Shown: piece after piece, positions 1-64,000 of the stretch
Numbering within the stretch: position 1 is the stretch's first letter
Layout: the number at the start of each line of letters is the position of its first letter
Assembly (NCBI RefSeq): GCF_000012845.1
Contig: NC_009615.1
Coordinates: 3,660,501-3,724,500, forward strand
Direction: 5' to 3'
Length of the DNA stretch: 64,000 nt
DNA from: Parabacteroides distasonis ATCC 8503
GTDB taxonomy: Bacteria; Bacteroidota; Bacteroidia; Bacteroidales; Tannerellaceae
Program-made: the position numbers and the translations under genes
Notes under the pieces: generated by a model
What the model saw: only the letters and a program-made list of their open reading frames with translations
What the model was told of the DNA's origin: nothing
The model's database searches: none

Positions 1-822
1 AGCCGCGAATCTAGTGTAGGTATGTCTTTCACCGAGTTTTCTTATCAATTGCTACAAGGCTACGATTATTTGTATTTGTATGAGCATGAGGGTTGCCGTC
101 TACAGATGGGTGGTACCGATCAATGGGGTAATATCACGACTGGTACGGAATTGATCCGTCGTACGTTGGGAGGGGAGGCTTATGCCTTGACTTGCCCGTT
201 GATCACGAAGGCCGACGGTGGTAAGTTCGGAAAGACGGAATCCGGTAATATCTGGTTGGATCGTCGCTATACTTCTCCGTATAAATTCTATCAATTCTGG
301 TTGAACGTAAGCGACGCTGACGCCGCCAAGTATATCAAGATCTTCACGGACTTGAGCCAAGAAGAGATCGCCGCTTTGGAGGCGGAGCAAGAGGCCGCTC
401 CTCATTTGCGTCCGTTGCAGAAACGTTTGGCGAAAGAAGTGACTGTTATGGTTCACTCTTTGGAAGATTATGAGGCCGCTGTCGAGGCTTCCAATATCTT
501 GTTTGGTAACTCCACTCACGAGGCTTTGTTGAAATTGGATGAGGACACATTACTAGCCGTATTCGAGGGTGTTCCTCATTTCGATATCTCCCGTGATGAA
601 TTGGCCGCAGGAATCAAGGCTGTTGATTTATGTACTGAAAAAGCCGCTATCTTCCCTTCAAAAGGTGAGATGCGTAAATTGGTACAAAGTGGTGGCGTAA
701 GTTTTAACAAAGAGAAACTAGCGGAGGTTGACACTGTAATTGATTGTTCTTCACTGCTTGACGATAAGTATTTATTGGTTCAAAGAGGTAAGAAAAATTA
801 TTATTTGTTGATCGCAAAGTAA
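1..822 (+). CDS. tyrS: Tyrosyl-tRNA synthetase, 3' part (5' end outside window)
   Basis: Class I aminoacyl-tRNA synthetase that charges tRNA-Tyr in the cytoplasm. The frame is open from base 1, so roughly the first 150-160 residues of a usual ~430-residue protein lie upstream of the window. Visible parts are the C-terminal side of the Rossmann fold ([11 protein letters not shown], typical of TyrRS), the KMSKS-equivalent loop KFGKTESG, a helical anticodon-binding region, and an S4-type RNA-binding domain at the end ([18 protein letters not shown], then [13 protein letters not shown]). The 273 residues present read without interruption. It is followed after 70 bases by tRNA-Gln, which has its own promoter. 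Identification is secure; only the start is missing. Confidence 0.97.
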
Positions 823-838
823 AAAAATAATCAAAAAA

Positions 839-869
839 TTTGCAAGGTAAGATTTTATTCTTACCTTTG
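839..869 (+). promoter_or_regulatory. Bacteroidota promoter of tRNA-Gln
   Basis: TTTG at 839-842 and TACCTTTG at 862-869 are separated by 19 bp, which fits the Bacteroidota housekeeping promoter (-33 TTTG, -7 TAnnTTTG). Transcription would start near 873-876, about 20 bases before the tRNA. The -7 box sits in the right arm of an inverted repeat (GGTAAG 846-851, CTTACC 860-865). Confidence 0.8.
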
Positions 870-894
870 CATCGCTTTAGTAAAGCAATCGGAT

Positions 895-965
895 TGTCTC
901 ATGGTGTAATGGTAGCACTACAGTTTTTGGTTCTGTCTGTCGAGGTTCGAATCCTCGTGAGACAA
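895..965 (+). tRNA. tRNA-Gln (anticodon TTG)
   Basis: A 71-nt cloverleaf. The acceptor stem TGTCTCA (895-901) pairs with TGAGACA (958-964), followed by discriminator A965. The anticodon stem-loop spans 920-936 with anticodon TTG at 927-929. The T arm is CGAGG-TTCGAAT-CCTCG (941-957). The sequence resembles bacterial tRNA-Gln, including the T-rich anticodon loop. No CCA is encoded, so the end must be added after transcription. A promoter lies just upstream and a terminator just downstream, so this is a single-tRNA transcription unit. Confidence 0.95.
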
Positions 966-983
966 CTCAACAATCCAGAGAGA

Positions 984-1011
984 GGGATGTCAATTGTGGC
1001 ATCCCTTTTTT
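984..1011 (+). terminator. Rho-independent terminator of tRNA-Gln
   Basis: GGGATG (984-989) pairs with CATCCC (1000-1005) across a 10-nt loop and is followed by TTTTTT (1006-1011). It starts 18 bases after the tRNA. Confidence 0.85.
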
Positions 1012-1070
1012 ATTTTGTGACATTTTCTCGTATAGATAGCTTATCCGATAAATCCCTAGGGAAAATGGGG

Positions 1071-1150
1071 TAGTACTTACTTTGGCCATGAAGTATATCT
1101 TCTCTGCCACTTGAAGTATATCTCCTGTGGTATTCGCAGTATAATTGCGG
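1071..1150. repeat. Degenerate 23-nt tandem array, copy 1 of the GAAGTATATCT family
   Basis: GAAGTATATCT occurs at 1090-1100 and again at 1113-1123, and a decayed copy GCAGTATAAT starts at 1136: a period of exactly 23 nt over three units. The left part (1071-1100), read on the minus strand, matches 44271-44304 (AGATATACTTCAT, then GGCCAA, then an AGTAnTAC segment). It lies between the tRNA-Gln terminator and the GH16 promoter. The rest of the 823-1235 gap holds only the tRNA unit and the GH16 promoter, with no believable gene. Confidence 0.7.
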
Positions 1151-1198
1151 GGATAACCTTGCGATGTGTTTTTCATCTACACTTTTATTTATTTTTCA

Positions 1199-1206
1199 TA
1201 TATTTG
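1199..1206 (+). promoter_or_regulatory. -7 box (TATATTTG) upstream of the GH16 gene
   Basis: An exact TAnnTTTG match 30 bases before the GH16 ATG, giving a leader of about 25 nt. I do not see a clean -33 TTG at the usual spacing. Confidence 0.55.
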
Positions 1207-1235
1207 TGGAAATTCTGATTTAAATCAATATTGTT

Positions 1236-2066
1236 ATGTCACGGTCATTTCTTTTGTTTGGTTTTATCCTATATAGTGTTTTCTTGAGCAGTCTGGCGAA
1301 TGCTAGTGATATCGATTTGTCTGCACCCATGGATAAAGGCGGGTGGAGATTGATATGGAGTGAGGAGTTTGACTATACGGGATTTCCTGATTCTACGAAA
1401 TGGTCTTATGATACGGAAGGTAATGTATATCAATGGGGAAATAACGAGGCTCAATATTATACATCCGGCAGAAAGGAGAACGCTTGGGTCTCGGATGGGG
1501 TATTGAGGATTACGGCCTTGAAAGAACCGATGGAAGGTCGTTCATATACATCGGCTCGTCTGATTACGAAAGGAAAAGGGGATTGGTTGTACGGACGTTT
1601 TGAGATTCGGGCGAAACTCCCGACCGGACGAGGGACATGGCCGGCCATCTGGATGCTTCCAACGGATTGGGAATACGGGGATTGGCCAAAAAGCGGGGAA
1701 ATAGATATTATGGAAAATGTGGGCTATGATCCCGATACGATCGTAGGTTCTTCGCATACGGAAAAATATAATCATGCGATCGGAACTCAAAAAAATGCTA
1801 AAATTGCGTGTCCGGATTGTTATAAAGCGTTTCACGTGTATGCCTTGGAATGGGAGGAAGATGAGTACCGGCTTTATGTAGATGATCAATTATACTTTAC
1901 ATTTAAGAACGAGGGGACAGGCTATGAGGTTTGGCCTTACGATAAACGCTTTCATATCTTGCTGAATCTGGCGATCGGTGGGAATTGGGGAGGCCAAAAG
2001 GGTATTGATGATTCTCTTTTTCCACATGTGTTTGAGATTGATTATGTGAGAGTTTATAAGAAGTAG
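1236..2066 (+). CDS. Secreted GH16 beta-glucanase (laminarinase-like)
   Basis: Glycoside hydrolase family 16 enzyme, a retaining endo-beta-glucanase of the laminarinase/lichenase type. Residues 1-23 form a Sec signal peptide (MSRSFLLFGFILYSVFLSSL) with no lipobox. The remaining ~250 residues are one jelly-roll domain: WRLIWSEEFDYTG near the start, substrate-cleft motif RGTWPAIWMLP, and the catalytic signature GEIDIMENVG with nucleophile E155, D157 and acid/base E160. The end HILLNLAIGGNWGG...FEIDYVRVYKK is typical of the family. The length of 276 aa is that of a single-domain enzyme with no binding module. It precedes the PUL regulator and probably belongs to the PUL, cutting a beta-glucan outside or in the periplasm. 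Exact linkage specificity (1,3 or 1,3/1,4) cannot be read from the sequence. Confidence 0.9.
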   Translation: MSRSFLLFGFILYSVFLSSLANASDIDLSAPMDKGGWRLIWSEEFDYTGFPDSTKWSYDTEGNVYQWGNNEAQYYTSGRKENAWVSDGVLRITALKEPMEGRSYTSARLITKGKGDWLYGRFEIRAKLPTGRGTWPAIWMLPTDWEYGDWPKSGEIDIMENVGYDPDTIVGSSHTEKYNHAIGTQKNAKIACPDCYKAFHVYALEWEEDEYRLYVDDQLYFTFKNEGTGYEVWPYDKRFHILLNLAIGGNWGGQKGIDDSLFPHVFEIDYVRVYKK

Positions 2067-2090
2067 GGTGTAACGTGATGTTTTTTTATT

Positions 2091-2098
2091 TACTTTTG
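2091..2098 (+). promoter_or_regulatory. -7 box (TACTTTTG) of the PUL regulator gene
   Basis: TACTTTTG fits TAnnTTTG and lies 24 bases after the GH16 stop. Transcription would begin near 2102-2105, which excludes the GTG at 2098 and makes the ATG at 2158 the likely regulator start. No clear -33 element is seen. Confidence 0.55.
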
Positions 2099-2157
2099 TG
2101 GTACATAACATTCTGTACTATATAGTGAAGGAGATACTTAAGAGGACGTTGGTTCGT

Positions 2158-5016
2158 ATGTTGATTTGTTGCGTTATTGCCTTGTTGTTTTGTATAACGG
2201 GGAATGCGAAGGTACCCTATATTCCTAAAATCATCAATTATTCCGTAAGCGATTACAAAGCGGGAAACCAGAATTGGGCCGTCTCCCAAGGTCCGGGAGG
2301 AAAGATGTATATTGGGAATAACCGGGGGCTTTTGGTTTTTGACGGTATTCACTGGGATCTTGTGAAATTACCGAATAATCTAGGTGTCCGTGCTTTGTAT
2401 ATATCGAAGGACGGACGTATTTATGTCGGCTCTTTCGAGGAGTTCGGGTATTTTGAGATGGATGACGAGAATGATCTGATTTATCATTCACTCAGTTCGT
2501 CTGAGATGAACGTCTATCTTAATAATGATGAGTTCTGGACGATTAATGAATATAAGGGTGAGATTTATTTTCAATCATTCCGGAGCTTTTTTATTTATGA
2601 CGGGGAAAAAGTAAGAAAAGGTGTATCCGACCTGTCTCCATTGTATATTTTCACATTAGACGATCATCTATACGTTCAGTTCATGGAGGGAGGAAGCTTT
2701 TGTCGAATGGATGACGGCCAGTTTACAGAGTTACTATCGAAAAAGGTTTTGGAGGATGATGTGGTTTCGGTCTTGCCATTTGATCATCAGCTATTATTGG
2801 TCTCGGCTCGTAGTGGATGTTTTATCTATGATGAGGTGCGTAAAAAATTGTCTGTGTGGAATACACCAGCCAATGAGATATTAAAGGAAGGGATCGCAAA
2901 CAGGGGAGTCATGATGAAAGATTCTACTTTTATTGTGGGTACGATTTCTAATGGGGTTGTAGCGATTAATAAGCAGGGGGAAACTTTGTGGCATATCAAC
3001 CGGGAGAATGGCTTGATTAATAATACGGTATTGAGAGTATTTGCTGATAATTCGGATAATTTATGGGTTACATTGGATAATGGTATCGCGCAGATACATG
3101 TGAATTCTCCGATCTATTTTTATGAACCGCTTGAGGCCCAGATTGGTATGGTGCATGATATGGTGATAGAGAAGGGTATTGTTTATTTAGCTACGAACCA
3201 AGGTCTTTATGCGTTATCTGAGAATGATAGTTATCCAACCTTGATTCCCGGTACTCAAGAACAGACATGGTATATCTCCGATGTCGGAAATCAACTGATT
3301 GCCGGACATAATACAGGTACCTTACAGCTAGAGGGCCGAAAAGCTACTCAGATACCGGGGCCCAATGGAGGGGGTACCGCATTACGTAAGACAATTATCC
3401 ATGGAAAGGAAGTTTTACTCCAGATGTCTTACCGTCCACTCAGTGTTTTCACCCGGGATATGGTTACTAATCGTTGGAAATTTAGCCATAATGTAGAAGG
3501 ATTCTCTAATTTGATCAAATCGTTTGAGGTTGACCCTACCGGCAATATATGGGCTAGCCATATGTATAAAGGTATCTATCGTCTTCGCTTGAATGAGGAT
3601 TTGAGGAGCGTGAAAGAGATGGAGTATATCGGAAAACTGGAGGAAGGTAATGAGAGTGGTACGATTAATGTAATGAAATTACGCGGACGTATTGTTTTCT
3701 CGGATGGGAGTAAGTTTTATACTTATGAGGATTTGACTGGAAAGATCGTTCCTTATGATTTGTTGAATGAGGATTTTCCCGAGTTAAGCGATACCTATCG
3801 GGTTGTTTCCTTGAATAATGATTTATATTGGTTTATCCGGAATTCGGAATATGTATTGTTAGGATATGAGTCTGGGCGATTCCAGTTAAAACAGCGTATT
3901 CCTTTTACTTTGTTTGATAATCCGACCATAGAGGATAGGGGAAATATTTATGTGGCTTCCGACGGGACGTCTTATTTTTGTCTAAACGGGGGGATCGCTC
4001 GTTATGACAGATACCGGAATTATGTGGATACGACTCGAGTTCCATTAAGTTTGTCGCAGGTAAGGGCCTATAATCGGCATGAAAATGAGTTCGCTCCGCT
4101 CCCTTGCAAGGGAGCGGACGCACCGGAAGCCGGTGCGTCCGTATTGAGTTATAGCTATAATACGATTCTTTTTAAGTTTTCGTATCCGGATTTTACGGGG
4201 CGCCGTTTCCTGATCTATTATAAACTGGACGGGTTTGATAATGAATGGATAGAAGGCACCAGTAATTTTCAACGGACTTATTCTAATTTACCGTATGGTA
4301 ATTTTGTGTTACATGCGGTTGTGAAAGACGATCGAGGAAAAGAGCTATCTTCTCTGTCTTATCCATTCAAGATCGAACGTCCATTTTATAGCTCTTGGTG
4401 GGCGCTGATCATCTATTTTGCTTTGTTTTTATGTATACTGGTCGTATTAGTGAGAATGTATACGATGTGGATTGTCATGCGTGAGAAAAAAGTTAACGAG
4501 GAGCAAAAGAGATTGCAAGAAGAGCAATTGAGGGCGCAAGAGCAATTAATTGTCAAGCTAGAGAATGAAAAATTAGAAAATGACCTTACTTATAAGAGTA
4601 AGGAATTAGCCAGTGCTACTTTGTCTGTTATCTCTCATAATGATTTCCTTGAAGGTCTAAAAAAGGAAATACAAGCTCAACAATTATCGGGAAGTTATAC
4701 GAAACGATTCTTCGATAAGCTCATCCGCATGATCGAAGAGAATATATCAGGCGAGGATGAATGGGCCATTTTCCAGACTAATTTCGATCGTATCCACGAA
4801 AAGTTCTTTACGAATCTAAAAGAGCGGTATCCCGATTTGACTCCGGGCGATTTACGATTATGCGCTTTATTACGTTTGAATATGCCAACTAAGGATATGG
4901 CTCGTATGCAAAATCTTTCCGTACGTGGTATCGAGGCGGCGCGCTATCGATTGCGTAAAAAACTAAATCTACCGGAGGGGCAAAGCTTGGTAGATTTCAT
5001 GATCCAGTTCCACTAA
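2158..5016 (+). CDS. Membrane-spanning sensor-regulator (beta-propeller, three-Y domain, LuxR-type HTH)
   Basis: Likely carbohydrate sensor controlling the downstream susCD operon, of the Bacteroidota type that joins an extracytoplasmic sensor directly to a DNA-binding domain without kinase or receiver. From ATG 2158: signal/anchor segment MLICCVIALLFCITGNA; two-component-regulator propeller repeats over ~600 residues (blades such as DNLWVTLDNGI, GNIWASHMYKGIYRL); a three-Y domain (IYYKLDGFDNEWIEG, FQRTYSNLPYGNF); one transmembrane helix (WWALIIYFALFLCILVVLV); a coiled coil rich in E/Q/K; and a C-terminal helix-turn-helix (DLTPGDLRLCALLRLNM...RGIEAARYRLRKKL). An in-frame double palindrome at 4095-4141 adds about 16 residues just before the three-Y domain. 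A GTG at 2098 would add 20 residues but overlaps the promoter. Role is inferred from architecture and position. Confidence 0.85.
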   Translation: MLICCVIALLFCITGNAKVPYIPKIINYSVSDYKAGNQNWAVSQGPGGKMYIGNNRGLLVFDGIHWDLVKLPNNLGVRALYISKDGRIYVGSFEEFGYFEMDDENDLIYHSLSSSEMNVYLNNDEFWTINEYKGEIYFQSFRSFFIYDGEKVRKGVSDLSPLYIFTLDDHLYVQFMEGGSFCRMDDGQFTELLSKKVLEDDVVSVLPFDHQLLLVSARSGCFIYDEVRKKLSVWNTPANEILKEGIANRGVMMKDSTFIVGTISNGVVAINKQGETLWHINRENGLINNTVLRVFADNSDNLWVTLDNGIAQIHVNSPIYFYEPLEAQIGMVHDMVIEKGIVYLATNQGLYALSENDSYPTLIPGTQEQTWYISDVGNQLIAGHNTGTLQLEGRKATQIPGPNGGGTALRKTIIHGKEVLLQMSYRPLSVFTRDMVTNRWKFSHNVEGFSNLIKSFEVDPTGNIWASHMYKGIYRLRLNEDLRSVKEMEYIGKLEEGNESGTINVMKLRGRIVFSDGSKFYTYEDLTGKIVPYDLLNEDFPELSDTYRVVSLNNDLYWFIRNSEYVLLGYESGRFQLKQRIPFTLFDNPTIEDRGNIYVASDGTSYFCLNGGIARYDRYRNYVDTTRVPLSLSQVRAYNRHENEFAPLPCKGADAPEAGASVLSYSYNTILFKFSYPDFTGRRFLIYYKLDGFDNEWIEGTSNFQRTYSNLPYGNFVLHAVVKDDRGKELSSLSYPFKIERPFYSSWWALIIYFALFLCILVVLVRMYTMWIVMREKKVNEEQKRLQEEQLRAQEQLIVKLENEKLENDLTYKSKELASATLSVISHNDFLEGLKKEIQAQQLSGSYTKRFFDKLIRMIEENISGEDEWAIFQTNFDRIHEKFFTNLKERYPDLTPGDLRLCALLRLNMPTKDMARMQNLSVRGIEAARYRLRKKLNLPEGQSLVDFMIQFH
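4095..4141. repeat. In-frame double palindrome inside the regulator gene
   Basis: Bases 4095-4118 are a perfect 24-nt palindrome (left half TCCGCTCCCTTG). Overlapping it, 4115-4126 and 4130-4141 form a perfect 12-bp stem with a 3-nt loop (left arm CGGACGCACCGG). Together they encode Ala/Pro/Gly-rich residues (APLPCKGADAPEAGAS), GC-rich and unlike the AT-rich flanks. It looks like a small mobile palindromic sequence inserted in a loop between the propeller and the three-Y domain while keeping the frame. Confidence 0.75.
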
Positions 5017-5020
5017 GAAA

Positions 5021-5078
5021 TTTCATAGTTATGAATGAAAAATATCATAACTATGAAATAAGAAAATCATAACTATGA
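5021..5078. repeat. Triple TCATAACTATGA motif downstream of the regulator
   Basis: TTTCATAGTTATGA (5021-5034) is the exact reverse complement of TCATAACTATGAAA (5045-5058), and TCATAACTATGA recurs at 5067-5078 in the second orientation, 22 nt after the second copy. It starts four bases after the regulator stop and could be a terminator hairpin, or operator sites for the regulator, since susC lies 270 bases downstream. The rest of the 5017-5350 gap is AT-rich with no gene. A TAGGTTTG at 5276-5283 could be the susC -7 box but lacks a matching -33. Confidence 0.6.
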
Positions 5079-5350
5079 GTTTTCCTTGTCATTTTTGTGT
5101 TCCCATATTTAGTGAGATGTGTTTAATAACATATAATGTTCTCCTTTTGAATTAACAAATGTATTATAACTGAAAATAAGATAATTAATATGTATTGCAG
5201 TAGTATAAAAGTAGTAATTTTCTGCTTGCGCAAGGCTTGCAGTAGTGTTGAAGTATACAAAAATTTGCCCTTTTTTAGGTTTGGGTGTTCATTTGCTTCA
5301 AATTTAATAATGAGTGTAAAAACAAATGTTCAACTTTAAAACTAGAATGA

Positions 5351-8300
5351 ATGAAAGCTAAATTAATGCTTTGTTTATGCCTGTTACTTGCCGCGACAAC
5401 AATGTTTGCGCAGAATCTGACAGTTACCGGTGTGGTAACTGAAAAGGCCACAGGATACCCAGCTATCGGGGTGAGTGTTTTGGTTAAGGGTACGACTAAC
5501 GGTACCATAACCTCTATGGATGGAGACTATACTTTGAGTAATGTTCCTAAGAATGCGACTTTAGTATTTAGTTATGTAGGTATGACTACACAAGAAGTTC
5601 CGGTTAACGGACAGACTGTAGTAAATGTTCTTATGAGTGAGGATACGCAAAACTTGGAAGAGGTTGTCGTTATCGGTTATGGTACGAGTAAGGCTAAGGA
5701 TTTGACAGCGCCTATTACTATGATAAAGGCCGATGAGATCACAAAACATGCGACAACTTCTCCAATGGGAGCTTTGCAAGGAAAGGTTCCCGGTGTACAG
5801 ATTACTAACAGTGGTCAGCCAGGATCTGGTCCATCTGTTCGTATTCGTGGTATTGGATCTATGAATGCTGATAGTCAGCCTTTGTATGTGGTGGATGGTA
5901 TGTTTTTTGATAATATTGATTTCTTGAATAATAGTGATATTCAAGACCTTTCTATTTTGAAAGATGCCTCGGCTGCTTCTATTTATGGTGTGCGTGCCGC
6001 TAATGGTGTTGTTTTGATCACGACAAAAAAAGGAGCGTTAAATCGCCCGGCTACTATTACATATGATGGTTATGTAGGTTTCCAGAAAGCCACGAATGTG
6101 TTAGAAATGGCTAGCGGTGATCAGTATCGTATGATGGCGAATGAGATCGGCGATGCTACTTTGATTGATAAGGTAAACCAAGCTAATAAGTTATGGGGAA
6201 ATTTGAATACAAATTGGTACGACGAACTACTTCGTACAGCTATGATACATAACCACTCATTGGATATTTCCGGAGGTACGGAAAAAGTTACTTATTCTGT
6301 CGGAGCTTCTTATTTGTATCAGGATGGTATTTTAGATGCGGAGAATAGCTATAACCGTTTGAACTTGCGTACACAGGCAGACTACCGGGTATTTAATTGG
6401 TTGAAGGTGGGTACGAATATCATGTTTAGTAATTCAAATCAAATAATACCAAATCATACTGTTTGGCAACATGCGTTTCGTATGCCAGGAATTATGCCAG
6501 CTTTTGATGAAAATAGTACACTGAATCCTTATCCGGTAAAATATGCGTCTCCTGCCCAGATCGGGTTAAGTGAATTCTATTCTAATCCGGTCGCCGCTGC
6601 TAATTATTATGATTCTAAGAATAAGTCTTTGCGTATTATGCCTTCTTTCTATGCTCAATTGGACTTGCTTCCTGATAATAAATTAGTATGGAAGACACAG
6701 TATAGCCAAGATGTCAATATCCAGCAGGTTCGTACATTCACTCCGGAATATAGAGTAGGTGGTACGCAAGCAGCTTCTACTTCAACGTTAAAGAAACAGA
6801 ATGATACATATTGGAGCTATATTGTTGATAATACTTTGACTTATAAAGATCAATTTGGTGATCATGGTTTGACGGCTATGTTGGGAAACTCAGTTCGTGA
6901 GGAGAATTGGCGTAATCTTTGGGGAAATGCGACAGGAGTTCCCGAAGGTTTTGAAGAGTACTATTATTTAAATCAAGGTAATGCGGATGGACGTACGACC
7001 GGAGATGATGGTACGACTTATCGCGGTGTTTCTTGGTTTGGCCGTATTTCTTATGATTATCAAGGAAAATATTTGTTGTCTGCTACAATGCGTGCTGATG
7101 GTTCTTCTAAATATCAGGATAAATGGGGATATTTTCCTTCTGTTGGTGCAGCTTGGAATATCTCAGAGGAAAGTTTTATGAAGGATCAAAAATGGATTGA
7201 CTATTTAAAACTTCGTGCTAGCTGGGGTAAATTAGGTAATGATAAGATCCAAGCAAGTGATGGTTTCGCGTCTGTTACCCAAGATATGACTACGACTGGT
7301 ATTTTCGGAGGTTCAGCTATACCGGGATATACAAATTTGGTCTATTTTAGTTGGTTAGGTTGGGAGACAGTAAATGAAACTAATGTTGGTTTGGATTTCC
7401 GTACGTTGAATAGCCGTTTAAGCTTAGAGGCTGATTGGTATTATCGTTTAACACAGAATGCGGTAATTGATGCTCCATTACCAATGGGCTTAGGGGATGG
7501 TAGTTTGTTAGGTAACCGTGGAGAGATTTTGAATACGGGAGTTGAATTATCATTGAATTGGTCTGATAAGATTGGTAAGGATTTTACTTATTATATAGGT
7601 GGTAATATTACGACTTTACATAATGAAGTGAAAAGTTTAGATGGAGCTCCTTATATTTATGGAGGTTCTGCGGAGTTCCGTACAATTTCTCGTGTAGGTA
7701 GTGAGTTGAATTCCTACTATGGTTATGAGTTAGCCGGTGTTTATCAAAATACGGCAGAGATTGCCGCAGATCCGATTGCGGTGGCCAATGGCCTTGAACC
7801 GGGTGATTTCAAATATGTTGATCAAAATGGAGATGGTAAGATTGATGCGCAAGATCGTGTGATTTTAGGCTCTTATGTCCCGAATTTCACGTATGGAATT
7901 AATTTAGGATTCTCTTATAAGAATTTTGATTTCTCAATGGTAATGCAGGGGCAGACAGGAAACCAGATCGTAAATCGTAAACGTGGCGACCGACGTTGGC
8001 ATTCTGAACTGAATTATGATGCGGATCAAGTTGAGAATCGTTGGACAGGTGAAGGTTCTACAAATGACTATCCATCAGCGAAAGGCTCTGTAAAGGCTTG
8101 GAATATAGCTAACTTTAACTCTTTCTTCGTAGAGGATGGTTCTTATTTCCGTATCCAAAATATACAGTTAGCATATACTTTTCCGAAAAAGGATTTAGGT
8201 AAATTTAAGATGCCTAGCATTCGTTTAAGTTTGACGGCTGATAGGCCATTGACAATTTTCAAGGCGAATAGTTTTAGCCCTGAATTGATGAGTGGTGTTA

Positions 8301-8404
8301 ATGCGGATGGTACACAATCCTTGTCTTCAACATCTTATGGATTTGATGAGCAAGTTTATCCACTATCGTCTTCTTATACATTCGGAGTTCGTATTATTTA
8401 TTAA
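5351..8404 (+). CDS. SusC-like TonB-dependent outer-membrane receptor
   Basis: Outer-membrane barrel that imports oligosaccharides bound by its SusD partner, powered by TonB. Order: signal peptide 1-20 (MKAKLMLCLCLLLAATTMFA), N-terminal carboxypeptidase-regulatory-like extension (~22-105, VTGVVTEKATGYPAIGVSV), a TonB-box/linker region ending EEVVVIGYGTSKAKDLTAPI, plug domain (~110-225, with VPGVQITNSGQPGSGPSVRI and SILKDASAASIYGVRAANGV), then the beta-barrel, ending in an aromatic residue (FGVRIIY). Length 1017 aa is normal for SusC. It is followed after 21 bases by susD, which confirms the pair. The signature matches the Bacteroidota SusC/RagA family; substrate is inferred from the neighbouring GH144 and GH3 genes. 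Confidence 0.97.
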   Translation: MKAKLMLCLCLLLAATTMFAQNLTVTGVVTEKATGYPAIGVSVLVKGTTNGTITSMDGDYTLSNVPKNATLVFSYVGMTTQEVPVNGQTVVNVLMSEDTQNLEEVVVIGYGTSKAKDLTAPITMIKADEITKHATTSPMGALQGKVPGVQITNSGQPGSGPSVRIRGIGSMNADSQPLYVVDGMFFDNIDFLNNSDIQDLSILKDASAASIYGVRAANGVVLITTKKGALNRPATITYDGYVGFQKATNVLEMASGDQYRMMANEIGDATLIDKVNQANKLWGNLNTNWYDELLRTAMIHNHSLDISGGTEKVTYSVGASYLYQDGILDAENSYNRLNLRTQADYRVFNWLKVGTNIMFSNSNQIIPNHTVWQHAFRMPGIMPAFDENSTLNPYPVKYASPAQIGLSEFYSNPVAAANYYDSKNKSLRIMPSFYAQLDLLPDNKLVWKTQYSQDVNIQQVRTFTPEYRVGGTQAASTSTLKKQNDTYWSYIVDNTLTYKDQFGDHGLTAMLGNSVREENWRNLWGNATGVPEGFEEYYYLNQGNADGRTTGDDGTTYRGVSWFGRISYDYQGKYLLSATMRADGSSKYQDKWGYFPSVGAAWNISEESFMKDQKWIDYLKLRASWGKLGNDKIQASDGFASVTQDMTTTGIFGGSAIPGYTNLVYFSWLGWETVNETNVGLDFRTLNSRLSLEADWYYRLTQNAVIDAPLPMGLGDGSLLGNRGEILNTGVELSLNWSDKIGKDFTYYIGGNITTLHNEVKSLDGAPYIYGGSAEFRTISRVGSELNSYYGYELAGVYQNTAEIAADPIAVANGLEPGDFKYVDQNGDGKIDAQDRVILGSYVPNFTYGINLGFSYKNFDFSMVMQGQTGNQIVNRKRGDRRWHSELNYDADQVENRWTGEGSTNDYPSAKGSVKAWNIANFNSFFVEDGSYFRIQNIQLAYTFPKKDLGKFKMPSIRLSLTADRPLTIFKANSFSPELMSGVNADGTQSLSSTSYGFDEQVYPLSSSYTFGVRIIY

Positions 8405-8425
8405 TCTTTAAAGACTAAATATTAT

Positions 8426-9925
8426 ATGAAAAATATATTGAATAAAAAGTTACTTTGGGCGTTGCCATTGGCTTTTTCTTTGACAGTTTCTAGCTGTAGT
8501 GATTTTTTGGATAAAATTCCAGAAAATTCTGTAGAAGTAGAGTCTGTGGACTATTCTAATACGGCAAATATGTATATGCCAGTTTCTGGTATATATGCTA
8601 AATCAAGAAATTTACTGGCGGCATGGTCTACTTATGGTTGTTTACTTGTTCGTGGTGATGATGTGGATAAAGGAGGATCTCCTACGGACCAGATGGAATA
8701 TGAGTATGCTAGTAAGTTTCAATATGGTCAATTGTCTTCATTTTGGGCATTGAATGGTACTTGGCAGAATTATTATAATGTAATTTCGTTGGTAAATTCG
8801 GCATTGAGTTCTTTAGATAATTATGCTCAACATCTGACATCGGAGAATGATAAGCAACTGAATGCTCAGTATCAAGCGGAAGCTCGTTTTTTCCGGGCAT
8901 TGGCTTATTTCTATTTAGTGAACTTGTGGGGGGATGTGCCTATCTTAGTTGATAATCAAGAATTAGGTATTTTTAGGAGTCCAAAAGAAGATGTCTTGCA
9001 ATATATGTATGATGAATTGGACTATTGTATCGCTAATTTACCTGCTATTCGTCCGAATGAGTCCAGTCATCCGGGGGCGGTTACAAAATATACGGCAGAG
9101 ACATTGAAAGCTAAAGTAAAGATGTATAACAATGAATGGGAAGATGTCTTGGCATTAACGAATAACATTATCGATAGTGGTAAGTTCGAATTGTATAATG
9201 ATTTTTATGAGTTGTTTAAGATTCCGGGAAAGTTGTGTAATGAATCATTATTAGAGTATCAGTTTACGGATTTTGGTACAGGTAGTGGTGATATTGTACA
9301 ATCTGATAACTGGTTCTCCTTTCAAGGTCCTCGCGGGGAGGCACCTATCTCGGGCTGGGCTTTTATGGAGCCAACTCAGAAAATACAAGATTTATTTACA
9401 AAACGTGGTGAGACCGTACGTGCGGAAACAACTTTCTTAAAAACAGGGGAAACAACTCGTGATGGTGATTATATCCAGCCAGCGACAGGTGAGGAGCCTA
9501 CTGTTTACAATGGTAAGGCTTATACGCCAGCAAATCAAATGACAGAAGGTCGTTTGAATTATGGTGACAACAATAATATCCGAGTGTTCCGTTATGCCGA
9601 TGTTTTATTGATGAATGCGGAAGCAAGAGTTCGTTTAGGGCAAAGTGGAGATGCTCCATTGAATTTGGTTCGTGAACGTGCGGGAATGGCTCCGCTGACG
9701 AATGCTACCTTAGATCAAATCTTAGAGGAGCGTCAAGTAGAGTTGGCTGTCGAATGGGGAGAGCGATTCTTTGATTTGGTTCGTACAGATCGTGCTACTC
9801 AAGAGTTGGATGGATTTGTCAAAGGGGAACATGAGTATTATCCGATACCACAAGATCAGATTGACTTAAATGCAAATTTAGAGGCTGATCCTGTTCCTTT
9901 TGAATCAGAGACTGCTTCTGAGTGA
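8426..9925 (+). CDS. SusD/RagB-family glycan-binding lipoprotein
   Basis: Cell-surface lipoprotein that caps the SusC barrel and captures oligosaccharides. The N-terminus MKNILNKKLLWALPLAFSLT is followed by lipobox TVSSC (acylated Cys24). The rest is the SusD fold: helical tetratricopeptide-like region with AEARFFRALAYFYLVNLWGDVP, the family hallmark, and the C-terminal part with YGDNNNIRVFRYADVLLMNA and ILEERQVELAVEWGERFFDLVRT. At 499 aa it is a typical length. It shares the susC transcript and is followed by a strong hairpin at 9971-10005, so susCD can be a separate or partly separate unit from the enzyme genes. Confidence 0.96.
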   Translation: MKNILNKKLLWALPLAFSLTVSSCSDFLDKIPENSVEVESVDYSNTANMYMPVSGIYAKSRNLLAAWSTYGCLLVRGDDVDKGGSPTDQMEYEYASKFQYGQLSSFWALNGTWQNYYNVISLVNSALSSLDNYAQHLTSENDKQLNAQYQAEARFFRALAYFYLVNLWGDVPILVDNQELGIFRSPKEDVLQYMYDELDYCIANLPAIRPNESSHPGAVTKYTAETLKAKVKMYNNEWEDVLALTNNIIDSGKFELYNDFYELFKIPGKLCNESLLEYQFTDFGTGSGDIVQSDNWFSFQGPRGEAPISGWAFMEPTQKIQDLFTKRGETVRAETTFLKTGETTRDGDYIQPATGEEPTVYNGKAYTPANQMTEGRLNYGDNNNIRVFRYADVLLMNAEARVRLGQSGDAPLNLVRERAGMAPLTNATLDQILEERQVELAVEWGERFFDLVRTDRATQELDGFVKGEHEYYPIPQDQIDLNANLEADPVPFESETASE

Positions 9926-9970
9926 TTCATATAAGATTCTCATTATTTACTAGACCTTTGTAGTTTGGCA

Positions 9971-10005
9971 AGGCGGTGTCAACCCGTTTGGCACCGCCTA
10001 TTTTA
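9971..10005 (+). terminator. Hairpin after susD
   Basis: GGCGGTG (9972-9978) pairs with CACCGCC (9992-9998) across a 13-nt loop and is followed by TATTTTAT. The T-run is imperfect, so it may act as a partial terminator lowering enzyme expression relative to susCD, as at many PULs. Confidence 0.6.
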
Positions 10006-10043
10006 TCTCAAATCATATCTTTATTTATATAAATATCAGCATC

Positions 10044-12209
10044 ATGAAACACATCGCATTACTAACTACTCTCTTATTATCCGCCAGCTTGCAAGCGGTG
10101 GAGAAACCTTACGACTATGTTTTCTTCGAGAATAGCTTGATGAAAGGGGATTACTTTTATTCTCAAGCGAAATATACCTCACCCTCTTGGATTAAAAATG
10201 CGAGACATCATCTTCCGGTTGCCGGCTCTGTCGCTTTTACGCCCGGCAATTCCTTGGAGCTTACCTATGTATCCGCTCCCGGTGGAGATTGGTATAGCGA
10301 GATACAATATTGCCCGGTCCGTGGCAATGACTTCTTTCGTGAGCCCTCTACGCTCTCTATGCAAGTGCGGTTGAGAGAGAGCATGAATGCTGCCGCTCTT
10401 CCCAATATCGCTATTCGTTATGCGGACAGCACGTATACCCAATACCTAAACCTGAGAAATTATCTGAAAGATACACGTCCCGGCGTATGGCATCCCGTAT
10501 CCATTCCATTGGAGGATTTCGGATTAAACGCCGTGAACGATACGAACATCAAGAAATTAGCGGCCGTAGCCCTTCGTCCCGGTACGGCCGATGGAAACGA
10601 ATATACGATTTATCTGGACGATATAGAGCTTTTGCCGGCTTCCCTCCCGTCGGTAAGTGCCTTAAACGCTCCGGTCTTGCAGGAAGCCAAGGCGTATGAG
10701 CGTCATATCGATATCAAATGGATTCCTCAATCGAAGGAGGATATAAAATACTATCGCATTTACCGTTCTTTCGACGGGATCACTTACCAGCCGGTCGCTG
10801 TCCGCCGCCCTTGGATGAATCGTTATACTGATTTCTTGGGAGAGGTTGGTAAAAAGGCTTATTATAAGGTGACGGCCGTGGATTATGCGCTGAATGAATC
10901 CAATGATTCCCAGACAGTCTCGGCCACTACCTATCCAATGACGGACGAGCAATTGCTGGATATGGTACAGGAAGCGAACTTCCGTTATTATTGGGAGGGA
11001 GCGGAGCCGAACAGCGGTCTTGCCCGTGAGAATATTCCCGGACGGAATGATATGATCGCTACCGGGGCTTCCGGCTTCGGTATCATGGCGATCGTGGCGG
11101 GTATCGAACGGGGATTTATCACCCGGGAAGAGGGCGTACAGCGTTTCTTGAAAATCACTTCTTTCTTGGAGAAAGCGGATAAATTCCATGGGGCGGTCTC
11201 TCACTTTATCGATGGGACAACCGGGAAGACAGTCGCTTTCTTCGGCCCGAAAGATAATGGAGGTGATTTGGTGGAGACCTCTTTCTTATTCCAAGGGCTG
11301 TTAACGGCTCGTCAATATTTCAACCAAGAGAATGACAAGGAGAAACAAATCCGTAAGAGCATCGATAATCTATGGAAAAACGTGGAATGGAGCTGGTATA
11401 AGCAATTTAAGGACAGCCCATATCTATATTGGCACTGGTCTCCAGATCAGGCGTGGGTGATCAATCATAAATTGATCGGCTGGAATGAGACCATGATTAC
11501 CTATATGTTGGCTATCATGGGGCCGAAATACGGAATCTCTCCGGAGATGTATTATAGCGGCTGGGCCAGCCAAGAGGAGTATGCGCAAGAATACCGTGCC
11601 GATTGGGGGCGTGTAGAAGATGGTAAGATGTATACGAATGGCAATACTTATTATGGGGAGAACTTGAAAGTAGGTGTCTCTAATGGAGGTCCTCTTTTCT
11701 TTATCCATTACTCCTATCTCGGGCTGGACCCACATAAGTTCACGGATAAGTACACGAATTATTTCGAGAACAACCAGAAAATGGCAAAGATCAATCAACG
11801 GTATTGTATCGAGAATCAAGGGGGGTATGTTGGTTATGGAGAAGATTGTTGGGGATTGACCGCCAGCGATTTCGCTTGGAACTATCAAGCTCAGGAGCCG
11901 ATGCCGCACAGGGATAACGGAACGATGGCACCTACGGGCGCTCTGGCTTCTTTCCCTTATACGCCGGACGCTTCCATGAAAGCCTTGCGGAATTATTATC
12001 GTAACCACGGCAGCTTCTTATGGGGTGAGTACGGTTTCCGGGATGCTTTCAACTTGACTGTAAATTGGGTATCTCCCTTATTTATGGGATTGAATCAAGC
12101 GCCTGTAACGGTTATGATCGAGAATTACCGTACGAATCTGTTGTGGAACCTTTTCATGAGCCATCCGGATGTCCAGAAAGGTATCCAAAAGATTCAATCC
12201 ATAAAATAA
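10044..12209 (+). CDS. GH144-type beta-1,2-glucan hydrolase with N-terminal module and Fn3 domain
   Basis: The C-terminal ~415 residues (about 305-718) are the (alpha/alpha)6 glucoamylase-like domain of GH144, a family of beta-1,2-glucanases. Motifs: FRYYWEGAEPNSGLARE, ATGASGFGIMAIVAGIERGF, KDNGGDLVETSFLFQGLL and YLYWHWSPDQAW. Before it come a signal peptide (MKHIALLTTLLLSASLQA), a ~190-residue beta-sandwich module that may bind glycan (ending YTIYLDDIELLP), and an Fn3 domain (~215-298, IDIKWIPQSKEDIKYYRIYR). No lipobox, so probably periplasmic. It is the first of two GH144 genes here; the other lacks the N-terminal modules. Family knowledge: GH144 contains endo enzymes and an exo sophorose-releasing enzyme characterised from P. 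distasonis; which mode this one has cannot be told from sequence. Confidence 0.88.
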   Translation: MKHIALLTTLLLSASLQAVEKPYDYVFFENSLMKGDYFYSQAKYTSPSWIKNARHHLPVAGSVAFTPGNSLELTYVSAPGGDWYSEIQYCPVRGNDFFREPSTLSMQVRLRESMNAAALPNIAIRYADSTYTQYLNLRNYLKDTRPGVWHPVSIPLEDFGLNAVNDTNIKKLAAVALRPGTADGNEYTIYLDDIELLPASLPSVSALNAPVLQEAKAYERHIDIKWIPQSKEDIKYYRIYRSFDGITYQPVAVRRPWMNRYTDFLGEVGKKAYYKVTAVDYALNESNDSQTVSATTYPMTDEQLLDMVQEANFRYYWEGAEPNSGLARENIPGRNDMIATGASGFGIMAIVAGIERGFITREEGVQRFLKITSFLEKADKFHGAVSHFIDGTTGKTVAFFGPKDNGGDLVETSFLFQGLLTARQYFNQENDKEKQIRKSIDNLWKNVEWSWYKQFKDSPYLYWHWSPDQAWVINHKLIGWNETMITYMLAIMGPKYGISPEMYYSGWASQEEYAQEYRADWGRVEDGKMYTNGNTYYGENLKVGVSNGGPLFFIHYSYLGLDPHKFTDKYTNYFENNQKMAKINQRYCIENQGGYVGYGEDCWGLTASDFAWNYQAQEPMPHRDNGTMAPTGALASFPYTPDASMKALRNYYRNHGSFLWGEYGFRDAFNLTVNWVSPLFMGLNQAPVTVMIENYRTNLLWNLFMSHPDVQKGIQKIQSIK

Positions 12210-12290
12210 TAATGCGACAAAAAACAACAATAACTTATCTTGAACATAATATGCTGGCATGTAATAGAATAAATAGGGCTATCGCTTCTT

Positions 12291-12380
12291 GGAAAAAACA
12301 TGTACGTGTTTTCTCGGAAACATGTACGTCTTTTTCGGAAAACACGTACATGTTTTTCCGGAAAGACGTAGGAGTTTCTA
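12291..12380. repeat. 22-nt-period GTAC array, copy 1 of the ACATGTACG family
   Basis: Units beginning GGAAA carry a central GTAC at 12302, 12324 and 12346 and a GTAG at 12368, exactly 22 nt apart. Each unit is close to a palindrome (AAAACATGTACGTGTTTT). The block 12291-12361 matches 44127-44194 closely (GGAAAAnACATGTACGTG, then CGGAAACATGTACG, then GAAAACACGTAC). It lies between the GH144 gene and the start of the next enzyme gene and is read through in frame, but I take the downstream ATG as the start. Confidence 0.75.
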
Positions 12381-12409
12381 GCGCTTCCTTAAAAGCCTAC
12401 AATAAGTGT

Positions 12410-14506
12410 ATGCTCGTATCACTCCTTGCCTCTTTCTTCGCGGTCTCTACCGTAAACGCTCAAGTAAACGAGCGGGGAGATTCCGTGATCGTGATCAAAG
12501 GGCAGGTAAGCGATTACTATATTACCGTATCCCCAGAGCATTTTCTGGAAGGTACGATTACCGGACCGGACGGCAAGCCCTTGGAAGGCGCTACAGTGAT
12601 GTTCACGGCTAGCCCGGTTCATTATACCACCGATGCGACAGGCTATTATAAGATACAAGCAAGCCGCTACGATCATGAGTTATTCGTGTATTATCCGGGG
12701 ATGAAGTACGCTTATCGCACGTTTGGCGATAACGATACGAAAATAGATATCCGGATGGAGGCCGATCCTCGTGATGTACGGGTAAAAGCTCCTCAGCAAG
12801 CCACCCGCTGGTTCGACGCTACGGCCGATCATCCCTCTACCTATTGCAACCCGATGAATTTGAGCTACTGCTTCCGGGCGAATCTGCCGGATTTGGTGAA
12901 GAATGGCTCTTTCCGCTCTACGGCTGATCCGATGATGGTCATGTATAAAGGGGAATATTTCCTTTTCGCCACGAATCAAGCCGGATTCTATTATTCCAAG
13001 GACTTGAGTAATTGGGAGTTTGTATTCGCCGGTTTCCAACGTTATCCGGAAGATGACGACTTGTGCGCTCCGGCCGCTTTCGTAAGTGGAGATACCTTGT
13101 TCTATACCGGTTCTACCTATGCGGGATTGCCTATTTGGTATAGTACGAACCCGAAAAGCGGAAAGTTCAAGCGGTATGTGGAGAAAACGGCTCTTCCTAG
13201 TTGGGACCCGGCATTTTTGCTGGATGATGACGGACGTTTGTATATGTACTATGGTTCAAGTAATGAGTTCGCTTTGAAGGGAGTGGAATTGGATCGCCGT
13301 GATTTCCACCCGATCAGCAAGATCCAAGAGATCATGATGCTGCGCCCGGAAGAACACGGATGGGAACGTTTCGGGATGAACAATGACGATAGTACGACTT
13401 TAGCGCCTTTTACGGAAGGAGCTTTCGTGACCAAGCATAACGGTAAATATTATTTCCAATACGGTGCGCCGGGAACGGAGTTCAAGGTCTATGCGGATGG
13501 AGTTTATGTATCCGACAAACCGATGGGCCCGTTCACCTACCAGAAACATAACCCGATGAGCTATAAGCCGGGAGGTTTCGTACAAGGTGCCGGCCATGGT
13601 GGTACTTTCGAGGATGCGTATGGTAATTACTGGCATGTGGCTACTTGCATGCTTTCTTTGAAATATAAGTTTGAGCGTCGTATTGGTTTGTACCCTACGG
13701 CATTCGATAAGGATGGCGTGATGTATTCGAACACCGCTTTCGGGGACTATCCTTTGCTTACGCCGAAAGGGAAGGTAGATGATATCGCGAATACGTTTTC
13801 CGGCTGGATGTTGCTATCGTATGGAAAACCGGTGATGGCCTCTTCCATGGATAGTACGTTAGTACCAGAGAATGTAACGGATGAGAGCATGCGTACTTTC
13901 TGGTCCGCCCGCTCGGGAGAGCCGGGTGAATGGCTCCAGATCTCTTTAGAGGGATTGAAAGAGGTACGTGCGATCCAGTTGAACTATTACGAGCATAGAG
14001 CCGTACAGCATAATAAGGCGATGGACTTGTATCATCAATATCGTATTTATCATTCTATAGATGGACAAAATTGGGAATTGGTAGTCGATAAGAGCGATAA
14101 CGACAAGGACGTTCCGCACGACTATATCGAGTTGCGTGAGCCTTTAAAAACCCGTTATTTGAAAATAGTGAACGAACATGTGCCTTCGGGCAACTTCGCT
14201 ATGTCTGGATTTCGTATTTTTGGAAATGGTTTGGGAGAAGCTCCCGCCGCCGTTAAGAACTTAAAGGTGGAACGCTCAAAAGCGGATAAGCGGAATGCGA
14301 TGATCACTTGGGAGCCGGTAAAAGAGGCGTACGCTTACAATATCTATTATGGTATAGCGCCGGATAAATTGTACAACAGTATCACGGTACTGGGAGATAC
14401 GATGTACGATTTTAGAGGCTTGGATAAGGATACGGACTATTATTTCTCGATCGAGGCATTGGGAGAGAGCGGCCGTTCACCGATGAGTAAAGTATTGAGA
14501 CGATAA
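12410..14506 (+). CDS. GH43-like beta-propeller glycosidase with discoidin and Fn3 domains (copy 1)
   Basis: Secreted five-bladed propeller enzyme related to GH43. From ATG 12410: signal peptide MLVSLLASFFAVSTVNAQ, a carboxypeptidase-regulatory-like domain (~45-125, EGTITGPDGKPLEGATVMF), the propeller (~145-470: STADPMMVMYKGEYFLF, SWDPAFLLDDDGRLYMYYG, EGAFVTKHNGKYYFQYGAPG), an F5/8-type C domain (~480-600) and a final Fn3 domain (~610-698, NAMITWEPVKEAYAYNIYYG). The Asp, Asp and Glu of these motifs sit where GH43 has its catalytic triad. It is a paralogue of 20488-22281, which lacks the first domain. The frame stays open upstream to 12065, through the preceding gene's end and a repeat array, so longer starts (e.g. 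12212) are possible but lack a signal peptide. Substrate unknown. Confidence 0.8.
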   Translation: MLVSLLASFFAVSTVNAQVNERGDSVIVIKGQVSDYYITVSPEHFLEGTITGPDGKPLEGATVMFTASPVHYTTDATGYYKIQASRYDHELFVYYPGMKYAYRTFGDNDTKIDIRMEADPRDVRVKAPQQATRWFDATADHPSTYCNPMNLSYCFRANLPDLVKNGSFRSTADPMMVMYKGEYFLFATNQAGFYYSKDLSNWEFVFAGFQRYPEDDDLCAPAAFVSGDTLFYTGSTYAGLPIWYSTNPKSGKFKRYVEKTALPSWDPAFLLDDDGRLYMYYGSSNEFALKGVELDRRDFHPISKIQEIMMLRPEEHGWERFGMNNDDSTTLAPFTEGAFVTKHNGKYYFQYGAPGTEFKVYADGVYVSDKPMGPFTYQKHNPMSYKPGGFVQGAGHGGTFEDAYGNYWHVATCMLSLKYKFERRIGLYPTAFDKDGVMYSNTAFGDYPLLTPKGKVDDIANTFSGWMLLSYGKPVMASSMDSTLVPENVTDESMRTFWSARSGEPGEWLQISLEGLKEVRAIQLNYYEHRAVQHNKAMDLYHQYRIYHSIDGQNWELVVDKSDNDKDVPHDYIELREPLKTRYLKIVNEHVPSGNFAMSGFRIFGNGLGEAPAAVKNLKVERSKADKRNAMITWEPVKEAYAYNIYYGIAPDKLYNSITVLGDTMYDFRGLDKDTDYYFSIEALGESGRSPMSKVLRR

Positions 14507-14527
14507 CTATTTTAAATGTATATATCT

Positions 14528-15910
14528 ATGAATACCTATTTCCGTACAGGCGTTGTTACCCTGTTGCTTGGCTTTTCGTTGACCGCTTGTCATGAGGCCA
14601 AGAAAAGTGACACATCCGCAGAGTCTACGCCCAATGAGCGTAAGTTGGATTTTCAGTCGGATGATGAATTCTTGACCTATATACAAAAGGCTCACTTTAA
14701 TTATATGTGGGAAGGTGCGGAGCCTACCTCCGGACTGGCCTGTGAGCGTATCCATACGGATGGCGTGTATCCTGAGAACGACGCTGATATCGTGACCACC
14801 GGAGGTAGTGGTTTTGGCATCGCCGGGCTGTTGGTAGGTATTGAGCGTGGCTTTATCACCCGTGAGGAAGGTGTGGCCCGTTTTCATCAAATCGCTGATT
14901 ACTTGGCGAAGGCCGATCGTTTCCATGGGGTCTGGCCTCACTGGATGCATGGACCTACGGGTAAGGTAAAGCCTTTCGGCCAGAAGGATAACGGAGGCGA
15001 TTTGGTAGAGAGCGCTTTCTTAATGCAAGGTCTCTTATGCGTACGCCAATATTTCAAGGACGGTAATGCGAGCGAGAAAGCGTTGGCTGCGAAGATTGAC
15101 CAGCTATGGCGTGAGATGGAATGGACCTGGTATTTGAACGGGCAGGATGTATTGTATTGGCATTGGAGCCCGAATTACGCATGGGAGATGAATTTTCCTT
15201 TGGAAGGTTACAATGAATGTCTGATTACTTATATTTTGGCGGCGTCTTCGCCTACGTATCCGATCCCGGCTTCCGCTTATCATAACGGATGGGCTCGTAA
15301 AGGGGGGATCAAGAGCGATGCGGTCGCTTACGATTTACCTTTGATCTTGAAACATAATTATGCCGAGGAGTACGGCGGCCCGTTGTTTTGGGCGCATTAT
15401 TCTTATATCGGCCTATGTCCGGTAGGCTTGTCGGATCGATACGCTAACTACTGGGACTTGAACCGGAATCACGTCTTGATCGATTACCGTTATTGCGCGG
15501 AGAATCCGAAGGGCTTCAAGGGATATAGCGACGCTTGCTGGGGATTGACCGCCAGTTATTCCGTGAAAGGCTATAACGCGCATATGCCCTCCAACGATCA
15601 TGGGGTAATTACGCCGACAGCCGCCTTGAGCAGTTATCCGTATACACCGGAGGAATCCTCGAAGGCATTGAAGCATTTCTATTTCAATCTGGGAGATAGC
15701 ATCTGGGGTAAGTATGGTTTTTACGACGCTTTCAGTGAAGGCGAGAATTGGTATCCGCGTCGTTATCTGGCGATAGACCAATGTACGATCGCCCCGATGA
15801 TCGAGAATTACCGTACGGGCCTTCTGTGGCGTTTGTTTATGAGCTGTCCGGAAATCCAGGACGGTTTGAAGAAATTGGGTTTCACGATCCATAATGCGAG
15901 AGAATCTTAA
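14528..15910 (+). CDS. GH144 beta-1,2-glucan hydrolase, lipoprotein
   Basis: Single-domain GH144 enzyme of 460 aa. N-terminus MNTYFRTGVVTLLLGFSLTA with lipobox LTAC, so an anchored lipoprotein. Catalytic-domain motifs parallel those of the first GH144: FNYMWEGAEPTSGLACE, TGGSGFGIAGLLVGIERGF, FHGVWPHWMHGPTGKV, KDNGGDLVESAFLMQGLL, LYWHWSPNYAWEMN, CWGLTASYSVKGYNAH. An ATG at 14516 would add four residues; 14528 gives the tighter signal peptide. It lies 21 bases after the GH43-like gene and 12 bases before GH3, in one operon. Established: P. distasonis BDI_3064 is a single-domain GH144 enzyme acting on beta-1,2-glucooligosaccharides and releasing sophorose. This gene could be that one or its orthologue, but I cannot check identity. 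Confidence 0.88.
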   Translation: MNTYFRTGVVTLLLGFSLTACHEAKKSDTSAESTPNERKLDFQSDDEFLTYIQKAHFNYMWEGAEPTSGLACERIHTDGVYPENDADIVTTGGSGFGIAGLLVGIERGFITREEGVARFHQIADYLAKADRFHGVWPHWMHGPTGKVKPFGQKDNGGDLVESAFLMQGLLCVRQYFKDGNASEKALAAKIDQLWREMEWTWYLNGQDVLYWHWSPNYAWEMNFPLEGYNECLITYILAASSPTYPIPASAYHNGWARKGGIKSDAVAYDLPLILKHNYAEEYGGPLFWAHYSYIGLCPVGLSDRYANYWDLNRNHVLIDYRYCAENPKGFKGYSDACWGLTASYSVKGYNAHMPSNDHGVITPTAALSSYPYTPEESSKALKHFYFNLGDSIWGKYGFYDAFSEGENWYPRRYLAIDQCTIAPMIENYRTGLLWRLFMSCPEIQDGLKKLGFTIHNARES

Positions 15911-15922
15911 TATTTAAATAAC

Positions 15923-18178
15923 ATGAGAAAGATTATATTATCATTCGCCGCTTGTTTGGCACTTGCGGCATACGGACAAAAGCCCGTTCAAGATACGAGA
16001 GCGATGGATACGTTTATCGATCAGTTGATGGGTAAAATGACTTTGGATGAGAAGATCGGACAGCTGAACTTGTCCGGTGGGGGTGTTCCCGGCATCTTGA
16101 GTGGTTCGGAAGGAGCGGACGAGACGATTCGTCGGGGCTGGCTGGGTGCTACGGGAGGCTCGGAGCTGGAGACGTTCCGTAAATTGCAGGAGATAGCGGT
16201 TAAGGAATCTCGCTTAGGAATTCCGCTTTTGTTCGGACTGGATGTGATTCATGGATATCATACGATCTTCCCGATCCCATTGGCTTTGTCTTGTAGCTGG
16301 GATACGACGTTGATCGAGCAAAGTGCCCGTATCGCCGCTATCGAGGCCAGTTCAAACGGCGTGACATGGACTTATTCCCCGATGGTGGATATCGCCCGTG
16401 ACGCTCGTTGGGGACGTATTGCCGAGGGTAGTGGAGAGGACCCTTGGTGGGGTGGAAAGATCGCCGCCGCCATGGTGAGAGGTTATCAAGGAGATGACTT
16501 GACGAAAGAGAACACGATCTTGTCTTGCTTGAAGCACTTTGCCTTGTATGGCGCTTCCGAGGCCGGTCGTGATTATAATACGGTGGATATGAGCCGTATC
16601 AAGATGTTTAATGAGTATTTCCCGCCTTATAAAGCGGCTGTAGAGGCTGGTTGTGCCACGGTTATGTCTTCCTTTAATTTGGTGGAGGCGATTCCGGCTA
16701 CGGGTAACCGTTGGTTGTTGACCGATTTGCTTCGTGATCAATGGGGATTCAATGGGTTTGTCGTTTCCGATTATAATTCGATCGGCGAGATGACCAATCA
16801 TGGTCTGGGTGATACGCAGACCGTATCGGCCTTGGCTTTGCATGCCGGCTTGGATATGGATATGATGACGAACGGCTATATCACGACCTTGAAGAAGTCG
16901 TTGGAAGAGGGCCGTGTGTCTCAAGCGGATATTGATCAGGCTTGCCGCCGTGTATTGGAGGCGAAATATAAATTAGGCTTGTTCGAGGACCCTTATCGCT
17001 ACTTGGACGCGGATCGTGCGAAAAAGAATACGTTCACGGATGAGCATATGAATACGGCTCGCCATATCGCCGGTAAATCCATTGTCTTGTTGAAGAATGA
17101 CAAGGGTTTGTTGCCTTTGCGAAAGACAGGGACGATCGCCGTGGTAGGCCCGTTGGCGGATAAGAAGGTTGAGTTGTTCGGGACATGGTGTGGTATCGAT
17201 ACGGCGAAGTCGGCTTCCGTAGTGCAGGCTGTGAAGGAAATGGTTGGCAATAAGGCCCGTGTGATCTTCGCCAAGGGATGTAATTTGACGAACGAGCCGA
17301 TGTTGGCGAAAGCCAGTGGCTTGAAGGTTGATCCGGTGGAGAATACCCGTTTGGTGAAGGAAGCGGTTGAGCAAGTGAAAGATGCGGATCGTATCATCGC
17401 CGTAATGGGTGAGCCGAATAACTGGTCCGGAGAGGCTTGCAGCCGTGCGGATATTAGTTTGCCGGAGAGCCAGAAAGAGCTGTTGAGAGCTTTGTTGGAG
17501 ACCGGTAAACCGGTGGTGTTGGTCTTGGCGAACGGCCGTCCGTTGACCTTGGAGTGGGAGGATAGCCAATTCTCCGCAATCGTTGAGGCTTGGCATGGAG
17601 GTTCCGCCGCAGCTCGCGGATTGGTGGACGTATTGTTCGGCGACGTGAATCCTTCCGGTAAATTGACGACTACATTTCCTCGTAGCGTAGGCCAGATTCC
17701 TTTGTATTACAATGCTAAGAAAACAGGCCGCCCAATGAATCCGGATGATCATTTCACTTCTAAATATCTGGATATCACGAACGATCCTTTGTATCCGTTT
17801 GGCTATGGCTTGAGTTATACGACTTTCTCTTACGGTGATCTTCAGCTGGATAAGACGAGTGTGCAAGGAGAGAACGGTGTATTGACCGCCAGCGTACAAG
17901 TGACGAATACAGGCAAGCTAGAGGGCGAGGAAGTCGTACAGTTATATATCGGCGATCCGGCTGCCAGCATCTCCCGTCCGATGAAAGAGTTGAAGAACTT
18001 CCAGAAGATATCCTTGAAACCGGGTGAGAGCCGAAAAGTCTCTTTTACGATTACGCCGGAAGACTTGAAATTTTATAACAGCGCGTTGGAATACATCTGG
18101 GAACCGGGCTTATTCAATATCTATGTAGGTACGAACTCCCGGGACGTGAAATCGGCGCAGGTAACTTGGAACAAATAA
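15923..18178 (+). CDS. GH3 beta-glucosidase (BglX-like), copy 1
   Basis: Retaining beta-glucosidase of family 3, probably periplasmic (signal peptide MRKIILSFAACLALAAYG, no lipobox). Domains: TIM barrel (~30-380) with LFGLDVIHGYHTIFPIPLA and the nucleophile motif VVSDYNSIGEM (D283); alpha/beta sandwich (~400-620) with MGEPNNWSGEACSRADISLP, where the acid/base lies; C-terminal Fn3-like domain (~650-751, GEEVVQLYIGDPAASISRP). 751 aa is the normal BglX length. It sits between GH144 and a second GH3 (next ATG 14 bases on). Known: a B. thetaiotaomicron GH3 encoded beside a GH144 gene hydrolyses sophorose, so this enzyme is a good candidate for turning sophoro-oligosaccharides into glucose. Confidence 0.92.
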   Translation: MRKIILSFAACLALAAYGQKPVQDTRAMDTFIDQLMGKMTLDEKIGQLNLSGGGVPGILSGSEGADETIRRGWLGATGGSELETFRKLQEIAVKESRLGIPLLFGLDVIHGYHTIFPIPLALSCSWDTTLIEQSARIAAIEASSNGVTWTYSPMVDIARDARWGRIAEGSGEDPWWGGKIAAAMVRGYQGDDLTKENTILSCLKHFALYGASEAGRDYNTVDMSRIKMFNEYFPPYKAAVEAGCATVMSSFNLVEAIPATGNRWLLTDLLRDQWGFNGFVVSDYNSIGEMTNHGLGDTQTVSALALHAGLDMDMMTNGYITTLKKSLEEGRVSQADIDQACRRVLEAKYKLGLFEDPYRYLDADRAKKNTFTDEHMNTARHIAGKSIVLLKNDKGLLPLRKTGTIAVVGPLADKKVELFGTWCGIDTAKSASVVQAVKEMVGNKARVIFAKGCNLTNEPMLAKASGLKVDPVENTRLVKEAVEQVKDADRIIAVMGEPNNWSGEACSRADISLPESQKELLRALLETGKPVVLVLANGRPLTLEWEDSQFSAIVEAWHGGSAAARGLVDVLFGDVNPSGKLTTTFPRSVGQIPLYYNAKKTGRPMNPDDHFTSKYLDITNDPLYPFGYGLSYTTFSYGDLQLDKTSVQGENGVLTASVQVTNTGKLEGEEVVQLYIGDPAASISRPMKELKNFQKISLKPGESRKVSFTITPEDLKFYNSALEYIWEPGLFNIYVGTNSRDVKSAQVTWNK

Positions 18179-18192
18179 TACAGATACGAATA

Positions 18193-20469
18193 ATGAAAAG
18201 GTTAACGACTTTTATCGCTGGTGCGGCCGTTGCCGCTACCTTAGGTGGATGCCAGCAACCCGCTGTAAGCGGTTGGAAAAGCTTCAGCGGCGACAAAAAT
18301 ATTGAACGCCGTGTAGATTCTGTGCTCCAATTAATGACCTTGGAGGAAAAGGTGGGGCAGATGGCCCAATACTCCTGTAACTGGGATGTGACCGGCCCGG
18401 TTATGACGGGGGATTATGAGACTTTGCTGAAACAAGGTCTTGTAGGAAGCTTGTTTAATGTATATACGGTAGATGGCGTACGTAAAATGCAAGAGATGGC
18501 TCTGTCCGAGAGCCGTTTGAAGATACCCGTATTGTTTGGTTATGATGTCGTGCACGGCTATCGTACGATTTTCCCGATGCCGTTGGCGGAATCCTGCTCT
18601 TGGGATTTGGAGCGGATGCGTAAAAGCGCGGCGATCGCGGCGGATGAGGCGAGCGCTTCCGGTATCGCTTGGACGTTCGCCCCGATGGTGGATATCTCCC
18701 GGGATGCCCGTTGGGGACGTGTAATGGAAGGTGCCGGTGAGGACCCGTATTTGGGAAGCTTGATTGCGAAGGTCCGTGTCGAGGGTTTCCAAGGAGGAAA
18801 CGATTGGCGTTCGTTGGCCGACGTAAATACGGTCTTGGCTTGTTGCAAGCACTTTGCCGCTTATGGGGCCGCTGAGGCCGGACGTGATTATAATACGTCT
18901 GAGTTGTCGCAAAATACATTGATGAATTATTATATGCCGCCTTATTTAGCGGCTAAGGAAGCGGGAGTCGCTACGTTCATGGCCTCCTTCAATGAGATCA
19001 ACGGAGTGCCCAGCACGGGTAATAAATGGTTGATGACCGACCTGTTACGTAAGGACTGGGGCTTCAATGGTTTCGTGGTTACCGATTATACCGGTATCAA
19101 TGAGATGGTAGCCCATAGTATCGTGCGAAATGATAAGGAGGCGGGAGAACTGGCCGCGAACGCTGGCATCGATATGGATATGACAGGGGGTATTTATAGT
19201 CAACATCTTGTACAATCCGTGAAAGAGGGTAAAGTCTCGGAAGAGAATATCGACCGTGCCGTGGCGAGCATCTTGGAAATGAAGTTCCTCTTGGGTTTGT
19301 TCGATGATCCATATCGTTACTTGGACAATGAGCGTGAGAAGAATACGATCATGAAGCCGGAGTTCTTGCAAGAAGCTCGTGAGACTTCCGCTCGCTCGAT
19401 CGTCCTTTTGAAGAATGATAATAACTTCTTCCCGATCTCGAAGGATAAGAATATTACGGTAGCCTTGATCGGCCCGATGGTAAAAGATAAGATCAACCAG
19501 AATGGCGAGTGGGCCGGCCGGGGTGAGCGTGAGGAGAGTATCTCTTTGTTCGAGGGTCTGACCGAGAAATATGCCGGTACGAACGTGAAGTTCATTTATG
19601 CCGAGGGATGTGATCTCTTGACTGATGATTCATCTAAATTCGCTGAGGCGATCGCTACGGCTCGCCGTGCGGATATCGTATTGGCGGCTATGGGCGAGGA
19701 TTTCAACTGGAGTGGCGAGGCGGCTTGCCGTACGGACTTGAAATTGCCGGGCGCTCAACAAGCCTTGTTGAAAGAATTGAAAAAGACGGGTAAACCTCTT
19801 GGTTTGATCTTGGTGAACGGACGTCCTTTGGATCTTTCTTGGGAGGATCAGCATGTCGACGGTATCTTGGAGGCTTGGTATCTGGGTACGATGGCAGGTC
19901 ATGGTATGGCCGATGTGATCAGTGGCGATTATAATCCGTCCGCTCGCCTGACGATGTCTTTCCCTCGTACGGTAGGTCAATTGCCTCTGTATTACAACCA
20001 GAAACCGACAGGCCGCCCGGTTCCTCCGGAAGCTCCGGATACGGATTATAAATCCAGATATATGGATGTGCCTAACACACCGTTGTACCCGTTCGGTTAT
20101 GGCTTGAGCTATACGACTTTCGCCGTGAACTCTATGAAGCTGGATCAGAACTCTTTCACGAAAGGGGGCAAGATCACGGTAACGGCTGAGGTAGAGAATA
20201 CGGGTAAGGTGGATGGCGAGACGGTCGTCCAGATGTATATCCGCGACTTGGCGGGTAGCGTGACCCGTCCGGTTAAAGAGCTAAAAGGTTTCGAGAAGGT
20301 GGCTTTGAAAGCGGGCGAGAAGAAGCAAGTCTCTTTCACGATTGACGAAGCTTTGCTGGCTTTCTATGGTATCGATATGCAGAAGAAAGCCGAGCCGGGT
20401 GATTTCACGGTTTGGGTAGGCTTGAATTCTGCCGACGAGACGAATCAGTCTTCTTTCTCTCTGCGGTAA
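18193..20469 (+). CDS. GH3 beta-glucosidase, lipoprotein, copy 2
   Basis: Second GH3 enzyme of the operon, 758 aa. ATG 18193 gives MKRLTTFIAGAAVAATLGGC with lipobox LGGC, so it is a lipoprotein, unlike copy 1. An upstream ATG at 18166 overlaps the previous gene and would bury the signal. Domains as in copy 1: TIM barrel with LFGYDVVHGYRTIFPMPLA and nucleophile motif VVTDYTGINEM (D298), alpha/beta sandwich with MGEDFNWSGEAACRTDLKLP, C-terminal Fn3-like domain (GETVVQMYIRDLAGSVTRP). The two GH3 proteins clearly share ancestry but differ in anchoring, which suggests a division of labour between membrane surface and free periplasm, or between chain lengths. Confidence 0.92.
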   Translation: MKRLTTFIAGAAVAATLGGCQQPAVSGWKSFSGDKNIERRVDSVLQLMTLEEKVGQMAQYSCNWDVTGPVMTGDYETLLKQGLVGSLFNVYTVDGVRKMQEMALSESRLKIPVLFGYDVVHGYRTIFPMPLAESCSWDLERMRKSAAIAADEASASGIAWTFAPMVDISRDARWGRVMEGAGEDPYLGSLIAKVRVEGFQGGNDWRSLADVNTVLACCKHFAAYGAAEAGRDYNTSELSQNTLMNYYMPPYLAAKEAGVATFMASFNEINGVPSTGNKWLMTDLLRKDWGFNGFVVTDYTGINEMVAHSIVRNDKEAGELAANAGIDMDMTGGIYSQHLVQSVKEGKVSEENIDRAVASILEMKFLLGLFDDPYRYLDNEREKNTIMKPEFLQEARETSARSIVLLKNDNNFFPISKDKNITVALIGPMVKDKINQNGEWAGRGEREESISLFEGLTEKYAGTNVKFIYAEGCDLLTDDSSKFAEAIATARRADIVLAAMGEDFNWSGEAACRTDLKLPGAQQALLKELKKTGKPLGLILVNGRPLDLSWEDQHVDGILEAWYLGTMAGHGMADVISGDYNPSARLTMSFPRTVGQLPLYYNQKPTGRPVPPEAPDTDYKSRYMDVPNTPLYPFGYGLSYTTFAVNSMKLDQNSFTKGGKITVTAEVENTGKVDGETVVQMYIRDLAGSVTRPVKELKGFEKVALKAGEKKQVSFTIDEALLAFYGIDMQKKAEPGDFTVWVGLNSADETNQSSFSLR

Positions 20470-20487
20470 AAATTAATACATATCAAC

Positions 20488-22281
20488 ATGAAACTATTAT
20501 CAAAATATATCTTTTCGGCTTTGTTCTTGGCTGCTTCCGGAGGTTCCGCCACCGCTCAATCCATGCGGGCGAATACGTATTGTAATCCGCTTAATGTGGA
20601 TTATACGTATATGATTTATAACTCATCGAACAATCTGTCTTACCGTTCGGGTGCGGACCCCGCTGTCGTAGAATTCCGGGGCGAGTATTATATGTTCGTA
20701 ACCCGTTCGCATGGCTACTGGCATTCGAAAGATTTGTTGAACTGGGATTTTATCACTCCCGGTAAAAACTGGTATCCTCAGGGTTCCAACGCTCCCGCCG
20801 CTCATAATTATAAGGATTCCGTGCTTTATGTGATGGGTGATCCGTCCGGCTCCATGAGCGTTCTTTATACCGATGATCCGAAATCCGGTAATTGGAACGC
20901 TACTCCTGCTATACTCCACGACCTACAAGACCCGGATTTATTCATCGATGATGACGGACAAGCTTATTTATTTTGGGGCTCTTCCAATGTTTATCCGCTT
21001 CGGGGCAAGAAACTGAATAAGGATGACCGTTTCTTGATCGAGGGCGAGACGGTCGAGCTTTTCGGCTTGGATATGCCGAAGCACGGCTGGGAACGTTTTG
21101 GCGAGAACCATACCGATACGGTATTGGGGGGCTATATGGAAGGTGCTTGGCTGACCAAGCACGACGGTAAATATTATATGCAGTATGCCGCCCCCGGTAC
21201 GGAATTCAACGTATATGCCGATGGTGTTTATGTGGCGGACTCCCCATTAGGTCCGTATAAATACCAATCGCATAACCCGGTAAGCTATAAGCCCGGTGGT
21301 TTCATGAATGGTGCCGGACACGGAAGTACCTTGGTGGGGCCGGGTGGCAACTATTGGCATTTCGCCTCTATGTCTCTCTCGGCTACGGTGAATTGGGAGC
21401 GTCGCCTCTGCATGTATCCTACTTTCTTCGATAAGGAGGGCATTATGTATTGTGATAATAACTTCGGTGATTATCCGCATTACGCTCCCGCCGAGCCGGG
21501 AAAGAAAGGAGAGTTTACGGGGTGGATGTTGCTTTCTTATAAAAAGCCGGTGAAAGCTTCCTCGTATGCGGAGGGTTCCGCTCCCGCCGCGCAAGGATTC
21601 ACGGAATCGAACCGTCCCAAGACTTCCGCCAATTTCCTTCCGGCCAACTTGACGGATGAGGAATGTAAGACATTCTGGATGGCTCGCACGAATGGAGATA
21701 CCGAATGGGTAGAGATCGATCTGGAGGCTCCCGCTATGGTATATGCCGTGCAAGTGAATTATCATGATCATCAATCGAATATGTATGGACGTATTCCCGG
21801 TTTACGCCACCGTTATGCGGTGGAAGGCTCTTTGGACGGGCAGGATTGGGTAACGTTGGTGGATCGCCGGAATAATTATAAGGATGTCCCGAATGACTAC
21901 GTACAAGTGGATAATCCGGCTCGTGTCCGTTATGTCCGTTATAAGAATATAGAGGTCCCGACGCCTCATCTGGCGATCTCGGACTTGCGTGTGTTCGGTA
22001 TCGGTGAGGGCAAGAAACCTGCGACGGTGAAGAACTTCAAGGTCGTTCGCCAAGCGGATCGCCGTGACGCTATGATCACTTGGGACGCTGTCAAAAACAG
22101 CCAAGGCTACAACATCCGTTGGGGCATCGCTCCCGATAAACTATACAACTCATGGCTCCTATACGGAAAGAATGAATTACTTTTAAAGAGTCTGTCCACC
22201 GACCAGCCTTATTATTTCACCATCGAGGCATTCAACGAGAACGGTGTATCAGAAGCGACAAAAATACAGGAAGCCCAATAA
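20488..22281 (+). CDS. GH43-like beta-propeller glycosidase with discoidin and Fn3 domains (copy 2)
   Basis: Last gene of the PUL enzyme run. Signal peptide MKLLSKYIFSALFLAASGGS, then the propeller (~28-350) with YRSGADPAVVEFRGEYYMFV, DPDLFIDDDGQAYLFWGSS and EGAWLTKHDGKYYMQYAAPG. The two Asp and the Glu of these motifs match GH43 catalytic positions. An F5/8-type C domain (~390-510) and an Fn3 domain (~515-597, DAMITWDAVKNSQGYNIRWG) follow. It shares long stretches with the copy at 12410-14506 (TEF.VYADGVYV, HNP.SYKPGGF, GAGHG.T, PDKLYNS) but lacks that copy's N-terminal domain. Both copies end the same way, so they arose by duplication. GH43 enzymes usually act on arabinose, xylose or galactose, so the presence of two in a beta-1,2-glucan-type locus is unexplained. 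Confidence 0.82.
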   Translation: MKLLSKYIFSALFLAASGGSATAQSMRANTYCNPLNVDYTYMIYNSSNNLSYRSGADPAVVEFRGEYYMFVTRSHGYWHSKDLLNWDFITPGKNWYPQGSNAPAAHNYKDSVLYVMGDPSGSMSVLYTDDPKSGNWNATPAILHDLQDPDLFIDDDGQAYLFWGSSNVYPLRGKKLNKDDRFLIEGETVELFGLDMPKHGWERFGENHTDTVLGGYMEGAWLTKHDGKYYMQYAAPGTEFNVYADGVYVADSPLGPYKYQSHNPVSYKPGGFMNGAGHGSTLVGPGGNYWHFASMSLSATVNWERRLCMYPTFFDKEGIMYCDNNFGDYPHYAPAEPGKKGEFTGWMLLSYKKPVKASSYAEGSAPAAQGFTESNRPKTSANFLPANLTDEECKTFWMARTNGDTEWVEIDLEAPAMVYAVQVNYHDHQSNMYGRIPGLRHRYAVEGSLDGQDWVTLVDRRNNYKDVPNDYVQVDNPARVRYVRYKNIEVPTPHLAISDLRVFGIGEGKKPATVKNFKVVRQADRRDAMITWDAVKNSQGYNIRWGIAPDKLYNSWLLYGKNELLLKSLSTDQPYYFTIEAFNENGVSEATKIQEAQ

Positions 22282-22301
22282 TCTTCCGGTATCATTTTCA
22301 A

Positions 22302-22345
22302 ATGTATTTTGTAGAGATAGGACAATCTGTCTCTACAAAATACAT
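22302..22345. repeat. GTAGAGA palindrome, copy 1, 3' end of the PUL
   Basis: ATGTATTTTGTAGAGA (22302-22317) and TCTCTACAAAATACAT (22330-22345) form a perfect 16-bp stem with a 12-nt loop, 20 bases after the last PUL gene. The inner GTAGAGA/TCTCTAC ends are shared with the palindromes at 24391 and 25956. It may terminate the PUL transcript, and the converging DUF2442 gene from the other side. Confidence 0.7.
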
Positions 22346-22356
22346 ACAATATTCGA

Positions 22357-22638
22357 TTATTTACTTACTAACGGGTATTTATCTGGATTTGCTATGATAG
22401 ACAAGCTCAAATCTACATCTAAAGCATCCCAACGAATCCGCTCACGTCCTAATAGTTGGACATTAAACACGTCATCTACGGCAGCACGTTTGAACCATGG
22501 GAATTTGTCGTAAGGTAAATAATATTCCCGATCCTTTACCCACAATATTAAGCCATTGCGGGAAATATGTGTTACCTCAGCTCTATTATTTGCCGAAGTG
22601 GTTGTTCCATTTGTCTTTGATAACTCGCTCATGTTCAA
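22357..22638 (-). CDS. DUF2442 family protein
   Basis: Small cytoplasmic protein of 93 aa. The central and C-terminal parts (LWVKDREYYLPYDKFPWFKRA, then RIRWDALDVDLSLSIIANP) match the DUF2442 pattern, in which a short beta-rich domain ends in a W-x-x-LDVDLS motif. Some DUF2442 genes sit next to toxin-like DUF4160 genes; no such partner is visible here. The first ~17 residues are Ser/Thr/Asn-rich and probably disordered, so the true start could be somewhat later. It is divergent from the esterase gene at 22819. Confidence 0.7.
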   Translation of the reverse strand: MNMSELSKTNGTTTSANNRAEVTHISRNGLILWVKDREYYLPYDKFPWFKRAAVDDVFNVQLLGRERIRWDALDVDLSLSIIANPDKYPLVSK

Positions 22639-22761
22639 TTATTGTTTGAATTAATCAAATCCATTTATTAGTATAGCCTTTGGACTCATATCCTATATCC
22701 TTATTATTGCAAAAGTAATTTTAATCTTGATATTATACAACGCCTTAACAGACTATTTAAT

Positions 22762-22769
22762 TATATTTG
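22762..22769 (+). promoter_or_regulatory. -7 box (TATATTTG) of the esterase gene
   Basis: Exact TAnnTTTG match in the AT-rich divergent region between DUF2442 and the esterase, about 50 bases before the coding start. No clear -33 element. Confidence 0.5.
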
Positions 22770-22818
22770 CGGAAGTTATCGATCTAAGTAGATAGTATTT
22801 ACATTTGAATATATGATT

Positions 22819-23610
22819 ATGAAAACACTTAGAAGTATTTTTTTTCTGTCTCTTTGCCTTCTTCTCTCCGTTGCTGGATATGCTGGTGATAAGGCTAGTT
22901 TTTTGAAAAAGCAGTTTACGGCTCGTGATGGTTATCAATTGAATTATCGGGTTCTGTATCCCCGAGATTATAATCCGGCGCAGAAATACCCGGTAATCCT
23001 GTTCCTGCACGGAGCGGGCGAACGAGGGTCGGATAATGAGGCCCAATTAATACATGGTGGCGATATGTTCGCTTCTTTCGAGAATCAAACCAAATATCCG
23101 GCTATCATTATAGCGCCTCAATGCCCGGCCGAGAAGACTTGGTCTGAATATAAGGGATTGAACGCCGGAAAAGAAGGAAAGCGTTTCTATCCGTTGAATG
23201 CTCCGGCCACACAATCGATGGCCGCCGTCAAGGAATTATTGGATAGTTATATAGCGGAAGGTAAGGTCGATACGAAACGCATTTACGTAACCGGCCTATC
23301 AATGGGAGGTATGGGCACGTTCGATATCGTGATGCGTTACCCGAACCTGTTTGCCGCTGCCACCCCGATCTGTGGTGGAGCAAATTTGCAACGTTTGGCA
23401 AACTTTAAGGGCAAGACGGCTTTCAGTATTTATCATGGCGGCTCCGATAGCGTAGTCGATGTACAATTCTCCCGTGACGCTAATGAAGCATTGAAGAAAG
23501 CAGGAGCTGATGTCCGTTATAAGGAATTTCCCGGTGTAGACCATAACAGTTGGGATAACGCTTTCGCCGAACCGGATTATCTGGCTTGGATGTTCCAGCA
23601 TAGCTTGTAA
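22819..23610 (+). CDS. Secreted alpha/beta-hydrolase (prolyl-oligopeptidase/esterase type)
   Basis: Periplasmic esterase or peptidase-like hydrolase, 263 aa. Signal peptide MKTLRSIFFLSLCLLLSVAGYAG. Fold markers: oxyanion-side motif PVILFLHGAGERGSDNEAQL, nucleophile elbow GLSMGGMGTF, acid in IYHGGSDSVVDV and catalytic His in FPGVDHNSW. This layout is shared with dienelactone-hydrolase-like and poly(3-hydroxybutyrate) depolymerase-like proteins, which in Bacteroidota often remove acyl groups from polysaccharides. It stands alone, with its own -7 box and no co-directional partner. I chose the second ATG (22819) because it gives the standard signal peptide; 22813 adds two residues. Confidence 0.8.
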   Translation: MKTLRSIFFLSLCLLLSVAGYAGDKASFLKKQFTARDGYQLNYRVLYPRDYNPAQKYPVILFLHGAGERGSDNEAQLIHGGDMFASFENQTKYPAIIIAPQCPAEKTWSEYKGLNAGKEGKRFYPLNAPATQSMAAVKELLDSYIAEGKVDTKRIYVTGLSMGGMGTFDIVMRYPNLFAAATPICGGANLQRLANFKGKTAFSIYHGGSDSVVDVQFSRDANEALKKAGADVRYKEFPGVDHNSWDNAFAEPDYLAWMFQHSL

Positions 23611-23668
23611 AAACAGAGGTATCATCTCCAGATTTTTTACTTACTAGACATTATTTATCCTTTATAGG

Positions 23669-23697
23669 TTGGATATCCGGAAAAAGAAGTATATTTG
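23669..23697 (+). promoter_or_regulatory. Promoter of the structured RNA
   Basis: TATATTTG at 23690-23697 is an exact -7 box, and TTG at 23669-23671 lies 18 bp upstream as a possible -33. Transcription would start near 23701, just where the closing stem of the RNA begins. Confidence 0.75.
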
Positions 23698-23700
23698 CAA

Positions 23701-23879
23701 TGCTAAACATTTTAAAACCAGAAAGCAGAGTAGAATACCTGCTTCTATTCGGTTGCAGGCATTTTTTTGCCTGTAACCGATCCGATATGACGGTTCCGTA
23801 CCCCCGTGGAGTGCATTAATGTGCCTCCAGCTTTCTGGTAAAGTGTTTAGCAACGGGTCAGGCGGGACCGTTCTTTTTT
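23701..23879 (+). ncRNA. Structured ~180-nt small RNA (6S-like candidate)
   Basis: The ends close on themselves: TGCTAAACA (23701-23709) pairs with TGTTTAGCA (23844-23852), and ACCAGAAAGC (23717-23726) pairs with GCTTTCTGGT (23830-23839), separated by an A/T-rich internal loop. Inside are a hairpin around 23750-23780 (CGGTTGCAGGCA against TGCCTGTAACCG) and one near 23817-23827. A terminator follows: AACGG 23852-23856, CCGTT 23868-23872, T-run 23874-23879. There is a promoter at the exact 5' end and no reading frame. A long bulged rod with a closing helix is the shape of 6S RNA, so 6S or a Bacteroidales-specific equivalent is my best guess, but I recognise no diagnostic sequence. Existence of an RNA gene is much surer than its identity. 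Confidence 0.75.
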
Positions 23880-23903
23880 CCGCCTGCTTAATGCTAATAT
23901 ATT

Positions 23904-24359
23904 ATGGAAGCGGAAAACATTTATCCCGTAACTGAACCTGTCGGTTCAGAGCAAGACGCTCCGGTTTCGAACATGGAAATGTTGAGTGATGTATTTTTTA
24001 AGGAAGAGGCACGACGCTTGAAAGAAGCTTTCTGTTTTGAGAGAGATGCGGATGATTTCGATTATCTGAACCATCAGTTGCAAAGCGTGAAAAATCTATT
24101 GGTAGGTCTAAAACTGCCGTGGATACAAATAGCACCAATTTTGTACAGATGTATGGCCGTTTATCTGCAGCGTCCCGATCAACATGTAAGTAATATAAAA
24201 GTTCGCTACCTGTCAACGCAATTGATGGATGGGGTTTTGCTTTTATCCCAGAACGGACGGCTCATCAATGACTTGCTCACGTTTTTCGATCGCCAGATCA
24301 AGGATATTCAACGCTTGCGGGAAGAGAAGTGTGAGGAAATGGAGAATGTGAGATTGTAA
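23904..24359 (+). CDS. Conserved-looking hypothetical protein, alpha-helical
   Basis: 151 aa, no signal peptide, no transmembrane segment, acidic N-terminal tail (~1-30) and then mostly helical sequence ending in a charged helix (FFDRQIKDIQRLREEKCEEM). I do not recognise the family. It begins 24 bases after the T-run of the small RNA; an alternative hairpin (CAGGCGG 23859-23865 with CCGCCTG 23880-23886) overlaps that terminator, so read-through from the RNA promoter is a plausible way of expressing it. Codon use matches its neighbours. Confidence 0.7.
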   Translation: MEAENIYPVTEPVGSEQDAPVSNMEMLSDVFFKEEARRLKEAFCFERDADDFDYLNHQLQSVKNLLVGLKLPWIQIAPILYRCMAVYLQRPDQHVSNIKVRYLSTQLMDGVLLLSQNGRLINDLLTFFDRQIKDIQRLREEKCEEMENVRL

Positions 24360-24390
24360 GTCTATATTTGCAGCTCATACATACTTGGTT

Positions 24391-24418
24391 GTAGAGACGG
24401 GGCACGCCCCGTCTCTAC
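24391..24418. repeat. GTAGAGACGGGGC palindrome, copy 2
   Basis: GTAGAGACGGGGC (24391-24403) and its exact complement GCCCCGTCTCTAC (24406-24418) with a 2-nt AC loop, 32 bases after the hypothetical gene. The same sequence recurs at 25956-25980. It can act as a terminator hairpin, but the identical sequence elsewhere makes it a repeat family. Confidence 0.85.
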
Positions 24419-24662
24419 AATTGGATGAAAAGGCTTATGCGTGTTCCGGTTAGAATATCAATGTGACAATTTGTAAACTGAAGTCCTTGAGAATCGATTA
24501 TTTCGGGCCAAAGTACGTCTCGTCTCCTAAAAACGAAAGAAAAAAACAGCAATCGTCTATCCGCTAGTGACTTGTTGAAAAACGGCCTTTTATTCTAGCG
24601 AAATTAATTCATCCTATCTCATATCTTATGCCTTATGGCCCAGTCGTTAGGGGGCAACAATG

Positions 24663-24781
24663 CCCATTATAAGGTAGTCATATCGCCCATTATGACCATA
24701 TGTGTAGCCTATCGTGACTATATGTGTGGGTTTACGCCTGTACAGGCGTGGGTGAACGGGACTATATGTGTAATCTAACGA
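24663..24781. repeat. 22-nt-period array with central palindrome
   Basis: CCATTAT recurs at 24664 and 24687 (23 nt apart). GACCATATGTGT at 24694, GACTATATGTGT at 24716 and GACTATATGTGT at 24760 lie 22 and then 44 nt apart; the missing unit between the last two is occupied by a perfect 16-nt palindrome ACGCCTGTACAGGCGT (24734-24749). It lies in the 24360-25056 gap, which otherwise holds the palindrome at 24391, AT-rich sequence and the YitT promoter, and no credible gene. Confidence 0.65.
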
Positions 24782-25023
24782 GGGTATTCTTATCGAAAAA
24801 CGGGTCTTTTTGTGTGGAAAAGGCGTATAAATGCCTGCTTTCTCCTTCATGTTCTCGTTTATAGAGCTTTTCTAAATAAAGGTGATGTTATATAAAAGGG
24901 GTTATTACTGATAAATAGTTAACATTCCTTGGCTTTTGCTTACGTCTCTGTAAATAGGGGAAAGTGAACCATTATATTTCCGGCTAAATATAAGGTGAAG
25001 CATTTCCTATCAATAACTTTCAT

Positions 25024-25031
25024 TACCTTTG
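25024..25031 (+). promoter_or_regulatory. -7 box (TACCTTTG) of the YitT-family gene
   Basis: Exact TAnnTTTG match 26 bases before the ATG at 25057, giving a leader of about 20 nt. A weak TTTC lies near the -33 position. Confidence 0.6.
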
Positions 25032-25056
25032 CGCCCGCTAAAAATAAACAAATGAG

Positions 25057-25959
25057 ATGAAATCTACTTTATCAATTTCTTCCTTATCCAGACAAGTCCT
25101 GCTTCGGGAGACACGGGACTATTTAATGATCGCTCTTGGGATGATCCTTTACGGTATCGGATGGACCGTTTTCCTTTTGCCGAATGACATTACGACAGGT
25201 GGAGTGCCGGGTATCGCTTCCATTGTTTTCTGGGCTACGGGATTTCCCGTTCAGTACACTTACTTCCTCATTAATGCCGTCTTGCTGATGCTTGCCTTGA
25301 AAATATTAGGTTTTAAGTTCAGTATCAAGACGATCTTCGCCGTGTTTACGCTTACTTTTTTCTTGTCCCTTATCCAGGAGCTGACAGCCGGGATGCATTT
25401 ATTACAAGATCAACCGTTTATGGCATGTGTGCTGGGAGCCTCCTTCTGCGGAAGTGGTATCGGTATCGCTTTCTCCTCGAACGGTAGTACGGGTGGAACG
25501 GATATTATTGCCGCTATCATCAATAAATACCGGGATATAACGCTGGGGCGGGTCATGATGATCTGCGATATGATTATTATCACCTCCAGTTATTTCGTGC
25601 TAAAGGATTGGGAGAAAGTGGTATATGGTTTTGTAACGTTATATGTTTGTAGTTTCGTGCTGGATCAGATCGTGAACAGTGCTCGCCAGTCCGTGCAATT
25701 CTTTATCATCTCGAAGAAGTATCAAGAGATTGGTAAGGAGATTAATGCGTTGCACCGAGGGGTTACGGTGATCGATGCTACCGGGTTATATACGGGGCAA
25801 GAACAGAAGATGATGTTCGTGCTCGCTAAAAAACGGCAATCCACTACGATTTTCCGTATCATTAATGATATTGATCCGACCGCCTTTGTATCCCAAAGCG
25901 CCGTAATCGGGGTTTATGGGGAAGGATTCGATCATTTTAAACTAAAGAAATCAAAGTAG
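25057..25959 (+). CDS. YitT-family membrane protein (DUF161 + DUF2179)
   Basis: Inner-membrane protein of 300 aa with about five to six hydrophobic helices in the first ~215 residues (MIALGMILYGIGWTVFLLP, IVFWATGFPVQYTYFLINAV and others; GSTGGTDIIAAIIN is the family signature) and a soluble C-terminal DUF2179 domain (~220-295, GVTVIDATGLYTGQEQKMMF). The function of the YitT family is not established. The stop codon TAG lies inside the palindromic repeat that starts at 25956, so the repeat has landed exactly at the gene end. It converges on the M16 protease gene. Confidence 0.9.
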   Translation: MKSTLSISSLSRQVLLRETRDYLMIALGMILYGIGWTVFLLPNDITTGGVPGIASIVFWATGFPVQYTYFLINAVLLMLALKILGFKFSIKTIFAVFTLTFFLSLIQELTAGMHLLQDQPFMACVLGASFCGSGIGIAFSSNGSTGGTDIIAAIINKYRDITLGRVMMICDMIIITSSYFVLKDWEKVVYGFVTLYVCSFVLDQIVNSARQSVQFFIISKKYQEIGKEINALHRGVTVIDATGLYTGQEQKMMFVLAKKRQSTTIFRIINDIDPTAFVSQSAVIGVYGEGFDHFKLKKSK

Positions 25960-25980
25960 AGACGGGGCACGCCCCGTCTC
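25956..25980. repeat. GTAGAGACGGGGC palindrome, copy 3, between convergent genes
   Basis: GTAGAGACGGGGCACGCCCC followed by GTCTC is identical to the first 25 bases of the copy at 24391. It contains the stop codon of the YitT gene and lies 19 bases from the 3' end of the M16 gene, so it can terminate transcripts from both sides. Confidence 0.85.
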
Positions 25981-25998
25981 ATCCTCTCAAAATAGTAA

Positions 25999-28821
25999 CT
26001 AGGGTTGCATGATAACTTCTACCCGGTTACCCTGTCCCAAAAGCTTTTGGGCGAATGCCTTTATCTTCTCGGGAGTCAGCGCCTTAACAATCGACTCATA
26101 ATCCGTATCGGTATCAAATCCTTTATAATAATAATCATCCAATACGTTCAACCAATAGCTGTTCTCCTGCAAGACTTCCGCATGACGTTTCAGCAGGTTA
26201 TCCTGTGTTTTCTTGAAATCTTCTTGACGAGGGCCTACCTCAGAAAGCCGTTTCAACTCATTGCGGACAATCGTGTTCATCTGCTCCCACTTGGCCGGGT
26301 CCGTATCGAAGAATATCTGTAATGTCGTTCTTCCTTCCGGGAAAGGTGAGATTCTAGCGGATACACCGACGCCATACGTTCCTCCTTCTTTCTCGCGTAC
26401 CTTCTCGTAATATACCAAGTCCATAACTTGTTTCAATGCGGTAGCGGTGATGATATTCTCCAGATTGTACTCCATCTGTCCGGTATAGAGGTTGGCTACC
26501 GTTACTTTCGGGATTTCCATGGAGCGGTTGAATCGATTCATATAGTCTCCCTTACGCATCGATGGAACCTCCGCCGGATTTCCCTTCTCAATTTTTCCTT
26601 GGGATGGCAATGTCGCTAAATACTGCTCTATATACGGACGGATACTATCAATCTGGATATTACCTACAAACGTGAATACGAAACCGGAAGCATCCGAGAA
26701 GCGTTCCTTGCGCATCTCCATGATACGAGGATAACTGATATGTTCGAAATCTTGTGGACGAAGACGTGACGCACGAGGATTATCTCCGTAAACCGCTTTA
26801 GACAAAGAGTCGCTGAAAGCGACCATCGGATTTAACTCCATATTCTGCAATTGCGCTTTTGTCCGTGTCTCGAAAGATGCGTAGGCCTCCTCGTCCATGC
26901 GGGGAGCCGTGAAGCTAAGGTAAATTAACTCGAATAAGGTTCGCAAATCGGAAGGAGCGGCCATTCCGTTCACGTTCTCACTATCTTGACTGAGCGATAG
27001 GGCGCAAGATACCTTCTTTCCGGCCAGACGCTTACTTAGATCCGTGGCGGAGAAATTGCCCAATCCACCTATCTCGATCACGTCATTGAAAACTTTTAAG
27101 TTATCAATATCCTTCGTGCCGAATAAAGTGCTTCCTCCCGGGCTGGTAGCGGTCATGATGATCTCGTCCTTCTTGAATTCGGTAGGCTTTAATACCACCT
27201 TGATACCATTGCTTAAGGTAAATACCGTCGCTCCGAAGGGCTGGCCGGTCTTTGTCTCCGTGATCTGGCCCGGGGTCGGCAAGGTCGGGACTAAAGGCTC
27301 GTTGGAGACAGTTTCCTTATAAGGCTCTACCGGCATCTGTCGTGCTTTGAGGAATGTACGGAGCAGGTTCTCCTCGGTCGGATATTTTATACCTTCTTTA
27401 TCCGGTCCGGTTAACCCGATCACGATATTATCCTCTCCGATCATATCTTGGATATATTGGTTGACTTGCTCTACCGGGATATTCTGGGCGATCTGGTTCA
27501 ATAGCGTGTATTCCATCTCAATGCCCGGGATATAACCGCCGTTGGTGAAATGATTCACATATTCACGAACATAAGCGTCGTTTTTTTGGTTATTCCGCTC
27601 GTTGTAAGCGGACTCGTATTGTTTCAACACGTTGATGCGTGCCCGTTCATACTCGGATGGCGTAAAGCCATATTGTTTTACCCGTTGGGTCTCTTTGACA
27701 AGCGTGGTCAGTGTGGAATCGATCTCGCCTTCCTTGGCAAGAGCGGCTACGGTCCATGCTCCCTTGCTCTTCGCGATCATGAAATTATCATCGTCGTAGG
27801 CTTGGGCATAGATAAACGGAGGATTCGCTTGATGTAAGATATCATCGAAACGCTCGTCCATGATCGACGCGCATATTTGCTGGATATAGTCCTTTACCAA
27901 TCCGGCAATCGTACGATTCAAGTCGTTGGGTAATTTATCGTGTTTATAGAAGATATAAAGGATCGTATTGGATGCCTCCTTGTCTTTGGCGATCGAGATC
28001 AGAGGTAGATCATTGTCGGGAACCGATACTTGTTCCCGTTTTGCCGGGTTGACCGGGGCAGGGACATCGGCGAACATCTTTTTGATCGTTGCCTCCACTT
28101 GATCTACATTTACGTCTCCCACGACGATAATCGCTTGCAAGTCCGGACGATACCATTTTTTGTAGTAAGCCCGCAACTCGTCCGGCTTGAAGTTCTCGAT
28201 CACGTCGATCGAACCGATCGGCATCCGGTTCGCGTAACGGCTTCCCGGGTACATCTTGGGTAGTTGCTGCTCCCATAGACGAGTCTGGGCATCCTGTCGG
28301 GTACGCCATTCCTCACGGATGACCCCACGTTCTTTCTGGATAGCCGAGTCGGTCAAGGCTAGGAACCCGGACCAATCGTGAAGGATCAATAAGCAAGAAT
28401 CAACCACGCCGCTTTTGTTGACAGGGGCGTTGGTAATCATGTAGACGGTCTCATCAAAGGAGGTATAGGCGTTGAAGTTTTCCCCGCTGCGCATACCTAC
28501 ACTCTCGATATATTCGTCCATCCCGTTATTCGGGAAGTTCCTACTGCCGTCGAAAGCCATATGTTCCAAGAAGTGAGCCAAACCTCGTTGATTGTCTTCC
28601 TCTAAGATGGAGCCTACGTTTTGGGCGATGTAAAAGTCTGCCCGGTCTTTGGGCTGATCGTTGTGACGGATGTAGTAGGTCAATCCGTTACTCAATTTCC
28701 CGTATCGAACCTTAGGATCGATCGGAAGCGGTTCGGGTTCCTGCATCTCTTGTGCCATCACTTGTGTGAAAGCGACGAAACAAAGCAGGATTGCCGTTAA
28801 GATAGAATGTCTTTTTATCAT
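25999..28821 (-). CDS. M16-family zinc protease, two-repeat type
   Basis: Periplasmic insulinase/pitrilysin-like metalloprotease, 940 aa. Signal peptide MIKRHSILTAILLCFVAFTQVMAQ. The first M16 half carries the inverted zinc motif HFLEH (H83, E86, H87) inside RGLAHFLEHMAFDGSRNFPN, with a downstream Glu in the usual ERGVIREEW segment. The second half (~520-940) lacks the zinc motif and contributes the closing domain, with the typical R/Y pair in KEGGTYGVGVSARISPFPEG. Two homologous halves in one chain is the standard form for Bacteroidota M16 proteins. It is alone on the minus strand and has a TAGTTTTG box at 28859-28852 on that strand, about 30 bases before the start. Confidence 0.93.
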   Translation of the reverse strand: MIKRHSILTAILLCFVAFTQVMAQEMQEPEPLPIDPKVRYGKLSNGLTYYIRHNDQPKDRADFYIAQNVGSILEEDNQRGLAHFLEHMAFDGSRNFPNNGMDEYIESVGMRSGENFNAYTSFDETVYMITNAPVNKSGVVDSCLLILHDWSGFLALTDSAIQKERGVIREEWRTRQDAQTRLWEQQLPKMYPGSRYANRMPIGSIDVIENFKPDELRAYYKKWYRPDLQAIIVVGDVNVDQVEATIKKMFADVPAPVNPAKREQVSVPDNDLPLISIAKDKEASNTILYIFYKHDKLPNDLNRTIAGLVKDYIQQICASIMDERFDDILHQANPPFIYAQAYDDDNFMIAKSKGAWTVAALAKEGEIDSTLTTLVKETQRVKQYGFTPSEYERARINVLKQYESAYNERNNQKNDAYVREYVNHFTNGGYIPGIEMEYTLLNQIAQNIPVEQVNQYIQDMIGEDNIVIGLTGPDKEGIKYPTEENLLRTFLKARQMPVEPYKETVSNEPLVPTLPTPGQITETKTGQPFGATVFTLSNGIKVVLKPTEFKKDEIIMTATSPGGSTLFGTKDIDNLKVFNDVIEIGGLGNFSATDLSKRLAGKKVSCALSLSQDSENVNGMAAPSDLRTLFELIYLSFTAPRMDEEAYASFETRTKAQLQNMELNPMVAFSDSLSKAVYGDNPRASRLRPQDFEHISYPRIMEMRKERFSDASGFVFTFVGNIQIDSIRPYIEQYLATLPSQGKIEKGNPAEVPSMRKGDYMNRFNRSMEIPKVTVANLYTGQMEYNLENIITATALKQVMDLVYYEKVREKEGGTYGVGVSARISPFPEGRTTLQIFFDTDPAKWEQMNTIVRNELKRLSEVGPRQEDFKKTQDNLLKRHAEVLQENSYWLNVLDDYYYKGFDTDTDYESIVKALTPEKIKAFAQKLLGQGNRVEVIMQP

Positions 28822-28891
28822 ATTTGTTTCATTGATAGTGAATCTAGATCACAAAACTAGCAAAAAATCATAGAAAGAGCCCCTTATGGTG

Positions 28892-28922
28892 AAAAAAGGA
28901 GTATCCGATACGGAATACTCCT
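28892..28922 (-). terminator. Terminator of the yjdI-acetyltransferase pair
   Basis: AGGAGTAT (28897-28904) pairs with ATACTCCT (28915-28922). On the minus strand the hairpin is followed by TTTTTT, 30 bases after the end of the YjdI gene. Confidence 0.8.
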
Positions 28923-28952
28923 TTCTATCAAGATGAAACAGACGGGGGGGCC

Positions 28953-29177
28953 TCATTTCACCTCTTTATTCATTCGGTATGTCAATGCGCCAGACGGACA
29001 TTGATTGATTTGGGCAATTAATTCCGCGGTTGTCGCGTTCTCTATCTGTATCCAGGGTCTCTCCTTCGGCTTATAGACACCGGGAAGAGTCTTTACACAG
29101 ATACCGGCATGTTGACATAACTCCGGTTGCCAGATAATGGTGAGTTCACCATTCGTATATTCGATCTTCTTGCCCAT
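28953..29177 (-). CDS. YjdI-family small iron-sulfur protein
   Basis: 74-aa cytoplasmic protein with the YjdI / divergent 4Fe-4S mono-cluster pattern: YTNGELTIIWQPELCQHAGIC at the start, VKTLPGVYKPKERPWIQIE in the middle and INQCPSGALTYRM at the end. Three or four Cys in C-x5-C and CPSGAL contexts resemble a ferredoxin half-site. It is encoded 18 bases downstream of a GNAT acetyltransferase gene on the same strand; E. coli has the same pairing (yjdI with yjdJ). The role is unknown. Confidence 0.85.
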   Translation of the reverse strand: MGKKIEYTNGELTIIWQPELCQHAGICVKTLPGVYKPKERPWIQIENATTAELIAQINQCPSGALTYRMNKEVK

Positions 29178-29195
29178 ATAATTTTGTTATAAATA

Positions 29196-29495
29196 TTAAA
29201 CATGTATACCACTCATTACGATGCGTTTCCAATCCGGATGCTTCTGGATATATCCAGCTACGAACGGACATAACGGAACGAGACGTAAGTCTTTCTTCTC
29301 GATATCCAAGAGCACTTTCTCCACCAATTGGCTACCAATTCCTTTACCTCCAAGCTCCATGGGAACCTCAGTGTGGGTGAGATAAATTACCCCATCCTTA
29401 TTTTTTATATACTCTATTCTGGGAACGTATCGCTCTATATGAAATTCATATTGGTGGCGTTCTTCATTATCAATTAGTTCATAATTTTCTTTCAT
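29196..29495 (-). CDS. YjdJ-like GNAT-fold acetyltransferase
   Basis: 99 aa, shorter than classical GNAT enzymes but normal for the YjdJ/DUF-type compact form. It keeps the acetyl-CoA-binding part: VYLTHTEVPMELGGKGIGSQ (pyrophosphate loop GGKGIGSQ), LVEKVLLDIEKKDLRLVPLC and a final PFVAGYIQKHPDW. It is the first gene of a two-gene unit with the YjdI protein. Substrate is unknown. Upstream (29496-29690) I see only AT-rich sequence and the divergent promoter of the next gene. Confidence 0.85.
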   Translation of the reverse strand: MKENYELIDNEERHQYEFHIERYVPRIEYIKNKDGVIYLTHTEVPMELGGKGIGSQLVEKVLLDIEKKDLRLVPLCPFVAGYIQKHPDWKRIVMSGIHV

Positions 29496-29621
29496 CTCCC
29501 TATAATTTTAATACTCAACTATTCTATTAACACTTGAGTGATAAGGTTTGTTTAATATAATTCTAATCTATTCTATATAATTTATAGGGGAATGGAACGT
29601 TAGGTATTAAACGTAAATGAT

Positions 29622-29629
29622 TACCTTTG
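29622..29629 (+). promoter_or_regulatory. -7 box (TACCTTTG) of the DUF2723 gene
   Basis: Exact TAnnTTTG match 62 bases before the ATG at 29691, giving a leader of roughly 55 nt. The -33 region is not clear. Confidence 0.6.
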
Positions 29630-29690
29630 CGGCCGACTGCCCGTGTGGGTATGCAAGTAGAAACAATTAATTATCACACTTATACAAAGT

Positions 29691-32600
29691 ATGGGAAAGT
29701 ACAAACTAATCAACAACGTGTTGGGGTGGGTCGTTTTTTTGATCGCTTCTACCGTTTATCTGATGACAATGGAACCCACCGCCAGTTTCTGGGATTGTGG
29801 TGAGTTTATCTCTTCGGCATACAAATTGGAAGTAGGGCATCCGCCCGGAGCTCCTTTCTTCATGTTAACAGCCAATTTATTTACGCAGTTCGCCTCGGAC
29901 CCTTCCAAGGTGGCGGTAATGGTCAATACGATGTCCGCCCTCTTTAGCGGCCTGACGATCTTATTCCTTTTCTGGAGTATTACTCATTTGGCTCGTAAGA
30001 TTATCGTGGAAGACGATAAGACGATGTCTCTGGGACAGATGATTACGATCATGGGTTGCGGTTTGGTAGGTTCTTTGGCTTATACGTTTAGCGATACTTT
30101 CTGGTTTAGCGCCGTGGAGGGCGAGGTATATGCTTATTCTTCCTTGTTTACCGCCTTGGTATTCTGGTTGATCCTGAAATGGGAAGAAGCCGCCGATCGT
30201 CCGCATGCCGATCGTTGGATCGTGCTGATCGCTTATTTGATGGGTCTGAGTATCGGTGTCCATTTGCTGAATTTATTGTGTATCCCGGCTATCGTGCTGG
30301 TATATTATTATAAGAAATTCCCGAATCCTACGATGAAGGGTACGCTGATCGCTTTATTGGTGTCGTTCGCTATCGTGGGCTTGATGATGTATGGTGTCGT
30401 ACAAGGCTTGGTTGAGGTTTGCGGTTATTTCGAGCTGTTGTTTGTCAATACGTTCGGTATGCCGTATAACTCGGGTGTATATGCGTTCGTAATTATATTG
30501 GCGGCTTCCTTGATCTGGGCGATCTGGGAGACGATGCAAGACGAGATCCATCCGGTGCGGATGAAGATATCCTTTATTCTCTCGATCGTATTGTTGGGTA
30601 TTCCGTTTATCGGTAGTGGTTACGTGATCGCCGTGATCCTCACGGCGGCCTTGACGGCTTATTTGTTCATGAGCAAGAAGGTAAATATCAAGATGCTGAA
30701 TACGATCTTGGTCTGCTTGATGGTAATCGTAGTGGGTTATTCATCCTATGCCTTGACATTGATCCGTGCGACAGCCGATACGCCTATGAACCAAAACGCT
30801 CCGCAAGATATCTTTACCTTGCGTACCTATTTGGCTCGCGAGCAATACGGCAAGACTCCGTTGATCTACGGTCAGACCTATGTCTCTGAGGTGAAGCGTG
30901 AGAACCAAGGCGGCACTTGCGTACCTGTATCGAAAGAGGGTGAGCCGACTTGGAGCCGTGTCATTAAGAAAGATAAAAACGAGAAGGATCATTATTATAT
31001 CTCTCGTTACGATACGGAATACGAATACGTGGATGAGTTGAGTATGCTTTTCCCCCGTATGTATAGTAGCGACGGACGTCATGTGGCTGCTTATAAGGAG
31101 TGGGCACAAGTGAAAGGTACACCGGTGAAGTTCAACCGTTGCGGTGAGATGGTGACTGTGATGAAACCTACGTTTGCCGAGAATTTGCGTTATTTCTTCG
31201 CTTATCAGCTGAATTTCATGTATTGGCGTTATTTCATGTGGAACTTCTCCGGACGGCAGAACGATATACAAGGTAACGGTGAGGTTTCGAATGGTAACTG
31301 GATAACCGGTATTCCGTTTATTGATGAGGCTTTAGTGGGCCCGCAAGAGGATATGCCGTTCGATATTATCAACAATAAGGGGCATAACGTATATTATATG
31401 TTACCGCTTCTATTGGGTATCTTGGGGCTTCTATTCCAAGCTTATGCCGGAAAGAAGGGCATTCAGGGATTCTGGATCACATTCTTCTTGTTCTTTATGA
31501 CGGGTATCGCGATCGTGCTTTATTTGAACCAGACGCCGTATCAACCTCGTGAGCGAGACTATGCGTATGCCGGATCATTCTATGCGTTCTGTATATGGAT
31601 CGGTTTCGGTGTGGCGGCCTTGGCGAAAGGATTGCAGAAGTATGGCAAGTTATCTCCGGTGATAGCGGGTTCTGTCGCTACGGTACTCTGCTTGTTGGTT
31701 CCTATCCAGATGGGTGCGCAAAACTGGGACGACCATGATCGCTCGAACCGTTATGTTTGCCGTGATTTCGGTGCGAACTATTTGGAATCTTGCGAGCCGA
31801 ACGCTGTCATATTTACGAATGGTGATAATGACACGTTCCCGTTGTGGTACGCACAGGAGGTGGAAGGTATCCGTACGGATGTACGTGTATGTAATACGAG
31901 CTATTTGCAAACCGACTGGTATATCAACCAAATGAAGAAGCAAGCATACGAATCCGATCCGCTTCCAATCTCTTGGCAACCGGAGGATTATGTGCAAGGT
32001 ACTCGTGATGCCGCTTATGTATTCCCGATGACGGATAAGTCGATCGATCTGAAGACCGCTCTTGATTTCGTTCGTAGCAACGATCCGAAGTTTAAGAAGA
32101 TCCCGGGTATCAATCAAGAATTAGATTATATTCCTGCGCAGACATTGACGATGGGGGTAGATTCCGCCGCGGTTATGGCTGCCGGCGTGATCGATACCGC
32201 TAACTTGCCGTATTTGCAGAAAGAGATGAAGATTGACTTGAAAGGCAAGGATGTCTTGGGTAAGCAAGAGTTGATTATCTTGGATATGTTGCAGACGAAT
32301 GACTGGAACCGTCCGATCTATTACGCGATTACCGTAAGCCCGGATCAGTTCGTGAAATTGGATCCGTACTTCCAGCAGACCGGTATGGCTTATCAGATCG
32401 TTCCGATGGAGACACAGGGAACTGTTCGTTCGATCAATACGGAGAAGATGTATGACAACGTGATGAATAAGTTCAAATGGGGTGGTGTCAATACGCCGGG
32501 TGTGTACTTGGATGAGAATGTAATGCGGATGTGCAAGAGCTATCGTATCGCGTTGTTCAGCAAGCTGGCTGCCGCTTTGGTTGCGGAAGGTAAGAATGAG

Positions 32601-32948
32601 AAGGCACTGAACGTATTGGATAAGGCGATGGAAGTATTGCCTCCCGAGAATGTTCCGTTGGATTATAGCGCTCTTTCTTTAGGTGAGCTGTATTACGAGT
32701 TGGGCCAGAAGGAGAAGGCGGAGATGGTTTATAAAGGTATAGCGGACAATGCGTTGCGCAGTATAAACTGGTATTTCCGTTTGCGTCCGGGGCAATTATC
32801 ATCTGTCGAGAGTGATTTAGGTCATAACTTGGCGGTTCTCCAAGAGGTATTGCGTGTAAGCAAACAATACAATCCGGAGTTCGCTAAGCCTTATCAAGAG
32901 GAATTTGATAATTACCGTATGGCGTACGGATCAGTGGCAAAAGACTAA
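29691..32948 (+). CDS. DUF2723 multi-pass membrane protein (TMEM260-like glycosyltransferase candidate)
   Basis: Large inner-membrane protein of 1085 aa. The N-terminal ~200 residues are the DUF2723 domain, with the signature EPTASFWDCGEFISSAYKLE and GHPPGAPFFMLTANLF. About 11-13 helices are spread over residues 10-345 and 535-680, with extramembrane regions between and after. The C-terminal third is soluble and carries TPR-like helices (ALNVLDKAMEVLP, LSLGELYYELGQKEKAEMVY). Family knowledge: the eukaryotic homologue TMEM260 is an O-mannosyltransferase of the GT-C type, with an Asp in the first loop (here WDCGE). Bacteroidota have a general protein O-glycosylation system, so a role in protein glycosylation is possible but unproven. 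It probably forms an operon with the deacetylase, QueG and the peptidase downstream (gaps of 6, -1 and 6 bases). Confidence 0.85.
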   Translation: MGKYKLINNVLGWVVFLIASTVYLMTMEPTASFWDCGEFISSAYKLEVGHPPGAPFFMLTANLFTQFASDPSKVAVMVNTMSALFSGLTILFLFWSITHLARKIIVEDDKTMSLGQMITIMGCGLVGSLAYTFSDTFWFSAVEGEVYAYSSLFTALVFWLILKWEEAADRPHADRWIVLIAYLMGLSIGVHLLNLLCIPAIVLVYYYKKFPNPTMKGTLIALLVSFAIVGLMMYGVVQGLVEVCGYFELLFVNTFGMPYNSGVYAFVIILAASLIWAIWETMQDEIHPVRMKISFILSIVLLGIPFIGSGYVIAVILTAALTAYLFMSKKVNIKMLNTILVCLMVIVVGYSSYALTLIRATADTPMNQNAPQDIFTLRTYLAREQYGKTPLIYGQTYVSEVKRENQGGTCVPVSKEGEPTWSRVIKKDKNEKDHYYISRYDTEYEYVDELSMLFPRMYSSDGRHVAAYKEWAQVKGTPVKFNRCGEMVTVMKPTFAENLRYFFAYQLNFMYWRYFMWNFSGRQNDIQGNGEVSNGNWITGIPFIDEALVGPQEDMPFDIINNKGHNVYYMLPLLLGILGLLFQAYAGKKGIQGFWITFFLFFMTGIAIVLYLNQTPYQPRERDYAYAGSFYAFCIWIGFGVAALAKGLQKYGKLSPVIAGSVATVLCLLVPIQMGAQNWDDHDRSNRYVCRDFGANYLESCEPNAVIFTNGDNDTFPLWYAQEVEGIRTDVRVCNTSYLQTDWYINQMKKQAYESDPLPISWQPEDYVQGTRDAAYVFPMTDKSIDLKTALDFVRSNDPKFKKIPGINQELDYIPAQTLTMGVDSAAVMAAGVIDTANLPYLQKEMKIDLKGKDVLGKQELIILDMLQTNDWNRPIYYAITVSPDQFVKLDPYFQQTGMAYQIVPMETQGTVRSINTEKMYDNVMNKFKWGGVNTPGVYLDENVMRMCKSYRIALFSKLAAALVAEGKNEKALNVLDKAMEVLPPENVPLDYSALSLGELYYELGQKEKAEMVYKGIADNALRSINWYFRLRPGQLSSVESDLGHNLAVLQEVLRVSKQYNPEFAKPYQEEFDNYRMAYGSVAKD

Positions 32949-32954
32949 CAAAGT

Positions 32955-33566
32955 ATGTTTATAGAACAACCGCCTTGGTTTTACAGGGCACTGTTCCCGG
33001 GGGTAACTTGGCGAATACCGGCAGAGAAGAAGTGTGTGTATCTCACCTTCGACGATGGCCCGATTCCCGAGGTTACCCCTTGGGTTTTAGATATATTGGA
33101 TACGTATGGGATCAAGGCTACCTTTTTTATGGTAGGGGATAATGTACGTAAGCATCCCGAGGTCTTCCAGATGGTGATAGATCGTGGGCACCGTGTCGGT
33201 AACCATACGTTCAATCATATCCAAGGCATCAAGTTCTGGACGAAGAATTATTTGGCGAATGTGGAGAAGGCGGCTGAATATATTCCCAGTAATTTATTCC
33301 GGCCTCCTCACGGGCATATGCGTTTTCCGCAGGTAGTATGGCTTCGCCGCCATTATCATATCGTGATGTGGGACGTGGTCACCCGTGACTATAGCCCTCA
33401 TATGACTCCGAACGGTGTCTTCAACGTGGTAAAGAACTATACCCGTAATGGTTCCGTTATCGTCTTCCACGATTCCTTGAAAGCCGAGCGCAATATGCGT
33501 GAGGCAATGCCCCGGGCTGTCGAATGGCTCTTAAAGGAAGGCTACGAGTTTAAAGTTTTTGAATAA
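32955..33566 (+). CDS. Polysaccharide deacetylase (NodB domain)
   Basis: Carbohydrate esterase family 4-type deacetylase, 203 aa, a single NodB domain. Motif 1 is YLTFDDGPIPEVTP (catalytic base and metal Asp), motif 2 is GHRVGNHTFNH (two metal-binding His), motif 3 is FRPPHGHMRF, and the final VIVFHDSLKAERN carries the second catalytic His. There is no signal peptide; the N-terminus (MFIEQPPWFYRALFPGVTWR) is only moderately hydrophobic, so it may work in the cytoplasm or on a membrane-linked glycan. It overlaps queG by one base (TAATG), which indicates translational coupling. Confidence 0.9.
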   Translation: MFIEQPPWFYRALFPGVTWRIPAEKKCVYLTFDDGPIPEVTPWVLDILDTYGIKATFFMVGDNVRKHPEVFQMVIDRGHRVGNHTFNHIQGIKFWTKNYLANVEKAAEYIPSNLFRPPHGHMRFPQVVWLRRHYHIVMWDVVTRDYSPHMTPNGVFNVVKNYTRNGSVIVFHDSLKAERNMREAMPRAVEWLLKEGYEFKVFE

Positions 33567-34483
33567 TGGGTATCTCCCAGTTTATAAAAGATAAAGCTAT
33601 GGAATTAGGCTTCTCCGCTTGCGGTATCGCTGAAGTAGCGAAGGCCGGGAGCGAGGAGGCTTATTTTGACCAATGGATCGCGGAAGGCTACCATGCTGGA
33701 ATGAAATACATGGAGAATCATCGGGAAATCCGTCTCAATCCGGATGGCTTGGTGGAAGGTGCCAAATCAGTTATCTCAGTAGCCTTGAATTATTATCCGA
33801 AAGTTCTCCGGAATCCGGCGGAACCTTATATCTCGTATTATGCGTACGGAGAAGATTATCACGGGGTCGTAAAGGATAAACTTCGCCAATTATGGAAAGC
33901 GATAACCGAGCATCATCCCTCCAACAATGAGGCCCGTGTATTCACGGACTCCGCCCCTCTGTTAGAGCGTTATTGGGCTTGGAAAGCCGGTTTGGGATGG
34001 ATCGGAAAGAATACGAATCTAATCATCCCGGGCAAAGGCTCTTTCTTTTTCCTTGGGGAGATCGTGACAACTTTGGTAGTCGATACCTATGATTCCCCCA
34101 AAAAGAATCACTGCGGTTCCTGCATCCGCTGTTTGGACGCTTGTCCTACCGGAGCCTTGGAAGGGCCGAAACGTTTGAATGCCCGTAAATGTATCTCTTA
34201 TCTTACGATTGAGCATCGTGGAGAAATCCCTGTTGAGCAAGCCGTCCTTTTAGGTAACCGTATCTATGGATGCGACACCTGCCAAGCCGTTTGTCCTTGG
34301 AACCGCTTCGCTATGCCTACGGCAGTAGCAGCCTTTCATCCCACCCCTTCTTTGCTCTCCCTTAAAAAAGACGACCTCAAGGCATTGAGCCGTGAGGATT
34401 ATAATCGTATCTTTGCGCATTCGGCGGTGAAACGCGCCAAATATGAGGGATTATTACGAACAATACAATATCTAAAAGACTAA
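33566..34483 (+). CDS. queG: Epoxyqueuosine reductase
   Basis: Cobalamin- and iron-sulfur-dependent enzyme that reduces epoxyqueuosine to queuosine at the wobble base of tRNAs with GUN anticodons. 305 aa. Recognised by the N-terminal QueG domain (LGFSACGIAEVAKAG, KSVISVALNYYP, VFTDSAPLLERYWAWKAGLG with the conserved catalytic Asp, and GWIGKNTNLI), followed by two 4Fe-4S motifs, CGSCIRCLDACPTGAL and CDTCQAVCPWN. The HEAT-like C-terminal extension of longer QueG proteins is absent, as in many Bacteroidota. Cytoplasmic. Confidence 0.95.
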   Translation: MGISQFIKDKAMELGFSACGIAEVAKAGSEEAYFDQWIAEGYHAGMKYMENHREIRLNPDGLVEGAKSVISVALNYYPKVLRNPAEPYISYYAYGEDYHGVVKDKLRQLWKAITEHHPSNNEARVFTDSAPLLERYWAWKAGLGWIGKNTNLIIPGKGSFFFLGEIVTTLVVDTYDSPKKNHCGSCIRCLDACPTGALEGPKRLNARKCISYLTIEHRGEIPVEQAVLLGNRIYGCDTCQAVCPWNRFAMPTAVAAFHPTPSLLSLKKDDLKALSREDYNRIFAHSAVKRAKYEGLLRTIQYLKD

Positions 34484-34489
34484 ATTACC

Positions 34490-35779
34490 ATGAGAAGAAC
34501 ATTTAACTTCTTGCTTCTTTTCTTCCTGTCGGTGATGACGGTAATGGCCGCTCCCGGAGATTTACAAGAGAAGCTTGCCGCCCTAAAAGGAATTAGTGGC
34601 ATTGAAAAACTTCAATCCGATTATTATCCGGAGAAATATGTAGTACGTATTACTCAGCAGGTCGATCCGAAAGACCCCGCCGCCGGAACATTTACGCAAC
34701 GGGTTATCGTAGGCCATGTAGGTTATGATCGTCCTACCATTATCGTGACCGAAGGATATGGAGCGGCTTATGCGCTCAATCCGAAATATCAAGAAGAACT
34801 ATCTAAACTATTGAATGCGAACTTAGTATTCGTGGAGTACCGTTATTTCTTGGAGTCGACGCCGGAACCTAAAAACTGGGATTATCTGACCGCCGAGAAC
34901 TCTGCGTACGATTTACATAACGTCCGCAATACATTCAAGCAGATCTATCCGGGAAAATGGATCAGTACCGGTATCAGTAAGGGGGGGCAGACTACAATGC
35001 TTTACCGTGCCTTTTTCCCGGACGACGTGGATTTCTCCGTTCCTTATGTCGGTCCGTTATGTAAAGGTGTAGAGGATGGCCGCCACGAACCTTTCTTACG
35101 TAAGGTAGGTACGAAAGCGGAACGCGAGAAGATACAGGATTTTCAATTGGAAGTCTTGAAGCGTAAGTCCGATATGCTTCCTTTATTGGAGAGCTATTGT
35201 AAGAATAAAAACCTGACATTCCGTATCCCGATGCCCGAGGTATTGGATTATTGCGTACTGGAATATTCATTCGCTCTTTGGCAGTGGGGAACTTCGGTAA
35301 GTACGATCCCTTCCAAGTCTGCCGACGATCAGGCGCTCTTCGATCATTTGATGGAAATCAGCGGTCCTGATTATTTCGCCGAGAACCAGCCGAATATCTC
35401 TTTCTTCGTACAAGCTGCCCGTGAGCTCGGTTATTATGGCTATGACGTAAAACCTTTCAAGAAATACCTTACGATCGATAGCGCCCATGGATACCTAAAC
35501 CGTATCATGCTTCCCGAGGAACTGGTCGGTAAAGTAGACTTCCGTCCGGCTCTGTACCACAAGATCTATAACTTCTTGAAAGACAACGATCCGAAAATGA
35601 TCTTCATCTATGGCGAGATCGACCCGTGGAGCGCGGCCATGGTTCCCGCTTTCAAAGGCAAGAAGAACGAGCAAATCTATATCCAGCCCCGAGGCAGCCA
35701 TCGTGCCCGTATCGGCAATATGCCGGAGGATATGAAGGAGCGGATCCTTACACAGATGAATAAATGGCTGGCCGAGTAA
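34490..35779 (+). CDS. Secreted S28/S37-type serine peptidase
   Basis: 429-aa periplasmic or secreted alpha/beta-hydrolase peptidase. Signal peptide MRRTFNFLLLFFLSVMTVMA. Visible features: FVEYRYFLESTPEP (typical of the S28 prolyl-carboxypeptidase and S37 Streptomyces tripeptidyl-aminopeptidase group), nucleophile elbow TGISKGGQT (S163), acid in YGEIDPWSAAMV and catalytic His in QPRGSHRARIG. Between lies a helical cap, as in these families. It likely removes short N-terminal or C-terminal peptides and would feed amino-acid uptake. Last gene of the DUF2723-deacetylase-queG run, followed by two hairpins. Confidence 0.85.
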   Translation: MRRTFNFLLLFFLSVMTVMAAPGDLQEKLAALKGISGIEKLQSDYYPEKYVVRITQQVDPKDPAAGTFTQRVIVGHVGYDRPTIIVTEGYGAAYALNPKYQEELSKLLNANLVFVEYRYFLESTPEPKNWDYLTAENSAYDLHNVRNTFKQIYPGKWISTGISKGGQTTMLYRAFFPDDVDFSVPYVGPLCKGVEDGRHEPFLRKVGTKAEREKIQDFQLEVLKRKSDMLPLLESYCKNKNLTFRIPMPEVLDYCVLEYSFALWQWGTSVSTIPSKSADDQALFDHLMEISGPDYFAENQPNISFFVQAARELGYYGYDVKPFKKYLTIDSAHGYLNRIMLPEELVGKVDFRPALYHKIYNFLKDNDPKMIFIYGEIDPWSAAMVPAFKGKKNEQIYIQPRGSHRARIGNMPEDMKERILTQMNKWLAE

Positions 35780-35806
35780 AAATAGAGTAGCCTATTTTTT
35801 CCCTAT

Positions 35807-35852
35807 AAAATCCCCGTATTATTACTTATCGGTTGTAATACGGGGATTTTGT
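35807..35852 (+). terminator. Strong hairpin after the serine peptidase
   Basis: AAAATCCCCGTATTA (35807-35821) and TAATACGGGGATTTT (35836-35850) form a perfect 15-bp stem with a 14-nt loop. A smaller hairpin with a T-run (AAAATAG against CTATTTTTT) lies just before it. Together they end the upstream operon before the metal-transport genes. Confidence 0.85.
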
Positions 35853-35911
35853 CAGACTGCTTCCTGATAACTTTGAATCGTCTCCTTGCTGCCTTATTAC
35901 CCGATATTCGT

Positions 35912-35919
35912 TACCTTTG
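35912..35919 (+). promoter_or_regulatory. -7 box (TACCTTTG) of the metal-transport genes
   Basis: Exact TAnnTTTG match. Transcription would start near 35923-35926, after the upstream candidate start codon at 35917, which supports the ATG at 35938. No Zur-like palindrome is obvious. Confidence 0.65.
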
Positions 35920-35937
35920 CGAAAATATATATGTGGT

Positions 35938-36822
35938 ATGAAAGAATTTAAGGTATTGATATCAGCTCTTTTCGTCTTGATACTTATGGCCTGCGGCGAT
36001 AAGCGGGCAGATGAGAGAATCGTTTCCGTGACGATTGAGCCGCAACGGTATTTTGCGGAGAAGATAGCCGGAGATAAATTTAAGATTAATTGTGTGGTTC
36101 CGGCAGGGCAAAGTCCGGAGACGTATGATCCTACACCGCAGCAAATGGTGCAGGTGGGTAAAAGCCAAGGCTATTTAAGGATCGGATCGATCGGGTTCGA
36201 ACAGGCTTGGATGGATAATATCCGGAATAATAATCCGGGACTCAAGGTTTTTGACCTGTCCGAAGGAATTGATTTACTTAAAAGCCCCGAGGAAGAAGAG
36301 GAACATGATCACCACCACCATCATCATCCCGGAGGCGTCGATCCGCATACGTGGAGCTCTATCTCTGGAGCGAAGGTGATCGCCAAGAACACTTTGGATG
36401 CCTTTGTGTCTTTGGACCCGGAGAATAAGGAATATTACCAAGCGAATTATGAACAACTGACGAAAGAAATCGGAGAGACGGAAAAGACCGTTTCCGGTTT
36501 GTTACATTCTCTTGACAATAAGACATTTATTATTTACCATCCGGCCCTGACCTATTTGGCTAACGAATATGGCTTGACCCAGCTTTGCATCGAGATGGAC
36601 GGAAAAGAACCGTCTCCCGCACAATTAAAGGAACTGGTCGAGACCGCACGGGAACATAATGCGAAAGTCGTGTTTATCCAGCGGGAGTTTGACCAGAAGA
36701 ACGCCGAGTTGATCGCTAAAGAAACAGGTTGCCGTCTGATCCCGATCAATCCGCTGGATTACGATTGGAGTAAGGAAATGATTCATATCGCAAAATCGTT
36801 AGCCGATGGACAAGCTGATTGA
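35938..36822 (+). CDS. Zinc/manganese ABC transporter substrate-binding lipoprotein (ZnuA/TroA-like)
   Basis: Cluster A-I metal-binding protein of 294 aa. Lipoprotein signal MKEFKVLISALFVLILMAC with lipobox LMAC. Metal ligands appear in order: VPAGQSPETYDPTPQQM (first site; the usual His here appears to be Glu or Thr), a His-rich loop EEEEHDHHHHHHPGGVDPHT (Zn capture), FIIYHPALTYLANEYGL and VFIQREFDQKNAELIAKETG. The His-rich loop points to zinc. The preferred start is set by the promoter at 35912. Its last 17 bases overlap the ATPase gene. Confidence 0.88.
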   Translation: MKEFKVLISALFVLILMACGDKRADERIVSVTIEPQRYFAEKIAGDKFKINCVVPAGQSPETYDPTPQQMVQVGKSQGYLRIGSIGFEQAWMDNIRNNNPGLKVFDLSEGIDLLKSPEEEEEHDHHHHHHPGGVDPHTWSSISGAKVIAKNTLDAFVSLDPENKEYYQANYEQLTKEIGETEKTVSGLLHSLDNKTFIIYHPALTYLANEYGLTQLCIEMDGKEPSPAQLKELVETAREHNAKVVFIQREFDQKNAELIAKETGCRLIPINPLDYDWSKEMIHIAKSLADGQAD

Positions 36823-37567
36823 GTTGAGAGAGGTTACCGCCGGATACGGTAATAAGATCGCCTTACGTAACGTAACGCTGGATGTGTGGAAAAATGATTT
36901 CTTGGGAATTATCGGACCGAATGGCGGCGGGAAAACGACGCTTTTAAAGGTGATACTAGGTCTATTGCCTCCTATTTCCGGAACGATTCGTTTTTACGAT
37001 GAAAATGTAGAGGTTCCTTCCTTGAAGATCGGTTATCTACCCCAAATGAGCCAGATCGATAAGAAGTTTCCGATCTCGGTACGGGAAGTGATCTCTTCCG
37101 GTTTATCCGCGGAGAAACCTTTGTTCCGTCCATTCAATAGATCCCAGAGAGAGCGTGTAGACGAGGTGATCGTACAGATGGGATTGGAGGAGTTGGCGGG
37201 CAGGGCCATCGGTGAGCTTTCCGGCGGCCAGTTGCAGCGGGTCTTATTGGGGCGTTCTATTGTCTCCCGTCCGCAGGTATTGATCTTGGATGAGCCTAAT
37301 TCGTATGTGGATAAACGATTCGAGTCTCGTTTTTATCAGCTCTTGGAAGATATCAATAAAGAGAGCGCTATCATCTTGGTTTCCCATGATATCGGTACGG
37401 TTTTGACGATGGTGAAAAATATCGCTTGCGTAAACGAGACTTTGCATTATCACCCGGGAGCGAATGTCTCTGAGGAATGGTTGGGCGAGAAATACGCTTG
37501 TCCGATCGAGTTGGTGGGGCATGGTGACTTGCCGCACCGAGTCTTGAAGAAACACCAACACGAATAA
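36806..37567 (+). CDS. Metal ABC transporter ATP-binding protein (ZnuC-like)
   Basis: 253-aa ABC ATPase that powers zinc or manganese import. Walker A GPNGGGKTTLLKVI, Q-loop YLPQMSQIDKKFP, signature LSGGQLQRVLLGR, Walker B QVLILDEPNSYVD (an Asn-Ser replaces the usual Thr-Ser/Ala after Pro), and H-loop ILVSHDIGTV. The family is the metal-type ATPase (MntB/ZnuC). It overlaps the binding-protein gene, so they are translationally coupled. The membrane permease normally encoded with this pair does not follow; the next genes are a small membrane protein and an epimerase. Confidence 0.92.
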   Translation: MDKLIELREVTAGYGNKIALRNVTLDVWKNDFLGIIGPNGGGKTTLLKVILGLLPPISGTIRFYDENVEVPSLKIGYLPQMSQIDKKFPISVREVISSGLSAEKPLFRPFNRSQRERVDEVIVQMGLEELAGRAIGELSGGQLQRVLLGRSIVSRPQVLILDEPNSYVDKRFESRFYQLLEDINKESAIILVSHDIGTVLTMVKNIACVNETLHYHPGANVSEEWLGEKYACPIELVGHGDLPHRVLKKHQHE

Positions 37568-37594
37568 TTCTTTTTCACGAATAACTCTATTTTT

Positions 37595-37801
37595 ATGATA
37601 CCACAAATCATTTGCTGGATAAGCTTGCCGGAGATCGGTTATATCGTAGGTATTGCCGTAATCCTGTTCGGATGTAAGGCCGTATCGCAAAACCCTTTCA
37701 TCAGTAAGAAACAAAAGATTCTTTGGATGCTGACGATCCTGTTCTTGAATTGGATCGGGTTGTTGTGGTATTATTATACATTTTATATGAAAGAAAAATG
37801 A
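37595..37801 (+). CDS. Small two-helix membrane protein (PLDc_N-like)
   Basis: 68 aa with two hydrophobic helices (~8-26, LPEIGYIVGIAVILFGCKAV; ~43-63, ILWMLTILFLNWIGLLWYYY). The pattern W-x-x-x-x-L-x-x-x-G-x-x-W-Y-Y is that of the phospholipase D-nuclease N-terminal family, short membrane proteins of unknown function. Its stop overlaps the ATG of the epimerase (ATGA at 37798-37801), so the two are translationally coupled. Confidence 0.75.
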   Translation: MIPQIICWISLPEIGYIVGIAVILFGCKAVSQNPFISKKQKILWMLTILFLNWIGLLWYYYTFYMKEK

Positions 37802-38814
37802 AGGATATGAAGATATTGATAACCGGAGCGAGTGGTTTTATCGGCGGTTTCTTGGTAGAGGAGGCGCTTCGCCGTGGCTATGAGACGTGGGCGGGTATCC
37901 GTGCGGGTAGCAGTAAAGCGCATCTGCAAGATAAGCGGATTCATTTCATCGACTTGAAATATGGCGATCAGGAAGCGCTTACGGCTCAACTCTCAGACTT
38001 TGCCCGTGAGCATGGGGCATGGGATTATGTGATCCATAACGCCGGGTTGACGAAGACATTGGATAAGCGAAACTTTTTCCGTGTGAACGCCGAGAATACG
38101 CATCGATTTATCGAGGCTTTAGCCGCCGCCGGCTGCAAACCGAAGAAATTCCTCTTGATGAGCAGCCTAAGCAGCTATGGGCGAGGCGACGAGAAGACTT
38201 TCCGCCCGATACACTTGGACGATCCGCAGCGGCCGGACACGGCTTATGGCCAAAGTAAGCTAGAGGCGGAGAACTACATCCGTAAACAAACCTATTTTCC
38301 TTACGTGATCTTGCGGCCTACAGGAGTATACGGGCCGGGTGAGAAGGATTATTTCATGGAAATACAAAGCGTAAAGTCGGGACTCGATTTCGCCGTAGGC
38401 GCTATTCCCCAGCGAATCACGTTTATCTATGTAAAAGATTTAGCGACCGTGGCCTTCCTTTCCCTTGAGAAAGAGGAGATAGAGAACCGGCATTATTTTG
38501 TAGCCGACGGAGATGTCTACACGGATGAGTCTTTTGCCCGTATGATACAAGATATCTTAGGAAAGAAGCGGGTATTGCATGCCCGTATACCGCTGGGATT
38601 GGTGCGTATCGCTTGCCACTGTTCAGAATGGATCGGTAAGTTGTTGAAGAAAAGTATGACGCTAAATAGTGATAAATACATCATCTTGAAGCAGCGTAAC
38701 TGGATTTGCGATGTCACGCCTCTTCAAGATGATTTAGGTTTTATCCCGGCCTATCCTTTACGTAAAGGCTTGGAAGAAAGTATCGAATGGTATAAAAAGG
38801 AGGGGTGGTTGTAA
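37798..38814 (+). CDS. NAD(P)-dependent epimerase/dehydratase (extended SDR)
   Basis: 338-aa Rossmann-fold sugar epimerase or 3-beta-hydroxysteroid dehydrogenase-like enzyme. NAD-binding motif ITGASGFIGGFLVEEALRRG near the N-terminus, VIHNAGLTKTLDKRNFFRVN, active-site Ser in LMSSLSSYG and the Tyr-Lys pair in DTAYGQSKLEAENYI. The C-terminal half holds the substrate domain and includes a lipophilic helix. Start at 37798 (or 37807); a longer frame reaching to 37723 is only the shadow of the preceding gene. It ends three bases from the convergent DUF2807 gene, with no terminator between. Confidence 0.9.
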   Translation: MKDMKILITGASGFIGGFLVEEALRRGYETWAGIRAGSSKAHLQDKRIHFIDLKYGDQEALTAQLSDFAREHGAWDYVIHNAGLTKTLDKRNFFRVNAENTHRFIEALAAAGCKPKKFLLMSSLSSYGRGDEKTFRPIHLDDPQRPDTAYGQSKLEAENYIRKQTYFPYVILRPTGVYGPGEKDYFMEIQSVKSGLDFAVGAIPQRITFIYVKDLATVAFLSLEKEEIENRHYFVADGDVYTDESFARMIQDILGKKRVLHARIPLGLVRIACHCSEWIGKLLKKSMTLNSDKYIILKQRNWICDVTPLQDDLGFIPAYPLRKGLEESIEWYKKEGWL

Positions 38815-38817
38815 GAA

Positions 38818-39618
38818 TCACTCCACCTTCTCGATCTTACCGGAGCCCATTACCTTTTTTTGGATATCTTGGGGATCTCCTTTGTATTTTACGGAACCGC
38901 TACCGGCTATCTCTGCCTTGATTTTGTTTACGACAAAGGCTTCTATGTCTCCACTACCGGCAATCTTGCACTCAAGCTCATCCATGGTACAATCGAAAGC
39001 ACGTACTGTACCGCTACCGGCGATCGAGAATTCAGCTATGCCTACGGTTCCCCCTAGAACGATCGTGTTAGACCCGGCCATATCCCCGTTTAATTCCTCA
39101 CAATACACTTTATGGCCAACGAAATCTCCGCTACCGGCGATCTCTATCTTTAGGTTTGTAAAAGAGGCCGTGTCGTGGAATTGGATAATCCCGCTACCGG
39201 CTAATCCAGCCTCGAACTCCTCGGCTTGTAGAGGGGAATTTATATTTACATGGGTACTGCCTGCCGCCGCTAGTTTCTTTAGATTGCGGGAGTTGGCCGT
39301 AACCATGAACTCGGTCGGACGGAAATTCGTATGTTTCCTGAATTCTTTTTTCGGACGGATCTTAAGCTTATGGTTCTCTACATTAAACTCATATTTCTCG
39401 AAGATATTCCGGTCTGTCTTTATTTCCAAACCTTCAGGAGCGTCGGATTGCGTGTAATTCACGACCATGCCTCCTCCCTCTAACTCAAGACAGTCATACT
39501 CGGAAACCGGGATGTTTTCCGTGGTGATATTGCCGTCTCCTTTTATGGTTTGCGTAGGGATACAGCCTGTCGTAGAGAGGATCACCAGCAGACATAGGTA
39601 TATAATTCTTGTTTTCAT
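38818..39618 (-). CDS. DUF2807 (head GIN domain) lipoprotein, paralogue 4
   Basis: 266 aa, last of four tandem paralogues. Lipoprotein signal MKTRIIYLCLLVILSTTGC with lipobox STTGC, the only one of the four with one. The rest is a DUF2807 fold: an N-terminal strand set (GNITTENIPVSEYDCLELEG) and a right-handed beta-helix-like run of repeats with AGSG or SGSG turns (HDTASFTNLKIEIAGSGDF, DMAGSNTIVLGG, FSIAGSGTVRAF, CKIAGSGDIEAF, EIAGSGSVKYKG). These domains occur on Bacteroidota surface proteins and are annotated as putative autotransporter adhesin heads; no enzymatic role is known. Its start overlaps the stop of the preceding gene by four bases (ATGA). Confidence 0.88.
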   Translation of the reverse strand: MKTRIIYLCLLVILSTTGCIPTQTIKGDGNITTENIPVSEYDCLELEGGGMVVNYTQSDAPEGLEIKTDRNIFEKYEFNVENHKLKIRPKKEFRKHTNFRPTEFMVTANSRNLKKLAAAGSTHVNINSPLQAEEFEAGLAGSGIIQFHDTASFTNLKIEIAGSGDFVGHKVYCEELNGDMAGSNTIVLGGTVGIAEFSIAGSGTVRAFDCTMDELECKIAGSGDIEAFVVNKIKAEIAGSGSVKYKGDPQDIQKKVMGSGKIEKVE

Positions 39619-40403
39619 TCTTTTACTTCTTCTACGGTACCTTTACCGATTATTCTCTGTTGAACTGCTGTCGGGCCTTTATAACGGATATTTCCTTTAC
39701 CGACTACGTTGGCCTTTAAATTATCGGTAGCATGTACTTCCGCTAAGCCATTGCCTGTTACTTTGCAACTTAGCTGAGGAACCGCTAACCCAAAAGCGTG
39801 TATATCACCACTGCTGACGATACTGTAGTCTCCTTCTTTCGCATTACCTTTCTTGATCGTTATAGAGCCAGAGCCATCGATATCACATTCGATCTTGTCG
39901 GCTTCCAGATGATTGACAACCATATTTGCGCTACCGGATACATTCAAATCCAGTTTACCGACCGTAACTGTCTCTTTCAGTTGCACCAAGCTATTGGCGT
40001 TCGCCTTAATAACGGTCTCGTCTCCGGTAAGCGGACTGTTTACCATGAAGTTGGCATTTCCGGAAACTTTTGCGGCGGCAAGCCATTTAGAATTCGTCTT
40101 TACGATAAACTTCGTGAAATGATCTACCTTCGCTCCTTTGAAAGCGATGGTTAAGACACGATCCTTCACCTCGATATTGACATAGGGATGAAGATTCTGG
40201 TCTACGGTAACCTCCACGGTGGAAGGATCATCGGATTGCTCGTAATTGAAATCAATTACGCCATCCACCTTAATCTCGTTATAATCGGCGACAGAAATCT
40301 TTTTCGAGGTCAATTTACCATCGCCTTTTACATGATCTGCGGCCCAACCGGTAGTGACCCATCCTAGGAAAAATACCATTAATAAGATAGCCTTTGTTTT
40401 CAT
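39615..40403 (-). CDS. DUF2807 (head GIN domain) secreted protein, paralogue 3
   Basis: 262 aa. Signal peptide MKTKAILLMVFFLGWVTTGWA, no lipobox. Same fold as its neighbours, with repeats ending in turns such as NVSGSANMVVNHLEADKIEC, DIDGSGSITIKKG, SIVSSGDIHAFGL, KVTGNGLAEVHA and NVVGKGNIRYKGP. It is more diverged in the GSG turns than the others. Translationally coupled to the following lipoprotein paralogue, and separated from the preceding one by a 151-base gap with a terminator, so the four genes form two transcription units of two. Confidence 0.88.
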   Translation of the reverse strand: MKTKAILLMVFFLGWVTTGWAADHVKGDGKLTSKKISVADYNEIKVDGVIDFNYEQSDDPSTVEVTVDQNLHPYVNIEVKDRVLTIAFKGAKVDHFTKFIVKTNSKWLAAAKVSGNANFMVNSPLTGDETVIKANANSLVQLKETVTVGKLDLNVSGSANMVVNHLEADKIECDIDGSGSITIKKGNAKEGDYSIVSSGDIHAFGLAVPQLSCKVTGNGLAEVHATDNLKANVVGKGNIRYKGPTAVQQRIIGKGTVEEVKE

Positions 40404-40476
40404 AAGTATCGTTTTTTATGATTCTACTTTTTAATTTAGACTCTATAAATAAAGAGTTGGTTACAAAAATAGCAAG

Positions 40477-40512
40477 AAAAAGCTACCGGATATCACATCT
40501 AGTAGCTTTTTT
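40477..40512 (-). terminator. Terminator between DUF2807 paralogues 2 and 3
   Basis: AAAAAGCTAC (40477-40486) and GTAGCTTTTT (40502-40511) pair across a 15-nt loop; on the minus strand the hairpin ends in TTTTT. It splits the array into two pairs. Confidence 0.75.
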
Positions 40513-40554
40513 AAATTTGATAATGTGTGTATTAAAAAAAATGTGTGTGTTCGA

Positions 40555-41379
40555 TCAATTTGCGCCTTGAATGGATCCAGAGCCGGACTTTGATTTATTC
40601 ACGTTCGCCGGGCCTTTATAGCGGATGTCTCCACTGCCCGAAACCGATAGGTTCATGTTATCTTTGGCATAAACACGGGCATCTCCGCTACCGCTTACCG
40701 AGCAACTCAAATCATTGACAGATAAGTCGTATGCTTTTATATCTCCACTGCCCGATACGGAATAGCGGGCTTCGTCCGCCTTACCTTTCAAGGTGATGTC
40801 TCCAGAGCCTGAAACCTTGCTGGTAAGATTCTTGCAGTCCAAATCTTCAAAAACCAGATCGCCGGAGCCGGATACCGAGAACTCACCTAATCGTAATTTC
40901 ACGTTATGTGGGAACTTTACGTCGCTGGAGCCGGAAATCTTGATTTCCAGTTGATCCTCGGAAAAAGCGTTCTGCGCCTCAAAATCCATCGGGCCGGAAG
41001 TCTTTAAGTATTTCAGAGTCTTCGAGCTTCCTTCGATTACATACTGGGTCGGTTTGATACGGGTCCCGTCTTGTATGCGGATAGCTAACCGTCCGTTATT
41101 GGATTTGATCGAGAGGAGTGGGAATAGATTCTCGTCGATCGTAATTTTCAAGGAAGCGCTTCGTCCATGCGTATATTTGAATACCGGGAATTTCTTGTTG
41201 CTTCTATTTCCCCAAAAATTATTGCCGGAATATTCGATATTTCCACCCAGTTCGATCTCGCTATAGTTATCTACCGATATCTCTTTCGTAATAATATTCC
41301 CATTACCTTCTACTTTACTAGCCTCTGCCATGAAGGCACAAAAGATGAGGGCTATTACCGCTACTAATTTTGTTTTCAT
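40555..41379 (-). CDS. DUF2807 (head GIN domain) secreted protein, paralogue 2
   Basis: 274 aa. Signal peptide MKTKLVAVIALIFCAFMAEA. Repeats are the most regular of the set: KISGSSDVKFPHNVKLRLG, SVSGSGDLVFEDLDCKN, KVSGSGDITLKGKADEARY, SVSGSGDIKAYDLSVND, SVSGSGDARVYAKDN, SVSGSGDIRYKGPANVN. Each turn gives one strand set of a short beta-helix with period about 18-21 residues. It follows paralogue 1 by 20 bases and ends before a terminator. Confidence 0.9.
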   Translation of the reverse strand: MKTKLVAVIALIFCAFMAEASKVEGNGNIITKEISVDNYSEIELGGNIEYSGNNFWGNRSNKKFPVFKYTHGRSASLKITIDENLFPLLSIKSNNGRLAIRIQDGTRIKPTQYVIEGSSKTLKYLKTSGPMDFEAQNAFSEDQLEIKISGSSDVKFPHNVKLRLGEFSVSGSGDLVFEDLDCKNLTSKVSGSGDITLKGKADEARYSVSGSGDIKAYDLSVNDLSCSVSGSGDARVYAKDNMNLSVSGSGDIRYKGPANVNKSKSGSGSIQGAN

Positions 41380-41399
41380 CGTTCGTATGTATTAAATGT

Positions 41400-42209
41400 T
41401 TATTTGACTTTGTTGATCGAGCCGGAACCCATGATAGACTTACTGATCTCCGGATCTCCTTTGTAATGAATCTCACCACTACCTACGATATTGGCATCCA
41501 AGATTTGCGTGGCATATACGCTGATCTCGCCGCTGCTGGCGATATTACACTCTGCTTTACGTGCTTGGCAGTCAAAGGCTTTAATCTCACCACTTCCCGC
41601 TACATTGAATGAGGCACGATCTACGGTTCCTATTACCTCGATTTCCCCGCTGCTGGCGAGGCTGCAAGATAGGTTGTCCAGCTGTATATCCTTGGCGATG
41701 ATATTTCCGCTACCGGCCATGTTACATTCAAGCTTGTAACCTTTTACGGGGCCTCTCAACTCAACGTTTCCACTACCGGCCATATTGATCTCCATCCGGT
41801 TTACTTTCGTCGGTTTGCTGATAATGAAACTGCCGGAACCTACCGTATTCAACTCTTTTAGTTCCTTGGAGTTGGATTTTATCTTGTAGACGGTCGGCCT
41901 CAAGTCGTAGGAGTTATTATTAAAACCTTTCTTGATAGATTTCGGATAGATCTTTAACGTACCGCCTTCTACTTCGGTCACGAGGTAATCAAATAAGTTC
42001 TCATCGATCGTTACGGATAGATAAGGCGCTTTATCCGACTGTTCATACTCGAAATCAGCGGAGCCAACGAACGTGATCTCGTCGTAATCGCTAATCTTTA
42101 TCTCCCGGGTTTCCGGGTTCCCATTTCCATCGATACGTTTGTCGGCTGCGAATCCGCAAACCGCGATCATCTGTATGCAGAATATAAAAAGTGATACTCT
42201 CGTCTTCAT
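41400..42209 (-). CDS. DUF2807 (head GIN domain) secreted protein, paralogue 1
   Basis: 269 aa, first gene of the array. Signal peptide MKTRVSLFIFCIQMIAVCGFA. Repeats: SGSFIISKPTKVNRMEINMA, GSGNVELRGPVKGYKLEC, NMAGSGNIIAKDIQLDN, SLASSGEIEVIGTVDRA, NVAGSGEIKAFDCQARK, NIASSGEISVYATQ, NIVGSGEIHYKGDP. The same start (MKT[KR]) and the same closing phrase (HYKGDP/RYKGP...) in all four copies show tandem duplication. The function is unknown. Confidence 0.9.
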   Translation of the reverse strand: MKTRVSLFIFCIQMIAVCGFAADKRIDGNGNPETREIKISDYDEITFVGSADFEYEQSDKAPYLSVTIDENLFDYLVTEVEGGTLKIYPKSIKKGFNNNSYDLRPTVYKIKSNSKELKELNTVGSGSFIISKPTKVNRMEINMAGSGNVELRGPVKGYKLECNMAGSGNIIAKDIQLDNLSCSLASSGEIEVIGTVDRASFNVAGSGEIKAFDCQARKAECNIASSGEISVYATQILDANIVGSGEIHYKGDPEISKSIMGSGSINKVK

Positions 42210-42263
42210 CGTCTTTAATTTTTTAGGTTCTTTTCTTAATAGACGAGTGCGGGTTATAAAGGG

Positions 42264-42293
42264 TTGCAGAAACAGATGATTTTTTTAATTTTG
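42264..42293 (+). promoter_or_regulatory. Promoter of the flavin-binding protein gene
   Basis: TTG at 42264-42266 and TAATTTTG at 42286-42293 are 19 bp apart, matching the -33/-7 arrangement. Leader of about 25 nt to the ATG at 42322. Confidence 0.75.
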
Positions 42294-42321
42294 CATCAAG
42301 TTAGATTTAAACATAAGGAAT

Positions 42322-42801
42322 ATGAAGACACTTATACACACGGACAAGGAACAGATCGAATCGATTATCCGCCAGAGCGATGTTTGCTTCGTTGGCATGG
42401 CGGATACAGATGGAACGCCTTATGTATTGCCGATGAATTTCGGTTATAAGGATGGCGTGATTTATTTACACTCGGCGCAGGATGGACGAAGCATCTCTAT
42501 ATTGGAACGTAATCCGAAAGTCTGTATTACGTTTAGTATTGACCATGCCTTGGTTTTCCAGCATCCGGAGGTAGCTTGTAGCTACCGTATGCGTTCGAAG
42601 AGCGTGATCGCTTGGGGAAAGGTCGCTTACGAAGAGGATTTCGACAAGAAGGTGGAAGCCTTGGATATTATCATGAAGCAATATTCCGATAAGACTTTCC
42701 GTTATAGCGATCCGGCGGTCCGTAACGTGAAGATTTGGACGGTAGATATAGACGAGGTCAGCTGTAAGGAATTTGGCGCTCCTCATAAGAAATCTTATTA
42801 A
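42322..42801 (+). CDS. Pyridoxamine-5'-phosphate-oxidase-fold flavin-binding protein (Nim-like group)
   Basis: 159-aa cytoplasmic split-barrel protein. Typical pattern: VCFVGMADTDGTPYVLPMNFGY, GVIYLHSAQDGRSISILERNPKVC (FMN phosphate contacts) and YRMRSKSVIAWGKVAY. The same fold includes the nitroimidazole-reducing Nim proteins and general FMN-binding oxidoreductases; this one does not show enough to call it a resistance gene. It has its own promoter and is followed 13 bases later by the Ntn-hydrolase gene, probably on one transcript. Confidence 0.85.
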   Translation: MKTLIHTDKEQIESIIRQSDVCFVGMADTDGTPYVLPMNFGYKDGVIYLHSAQDGRSISILERNPKVCITFSIDHALVFQHPEVACSYRMRSKSVIAWGKVAYEEDFDKKVEALDIIMKQYSDKTFRYSDPAVRNVKIWTVDIDEVSCKEFGAPHKKSY

Positions 42802-42814
42802 ATCAATAAATGAT

Positions 42815-44023
42815 ATGAAAAAACTACTTCTTTTATTCGTTCTATGTCTTTGTTTTCCGGTGGTTGACAAGGCTTGTACCTCCATTATAATCACTGGAAA
42901 GGCTACTCCCGATGGCCGTCCGTTGATGTGGAAACACCGGGATACCGGTGCTCCGTATAACCATATCAGTTATTTTGACGAAGGTGGCTATCGTTTTCTG
43001 GGGCTGGTAAATAGCGATGATCCGGAGGGAGCCGTGTGGACCGGAAGCAATGAGACGGGCTTCTCTATCATGAATACGGCTTCTTATAACTTGAAAGACG
43101 ATGATATAAAGGAGATGGATCAAGAGGGAAACTTGATGCGAAAAGCCTTGAGAGTCTGTAAGACGGTGCAGGATTTCGAGCATTTCTTGGATACCTTGCC
43201 TCGCCCGATGCGTGTGGAGGCTAATTTCGGAGTGATCGATGCTTATGGTGGTGCGGCTTATTATGAGACGAATAATGAGCGATATTATAAGAAAGACGCG
43301 AATGATCCGAATCTGGCGCCGGAAGGTTACTTGATTTATACGAATTTCTCTTTCGAGGGGCGTACGGATGAAGGCAAAGGATATGTACGTTATGAGAATG
43401 CGAAAAAGATCTTTAAGGAAATGCGGAACGAAGGATTTACTCCTCAGCGTATCTTTCAGCAGGCTTCCCGCTCTTTTTATAATAGCTTGCTGGATATCGA
43501 TTTGATGGACAAGGGACAAAGTCCGAACAATCGTACAGGCTGGTTTGTGGAGCAGGATTTCATCCCCCGTCTAGAAAGTACGGCTTCTATCGTAATCCAA
43601 GGCGTAAAATCCGGTATGAATCCGGAATTGACAACGATGTGGACTGCCTTGGGATATCCTCCTACCTCTGTCGCTATTCCTCTTTGGGTGAAAATGGGAA
43701 AGGAGCAAAGTGCTTTAGTTACTTACGACGCATCCTATAAAACAGCCCTATTAGATTGGTATTCCGTTCAATTACAGAAGAATGTCTACTCCATACATCG
43801 TGGCAACGGCCAAAAGTATTTGCATTGGCAACTGTTATGGAATGATGACCAATCTGGTTATATCCAACAGCTTCGTGCGGTAGAGAACCGGATTTTCGAT
43901 TTATTCGACGCTCATAAGACGGAGTGGGAACAAAATGGATTGGATACAAAGGAAATACAACGGCTGTATAAGGAAGTCGATAAGCTCGTAAATAAAGCCT
44001 TCTTGGGGCTTCAAAAATCATAA
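42815..44023 (+). CDS. Secreted N-terminal-Cys Ntn hydrolase (choloylglycine-hydrolase/C45-like)
   Basis: 402 aa. Signal peptide MKKLLLLFVLCLCFPVVDKA is followed directly by C21, so cleavage exposes an N-terminal nucleophilic cysteine (CTSIIITGKATPDGRPLMWK), the activation mode of Ntn hydrolases. Further family features: HRDTG after the nucleophile strand, NETGFSIMNTASYN, and the later PTSVAIPLWVKMG. The group includes bile-salt and penicillin V acylases and C45 acyltransferases; the substrate loops do not match bile-salt hydrolases well, so I call only the superfamily. An upstream ATG (42773) overlaps the previous gene and would destroy the signal peptide. Confidence 0.85.
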   Translation: MKKLLLLFVLCLCFPVVDKACTSIIITGKATPDGRPLMWKHRDTGAPYNHISYFDEGGYRFLGLVNSDDPEGAVWTGSNETGFSIMNTASYNLKDDDIKEMDQEGNLMRKALRVCKTVQDFEHFLDTLPRPMRVEANFGVIDAYGGAAYYETNNERYYKKDANDPNLAPEGYLIYTNFSFEGRTDEGKGYVRYENAKKIFKEMRNEGFTPQRIFQQASRSFYNSLLDIDLMDKGQSPNNRTGWFVEQDFIPRLESTASIVIQGVKSGMNPELTTMWTALGYPPTSVAIPLWVKMGKEQSALVTYDASYKTALLDWYSVQLQKNVYSIHRGNGQKYLHWQLLWNDDQSGYIQQLRAVENRIFDLFDAHKTEWEQNGLDTKEIQRLYKEVDKLVNKAFLGLQKS

Positions 44024-44126
44024 CCATAAGGTGTTTTGTTGATAGTGAAAAATACAGTAAGTATTTAAAATATACGTATTGATAATGTATTTATAATCAG
44101 ATTGATAAAAAGTTGATGATGTTTCC

Positions 44127-44194
44127 GGAAAAACATGTACGTGTTTTTCCGGAAACATGTACGAGAATTTGTGAAAACACGTACGTGTTTTGGG
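44127..44194. repeat. 22-nt-period GTAC array, copy 2 of the ACATGTACG family
   Basis: GTAC occurs at 44137, 44159 and 44181, exactly 22 nt apart, inside near-palindromic units (AAAACATGTACGTGTTTT). The block parallels 12291-12361 over about 70 bases, including the join CGGAAACATGTACG. It sits in the 44024-44390 gap, whose other contents are the repeat at 44271 and AT-rich sequence, with no gene. Confidence 0.75.
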
Positions 44195-44270
44195 AAACAG
44201 ATAATGAGGTTTTAAATGCATTTGGAAAAATGTACAATAACTATGTGGAAAATAAGCACTGTATCCCTAA

Positions 44271-44310
44271 GAGATATACTTCATAGGCCAAGGAAGTAGT
44301 ACTTCTCGTG
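44271..44310. repeat. 23-nt-period array, copy 2 of the GAAGTATATCT family (inverted relative to copy 1)
   Basis: AGATATACTTCAT, GGCCAA and an AGTAGTACTTC segment follow the reverse complement of 1071-1100. ATACTTC at 44276 and GTACTTC at 44299 are 23 nt apart. The copy lies 77 bases beyond a member of the ACATGTACG family, so two repeat families share one gap. Confidence 0.6.
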
Positions 44311-44390
44311 AATTCCGATTGTGCGCTTAGGAAAACTTGTGCAGTTGGCGTATTTCAAAAAGTTACGTATATTAGTGGTCTGAATCTAAT

Positions 44391-45536
44391 ATGAAAAACA
44401 TGAGAAAACTATATTATTTAGTGATGATAAGTCTGGCTTCCATTTTGATCGCATGCGAGAATCGATCGGAAGAGTGGGACGTGGTGGATTTCGGAAACGA
44501 TTGTACGGTTGGCTTGCAGGAACATTTGGAATGCAGATTCATTCCTTTGGAGACGAAGGATAGCGTGCTGTTAAAAGATCTCTACCGGGTTTGCTGGGTG
44601 GACGATCGTATTTTTGTATTCGATAGAAGTGATGAGATAAATGCGCTTTTTGTATTCAGTGATCAAGGAAATTTTATTACTCGTGTAGGCTTGCGGGGAC
44701 AAGGGCCGGAAGAGTATCTTTATCTAACTCACTTTTTCGTGGATGAGAAAGAGCGAATCTTGACATTGGTGGATTTTGGTGGGACGGCCTTATTGCGTTA
44801 TGATCTGGATACCTATCAATATATATCCACGCAAGATGTAGCTGATTATTTTGTGGACTGCGCCCCTTTGGATAAGGAGAATTGGATTTGGTATTATCCT
44901 TTGGGATTTGCGACACCGCAAAGGGAAAACTTCTATCTGAAAGCCACGGACAGGAAAGGAGAGCAAGACGCATTGTTGGGACCGGCTTATTTCACGTCCG
45001 GCCATACGATCAATGGGAGCAAGACGTTGCATGCCTTTGCTGGGGATTGGTATGCGCATTTCCCCTTTACCCCCGAAGTGTGGAAAGTGAAGGACGGGAT
45101 GTTGGAGCCTGCTTATAAAGTTCGCTTCGGAGATAAAAGTATGCCTCCTATCGAGTATGTCAAGGAGAAAGGGAGAGGCGGGAGAGATTTCTCTGGCGAT
45201 CTGTTTCGCTCCGGCTATGTAAATTCTTTTGGGCTGCTGGAGACCGAACAGATCCTGCATGCGACCTATATGTGCGATAAGGTAACTTACTTCGGATTTT
45301 ATGACAAGGATAGGAAAGAGGCATTCTCGTATGCGTTCCCCAACTTCATAAGGGCTACGGGGTTGACAGGCTTTTACGGTATTTGCGGAGTGTATAAAGA
45401 TTATTTTATCGGGAAGATCAGTTCGACGGTGCTGTTGCGTAATCAGATACATTATGAGGATTTGAGACGGATAGCGGAGAATCGTACACAGGACGATAAT
45501 CCGATCTTATGTTTATTTAAAATAGAAAGGTCATGA
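44391..45536 (+). CDS. 6-bladed beta-propeller lipoprotein (DUF5128/BF3164-like)
   Basis: 381 aa. Signal MKNMRKLYYLVMISLASILI with lipobox LIAC. The pattern LECRFIPLETKDSVLLKDLY, RIFVFDRSDEINALFVFSDQ, GNFITRVGLRGQGPEEYLYL and ERILTLVDFGGTALLRYDLD is typical of the Bacteroidota 6-bladed propeller lipoproteins, which have NHL-like blades and no known enzymatic residues. Its stop overlaps the next gene's ATG by four bases (ATGA), and the downstream gene encodes a related propeller. Both are probably surface or periplasmic binding proteins; ligand unknown. ATG at 44400 is an equally good start. Confidence 0.85.
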   Translation: MKNMRKLYYLVMISLASILIACENRSEEWDVVDFGNDCTVGLQEHLECRFIPLETKDSVLLKDLYRVCWVDDRIFVFDRSDEINALFVFSDQGNFITRVGLRGQGPEEYLYLTHFFVDEKERILTLVDFGGTALLRYDLDTYQYISTQDVADYFVDCAPLDKENWIWYYPLGFATPQRENFYLKATDRKGEQDALLGPAYFTSGHTINGSKTLHAFAGDWYAHFPFTPEVWKVKDGMLEPAYKVRFGDKSMPPIEYVKEKGRGGRDFSGDLFRSGYVNSFGLLETEQILHATYMCDKVTYFGFYDKDRKEAFSYAFPNFIRATGLTGFYGICGVYKDYFIGKISSTVLLRNQIHYEDLRRIAENRTQDDNPILCLFKIERS

Positions 45537-46528
45537 GAGTATTGTATGGGATTATTGTATTCTTCGCTTTGTTTCTTCTCGCTTGTTCCGATGCGGAAAG
45601 AGAAGAAAAACGGCTGGAGGGAAATTTGTTAATGAAAGGGGATTCTGGTGTATGCTATGATGGGATTGGTCTTACCGAGTCTTATTTGGTGTTGTTGGCT
45701 CGTGGGTGTGATACGATCATTCAAGTATTCGACAAAGATGATTTGTCGCACCTGCATGCGTTTGCGTTGAAAGGATATGGTGCCACTTATTTCTCTAATC
45801 CGGAGTTTATGAAGTCAAATACAAAAGAACCCGCCGGAAAGGATGAGTTCTGGATCGTGGATAACCAACTTACATTTAATAAGATGCAGGTGCTGGCGGA
45901 TTCTTTGCGTTTTGATCGGAAATATATACTAATACCCGAACTTGTTCCCTCTACGCATTATAATGTCACCACGAAAGAAGTTTATGCGGTTCCGATCGTA
46001 GAGAAAAATGTTTATGGTCCTTTCTGCTATGCGAATCGGGAAGAGGGAATTTATTGGGTGGAGCCACCAAAAGTAGCAAGAACGTATCGTTCTTGTAAGC
46101 ACGTCGCTTATTTGCCTAATCTTTGTGTGAATGAGCGGCAAAACAGTGTGGTTGCTGCCTTGCGTTTCTTCAACCAAATTGATTTTTACGATTTGAAGGG
46201 AACTTATCAAAGGAGCTTTACGTATGGGAAGGAGCCTATCGTGCCTTTACTGAAGAAGAATGATACCCAAGTGGATGTTCTTGGGACGACAAAATGCTTT
46301 ATCGATATATTCGGTACGGATCAGTATGTATATTGCTTGTACGATGGTTCTGTGGATTTTTCTAATTTATCCACATTGCTGGTTCTTTCTTGGGATGGCA
46401 AGTTAAAGAAGCAATTGAATTTTGATCGTTCAATAAAGAGGATTGCCGTAGACCTTTCCGATGGTTTTCTGGTCGCCTTGGCTCTTGATGAAAGTGGAGC
46501 ATTGGATGTGGTAAAGTATTCGATATGA
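45533..46528 (+). CDS. BF3164-family beta-propeller lipoprotein
   Basis: 331 aa. Lipoprotein signal MRVLYGIIVFFALFLLAC with lipobox LLAC. Features GIGLTESYLVLLARGCDTII, QVFDKDDLSHLHAFALKGYG, and later FIDIFGTDQYVYCLYDGS, LLVLSWDGKLKKQLNFDRSI resemble TolB-like/BF3164 propellers. It is translationally coupled to the preceding propeller lipoprotein. No function is known. Confidence 0.85.
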   Translation: MRVLYGIIVFFALFLLACSDAEREEKRLEGNLLMKGDSGVCYDGIGLTESYLVLLARGCDTIIQVFDKDDLSHLHAFALKGYGATYFSNPEFMKSNTKEPAGKDEFWIVDNQLTFNKMQVLADSLRFDRKYILIPELVPSTHYNVTTKEVYAVPIVEKNVYGPFCYANREEGIYWVEPPKVARTYRSCKHVAYLPNLCVNERQNSVVAALRFFNQIDFYDLKGTYQRSFTYGKEPIVPLLKKNDTQVDVLGTTKCFIDIFGTDQYVYCLYDGSVDFSNLSTLLVLSWDGKLKKQLNFDRSIKRIAVDLSDGFLVALALDESGALDVVKYSI

Positions 46529-46669
46529 AGATTATTTATTTATAACTCTATCAGGCGGATGGGCGTAAGTTGATAAAGGTTGGCGTGGAATTTAGCGCTA
46601 TAGAACGTAATATTAGTCGTTGGCTGTATTTTTGATGCCTCTTCGTGAAGGTGTTCTCAAATAAAATAC

Positions 46670-46677
46670 TATTTTTG
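46670..46677 (+). promoter_or_regulatory. -7 box (TATTTTTG) of the serine acetyltransferase gene
   Basis: Matches TAnnTTTG. Transcription starting near 46681-46684 excludes the in-frame ATG at 46645 and favours 46705. Confidence 0.6.
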
Positions 46678-46704
46678 CGCATTATAAAGAATATTCCGCA
46701 AATA

Positions 46705-47604
46705 ATGGATATACAGAGGCATAGTAGCGTATTGGGCGATACGGTGGAGAAGCTGTCGGATGAGGCATCGTATAAACAATTGTTCCATGCGTACAGGGAT
46801 GAGGAGGCGCTGCCCTCGGGCGAGGTGCTGAAAGAGATCATCGATCTATGCCGTGCGATCCTGTTCCCCGGTTATTATGGGAATGCCCGTATCAGTAAAC
46901 AGACGATCCGTTTTCATACGGGCGTAAATGTTGAGACTCTTCATTCTTTATTATCCAAGCAGGTTTATGCGGGACTTTGTTTTGCGGATACATCTTGCGT
47001 GACTTGCCCGGAAGAAAAGATCTCCGCTGAGGCAGAGGCTATTTCGGAGGCTTTCATCTCTACGCTTCCGGAGATTCGCGGTCTGCTGGCTACGGATGTG
47101 GAGGCGACTTTCAATGGCGATCCCGCCGCTCAAAATCTAGGTGAGGTCATATTTTGTTATCCCGGTTTCCGGGCGATCGGTAATTACCGGATCGCCCATC
47201 AATTGTATAAGCTCGGGGTTCCTTATATTCCTCGTATGATTACGGAGATGGCACATTCCGAGACCGGTATCGATATCCATCCGGGCGCGAAGATCGGTCA
47301 TCATTTCTCGATAGACCACGGGACGGGTACGGTGATCGGCGAGACGAGCGTGATCGGCAATTACGTCCGAATCTTTCAGGGCGTCAGCTTGGCGGGAGAG
47401 AAACTTCCCCCCGATGAGAACGGTAACGCTATCCGTGGCGTAGCCCGTCATCCTATCTTGGAAGATCATGTGACAGTATATTCTAATTCCACCTTAATCG
47501 GTAAAATCCGGATTGGCGGAGGGGCTACGATATGTGGTAACGTCTGGATAGCGGAGGATGTACCGGCAGGGAGTACGGTTACACAATTGAAAATTGAGAA
47601 TTGA
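46705..47604 (+). CDS. cysE: Serine O-acetyltransferase
   Basis: 299-aa cytoplasmic enzyme that acetylates serine for cysteine synthesis. An N-terminal helical domain (~1-180) precedes a left-handed beta-helix of hexapeptide repeats: GIDIHPGAKIGHHFSIDHGT, GTVIGETSVIGNYVRIFQGV, VTVYSNSTLIGKIRIGGGAT. The catalytic His is in IDHGTG. The start 46705 is set by the promoter. The last residues VTQLKIEN and the stop are encoded inside a repeat (47585-47610), so the natural C-terminus has been replaced or extended. Confidence 0.92.
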   Translation: MDIQRHSSVLGDTVEKLSDEASYKQLFHAYRDEEALPSGEVLKEIIDLCRAILFPGYYGNARISKQTIRFHTGVNVETLHSLLSKQVYAGLCFADTSCVTCPEEKISAEAEAISEAFISTLPEIRGLLATDVEATFNGDPAAQNLGEVIFCYPGFRAIGNYRIAHQLYKLGVPYIPRMITEMAHSETGIDIHPGAKIGHHFSIDHGTGTVIGETSVIGNYVRIFQGVSLAGEKLPPDENGNAIRGVARHPILEDHVTVYSNSTLIGKIRIGGGATICGNVWIAEDVPAGSTVTQLKIEN

Positions 47605-47731
47605 AAATTATCAAGAGGGTAGCCGGAAGGAGATCGAAGCATGTCAGAGAGCGAAATGAGAATAATTAATAATAAACAACGTAATACGCAATTGGGAATA
47701 ATTTTCAATTCTCAATTCTCAATTTTCAATT
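47585..47731. repeat. Inverted-repeat element of the AATTGAGAATTG type between cysE and the methyltransferase
   Basis: The left end 47585-47610 (AATTGAAAATTGAGAATTG and on) is the reverse complement of the right end 47698-47731, apart from one extra CTCAATT-type unit on the right. The 87-base interior is not repeated and shows no gene. The left end encodes the last cysE residues; the right end stops four bases before the next ATG. A single copy of the end sequence recurs at 51461-51480. It is MITE-like: inverted ends, no coding capacity. Confidence 0.8.
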
Positions 47732-47734
47732 AAA

Positions 47735-49285
47735 ATGAGCGAGACATTTGAAATGGTGGCCAAAACCCTATACGGGTTGGAAGAGATCTTGGCCGAGGAG
47801 TTATTAGCTTTAGGTGCCAACGACTTGCAGATCGGTCGTCGTATGGTTTCCTTTACGGGTGATAAGGAATTGCTTTATAAAGCGAATTTCCACTGCCGTA
47901 CTGCCCTGCGCATTCTGAAACCGATTTATCATTTCAAGGCCAAAGATGCTGATACCGTTTATAAAGAGGTGAAAAAGGTAGAGTGGGAGAAGTATTTGTC
48001 GCTGGACAAGACGTTCGCGATCGACTCGGTGATCTATTCCGAGGATTTCAATCACTCGAAGTTTGTCGCTTACCGTACGAAAGACGCTATCGTGGATTAT
48101 TTCATCGAGAAGTTCAAGAAGCGTCCGTCCGTTCGTGTCAATAACCCGGACTTATATATCAATATCCATATTTCGCATAACGATTGTACCTTATCTATCG
48201 ATAGCTCCGGCGAGTCTTTGCACAAGCGTGGTTATCGGGTGGATCAAACGGAAGCTCCGTTGAATGAGGTGTTGGCTGCCGGCATGATCCTAAAAACCGG
48301 TTGGAAAGGAGAATCTAATTTCGTAGATCCGATGTGTGGTTCCGGTACATTGTTGATCGAGGCTGCCATGATCGCCTTGAATATCGCTCCGGGTATCCAT
48401 CGGAAAGAGTTCGCTTTCCAGAAATGGGTGGACTATGATGAGGAATTGTTCGATCGTATTTATAATGATGAGAGCGGGGAGCGTGAGTTCGCTTTCCATT
48501 GCTATGGCTCCGATATTTCCCAAGCCGCTATCGATATCGCCTTGGAGAATATCCGTAGCGCTGGCTTGATGAAATATATCGATCTGAAGGTGAAACCGTT
48601 CCAACAATATACAGAGGCTCCGAAGCCAGGTATATTGGTGACGAACCCACCTTATGGAGAGCGTATATCATCTCGTGATCTATTGGGATTGTATAATATG
48701 ATCGGCGAGCGTTTGAAACATGTGTTCATGGGATATAAGGCTTGGATTTTGAGCTATAAAGATGAATGTTTCGATAAGATCGGCTTGCGCCCGAGCGAGA
48801 AGATCAAATTGATGAACGGTTCCTTGGAGTGCGAATACCGTTGCTATGAGTTATTTGAGGGAACCAATAAGGACTTCAAAAAGGCATTGAATGAGGATGG
48901 AGAGGAGCGTCCGCGCAGATCGGAAGGCTCTTTCGAGCGTAGAGGCAATGATCGTCCAAACTTCCGTACGGGTCGTGTGGATCGTCCGGAGCGTCGTTTC
49001 GCCGCTGCTCATAGCGAGGATGATGAGGAGCGTTTCGCTTCCATTCCGGGGAAACGTATCTTTGGAGAGGATCGGGGAGAGGATCGTCCGGTCCGCAAGA
49101 AATTCGTGGATGCCCCGGTTCGTAAGCCGATCAAGCCAAAAGGAGAACGTCCTGTGAAAATGCGTTATCGGGATGAGGATGACCGTAAGAAAGGGTTTGG
49201 CGATCATAAGCGGGATGGAAAGCGCCCGTTTAGCAAACCTATAAAGCCTATAAAACGGAGAGGGTATGATGATTATGAGGATTAA
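47735..49285 (+). CDS. THUMP-domain class I rRNA methyltransferase (RlmL-type) with basic tail
   Basis: 516 aa. N-terminal THUMP domain (~1-160: FEMVAKTLYGLEEILAEELL, YRTKDAIVDYFIEKFKKRPS), then a Rossmann-type methyltransferase (~160-380) with SAM motif VDPMCGSGTLLIEAAMIALN and catalytic NPPYGERI (N-P-P-Y motif for amino-group methylation). The family includes RlmL, which methylates G2445 of 23S rRNA. The last ~130 residues are an unstructured tail very rich in Arg, Lys, Glu, Asp and Pro (RPRRSEGSFERRGNDRPNF, KPIKRRGYDDYED), probably an RNA contact. It overlaps the following DPP-IV gene. Confidence 0.9.
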   Translation: MSETFEMVAKTLYGLEEILAEELLALGANDLQIGRRMVSFTGDKELLYKANFHCRTALRILKPIYHFKAKDADTVYKEVKKVEWEKYLSLDKTFAIDSVIYSEDFNHSKFVAYRTKDAIVDYFIEKFKKRPSVRVNNPDLYINIHISHNDCTLSIDSSGESLHKRGYRVDQTEAPLNEVLAAGMILKTGWKGESNFVDPMCGSGTLLIEAAMIALNIAPGIHRKEFAFQKWVDYDEELFDRIYNDESGEREFAFHCYGSDISQAAIDIALENIRSAGLMKYIDLKVKPFQQYTEAPKPGILVTNPPYGERISSRDLLGLYNMIGERLKHVFMGYKAWILSYKDECFDKIGLRPSEKIKLMNGSLECEYRCYELFEGTNKDFKKALNEDGEERPRRSEGSFERRGNDRPNFRTGRVDRPERRFAAAHSEDDEERFASIPGKRIFGEDRGEDRPVRKKFVDAPVRKPIKPKGERPVKMRYRDEDDRKKGFGDHKRDGKRPFSKPIKPIKRRGYDDYED

Positions 49286-51467
49286 ATCATCTTTATTCAT
49301 AAGCCTATGTCTGATTTTATTAACGATGTCGATTACCGCCCAAGATAAGCAACTCTCCTTGCACGACTTGATTCCGGGAGGAAAAACGTATAGCCGCTTC
49401 GTACCTCGTGACTTGAAACAGTTACGATGGTGCGGGGACGAGTACTTATATGTTAAGGGAGATAGCGTGTTAGGAGCTAAGCCGGGGAAAAAAGAAGAGG
49501 TCCTTTTTTCGTTGGAAAGACTGAATGGGGCCTTGACGGTGGCAAACCTACAGACGGTTGGTTCCTTGCCTAGCTTTTCGGTACCCTATGAAAGTGGTTC
49601 GGTCTTGGCTTTTACTAGCAAACAGCACCGGATTCATTATGACTATAAGAAGAATAAGGTAGTCGCTGATTATGCTTTGAAGAATAACTGGGCGAATTAT
49701 GACTTTTGTCCGGCTACGAATAACTTAGCTTTTACGGAGGGAAACAATGTGCATATTTTATCCCCGGATGGACGAAATACGATTGTTACACGTGAAACAC
49801 AGGATGGAATCGTATGCGGACAGGCTGTCCATCAACGGGAGTTCGGGATTACGAAAGGTATGTTTTGGTCTCCTAAAGGTTCGGCTCTAGCGTTTTATCG
49901 TATGGATGAGCGTATGGTGACCGCTTACCCGCTGGTGAATATCGATACTCGTTGCGCTACGCCGGTTCCTCATAAATATCCGATGGCTGGAATGAAGAGC
50001 CATGAGGTTACGGTGGGTGTCTATCAGGTAGCTACCGGGCAGACGGTTTGGTTGGAGACAGGCTTGCCGAAAGAGAAATATTTAACAAATATCGCTTGGA
50101 GTCCGGATGAGAAGAGTATTTATATCGCTGAGTTGAATCGTGAGCAGAACGAGATGCATTTGGTGCGGTACTCTGCCTTGACGGGAAAGAAAGAGGCTGA
50201 TCTGTTTACCGAGACGGATCGTTGTTATGTGGAGCCGCAGCATCCCGTGCTTTTCTTGCCGAACGATCCGGATAAGTTTATCTGGCAGAGTGAGGCGGAT
50301 GGCTATAACCATCTATATCTGTATGATACGACTGGAAAGGAATTAAGGAAGCTAACCGGTGGGGAATGGGTGGTTACCAAGGTGCTAGGCTTTAGCAAAG
50401 ACGGAAATAAGGTGATTTTCGAGGGAACGGCACCTCATCCCGTATCTCCGAATATGCAAGGAACGGGGATGCAACGTTATATTTGGGAGACGGATTTGAG
50501 AACGGGTGATATCATGAATTGCTTGAGTTGGAAAGTGGGCGTGCACCGTTGGTTGCTGAGTCCCTCCGGCGAATATGCGATTGATTATGTAAGTTCTCCT
50601 TCTACCCCGAGGGATATCGATTTAATCCGTGTAAAGGACGCTAAGGTGATTTCTACCTTACTTTCCGCTCCGGATCCTTTTAAATCGTATCGGATGCCGC
50701 AGATCAAGGTTGGATATATCCTTGCTGCCGATGGTAAGACTCGCTTGAATTACCGGTTGACTTTACCGCCGGATTTGGATGAGACGAAGAAGTATCCTAC
50801 GATTGTCTACGTCTATGGAGGCCCGCATGCCCAATTGGTTACGGGCGACTGGCAAAACGGGGCTCGTGGCTGGGATCTCTATATGGCACAAAGAGGTTAT
50901 GTGATGTTTTCCGTGGATAGCCGTGGCTCGGCGAACCGCGGGCATGCTTTTGAGAGCGTGATTCATCGTAATTTGGGTATCAACGAGATGGCGGATCAAG
51001 TGAAGGGGGTCGAGTTCTTGAAATCCTTGCCTTATGTGGATGCCGACCGTATCGGGGTACATGGCTGGAGTTATGGCGGTTTTATGACAACGAACTTGAT
51101 GCTGACGTATCCGGAGATCTTTAAGGTGGGCGTGGCCGGAGGGCCGGTTATCGACTGGAGCAATTACGAGATCATGTATGGCGAGCGTTATATGGATCGC
51201 CCGCAGGATAATCCGGAAGGTTATAAGAACGCGAACCTGAAACTGAAGGCCGGCAATCTGAAAGGCCATCTGCTGATGATACATGGGGATATCGATCCGG
51301 TGGTAGTGTGGCAACACAGCCTAGGTTTCTTGAAGGCTTGCGTAGAGGCTGATACGTATCCGGATTACTTTGTTTATCCTCGTCATGAGCATAACGTGAC
51401 CGGTAAGGACCGTCCGCATTTGCATGAGAAGATTACGAGGTATTTCGATGATTACTTGAAAAATTGA
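49275..51467 (+). CDS. Dipeptidyl peptidase IV-family serine protease (S9B)
   Basis: Secreted or periplasmic exopeptidase that releases X-Pro or X-Ala dipeptides. From ATG 49275: signal peptide MRIKSSLFISLCLILLTMSI, an eight-bladed propeller (~60-470) and the alpha/beta-hydrolase domain (~475-730) with GWSYGGFMTTNL (nucleophile S599), an acid in MIHGDIDPVVVW and a catalytic His in YPRHEHNVTG. Length 730 is typical for Bacteroidota DPP-IV; proteins of this kind work with asaccharolytic peptide use. ATG 49266 would overlap more of the upstream gene. Its last codons (LKN-stop) lie in a copy of the AATTGAGAATTG repeat. Confidence 0.93.
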   Translation: MRIKSSLFISLCLILLTMSITAQDKQLSLHDLIPGGKTYSRFVPRDLKQLRWCGDEYLYVKGDSVLGAKPGKKEEVLFSLERLNGALTVANLQTVGSLPSFSVPYESGSVLAFTSKQHRIHYDYKKNKVVADYALKNNWANYDFCPATNNLAFTEGNNVHILSPDGRNTIVTRETQDGIVCGQAVHQREFGITKGMFWSPKGSALAFYRMDERMVTAYPLVNIDTRCATPVPHKYPMAGMKSHEVTVGVYQVATGQTVWLETGLPKEKYLTNIAWSPDEKSIYIAELNREQNEMHLVRYSALTGKKEADLFTETDRCYVEPQHPVLFLPNDPDKFIWQSEADGYNHLYLYDTTGKELRKLTGGEWVVTKVLGFSKDGNKVIFEGTAPHPVSPNMQGTGMQRYIWETDLRTGDIMNCLSWKVGVHRWLLSPSGEYAIDYVSSPSTPRDIDLIRVKDAKVISTLLSAPDPFKSYRMPQIKVGYILAADGKTRLNYRLTLPPDLDETKKYPTIVYVYGGPHAQLVTGDWQNGARGWDLYMAQRGYVMFSVDSRGSANRGHAFESVIHRNLGINEMADQVKGVEFLKSLPYVDADRIGVHGWSYGGFMTTNLMLTYPEIFKVGVAGGPVIDWSNYEIMYGERYMDRPQDNPEGYKNANLKLKAGNLKGHLLMIHGDIDPVVVWQHSLGFLKACVEADTYPDYFVYPRHEHNVTGKDRPHLHEKITRYFDDYLKN

Positions 51468-51480
51468 GAATTGAAAATTA
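51461..51480. repeat. Single AATTGAGAATTG end copy at the DPP-IV/purD junction
   Basis: AAATTGAGAATTGAAAATTA is identical to bases 47591-47610 of the inverted-repeat element. It overlaps the stop codon of the DPP-IV gene and lies nine bases before the purD ATG. Confidence 0.8.
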
Positions 51481-51488
51481 GAAGAGAT

Positions 51489-52760
51489 ATGAATATATTG
51501 TTATTAGGCTCTGGTGGGCGTGAGCATGCGATCGCTTGGAAGATCGCTCAAAGCCCGAAAGTTGATAAGTTATTTATCGCTCCCGGTAATGCGGGAACTG
51601 CGTTGGTAGGAACGAACGTGGATATCAAAGCGGATGATTTTGCCGCTATCAAGGATTTTGTGTTGGCGAACCAAGTGAATATGGTCGTGGTAGGTCCCGA
51701 GGACCCATTGGTGAAGGGTGTTTATGATTATTTCAAGAAGGATGAGGCATTAAGCTCCATCCCCGTGATCGGCCCGAGTGGGGAAGGTGCCCAATTGGAA
51801 GGTAGCAAGGATTTCGCCAAGGCGTTCATGATGCGTCATAATATCCCGACTGCTCGTTATAAGAGTATTTCCGTTGAAAACTTAGAGGAAGGTTATGCGT
51901 TCTTGGAATCTCTTTCCGCTCCTTATGTATTGAAAGCGGATGGATTGGCTGCCGGTAAAGGGGTACTGATTATCGATAACTTGGAGGAAGCCAAGAAAGA
52001 GCTGGGAGATATGCTGGGCGGAATGTTTGGCGACGCGAGCAAGACGGTCGTGATCGAGGAGTTCTTGGATGGTATCGAATGCTCCGTATTCGTCTTGACG
52101 GATGGCAACGATTACAAGGTGCTTCCGGTAGCGAAAGATTATAAGCGTATCGGCGAGGGCAATACGGGCTTGAATACCGGTGGCATGGGAGCTGTTTCTC
52201 CGGTTCCTTTCGCTGATGAGGTCTTTATGGCGAAGGTGGACGAGCGTATTATCCGTCCTACCGTAGAGGGATTGAAAGCGGAGCATATCGATTATAAAGG
52301 TTTCATCTTCTTGGGTCTGATCAATGTGAAGAATGAGCCGATGGTTATAGAATACAATTGTCGTATGGGTGATCCGGAGACGGAGGTAGTCATGCTTCGT
52401 ATCCAAAGCGATTTGGTTGATTTGCTGGAAGGGGTAGCGGAAGGTAATTTAGCGGGGCGTACATTGGTACAAGATCCTCGTGCGGCGGTTACGGTTATGT
52501 TGGTAAGCGGCGGTTATCCGGAGGCTTACGAGAAAAATAAGGTAATCACGGGATTGGATGGCGTATCCTCGAACAATATAGTGTTCCATGCCGGAACGAA
52601 GCTGGTAGACGGCCAGATCCTGACGAATGGCGGCCGTGTGATCGCGGTCAGTTCGTATGGGGCTACTAAGGAAGAGGCTTTGGCCCAATCTTTCGCCGGA
52701 GCTAAGCAGATCGATTTCGATAAGAAGTATTTCCGTCGGGATATCGGGTTTGATTTATAA
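51489..52760 (+). CDS. purD: Phosphoribosylamine-glycine ligase
   Basis: Second step of de novo purine synthesis: joins glycine to phosphoribosylamine using ATP. 423 aa. ATP-grasp enzyme with N-terminal [20 protein letters not shown], glycine-rich [35 protein letters not shown] and [15 protein letters not shown], and [19 protein letters not shown] 51489 is preferred: the frame extends back to 51471 only through a TTG within the repeat. Complete and ordinary. Confidence 0.96.
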
Positions 52761-52773
52761 TTGCGTTTATCGA

Positions 52774-52881
52774 GAACGCCGGTCGGCATTTGCAGTGAAC
52801 GTCAGTCGGCGTTTACGGTGAGTACCGGTCGGCGTTCACTACGAACGTCGCTCCGGTGCTTGCACTAACGCAGGTACCGTA
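52774..52881. repeat. 23-nt tandem array, GAACG-CGGTCGGCGTT family
   Basis: Four units follow one another: 52774-52796, 52797-52819, 52820-52842 and 52843-52866 (23, 23, 23 and 24 nt), and a partial fifth reaches 52881. Consensus GAACGTCGGTCGGCGTTTGC, with substitutions in each unit. GC-rich compared with the flanks. It lies between purD and the next membrane-protein gene. Confidence 0.8.
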
Positions 52882-52902
52882 TTTTCACACTAAGATAAGA
52901 TT

Positions 52903-53919
52903 ATGGCAAGAGGAACAACTTCATATTACGGACGTAGATATACTATAGCGACACCTATGACCCATTTGTACATGCTTTGCGCTTGTATTTTTTGTTGGAT
53001 CGTGGGGTATGTGGATTCGGTAGGCTATCCCGTGTATGGAGAGGTGACGGCTCCTCCTTTATGGAATGCCCTCTGTCTGATTCTTCCGGGTAAGTTGTTT
53101 ACCTATTTGATCGGTTTTTTGCTGATGGCCGGTGGTGCGTTTCTGGTGCATCGGGTAAACTATGCGTTGATGTTGATTCGTGAGAAGACATTGCTTCCCT
53201 TTCTCTTCTATGCCTTGTTGACAAGTACAAACCCGGATTTCTTTCCCTTGAAATCAACATCTGTCGGGGTGTTTTGTTTGATATTGGCCCTTTATCAGTT
53301 ATTTACCTCTTATCATGACCCGGACGCTACGGATAAGGCTTATAACGCATCCTTGATTATCAGTATCGGAAGTCTGTTGTGGATACACATCCTTTGGTTC
53401 TTGCCGCTGTTTTGGTTGGGAATGTATAATTTCAGGACATTGAATATCCGGACATTTGTCGCTTCCTTGTTCGGAATCTTGACGGTTTATTGGTTTGTTT
53501 TCGGATGGTGTGTCTGGGAATGGGATTTCACGGTATTTACCATACCTTTCACCTCCTTATTCAAGATCCGTTTCCTTGCGGTACTAGGGACGGGAATTAT
53601 AGATTGGATACAGATTGTTTTAGTGGCGGGATTAACGATCATTGCTTCATTAAACATCGTTACACATGAGTATGAGGATAATTTGCGTACTCGTCAGTTT
53701 CTTTCTTTTCTGATTGTCATGGCCATTTGGTCGTTTGGATTGTTCTTTATCTATGAGCAGTCGTCCGAGGAATTTCTGGAAATGGCCTGTGTACCGGCGT
53801 CTATCCTGATCGCCCATTTTTTTACGGTGAACCGGGGGAAATATATCTTTTGGCTGTTCCATTTCTCGGTAGTTATGTTTATCGCATTATTAATGATACG
53901 TATATGGAATTTCTTATAG
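52903..53919 (+). CDS. Multi-pass membrane protein of unknown function
   Basis: 338 aa with 8-10 hydrophobic helices covering most of the chain (LYMLCACIFCWIVGYVDSVG, LFTYLIGFLLMAGGAFLVHR, SLLWIHILWFLPLFWLGMYN, IIDWIQIVLVAGLTIIASLN and others). I do not recognise a catalytic motif; it resembles uncharacterised Bacteroidota integral membrane proteins (DUF6427-like). The first 15 residues are polar and basic (MARGTTSYYGRRYT). It overlaps the next gene by 16 bases, so the two are probably co-translated. Confidence 0.75.
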   Translation: MARGTTSYYGRRYTIATPMTHLYMLCACIFCWIVGYVDSVGYPVYGEVTAPPLWNALCLILPGKLFTYLIGFLLMAGGAFLVHRVNYALMLIREKTLLPFLFYALLTSTNPDFFPLKSTSVGVFCLILALYQLFTSYHDPDATDKAYNASLIISIGSLLWIHILWFLPLFWLGMYNFRTLNIRTFVASLFGILTVYWFVFGWCVWEWDFTVFTIPFTSLFKIRFLAVLGTGIIDWIQIVLVAGLTIIASLNIVTHEYEDNLRTRQFLSFLIVMAIWSFGLFFIYEQSSEEFLEMACVPASILIAHFFTVNRGKYIFWLFHFSVVMFIALLMIRIWNFL

Positions 53920-54353
53920 CCTACGGGTATATCGGGGTGTTTATCGCTTCTTTCTTAGCGGCTACGATCTTGCCGTTTAGCAGTGAGGCCGTATTGACGG
54001 GTGTATTATTGGCGGGTTCGGCTTATTGGCCTTGTATGATCGCCGCTACGCTTGGTAATTTCTTAGGTGGAATGAGCTGCTATTGGTTGGGGATGCAGGG
54101 AAAGGTAGAGTGGATCGAGAAATACCTCAAACTCGATCCGGTAAAACTACAGAAGGTGCAGGATTGGATCAAGGGAAAAGGCTCTTGGATGGGCTTCTTT
54201 GTTTTTCTTCCCGGTATCGGTGATTTTATCGCTGTCGCTCTAGGTTTCTTGCGGGCTAATATATGGGTCGTGGCGATCTCCATGTTCTTAGGAAAAGCGA
54301 TCCGTTATTGGGTTTGGATGGAGTTTGTTTATAGGGTACAGTCTATGTTTTGA
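53904..54353 (+). CDS. YqaA/DedA-like small membrane protein
   Basis: 149 aa, four or so hydrophobic helices. Motifs of the SNARE-associated/DedA superfamily, YqaA branch: YIGVFIASFLAATILPFSSE, GNFLGGMSCYWLGMQG, FFVFLPGIGDFIAVALGFLR. DedA proteins affect membrane lipid and envelope homeostasis; YqaA itself is uncharacterised. The ATG at 53904 is inside the preceding gene; an earlier frame start at 53850 would add 18 residues antisense-like to the family pattern. Confidence 0.8.
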   Translation: MEFLIAYGYIGVFIASFLAATILPFSSEAVLTGVLLAGSAYWPCMIAATLGNFLGGMSCYWLGMQGKVEWIEKYLKLDPVKLQKVQDWIKGKGSWMGFFVFLPGIGDFIAVALGFLRANIWVVAISMFLGKAIRYWVWMEFVYRVQSMF

Positions 54354-54355
54354 TA

Positions 54356-54472
54356 ACCCGAGAGCTGTACCTTGCACGAAATCATTTCAAGCGTAATTGT
54401 CCCCTTTTCCGTGAACTTGATAGCGTTATCGATAAAATTCGTGATAGAATTACAAGGATTTTTGTATATGAA
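54356..54472 (-). pseudogene. Histidine-kinase ATPase fragment overlapping the flippase 3' end
   Basis: On the minus strand the frame reads FIYKNPCNSITNFIDNAIKFTEKGTITLEM (positions 54472 down to ~54383), an unmistakable N-box of a sensor-kinase ATPase domain (N-x-x-x-N-A-I-K-F-T-x-x-G). About 39 residues continue to 54356; no start, no H-box and no G-box are nearby. It lies in a different frame from the flippase gene, which ends inside it (54450). It is a fossil of a kinase gene. Confidence 0.65.
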
Positions 54473-55724
54473 TTCTGCAAGCTTGGAAGTCTTTTTTGTC
54501 CGGAAGGAACTCATTCCAGCGTGTAAGTGTTTGCCGGGAGAAGACCGTCAATGAGAAAACCAGCATAGAGGTAAAGGCGATACTGGTCGTGATAGCGGAA
54601 CCTACGACCCCGTAAGACGGGATGAGTAAAAAGCCGGAGATTAATAAGGCAATAAGCCCTACGCACGAGCTTGCCGTACTGTACCGGATCTTTCCGCTGC
54701 CGATGAAATAATGGCTGATGATGCTGTTGCAGCCTAACGCTACGATTCCGATCGATAATCCGCCTATCACTTTACGTATGCCTTTGAACTCGGCGCTGAA
54801 AAGATAATCCGTATATATCCATTCCGGTACCAATAGGATACATCCCATCACGAGGGCTAAAGCGCAAAAGGTCAATTTGAAAAGCTGTAAGGTAATACGT
54901 TTTTGTTCCGTTGCCTCTGAGGTCTTGGCCACGCTACTGTATTCGATGAAACTTACGCTGCGACTAATATTCCATACACTCTCGGAGATCTTGGTCCCAG
55001 CGTCTAGCAAGCCTACACTTCCCAACCCGGCGAAACGTTGTATTAGGAAATAATTGAGTCGGGTAGTACAGGTTTCCGCCAATCCGTCCGCGCCGGCCCA
55101 CAGGCCGTAGGCAAACATTTCTTTTAATAGACCGTAGAGCGATTTGCCGGAAGACCGGGATGTCTCCTTTAAGAAATCAGGAACAAGCATCGATAGGCTG
55201 GCAATAAAGGCTATGCCGTTCGTGACATATAATCCCCAGACATACGACCGTACGTCCGGGCGCTTCAATATATAATAGAAATAGAGTAAGACGAAAAATA
55301 GCAGTCCTCCTTGCAATATAAACGTGAGATTAAACCCTTTGATATTGTCTTTACCCAACAAGAAGCGGGCATTGGCGTTTACCGTAGAGCTCAAGATCGC
55401 CAACAAGAAGATATCCAGCCGATAGCCGGTGGGTAAAAGCCCGGTAAGATACATGAAGCCGCAAGCTAGGGAAGAGCCGATAGGTGTCCACAGATATGCG
55501 GGAAGGAAAATTGTCCGCATGGAGTAACGATTCATGAAATAGACAATCGTATTCCCGCATAAAATCCCATTGACGATTACCGCTATATTTACCGAGGCCA
55601 CGATCAACCCGATCATCCCCACGCCCTCGATTCCCAGCACCTTCGCATTAATGAAGATCAGCGCTAGGTTAAGGAAAGCTATCAGATAACGCGAGCCTAT
55701 TGTCCCCAGTATCTTTTTTAACAT
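54450..55724 (-). CDS. Polysaccharide/lipid flippase (MATE/Wzx-type)
   Basis: 424 aa with 12 or more hydrophobic helices, matching polysaccharide-biosynthesis flippases (YLIAFLNLALIFINAKVLGI, AYGLWAGADGLAETCTTRLN, FAGLGSVGLLDAGTKISESV, LGCNSIISHYFIGSGKIRYS). These transport undecaprenyl-linked units. Shortly after the last helix the chain passes into sequence that in another frame encodes a kinase fragment (QACRIHIQKSL), so the true C-terminus may have been lost. Encoded three bases after the M20 hydrolase, with no other glycan genes nearby. Confidence 0.82.
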   Translation of the reverse strand: MLKKILGTIGSRYLIAFLNLALIFINAKVLGIEGVGMIGLIVASVNIAVIVNGILCGNTIVYFMNRYSMRTIFLPAYLWTPIGSSLACGFMYLTGLLPTGYRLDIFLLAILSSTVNANARFLLGKDNIKGFNLTFILQGGLLFFVLLYFYYILKRPDVRSYVWGLYVTNGIAFIASLSMLVPDFLKETSRSSGKSLYGLLKEMFAYGLWAGADGLAETCTTRLNYFLIQRFAGLGSVGLLDAGTKISESVWNISRSVSFIEYSSVAKTSEATEQKRITLQLFKLTFCALALVMGCILLVPEWIYTDYLFSAEFKGIRKVIGGLSIGIVALGCNSIISHYFIGSGKIRYSTASSCVGLIALLISGFLLIPSYGVVGSAITTSIAFTSMLVFSLTVFSRQTLTRWNEFLPDKKDFQACRIHIQKSL

Positions 55725-55727
55725 AAG

Positions 55728-56783
55728 CTATAGTTGTAATCCATTCAGTAACCTTACATAGGTATCGATCGCTTCCCGGATCTCCGGTCCCTTGATGTAT
55801 TCGTCTGCGGAATGGGAACGTGCCGAGTTTCCCGGCCCTATCTTTACGGAGGGGAAACGCATCAAGGCTTGGTCGCTAAGCGTAGGAGAGCCGAAAGGCT
55901 CTTTTCCCATTAAGATCGCCCGTCGCACAAAAGGATGATCCAGATCCGTGCGGGTGGAGCTAAGGCGGAAGCTGCGGGCCTTGATCTCGCAATGAACCTT
56001 TTCCTTGATTAGCTCGAATAACTGTTCGTTCGTATAAAATTCGTTGGTGCGGATATCTACCGTGAATTCGCATTTATCGGGAACGACATTGTGTTGTGTA
56101 CCGGCATGGATGATGGTGACAGTCATTTTCACCGGTCCGAGGAAGTCGCTTTTCTCCGGGAATTGATAGGTGCTGAACCATTCTATATCCTTCATCGCTA
56201 AAGTGATGGCATTGATGCCCTCATTACGTGCGGCATGTCCGGCCTTTCCGATAGCGGTGCAATCCAGTACCATTAGCCCTTTCTCGGCTACGGCGGGTTG
56301 CATACCCGTAGGTTCACCTACGACAGCGAAGGAGATAGGAGGAAGCTCGGCCAATGCGCTTTCAATGCCATTCTTCCCGGATACCTCTTCCTCACAAGAC
56401 GCAAGGAAGATTAGATTATAAGGTTGTTCTTTCTCGCTTAAGATACAGAAGGTTTCATAGAGGGAGACTACGCTCGCCCCGGCATCGTTACTGCCCAGTC
56501 CATATAATTGATCATCCTCGGTCTCTTCGGGAGTGAACGGGTCTTTGGTCCAACCGGAAGCGGGCTTGACGGTGTCTATATGGGAGTTGAGTAAAAGGGT
56601 CGGTTTACCGAAATCGAAATCCGGGGCGATGATCCACAGGTTGTTGCCTTTGCGGAACACCTTTTGTCCGGCCTTTTGCCATTCTGCTTGCAGGAAATCC
56701 GCTACGGCGGTCTCGTCCCGGCTGAAAGACGGACGGGAGATCATGCCTTTTAATAAATCAATCGCTTCGTAATATCTTTCCAT
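55728..56783 (-). CDS. M20-family amidohydrolase (ArgE-like)
   Basis: 351-aa cytoplasmic zinc hydrolase. Metal ligands: LLLNSHIDTVKPASGW (His-x-Asp), GLGSNDAGASV (bridging Asp), ASCEEEVSGKNGIESAL (catalytic Glu-Glu), VVGEPTGMQPAVAEKG, and the distal His in RSHSADEYIKGP. The dimerisation domain lies in the middle. Related to acetylornithine deacetylase and LysW-lysine hydrolase. Known: Bacteroides makes arginine through N-succinylornithine, so a desuccinylase of this kind would be expected; this gene is a candidate. Between ribF (1 base) and the flippase (3 bases). Confidence 0.85.
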   Translation of the reverse strand: MERYYEAIDLLKGMISRPSFSRDETAVADFLQAEWQKAGQKVFRKGNNLWIIAPDFDFGKPTLLLNSHIDTVKPASGWTKDPFTPEETEDDQLYGLGSNDAGASVVSLYETFCILSEKEQPYNLIFLASCEEEVSGKNGIESALAELPPISFAVVGEPTGMQPAVAEKGLMVLDCTAIGKAGHAARNEGINAITLAMKDIEWFSTYQFPEKSDFLGPVKMTVTIIHAGTQHNVVPDKCEFTVDIRTNEFYTNEQLFELIKEKVHCEIKARSFRLSSTRTDLDHPFVRRAILMGKEPFGSPTLSDQALMRFPSVKIGPGNSARSHSADEYIKGPEIREAIDTYVRLLNGLQL

Positions 56784-56784
56784 A

Positions 56785-57705
56785 TTATAATAAATTATTT
56801 ACGGTGCATCTGTCTTTCTCCAGTTGGGCTTTCAATTCTTCTAAGGAATCGAATTTGATGTCTCCGCGTACGTATTGAACGAATGAGACACGAATGCTAT
56901 CATTGTAGATATCTCCGGAGAAATCCAGAATATTGACCTCCATGGATATGTCCTTCCCATTATTGAGTGTCGGACGGTCACCGATATAAAGCATTCCCTT
57001 ATATCGTTCGCCTTCCACCTCCACCCATACGGCATATACGCCAATACCCGGAATGACTTTAAAAGGTTCATCTACCCGTATATTCGCCGTGGGAAATCCT
57101 AGCGTGCGTCCCACTTTATAGCCGCTGACGATATGGCCCAGCAATTGATAGGGATAGGTCAGTAAATAAGCGGCTTCAGCTACATTTCCGGCTTGAAGTA
57201 ATTTCCGGATTTCGGAAGAGCTGACGGCCGTATTTCCTTCGTCATAGGGAGATGCCTTCAGCACCTCGATACCACATTCGGTGCCATAAACGACATATTG
57301 CTCGAAGCCATCCGTCCGATCGTGCCCGAAACGATGGTCATATCCGATCAATAAGGTCTTTACATGCAGGCTCTTCGCTAAAATAGAGGTAATGAATTCC
57401 TTGGCCGAGAGCCGGGATAGCTCGATCGTAAAATCCAATACGATGCAATAATCTACTCCGGTAGTCTCTAATTGCTGTAACTTTTCCTCGAAAGAATTTA
57501 ATAGCTTCGGTTGGTAATCCGCATGCAATACGGCCCGGGGATGTTCCGGGAAGGTGATTACGGCCGATGGCAGGTTACGTGCTTTGGCAATCTCTTTCAT
57601 CTCGTCGATTAAGAAACGGTGTCCTAGATGCACACCATCGAAAAATCCGATCGTAGCCACCAGTTCCTTTCCTTTCAGTCTGTCAAAATCTCTTACAACA
57701 ATCAT
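56785..57705 (-). CDS. ribF: Riboflavin kinase / FAD synthetase
   Basis: 306-aa bifunctional enzyme making FMN and FAD. The N-terminal adenylyltransferase domain has ATIGFFDGVHLGHRFLIDEM (HxGH-type), LLIGYDHRFGHDRTDGFEQY and SSSEIRKLLQAGNV. The C-terminal kinase domain has LGHIVSGYKVGRTLGFPTAN and GMLYIGDRPTLNNG, VNILDFSGDIY. Length is normal. First gene of a minus-strand unit with the M20 hydrolase and flippase, divergent from the hybrid regulator. Confidence 0.95.
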   Translation of the reverse strand: MIVVRDFDRLKGKELVATIGFFDGVHLGHRFLIDEMKEIAKARNLPSAVITFPEHPRAVLHADYQPKLLNSFEEKLQQLETTGVDYCIVLDFTIELSRLSAKEFITSILAKSLHVKTLLIGYDHRFGHDRTDGFEQYVVYGTECGIEVLKASPYDEGNTAVSSSEIRKLLQAGNVAEAAYLLTYPYQLLGHIVSGYKVGRTLGFPTANIRVDEPFKVIPGIGVYAVWVEVEGERYKGMLYIGDRPTLNNGKDISMEVNILDFSGDIYNDSIRVSFVQYVRGDIKFDSLEELKAQLEKDRCTVNNLL

Positions 57706-57840
57706 TGCGCCTTATTCATTTCTATTCCAATCGAAAGACAAATGTACGGGATAATTTTTAATAATCATGTTCTTATATATGGATACTTTACGTGTATGTT
57801 TACTGCAACCCGCATTGCAGCAGAATTAGATACCGGTTGG

Positions 57841-57872
57841 TTTGGTTCGTTTTCGGGAAATATCTATATTTG
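57841..57872 (+). promoter_or_regulatory. Promoter of the hybrid two-component regulator, near-leaderless
   Basis: TTTG at 57841-57844 and TATATTTG at 57865-57872 are 20 bp apart, the best promoter in the window. Transcription would start at about 57876-57879; the ATG is at 57879, so the transcript should have almost no leader. Confidence 0.8.
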
Positions 57873-57878
57873 CTAAGT

Positions 57879-60800
57879 ATGAAAACGAAAACTCTACTCT
57901 GTATCATAATGATCCTGTCTTGGGGAATATTGGGATCCGGACTTGCGGCGGAAGATATTCTTTTCAACCGTCTGGGAGTACAGGACGGTCTGTCTTCCAA
58001 TGAGATCACTTGTATCCTGAAAGACCGGAAGGGGTTTATGTGGTTGGGTACCACTTCTGGGGTAAACCGTTTTGATGGGTATGAGTTTAAGCATTATAAA
58101 TACAAGGAAAGCGGGTTGCCTTTTAGGGAGGAGCATGTCTCCGAACTTCAAGAAACCGCTGATGGGCGTATTTGGATTACCTATAATACGAACCAACTTT
58201 GCGTATATGAGCCCGGTAATGACCGTTTTATTCCGGAGAAGGAAATATTAGATAGCTTACGTCTAGAGAATCCTCCCGCTAAGATATTCGTCGACAATGA
58301 TAAACAACTCTATTTCGCTACCTATACGAATGAATTTTGTCGTTATGATCAAGCGAGGGGAAAGATTTATTCGTATCCACTAAATAAAGAGGATGGTCGG
58401 GTTTGTGATATGAGTGACGTGGGCGATCGTCTATATGTAGTCCATACCTCGGGAGTGGTAGAGGGGATCGATAAGGCATCCGGAGAATCTGTCTATCGGG
58501 ATGAGTATCTGACTCAATATGCGAATGCCCAGTTATTCTATGTGTTCGCCGATAGTGACGGGGATCTGTGGTTTTTCTTAAATCCCGGATATAGTAGAGG
58601 TCTCTTTCGCCTAAATCCCAAAAGCAAGGAGTGGAAACATTATACGACCGAAACCTCGGTCGCTTTATCCTCTATAATGGTGCGTGACGTGGCGGAGGAT
58701 ATGAACGGTAATATCTGGATCGCTACCGATCATGGCGGTATCAATATCTTGGATAAACGTCTGAACCGGATGCGTTATATACGAAATAACCCGTTTAACC
58801 AAACGAGTTTGAGCCAGAATAGCGTGATCTGCTTGTATCGGGATGATACGGGGATTATGTGGGCCGGCACTTATAAAAACGGCATCAACTATTATCATGA
58901 GAGCATTTTTAAATTCCAGACTATCCGGTACCCTTTGGAGTTGATGCGGGATATCTTTAATAATGACTTTAATTGTATCGTAGAAGATAAAGAAGGGGAT
59001 CTGTGGATCGGTACTAGCGGAAACGGCCTATTACGTTACGATCGGGAAACCGGGGAGTATGTCCGCTACCGGGCGGGACGGGAAAGCGAGAACGCTATCT
59101 CCGGCGATGTCGTGATTAGTATGGCGAAAGATTTGGATGGCAAGTTATGGCTGGGTACTTATATGGAGGGGTTGACCGGTTTTGACGGGAAACGTTTCAA
59201 GCATTATCGGGATATCCCGGGCAGTAAGGACGGCTTATCCAATAATAGCGTGTATAGTTTGTATGTCGATGCCAAGAATCGTTTGTGGATCGGTACGTTG
59301 GAAGGCGGCCTGGATTGCTTGGATCAATCTACCGGGAAATGGACGTATTATCGCATGGGGGATAAGGAGAATGCGATTAACTCGGATATCGTATATAGCC
59401 TTTCCGGGGATGAGAAGGGGAATATTGTCGTTGGAACTTCTTTAGGAGTGAACTGGATCAACCCGGAGACGGGGGCTGTTACTTCTTTTAACGGCACGAA
59501 GGATGGACGTTCCGTGTTTGAGGATCAAATCATCAATGTCGTATTTTGTGATAGCCGCCAATGGGTATGGATCGGGAGTAATCATGGGCTACATATATAT
59601 GATAGGTTGAATGATAAGATGTATCGGTTGAACCATTCTTCCGGATTACCGGATAACAGCATCATGTCTATCTTGGAGGATAAATATCATACGGTTTGGG
59701 TGGGGACGAAGAACGGCTTATTGAATATCGTTCCGAATCGGGATACGGATAATAATTATACGTTCGATTGGAATAGCTATGATGAGAATGAGGGCGTTCA
59801 AGGACGTGTGTTTAATGTGAATAGCGCTTGTGGGCTGGAAACGGGTGAGTTGGCGTTTGGTGGGACAAACGGTCTTACCTTCGTTGATCCTGCCCGGATA
59901 CGTTATAATAGCTATGCTCCACCGGCGGTGATAACCGGACTTATGGTGAATAATGTCCCGATAACGGCGAGAGAGGCGTATGACGGGCATGTGATTTTGG
60001 ATAAAGATATCACCTGTACCAAGCAATTGAAACTGAATTATACGGAACGTAATTTCTCCTTTACCATCTCTTCTTGTTGTTATTTCCTTCCTTTGAAGAA
60101 TAAATATGCTTTTAAGATGGAGGGCTTCGACTCGGAATGGACTACCGTAAGCGCCTTGGAACGTCGTATTACCTATACGAACTTGAACCCGGGAACTTAC
60201 ACTTTCAAGGTAAAGGCGATGAATAACGACCGGATTTGGAGCAAGGAGATCACGAGCTTGCAGATCACGATCCTGCCTCCGTTCTGGGCTACCGGATGGG
60301 CAATAGCGTTGTATATCATAGCTGGTATATTATTGGCGTATGGCGTGATACGTTTTATTTTCCGTATCCAGCAAAAGAAGTTGGAGGAGGAGCAAGAACG
60401 GGCTACTGTGCGTCAGCAGCATGAGGTGGACGAGATGAAGCTTCGTTTCTTTACGAACGTAAGCCATGAGTTCCGTACGCCGCTAACATTGATCATGACT
60501 CCTTTGGAGAAGTTGATGAAAACGGAGAAAGACATGGAATCCCAGCAAATATTGAAGTTGATCTATCGGAACGCCGACCGGTTGCTTAAATTGGTGAACC
60601 AGTTATTGGATTTCCGCAAGATCGATATGCAAGGGGATAGCTTGGTCTTGTCTACCGGCGATATTGTCCCGTTTGTGCGTGACGTGGCTTATTCCTTCAA
60701 GGAGCTTTCGGAGCAAAAGCGGATTCATTTCTCTTTTTCCTCGGTCTTCACGTCTCTCCCGATGAAGTTTGACACGGATAAGGTCTTCAAGATCGTCTCT

Positions 60801-61988
60801 AATCTACTGAGTAACGCTTTTAAGTTTACGCCGGAGGGAGGTACTATCTCGGTGACGCTTAGATTGCGGTTGGAGAAGGAGGGAGAGAACAAACTGGTTA
60901 TCGAGGTGTCGGATAGCGGTATCGGTATTCCTGCGGATAAACAAGGAGCTATCTTCGATCGCTTTTATCAGGTGGCTTCCCCGGATAAGGGAAATCCCGT
61001 GGTAGGTACGGGTATCGGCCTGCACCTATGCCGGGAATTCGTGCGGATGCATCATGGGACGATAACCGTGAAAAGCGAGCCGGGAGCGGGTAGTACGTTT
61101 ACGGTTACGCTGCCGGTGATCCCCTTGGACAACCAAGATATTATCTCGGCTCCGGAAGGAATTGCCGAAGGGGATATCTTGCCTCCGGTTGAGGAGCATC
61201 CGGAGATCGCTGATAAGGATGCGTCTCCGGCGGAAAGACCTACGTTGCTGGTCGTAGATGATAACACGGATTTCCGGGAATTTATGAAGTTAAGCTTGAG
61301 TGGCGTTTATTCGGTACTCACGGCGGCGGATGGAGAAGATGCGTGGAAACTCATTCCGGAGGAGCTGCCGGATATGGTGATCAGCGACGTGATGATGCCT
61401 ATCACCGACGGTATTACTTTATGCCGCCGGATCAAGGGAGACATTCGGACTTCCCACGTCCCGGTGATCCTGTTGACGGCTAAGTCCGCAAAAGATAGCC
61501 AACTGGTCGGTCTGGAAGCCGGTGCGGATGATTATATCAGCAAGCCATTCAATATGGAGATGCTTCTCTTGAAGGTGCGGCATTTGATCGAGATGAAGAA
61601 GAAGATGCAAAAGGCCTTTATGCAGTCCTCTACCATGGGCATCGCCTTGACGGAGGTACAAGCTAGCTCCATGGATGAGGAGTTGATGCGTAAGGCCATC
61701 GGCTATATCGAGGAGCAGATCGCCAATCCGGAGTTGTCCGTAGAACGGTTGAGCCGGGAGATGGGCATGAGTCGTGTGAACTTCTACAAGAAATGCCTTT
61801 CCATCACGGGTAAGACTCCGGTGGAGTTGATCCGTACGGTGCGCTTGAAGCGTGCGGCGCAGTTATTGGAGAAGAGCCAGATGCGGGTCAACGAGGTCGC
61901 GCTGGAGTGCGGTTTCAATGATGTGAAGCTATTCCGGAAGTATTTTAAGGATGAGTTCGGAAGGCTTCCCTCTGACTATCATAAATAA
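57879..61988 (+). CDS. Hybrid two-component system regulator (HTCS)
   Basis: 1369-aa inner-membrane sensor joining all parts of a two-component system. From ATG 57879: signal/anchor MKTKTLLCIIMILSWGILGS; two propellers of two-component-regulator repeats (~25-740; blades such as GFMWLGTTSGVNRFDGYEF, GDLWIGTSGNGLLRYDR); three-Y domain (~740-800, KMEGFDSEWTTVSALERRIT); one transmembrane helix (WAIALYIIAGILLAYGVI); kinase H-box NVSHEFRTPLT with H863; ATPase domain with NLLSNAFKFTPEGG and DSGIGIPADKQGAIFDRF; receiver with acceptor D1170 (MVISDVMMP); C-terminal AraC-type HTH (~1268-1369). Such regulators bind oligosaccharides and switch on a neighbouring PUL, here probably that starting with GH31. 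A longer frame from 57792 is upstream of the promoter. Confidence 0.96.
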   Translation: MKTKTLLCIIMILSWGILGSGLAAEDILFNRLGVQDGLSSNEITCILKDRKGFMWLGTTSGVNRFDGYEFKHYKYKESGLPFREEHVSELQETADGRIWITYNTNQLCVYEPGNDRFIPEKEILDSLRLENPPAKIFVDNDKQLYFATYTNEFCRYDQARGKIYSYPLNKEDGRVCDMSDVGDRLYVVHTSGVVEGIDKASGESVYRDEYLTQYANAQLFYVFADSDGDLWFFLNPGYSRGLFRLNPKSKEWKHYTTETSVALSSIMVRDVAEDMNGNIWIATDHGGINILDKRLNRMRYIRNNPFNQTSLSQNSVICLYRDDTGIMWAGTYKNGINYYHESIFKFQTIRYPLELMRDIFNNDFNCIVEDKEGDLWIGTSGNGLLRYDRETGEYVRYRAGRESENAISGDVVISMAKDLDGKLWLGTYMEGLTGFDGKRFKHYRDIPGSKDGLSNNSVYSLYVDAKNRLWIGTLEGGLDCLDQSTGKWTYYRMGDKENAINSDIVYSLSGDEKGNIVVGTSLGVNWINPETGAVTSFNGTKDGRSVFEDQIINVVFCDSRQWVWIGSNHGLHIYDRLNDKMYRLNHSSGLPDNSIMSILEDKYHTVWVGTKNGLLNIVPNRDTDNNYTFDWNSYDENEGVQGRVFNVNSACGLETGELAFGGTNGLTFVDPARIRYNSYAPPAVITGLMVNNVPITAREAYDGHVILDKDITCTKQLKLNYTERNFSFTISSCCYFLPLKNKYAFKMEGFDSEWTTVSALERRITYTNLNPGTYTFKVKAMNNDRIWSKEITSLQITILPPFWATGWAIALYIIAGILLAYGVIRFIFRIQQKKLEEEQERATVRQQHEVDEMKLRFFTNVSHEFRTPLTLIMTPLEKLMKTEKDMESQQILKLIYRNADRLLKLVNQLLDFRKIDMQGDSLVLSTGDIVPFVRDVAYSFKELSEQKRIHFSFSSVFTSLPMKFDTDKVFKIVSNLLSNAFKFTPEGGTISVTLRLRLEKEGENKLVIEVSDSGIGIPADKQGAIFDRFYQVASPDKGNPVVGTGIGLHLCREFVRMHHGTITVKSEPGAGSTFTVTLPVIPLDNQDIISAPEGIAEGDILPPVEEHPEIADKDASPAERPTLLVVDDNTDFREFMKLSLSGVYSVLTAADGEDAWKLIPEELPDMVISDVMMPITDGITLCRRIKGDIRTSHVPVILLTAKSAKDSQLVGLEAGADDYISKPFNMEMLLLKVRHLIEMKKKMQKAFMQSSTMGIALTEVQASSMDEELMRKAIGYIEEQIANPELSVERLSREMGMSRVNFYKKCLSITGKTPVELIRTVRLKRAAQLLEKSQMRVNEVALECGFNDVKLFRKYFKDEFGRLPSDYHK

Positions 61989-62016
61989 ACTTTTTCTAAA
62001 TAAATGCCACGTAATT

Positions 62017-62040
62017 AGGGGATATAACAAAATATCCCCT
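62017..62040 (+). terminator. Hairpin after the hybrid regulator
   Basis: AGGGGATAT (62017-62025) and ATATCCCCT (62032-62040) form a 9-bp stem with a 6-nt loop, 28 bases after the stop. No T-run follows, so termination is uncertain. Confidence 0.5.
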
Positions 62041-62124
62041 TAAAATAAACATTCTTCCCCTACCTTTTTACGGTTCTCCCCGTAACCCAAAACATTTATG
62101 GCTTCCTGTCCGCCGCGAACCCTT

Positions 62125-62132
62125 TAATTTTG
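62125..62132 (+). promoter_or_regulatory. -7 box (TAATTTTG) upstream of the GH31 gene
   Basis: Matches TAnnTTTG and lies about 87 bases before the GH31 ATG. No consensus -33; an HTCS-activated promoter would not need one. Confidence 0.5.
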
Positions 62133-62218
62133 CCAACGAATGAAGAACCATTTTTCTTGTATGGAAAAACCTGTTCGGACTCATTGCTGATCGGAAATAA
62201 TTAAAGAATCTATAGAAT

Positions 62219-64000
62219 ATGAAACAACACATCGCGGTATTCACGTTAGGGCTTTCCCTGCTGACTTCCTGCATGACTGATTCCGCTTACCGGAAGGTCG
62301 AGAATGGCTTGGTCGCCGATATCCGTTCCGGACAGGCGAAGGCTGTTAAATTGGAAGTAATCTCTGATGATATTATCCGGGTAATCGCCTCTCCGGATGG
62401 TAAGTTTTCCAACCAAGTGAACTTGATCAAGGACACGAAATCGTTGCCCGCCCCATCGTTTCAGATAACGACCTCGGGGGATACGATCATCGTAAGTACG
62501 CAAACCACACAGGCCCGTCTTTCACGGGAGACCGGAGAGGTTCGCTTTACCGACGCCAACGGACACACGATCCTTCGTGAGAAGACAAACGGAGGCAAGG
62601 AATTTACGCCGATCGAGGTGGAAGGAACCAAAGGCTATACCTTACGTCAGGTATTTGAGAGTGAGGACGAGGAAGGGCTTTACGGCCTAGGACAGCATCA
62701 GAGCGATGAGTTCAACTACAAAGGCAAGAACGAGGAGCTTTTCCAATATAACACGAAGGTGAGCGTGCCGTTTATCGTTTCCTCAAAAGGGTATGGTGTA
62801 CTTTGGCATAACTATTCCTTGAGCCGTTTCGGCGACAAGCGTCCATACGCCGATTTGGGCGATGTCTTTGGCCTATACGGAAAAGACGGGAGGGCAGGGG
62901 CGTTGACCGCTACCTACTATACGGATAAGGCGAAGAATTCCGTTTTAATCCAGCGGGATGAAGATAAGGTAGATTATGAGAATCTGAAAACCATCAAGAA
63001 CCTGCCGGCAGACTTCCCGAAGCCGAGCGCTTCCGCTACTTGGGAGGGCGAGATCGAGGCGAAAGAGACGGGTACTTATCATTTCAAACTACATTACGCC
63101 GGTTATACCAAGGTATTTGTGAATAACGAGGAGATCATCCCGGAACGTTGGCGTGCGGCATGGAACCCGAATGATTACAAGGCTACGGCCGATCTGGAAA
63201 AGGGCAAACGCTATCCGATCCGTATCGAATGGTTGCCGGATGGCGATGTCTCTTATATCGGCTTGAAGGTATTATCTCCGCTACCGGAGGAGGAGCGGGA
63301 GCGGTTGGCTTTCTGGTCGGAAATGGGGGATGATATCGATTACTACTTCATCAACGGAGAGTCTTCCATGGATAAGGTGATCAGCGGTTACCGCACGGTT
63401 ACGGGCAAGAGCCAGATCATGCCGAAATGGGCGATGGGATTCTGGTTGAGCCGTGAGCGTTATAAGACGCAAGAGGAGCTATTGACCGCCTTGAACGAAT
63501 ACCGCCGGCGGCAGGTTCCCTTGGATGTGATCGTACAGGACTGGAGCTATTGGCCGGTAGATGCGTGGGGCAGCCATGAGTTTGATAAGGAACGCTTCCC
63601 GGACCCGAAAGGCATGATTCGGGAAATCCACGATAAGGATGCCCGTATCATGATCTCCGTATGGCCGAAGTTTTATTATACGACAGAGCATTATAAAGAG
63701 TTGGACGCGCTGGGTGCCATGTATCAGCAGGCGATTAAGGATAGTATCCGCGACTGGATTTATCCGGGTTATATCGGTTCTTTCTATGATGCGTACAACC
63801 CGGAAGCCCGCAAGCTTTTCTGGGAACAGATGAACGAGCATCTGTATTCCTTGGGCATTGACGCTTGGTGGATGGACGCTTCCGAGCCGAACGTACAGGA
63901 TAATACGGATATCGAGTATCGCAAGGCGCTTTGCGGACCGACTTATCTGGGCCCGTCCACGAAATACTTCAACGCGTATGCCTTGGAGAACGCCGAGGCG
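62219..64000 (+). CDS. GH31 alpha-xylosidase/alpha-glucosidase lipoprotein, 5' part (3' end outside window)
   Basis: First 594 codons of a GH31 enzyme. Lipoprotein signal MKQHIAVFTLGLSLLTSC with lipobox LLTSC. The N-terminal beta-sandwich (EEGLYGLGQHQSDEFNYKG) is interrupted by a PA14 domain (~266-352, WEGEIEAKETGTYHFKLHYA, YTKVFVNNEEIIPERWR). Then comes the catalytic barrel with MPKWAMGFWLSRERYK, VPLDVIVQDWSYWP and nucleophile motif WWMDASEPN (D553). PA14-inserted GH31 enzymes include xyloglucan alpha-xylosidases from Bacteroides and Cellvibrio, so alpha-xylosidase is the best guess. Directly downstream of the HTCS, probably its target. Confidence 0.9.
   Translation, partial: MKQHIAVFTLGLSLLTSCMTDSAYRKVENGLVADIRSGQAKAVKLEVISDDIIRVIASPDGKFSNQVNLIKDTKSLPAPSFQITTSGDTIIVSTQTTQARLSRETGEVRFTDANGHTILREKTNGGKEFTPIEVEGTKGYTLRQVFESEDEEGLYGLGQHQSDEFNYKGKNEELFQYNTKVSVPFIVSSKGYGVLWHNYSLSRFGDKRPYADLGDVFGLYGKDGRAGALTATYYTDKAKNSVLIQRDEDKVDYENLKTIKNLPADFPKPSASATWEGEIEAKETGTYHFKLHYAGYTKVFVNNEEIIPERWRAAWNPNDYKATADLEKGKRYPIRIEWLPDGDVSYIGLKVLSPLPEEERERLAFWSEMGDDIDYYFINGESSMDKVISGYRTVTGKSQIMPKWAMGFWLSRERYKTQEELLTALNEYRRRQVPLDVIVQDWSYWPVDAWGSHEFDKERFPDPKGMIREIHDKDARIMISVWPKFYYTTEHYKELDALGAMYQQAIKDSIRDWIYPGYIGSFYDAYNPEARKLFWEQMNEHLYSLGIDAWWMDASEPNVQDNTDIEYRKALCGPTYLGPSTKYFNAYALENAEA

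Follow-up and report, generated by a model that had tools for sequence, protein, structure and literature searches.

Intergenic repeat arrays of Parabacteroides distasonis and some related gut bacteria share a spacing of mostly 21-23 nt that points to a ruler at the DNA level

The window, i.e., the whole stretch of 64,000 nucleotides of the Parabacteroides distasonis genome that was analysed, carries a number of short tandem arrays (Table 1), five of which had been described in an earlier note as lying in gaps between genes, differing in consensus and sharing a strict 22-23 nt period. The best self-match lag is 22 for three of these stretches (12291-12380, 24663-24781, 44127-44310) and 23 for two (1071-1150, 52774-52881), and in 5/5 it was reached by none of 500 dinucleotide shuffles per stretch; the regularity thus stands, as two neighbouring lags rather than as a single strict period. 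Tandem Repeats Finder, an unbiased tool under which the period might have disappeared, lists three of the five at score 30 (12295-12377, 44122-44199, 52774-52821), misses the 1071 and 24663 arrays, and adds a period-22 array absent from the earlier list (5014-5078). Other parts of the description need amendment. The arrays at 12296-12377 and 44131-44190 are built from one unit (AAACATGTACGTGTTT type), so the consensus is not a different one at every locus; only 44131-44190 is an array within 44127-44310, since 44272-44302 is a piece of the 1071 family in inverted orientation; and 12296-12377 falls within an open frame with a TTG start (12065-14506) and is intergenic only if the gene of this frame starts at the ATG at 12410. 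The opposition of a common mechanism to "one mobile element" is also not supported as worded, as four of the five arrays belong to dispersed repeat families, though to several: A (12296, 44131), B (1071) and the element termed here the 22-cell element (from 24464). The B family occupies 9 more places in the P. distasonis genome and has copies in other Parabacteroides genomes, and no further copy of the 52774 array was detected in the sampled part of the genome.

Table 1. Arrays, element parts and flanking repeats in the window
Feature	Position	Strand	Remark
B-family array, 23-nt period, GAAGTATATCT core	1071-1143	+	Self-match; strongest 1089-1143
Sixth 22-nt array (TAAGAAAATCATAACTATGAAA)	5014-5078	+	Tandem Repeats Finder
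Imperfect 17-nt direct repeat flanking the 12296 array, left copy	12279-12295	+	Copies 76% alike
A-family array, four 16-nt near-palindromes, AAACATGTACGTGTTT type	12296-12377	+	Units exactly 22 nt apart
Imperfect 17-nt direct repeat flanking the 12296 array, right copy	12378-12394	+	
22-cell element, conserved leader, starts TGACAATTTGTAAACTGAAGTCC	24464-24640	+	Border to cells approximate
22-cell element, 22-nt cells	24641-24790	+	Earlier note's 24663-24781 array
22-cell element, tail	24791-24879	+	End estimated from 14 other copies, each 415-418 nt long
A-family array, three units	44131-44190	+	Units 22 nt apart
Inverted B-family fragment	44272-44302	-	84% to 1070-1100
Array, four 23-nt cells (GAACGCCGGTCGGCATTTGCAGT)	52774-52865	+	

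In an unbiased sample of 800 kb of the P. distasonis genome (262 intergenic segments, lags 8 to 60, self-match threshold of score 12), lags 21, 22 and 23 were represented by 4, 20 and 8 segments, respectively, and by 0 segments in shuffles, with no segment at lags 20, 24 or 25, a further excess at lags 44 and 46, and 0 or 1 segment at each of the remaining lags. The genome-wide autocorrelation proposed earlier as a check thus returned, in the sampled genome, a sharp excess at 21-23 nt over shuffles instead of the lack of any excess at 22-23 nt that was to speak against the claim, and the peak recurs in other Parabacteroides and in Bacteroidaceae and Prevotellaceae. Among non-redundant intergenic arrays (counted after removal of AATTCTC-type 7-nt microsatellites via a lag-7 self-match filter, and with masked stretches omitted), the best lag is 21-23 in 23/32 in the P. 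distasonis genome, 13/24 in other Parabacteroides, 13/27 in Bacteroidaceae, Prevotellaceae and Muribaculaceae, 1/19 in Paludibacteraceae and further Bacteroidales, and 1/6 in Flavobacteriia and relatives; 200 kb of E. coli yielded no array of whatever lag, and the 21-23 nt peak was seen neither in E. coli nor in Flavobacteriia. L051-L070, picked in part for A hits, are excluded from rates and included in the tests of A-unit spacing, covariation and similarity, whole-array pairing, RNA strand and dyad spacing. The lag counts support the earlier proposal as far as a ruler common to unrelated sequences is concerned. In a survey of 39 arrays compared with the sampled 26% of the genome, 18 had neither a copy of the array nor a repeated flank, leader or tail, at strict E-value cut-offs and with some of the 18 resembling others by eye; therefore, one mobile element does not account for the ruler. 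Overall, the array spacing in Parabacteroides and some related gut bacteria points to a shared ruler at the DNA level. The helical repeats fitted for E. coli in vivo are 11.08 and 11.60 bp/turn (PMC1762422), two turns corresponding to 22.2-23.2 bp if this E. coli value, not the host's own, is applied.

In the A family, 67 of 70 spacings between successive units are exactly 22. Similarity between units is no higher within an array than between arrays (12.20 vs 12.40 of 16), and for this reason local slippage, one of the two causes suggested earlier, misfits this family, even though whole-unit gain and loss occurs elsewhere. No covariation is seen inside A units, pairs 4-13 and 6-11 having fewer Watson-Crick pairs than independence predicts, and a long hairpin in which entire A arrays pair was rejected (best-axis score 13.17 vs 13.10 in a null that draws units from the same family and so tests pairing order only). 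Six A arrays have a tail of ~55 nt in common, and a profile built from these copies found no additional place. Genome G023 lacks the 12296 array at the corresponding site and has a single copy of the imperfect 17-nt repeat there. In general, target-site duplications were found at 0/47 A arrays at a score of at least 9 (1.2 expected, in a test that demands near-perfect repeats). An IS5-type terminal repeat lies within 200 nt of 3/24 A arrays, with ~1 expected by our own estimate.

The 22-cell element is a multi-copy unit of ~416 bp, consisting of a conserved, non-repetitive leader, approximately seven 22-nt cells without spacers, and a tail. Its leader model has 28 matches in the P. distasonis genome and 7 to 28 in each of six Parabacteroides genomes, and of the 15 copies in which both end motifs are present, 14 measure 415-418 nt (the TGTCA end motif is not seen in the tail of the 24464 copy). 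There is no open frame: in all of 21 copies, each frame is interrupted by two or more stops. Aligned copies retain their spacing at 27-30% divergence and are nearly free of indels: for each indel event the leader has 471 substitutions and the cells have 156, compared to 18.6 over 45 pairs of ordinary orthologous intergenic regions. This comparison covers 21/31 copies (most of those omitted differ in cell content), uses non-independent pairs, and rests on different ways of aligning element copies and orthologous pairs. Inside the cells, conservation is periodic at 22 nt (p 0.014 for this period; not significant for the maximum over all periods, p 0.32), and the leader displays neither a helical nor a 22-nt period of conservation.

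Arrays also turn over. Indels between sister genomes measure 22, 44, 45 and 23 nt, and orthologous arrays present 4 indel events to 32 substitutions, mostly unit-sized, the event at L019, a weak array, being the exception. The array beside purD is ~51% identical (ungapped, best offset) to the array at L072 while the gene itself is 93.8% identical, and thus divergence can be fast enough to mask descent.

As to dyad symmetry, stems 6 bp long or longer recur at 11, 22, 33, 44 and 55 nt in 12, 10, 9, 8 and 7 cases, vs 0.7, 2.0, 0.7, 1.7 and 0.3 in shuffles, and outside arrays in only 2, 2, 1, 0 and 2, with no 22-nt palindrome phase there. This dyad-spacing test was used in place of whole-unit palindromicity of folded consensus units (p of 0.05 or below in only 24/65 intergenic arrays), a test weak because spacers vary. 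An added peak appears at 54 nt and comprises 8 pairs, 7 of which lie outside arrays.

Such symmetry could belong to transcribed RNA, the arrays being hairpins such as terminators or 3' stabilisers. Predicted folding of the arrays is indeed much stronger than that of shuffles (median z -3.9; control -0.66, 80/468 segments), a single copy of the 22-cell element also exceeds its shuffles in foldability on either strand (z -2.8, -2.2), and there is a mild lean toward 3' ends (10/46 convergent, 19/174 co-directional and 5/67 divergent gaps, convergent gaps also being longer). However, the sense strand has no advantage in predicted stability (33:35 over 70 non-redundant arrays, co-directional gaps, p 0.82), the arrays lie a median of 124 nt from the upstream stop, Rfam at gathering scores recognizes only one tRNA within the window, and the consensus fold of the best-conserved family (21 aligned copies, 455 columns) amounts to -9.2 kcal/mol, with 7/28 predicted pairs having at least one two-sided change and no convincing covarying stem. 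We therefore consider the RNA explanation improbable: the lack of strand bias and of convincing covarying stems, along with a spacing that stays constant as letters change, favours action at the DNA level.

As to the nature of this action, our tentative proposal, which we judge somewhat more likely to be wrong than right, is that both the BrickBuilt-like elements and the other arrays are phased putative protein-binding sites. The arrays would be mostly dyad-symmetric cells between genes, two helical turns (21-23 bp) apart, some within several unrelated, short, non-coding dispersed families and others where no copy is detected, and each would most likely be a row of putative sites at which a DNA-binding protein, dimeric or oligomeric and possibly transposase-like or architectural, contacts one face of the helix. 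While the letters and the unit number of many arrays may change fast, the spacing would remain constant since only cells in phase would allow the protein, or a copying step that it guides, to work. We infer the protein, the cause of phasing and any regulatory effect from the pattern; of the two causes suggested earlier, one-face binding would remain the better. Unrelated sequences, on the other hand, are hard to reconcile with one sequence-specific protein.

A mutational ruler would likewise produce most of the pattern, with no function needed: arrays would originate and expand through replication slippage or template switching at hairpins, in patches whose length is dictated by an enzyme, ~11 nt copied and folded back giving a 22-nt period. 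The strong self-complementarity of the arrays, the stems recurring each 11 nt, the 11-nt units whose arms are inverted in contigs of Prevotellaceae type (L118-L121, L123), the whole-unit gains and losses between genomes, the turnover of arrays, and the near-identical copies L018, L280 and L281 of the 22-cell element, in which a single cell is multiplied approximately five times, are all in agreement with it. Slippage, however, normally yields many periods, and none was found at the neighbouring lags; the A units, no more similar within than between arrays, and the spacing kept by diverged copies of the 22-cell element also speak against it, and we consider it a serious but somewhat unlikely explanation. 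A little less likely still, in our view, are selfish, non-autonomous elements of the BrickBuilt type, a 22/23-nt minisatellite descending from few founders, with the ruler reflecting common descent and fast divergence. The leader-array-tail anatomy, the common A tail, the presence and absence of an A array between genomes, the divergence at purD, fast enough to be able to mask descent, and the 23-nt repeats, leader and tail reported for BrickBuilt (PMC4596501) speak for such elements; the 18 arrays with no copy detected in the sampled part of the genome speak against them, as do the lack of BrickBuilt-type terminal repeats in 31/31 copies of the 22-cell element and the scarcity of indels in its aligned copies, which decay should accumulate. 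A chance pattern, or a reader primed to see repeats, could be suspected from the two arrays that Tandem Repeats Finder missed, and is refuted by the lag counts, far beyond shuffles and with Flavobacteriia and E. coli as controls; we give it next to no credence.

Phased protein binding may have a broader version, which is speculative and in our estimate rather unlikely: a general mechanism of Bacteroidales, a protein lattice or a protein-guided copier, would write and keep two-turn dyad arrays between genes whatever their sequence; about two dozen unrelated arrays within 860 kb of one genome would then share one geometric code, with the 416-bp element as the most conserved docking site. A fixed period across unrelated sequences is a signature of geometry, not of homology. 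If protein phasing is true, intergenic DNA of a major gut lineage carries a nucleoprotein system read by spacing; if copying is true, an enzymatic ruler in the birth of repeats is revealed. The A family and the 22-cell element allow a direct test of either reading.

Plasmid iterons are direct repeats approximately two helical turns apart that bind protein on one face. The arrays resemble them in a spacing close to a whole number of helical turns (by the E. coli value) and in putative protein binding on one face, and differ in being chromosomal, present at many loci, often palindromic, and variable in sequence by locus. Tn7-type ends bound by TnsB (PMC8649781) also have several ~22-bp protein sites per element, putative in our case, but here the cells are in the middle of a non-coding unit, not at its ends. 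Another parallel is presented by REP/BIME palindromes with their RAYT transposases, described as short, dispersed and extragenic, and sometimes tandem (PMC3733652); they differ in that the spacing here is fixed at 22 nt and the P. distasonis genome has 0 matches to the Y1 transposase (PF01797, RAYT), for which 5/14 control genomes are positive, and RAYT-driven REPs were therefore rejected. A literature search found no paper on the Parabacteroides pattern by title or abstract start, weak evidence of absence given narrow exact terms and few subscription journals, and it did yield the BrickBuilt MITE of Porphyromonas gingivalis. BrickBuilt (PMC4596501) is intergenic, has 23-nt repeats with leader and tail, is present in 19 copies in strain ATCC 33277 with strain-variable unit number, and is predicted to form long stem-loops; its copies form a single sequence family whose terminal repeats are IS5-like (GAGACC...). 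The Parabacteroides arrays, in contrast, comprise many unrelated units at 21-23 nt, some without a detected copy, with a leader that keeps its spacing and with other ends; with up to 2 mismatches allowed, the IS5-type terminal repeats GAGACCTTTGCA/TGCAAAGGTCTC occur in 0/31 copies of the 22-cell element. What the two have in common is the order Bacteroidales, the 22-23-nt tandem cells without spacers, the leader and tail (here in the 22-cell element, with a tail also in six A arrays), the variable unit number, and the intergenic position.

The 22-23 nt periodic pattern is real. In the window (bases 3,660,501-3,724,500 on a single contig of 4,811,379 bp), the 22-23 nt period read earlier in five stretches is recovered as their dominant lag, the spacing of self-matches (see table), the best lag of each stretch being reached by none of 500 shuffles, and Tandem Repeats Finder lists three of the five arrays, plus an extra one. 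The period also passed the check proposed beforehand, a genome-wide intergenic autocorrelation. Forty 20-kb pieces taken at regular steps (800 kb) contain 66.6 kb of intergenic sequence in 262 segments, each 80 nt or longer. Ungapped self-matches scoring at least 12 occur in 4, 20 and 8 of these segments at lags 21, 22 and 23, in 10 at lag 44 and in 4 at lag 46, with 0 or 1 at each remaining lag between 8 and 60, versus a single match overall, at lag 9, in the shuffled set. Coding-labelled sequence from all 800 kb (simple gene caller) gave 6, 4 and 2 matches at lags 21, 22 and 23 and 5 at 44, counts in which one masked run enters at every lag, multiples of 3 are generally raised, and some matches are A-type arrays within spurious frames. 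AATTCTC/AATTTTC microsatellites, which occur in the window and at several intergenic loci and match at lags 14 and 21, were removed from the lag counts.

The majority of unit sequences among the catalogued arrays appear unrelated, and a common ruler across arrays of unlike sequence stands. Gene context is mildly skewed to convergent gaps (arrays in 10/46 convergent, 19/174 co-directional and 5/67 divergent). Palindromes of at least 6 bp are also enriched with centres 54 nt apart (8 versus 1.0 in shuffles; intergenic DNA of L011-L070 and window), mostly outside arrays.

Positions of arrays and accompanying features (window, or sampled locus L)
Position	Feature	Lag or unit (nt)
Window 1071	B-family array	23
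Window 12296 (12291-12380)	A-family array	22
Window 24663	Array of the 22-cell element	22
Window 44131	A-family array	22
Window 52774	Array	23
Window 5014-5078	Extra array, CATAACTATGA units	22
L014:8605-8646, L162:9245-9320	Similar CATAACTATGA units	
Window near 24400, L040:17555, L261	GAGACGGGGC(G/A)CGCCCCGTCTC-type palindrome	
Window 47700-47731	AATTCTC/AATTTTC microsatellite	7
L061:8044-8655	Segment with A array, apparently inverted	
L018:19337-19504	Fast-changing array	
L062:9922	Nearly unchanged array	
L062:247	Array differing by one cell	
L019:13724	Weak array	
L029:15122, L050:8124	Copyless arrays with coding label	
L092:1866-1948, L114:1955-2041, L114:9750-9807	Intergenic units, other Bacteroidales	33

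The exclusion of a mobile element, as made in the earlier note, fails for four of the five loci. Differing consensus sequences had been claimed as well, which is not the case for the arrays at 12296 and 44131, which have the same unit (A family); the latter, thought to extend from 44127 to 44310, stops near 44190, and beyond it lies an inverted fragment of the B family. Nor is the placement of all arrays between genes entirely secure, the 12296 array lying inside an open frame that begins with TTG, though the likelier start is an ATG at 12410, 32 nt past the array. The A unit, AAACATGTACGTGTTT, has 72 forward and 75 reverse matches in this genome at up to 2 mismatches, many sites of this nearly palindromic unit being counted on both strands; when the pattern is reversed, the matches number 0 and 2. 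Counts exceed 10 in five of 38 Parabacteroides genomes. Among 105 units from this genome and the sister genome G004 (P. distasonis NM39_I3, locus L071; places and counts coincide), 67 of 70 successive spacings are exactly 22. As A units are no more alike within one array than between arrays, we suggest that whole arrays dispersed, rather than growing in place. Six copies have a tail of about 55 nt in common, whose profile found no additional place in the sampled sequence. In another genome (G023), the sequence at the 12296 site is continuous and the array absent, and in ATCC 8503 the array sits between imperfect 17-nt repeats. An intergenic segment with an A array, bounded by copies of CTTATTTATGGAATAAGG, appears inverted between this genome (L061) and G004 (L181), and looks like an invertible element. 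The B family has 9 more places in this genome and is present in other Parabacteroides. Units like CATAACTATGA recur at other places in this genome, and look-alikes were seen by eye in another Parabacteroides, Marseille-P3160.

The array at 24663 forms the central part of the 22-cell element, in which a conserved leader precedes about seven 22-nt cells and a tail follows them. Of this element 31 copies were gathered from five genomes; 15 of them both start with TGACA and end with TGTCA, and 14 of these measure 415-418 nt and one 426 nt. A leader model built from 27 copies had matches in 10 of 38 genomes: 28 in this genome (three with E >1e-8), 21 in G004, 20 in G017, 17 in G032, 12 in G023, 7 in G010, one each in G013 and G034, and 19 weak ones (E 1e-5 to 1e-3) in each of G020 and G001. 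This leader also adjoins cells of differing sequence. A recurrent intergenic palindrome of GAGACGGGGC(G/A)CGCCCCGTCTC type, variable between genomes, is probably another small mobile element.

Arrays change variably between genomes. Orthologous intergenic sequences were compared in 57 pairs, with anchors 94.7% identical on average; in pairs >80% identical, indels of 5 nt or more measure 22, 44 and 45 nt within arrays, and 7, 8, 15, 59, 63, 86, 181 and 198 nt outside; a 23-nt difference in L062 is one cell of other sequence. Orthologous arrays hold 4 indels and 32 substitutions. One array in L018 has 18/57 sites changed, versus 6/150 outside it, with zero indels between sister genomes, and one in L062 only 1/74. 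The purD-adjacent array still repeats every 23 nt in L072 (0.41 at that lag) but has kept about 51% of its letters (at the best offset without gaps; no more than 42% in shuffles), against 93.8% identity for purD. Copies of the 22-cell element diverge by 27-30%, with 471 substitutions per indel event in the leader and 156 in the cells (non-independent pairs among 21 of 31 copies, the majority of those omitted having other cell content), and ordinary intergenic orthologues (n=45) have 18.6.

The arrays are strongly self-complementary (median z -3.9 versus -0.66 for ordinary segments), and their stems recur at 11-nt steps, a consequence of any palindromic 22-nt unit. If selection acted on RNA, G-U pairs would be expected to favour the transcribed strand; sense and antisense stand at 33 to 35 in the 70 non-redundant arrays that lie between co-directional genes, and at 264 to 201, a lean to sense, in ordinary segments (n=468). 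The 22-cell element, the best-conserved family, folds weakly as RNA (-9.2 kcal/mol, 455 columns), with two-sided change in 7 of 28 predicted pairs; its 21 aligned copies hold neither a convincing covarying stem nor an open frame.

With one array counted per sequence family and each assigned its best lag, 21-23 nt accounts for 23/32 arrays in this genome, 13/24 in other Parabacteroides, 13/27 in Bacteroidaceae, Prevotellaceae and Muribaculaceae, 1/19 in Paludibacteraceae and unnamed Bacteroidales and 1/6 in Flavobacteriia and relatives, with a few matches at lags 21 and 23 in Flavobacterium and zero arrays of any lag in 200 kb of E. coli, the control sets being smaller (24 and 18 kb intergenic versus 74 kb for this genome) and absence from a single species carrying little weight in samples of mostly 20-200 kb per genome. 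Some Prevotellaceae-type contigs (L118-L121, L123) instead share an element of 11-nt units with inverted arms: about five TACCATTATAA units and then about five inverted ones, ATGGTATTTTA, a long hairpin of 11-nt period. The 33-nt units of other Bacteroidales are likewise a multiple of 11.

We tentatively read the arrays as putative protein-bound sites phased at two helical turns: the protein would occupy cells spaced 22-23 bp apart, two turns at the helical repeats of 11.08 and 11.60 bp fitted in vivo for E. coli (PMC1762422). The chief rival, a ruler set by mutation, seems less likely, and origin from a BrickBuilt-type element less probable again. Three observations slightly weaken the protein reading and strengthen both rivals. 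An indel in the weak array of L019 is not unit-sized. Among 12 orthologous pairs in which an array reaches score 11, it is present in both genomes in 3, confined to this genome in 6 and confined to the sister in 3. Finally, the count of arrays lacking a copy has limits: among 39 intergenic arrays, 16 recur as arrays (E 1e-4) and 11 have a recurring flank (E 1e-6) within the sampled 26% of the genome, and 18, including the 52774 array, have neither there, an upper bound, as one of them (in L020) is a member of the leader family, a few look like other arrays by eye, and two carried a coding label in gene calling.

As to known systems, a REP/RAYT reading is unlikely, the Y1 transposase missing from this genome. 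BrickBuilt of P. gingivalis is the nearest known relative: PMC4596501 describes it as a 23-nt minisatellite within a MITE, and notes repeats of 22, 23 and 41 nt for strain W83. While the terminal repeats given there for BrickBuilt are absent from the 22-cell element (0/31 copies), the anatomy is common to both.
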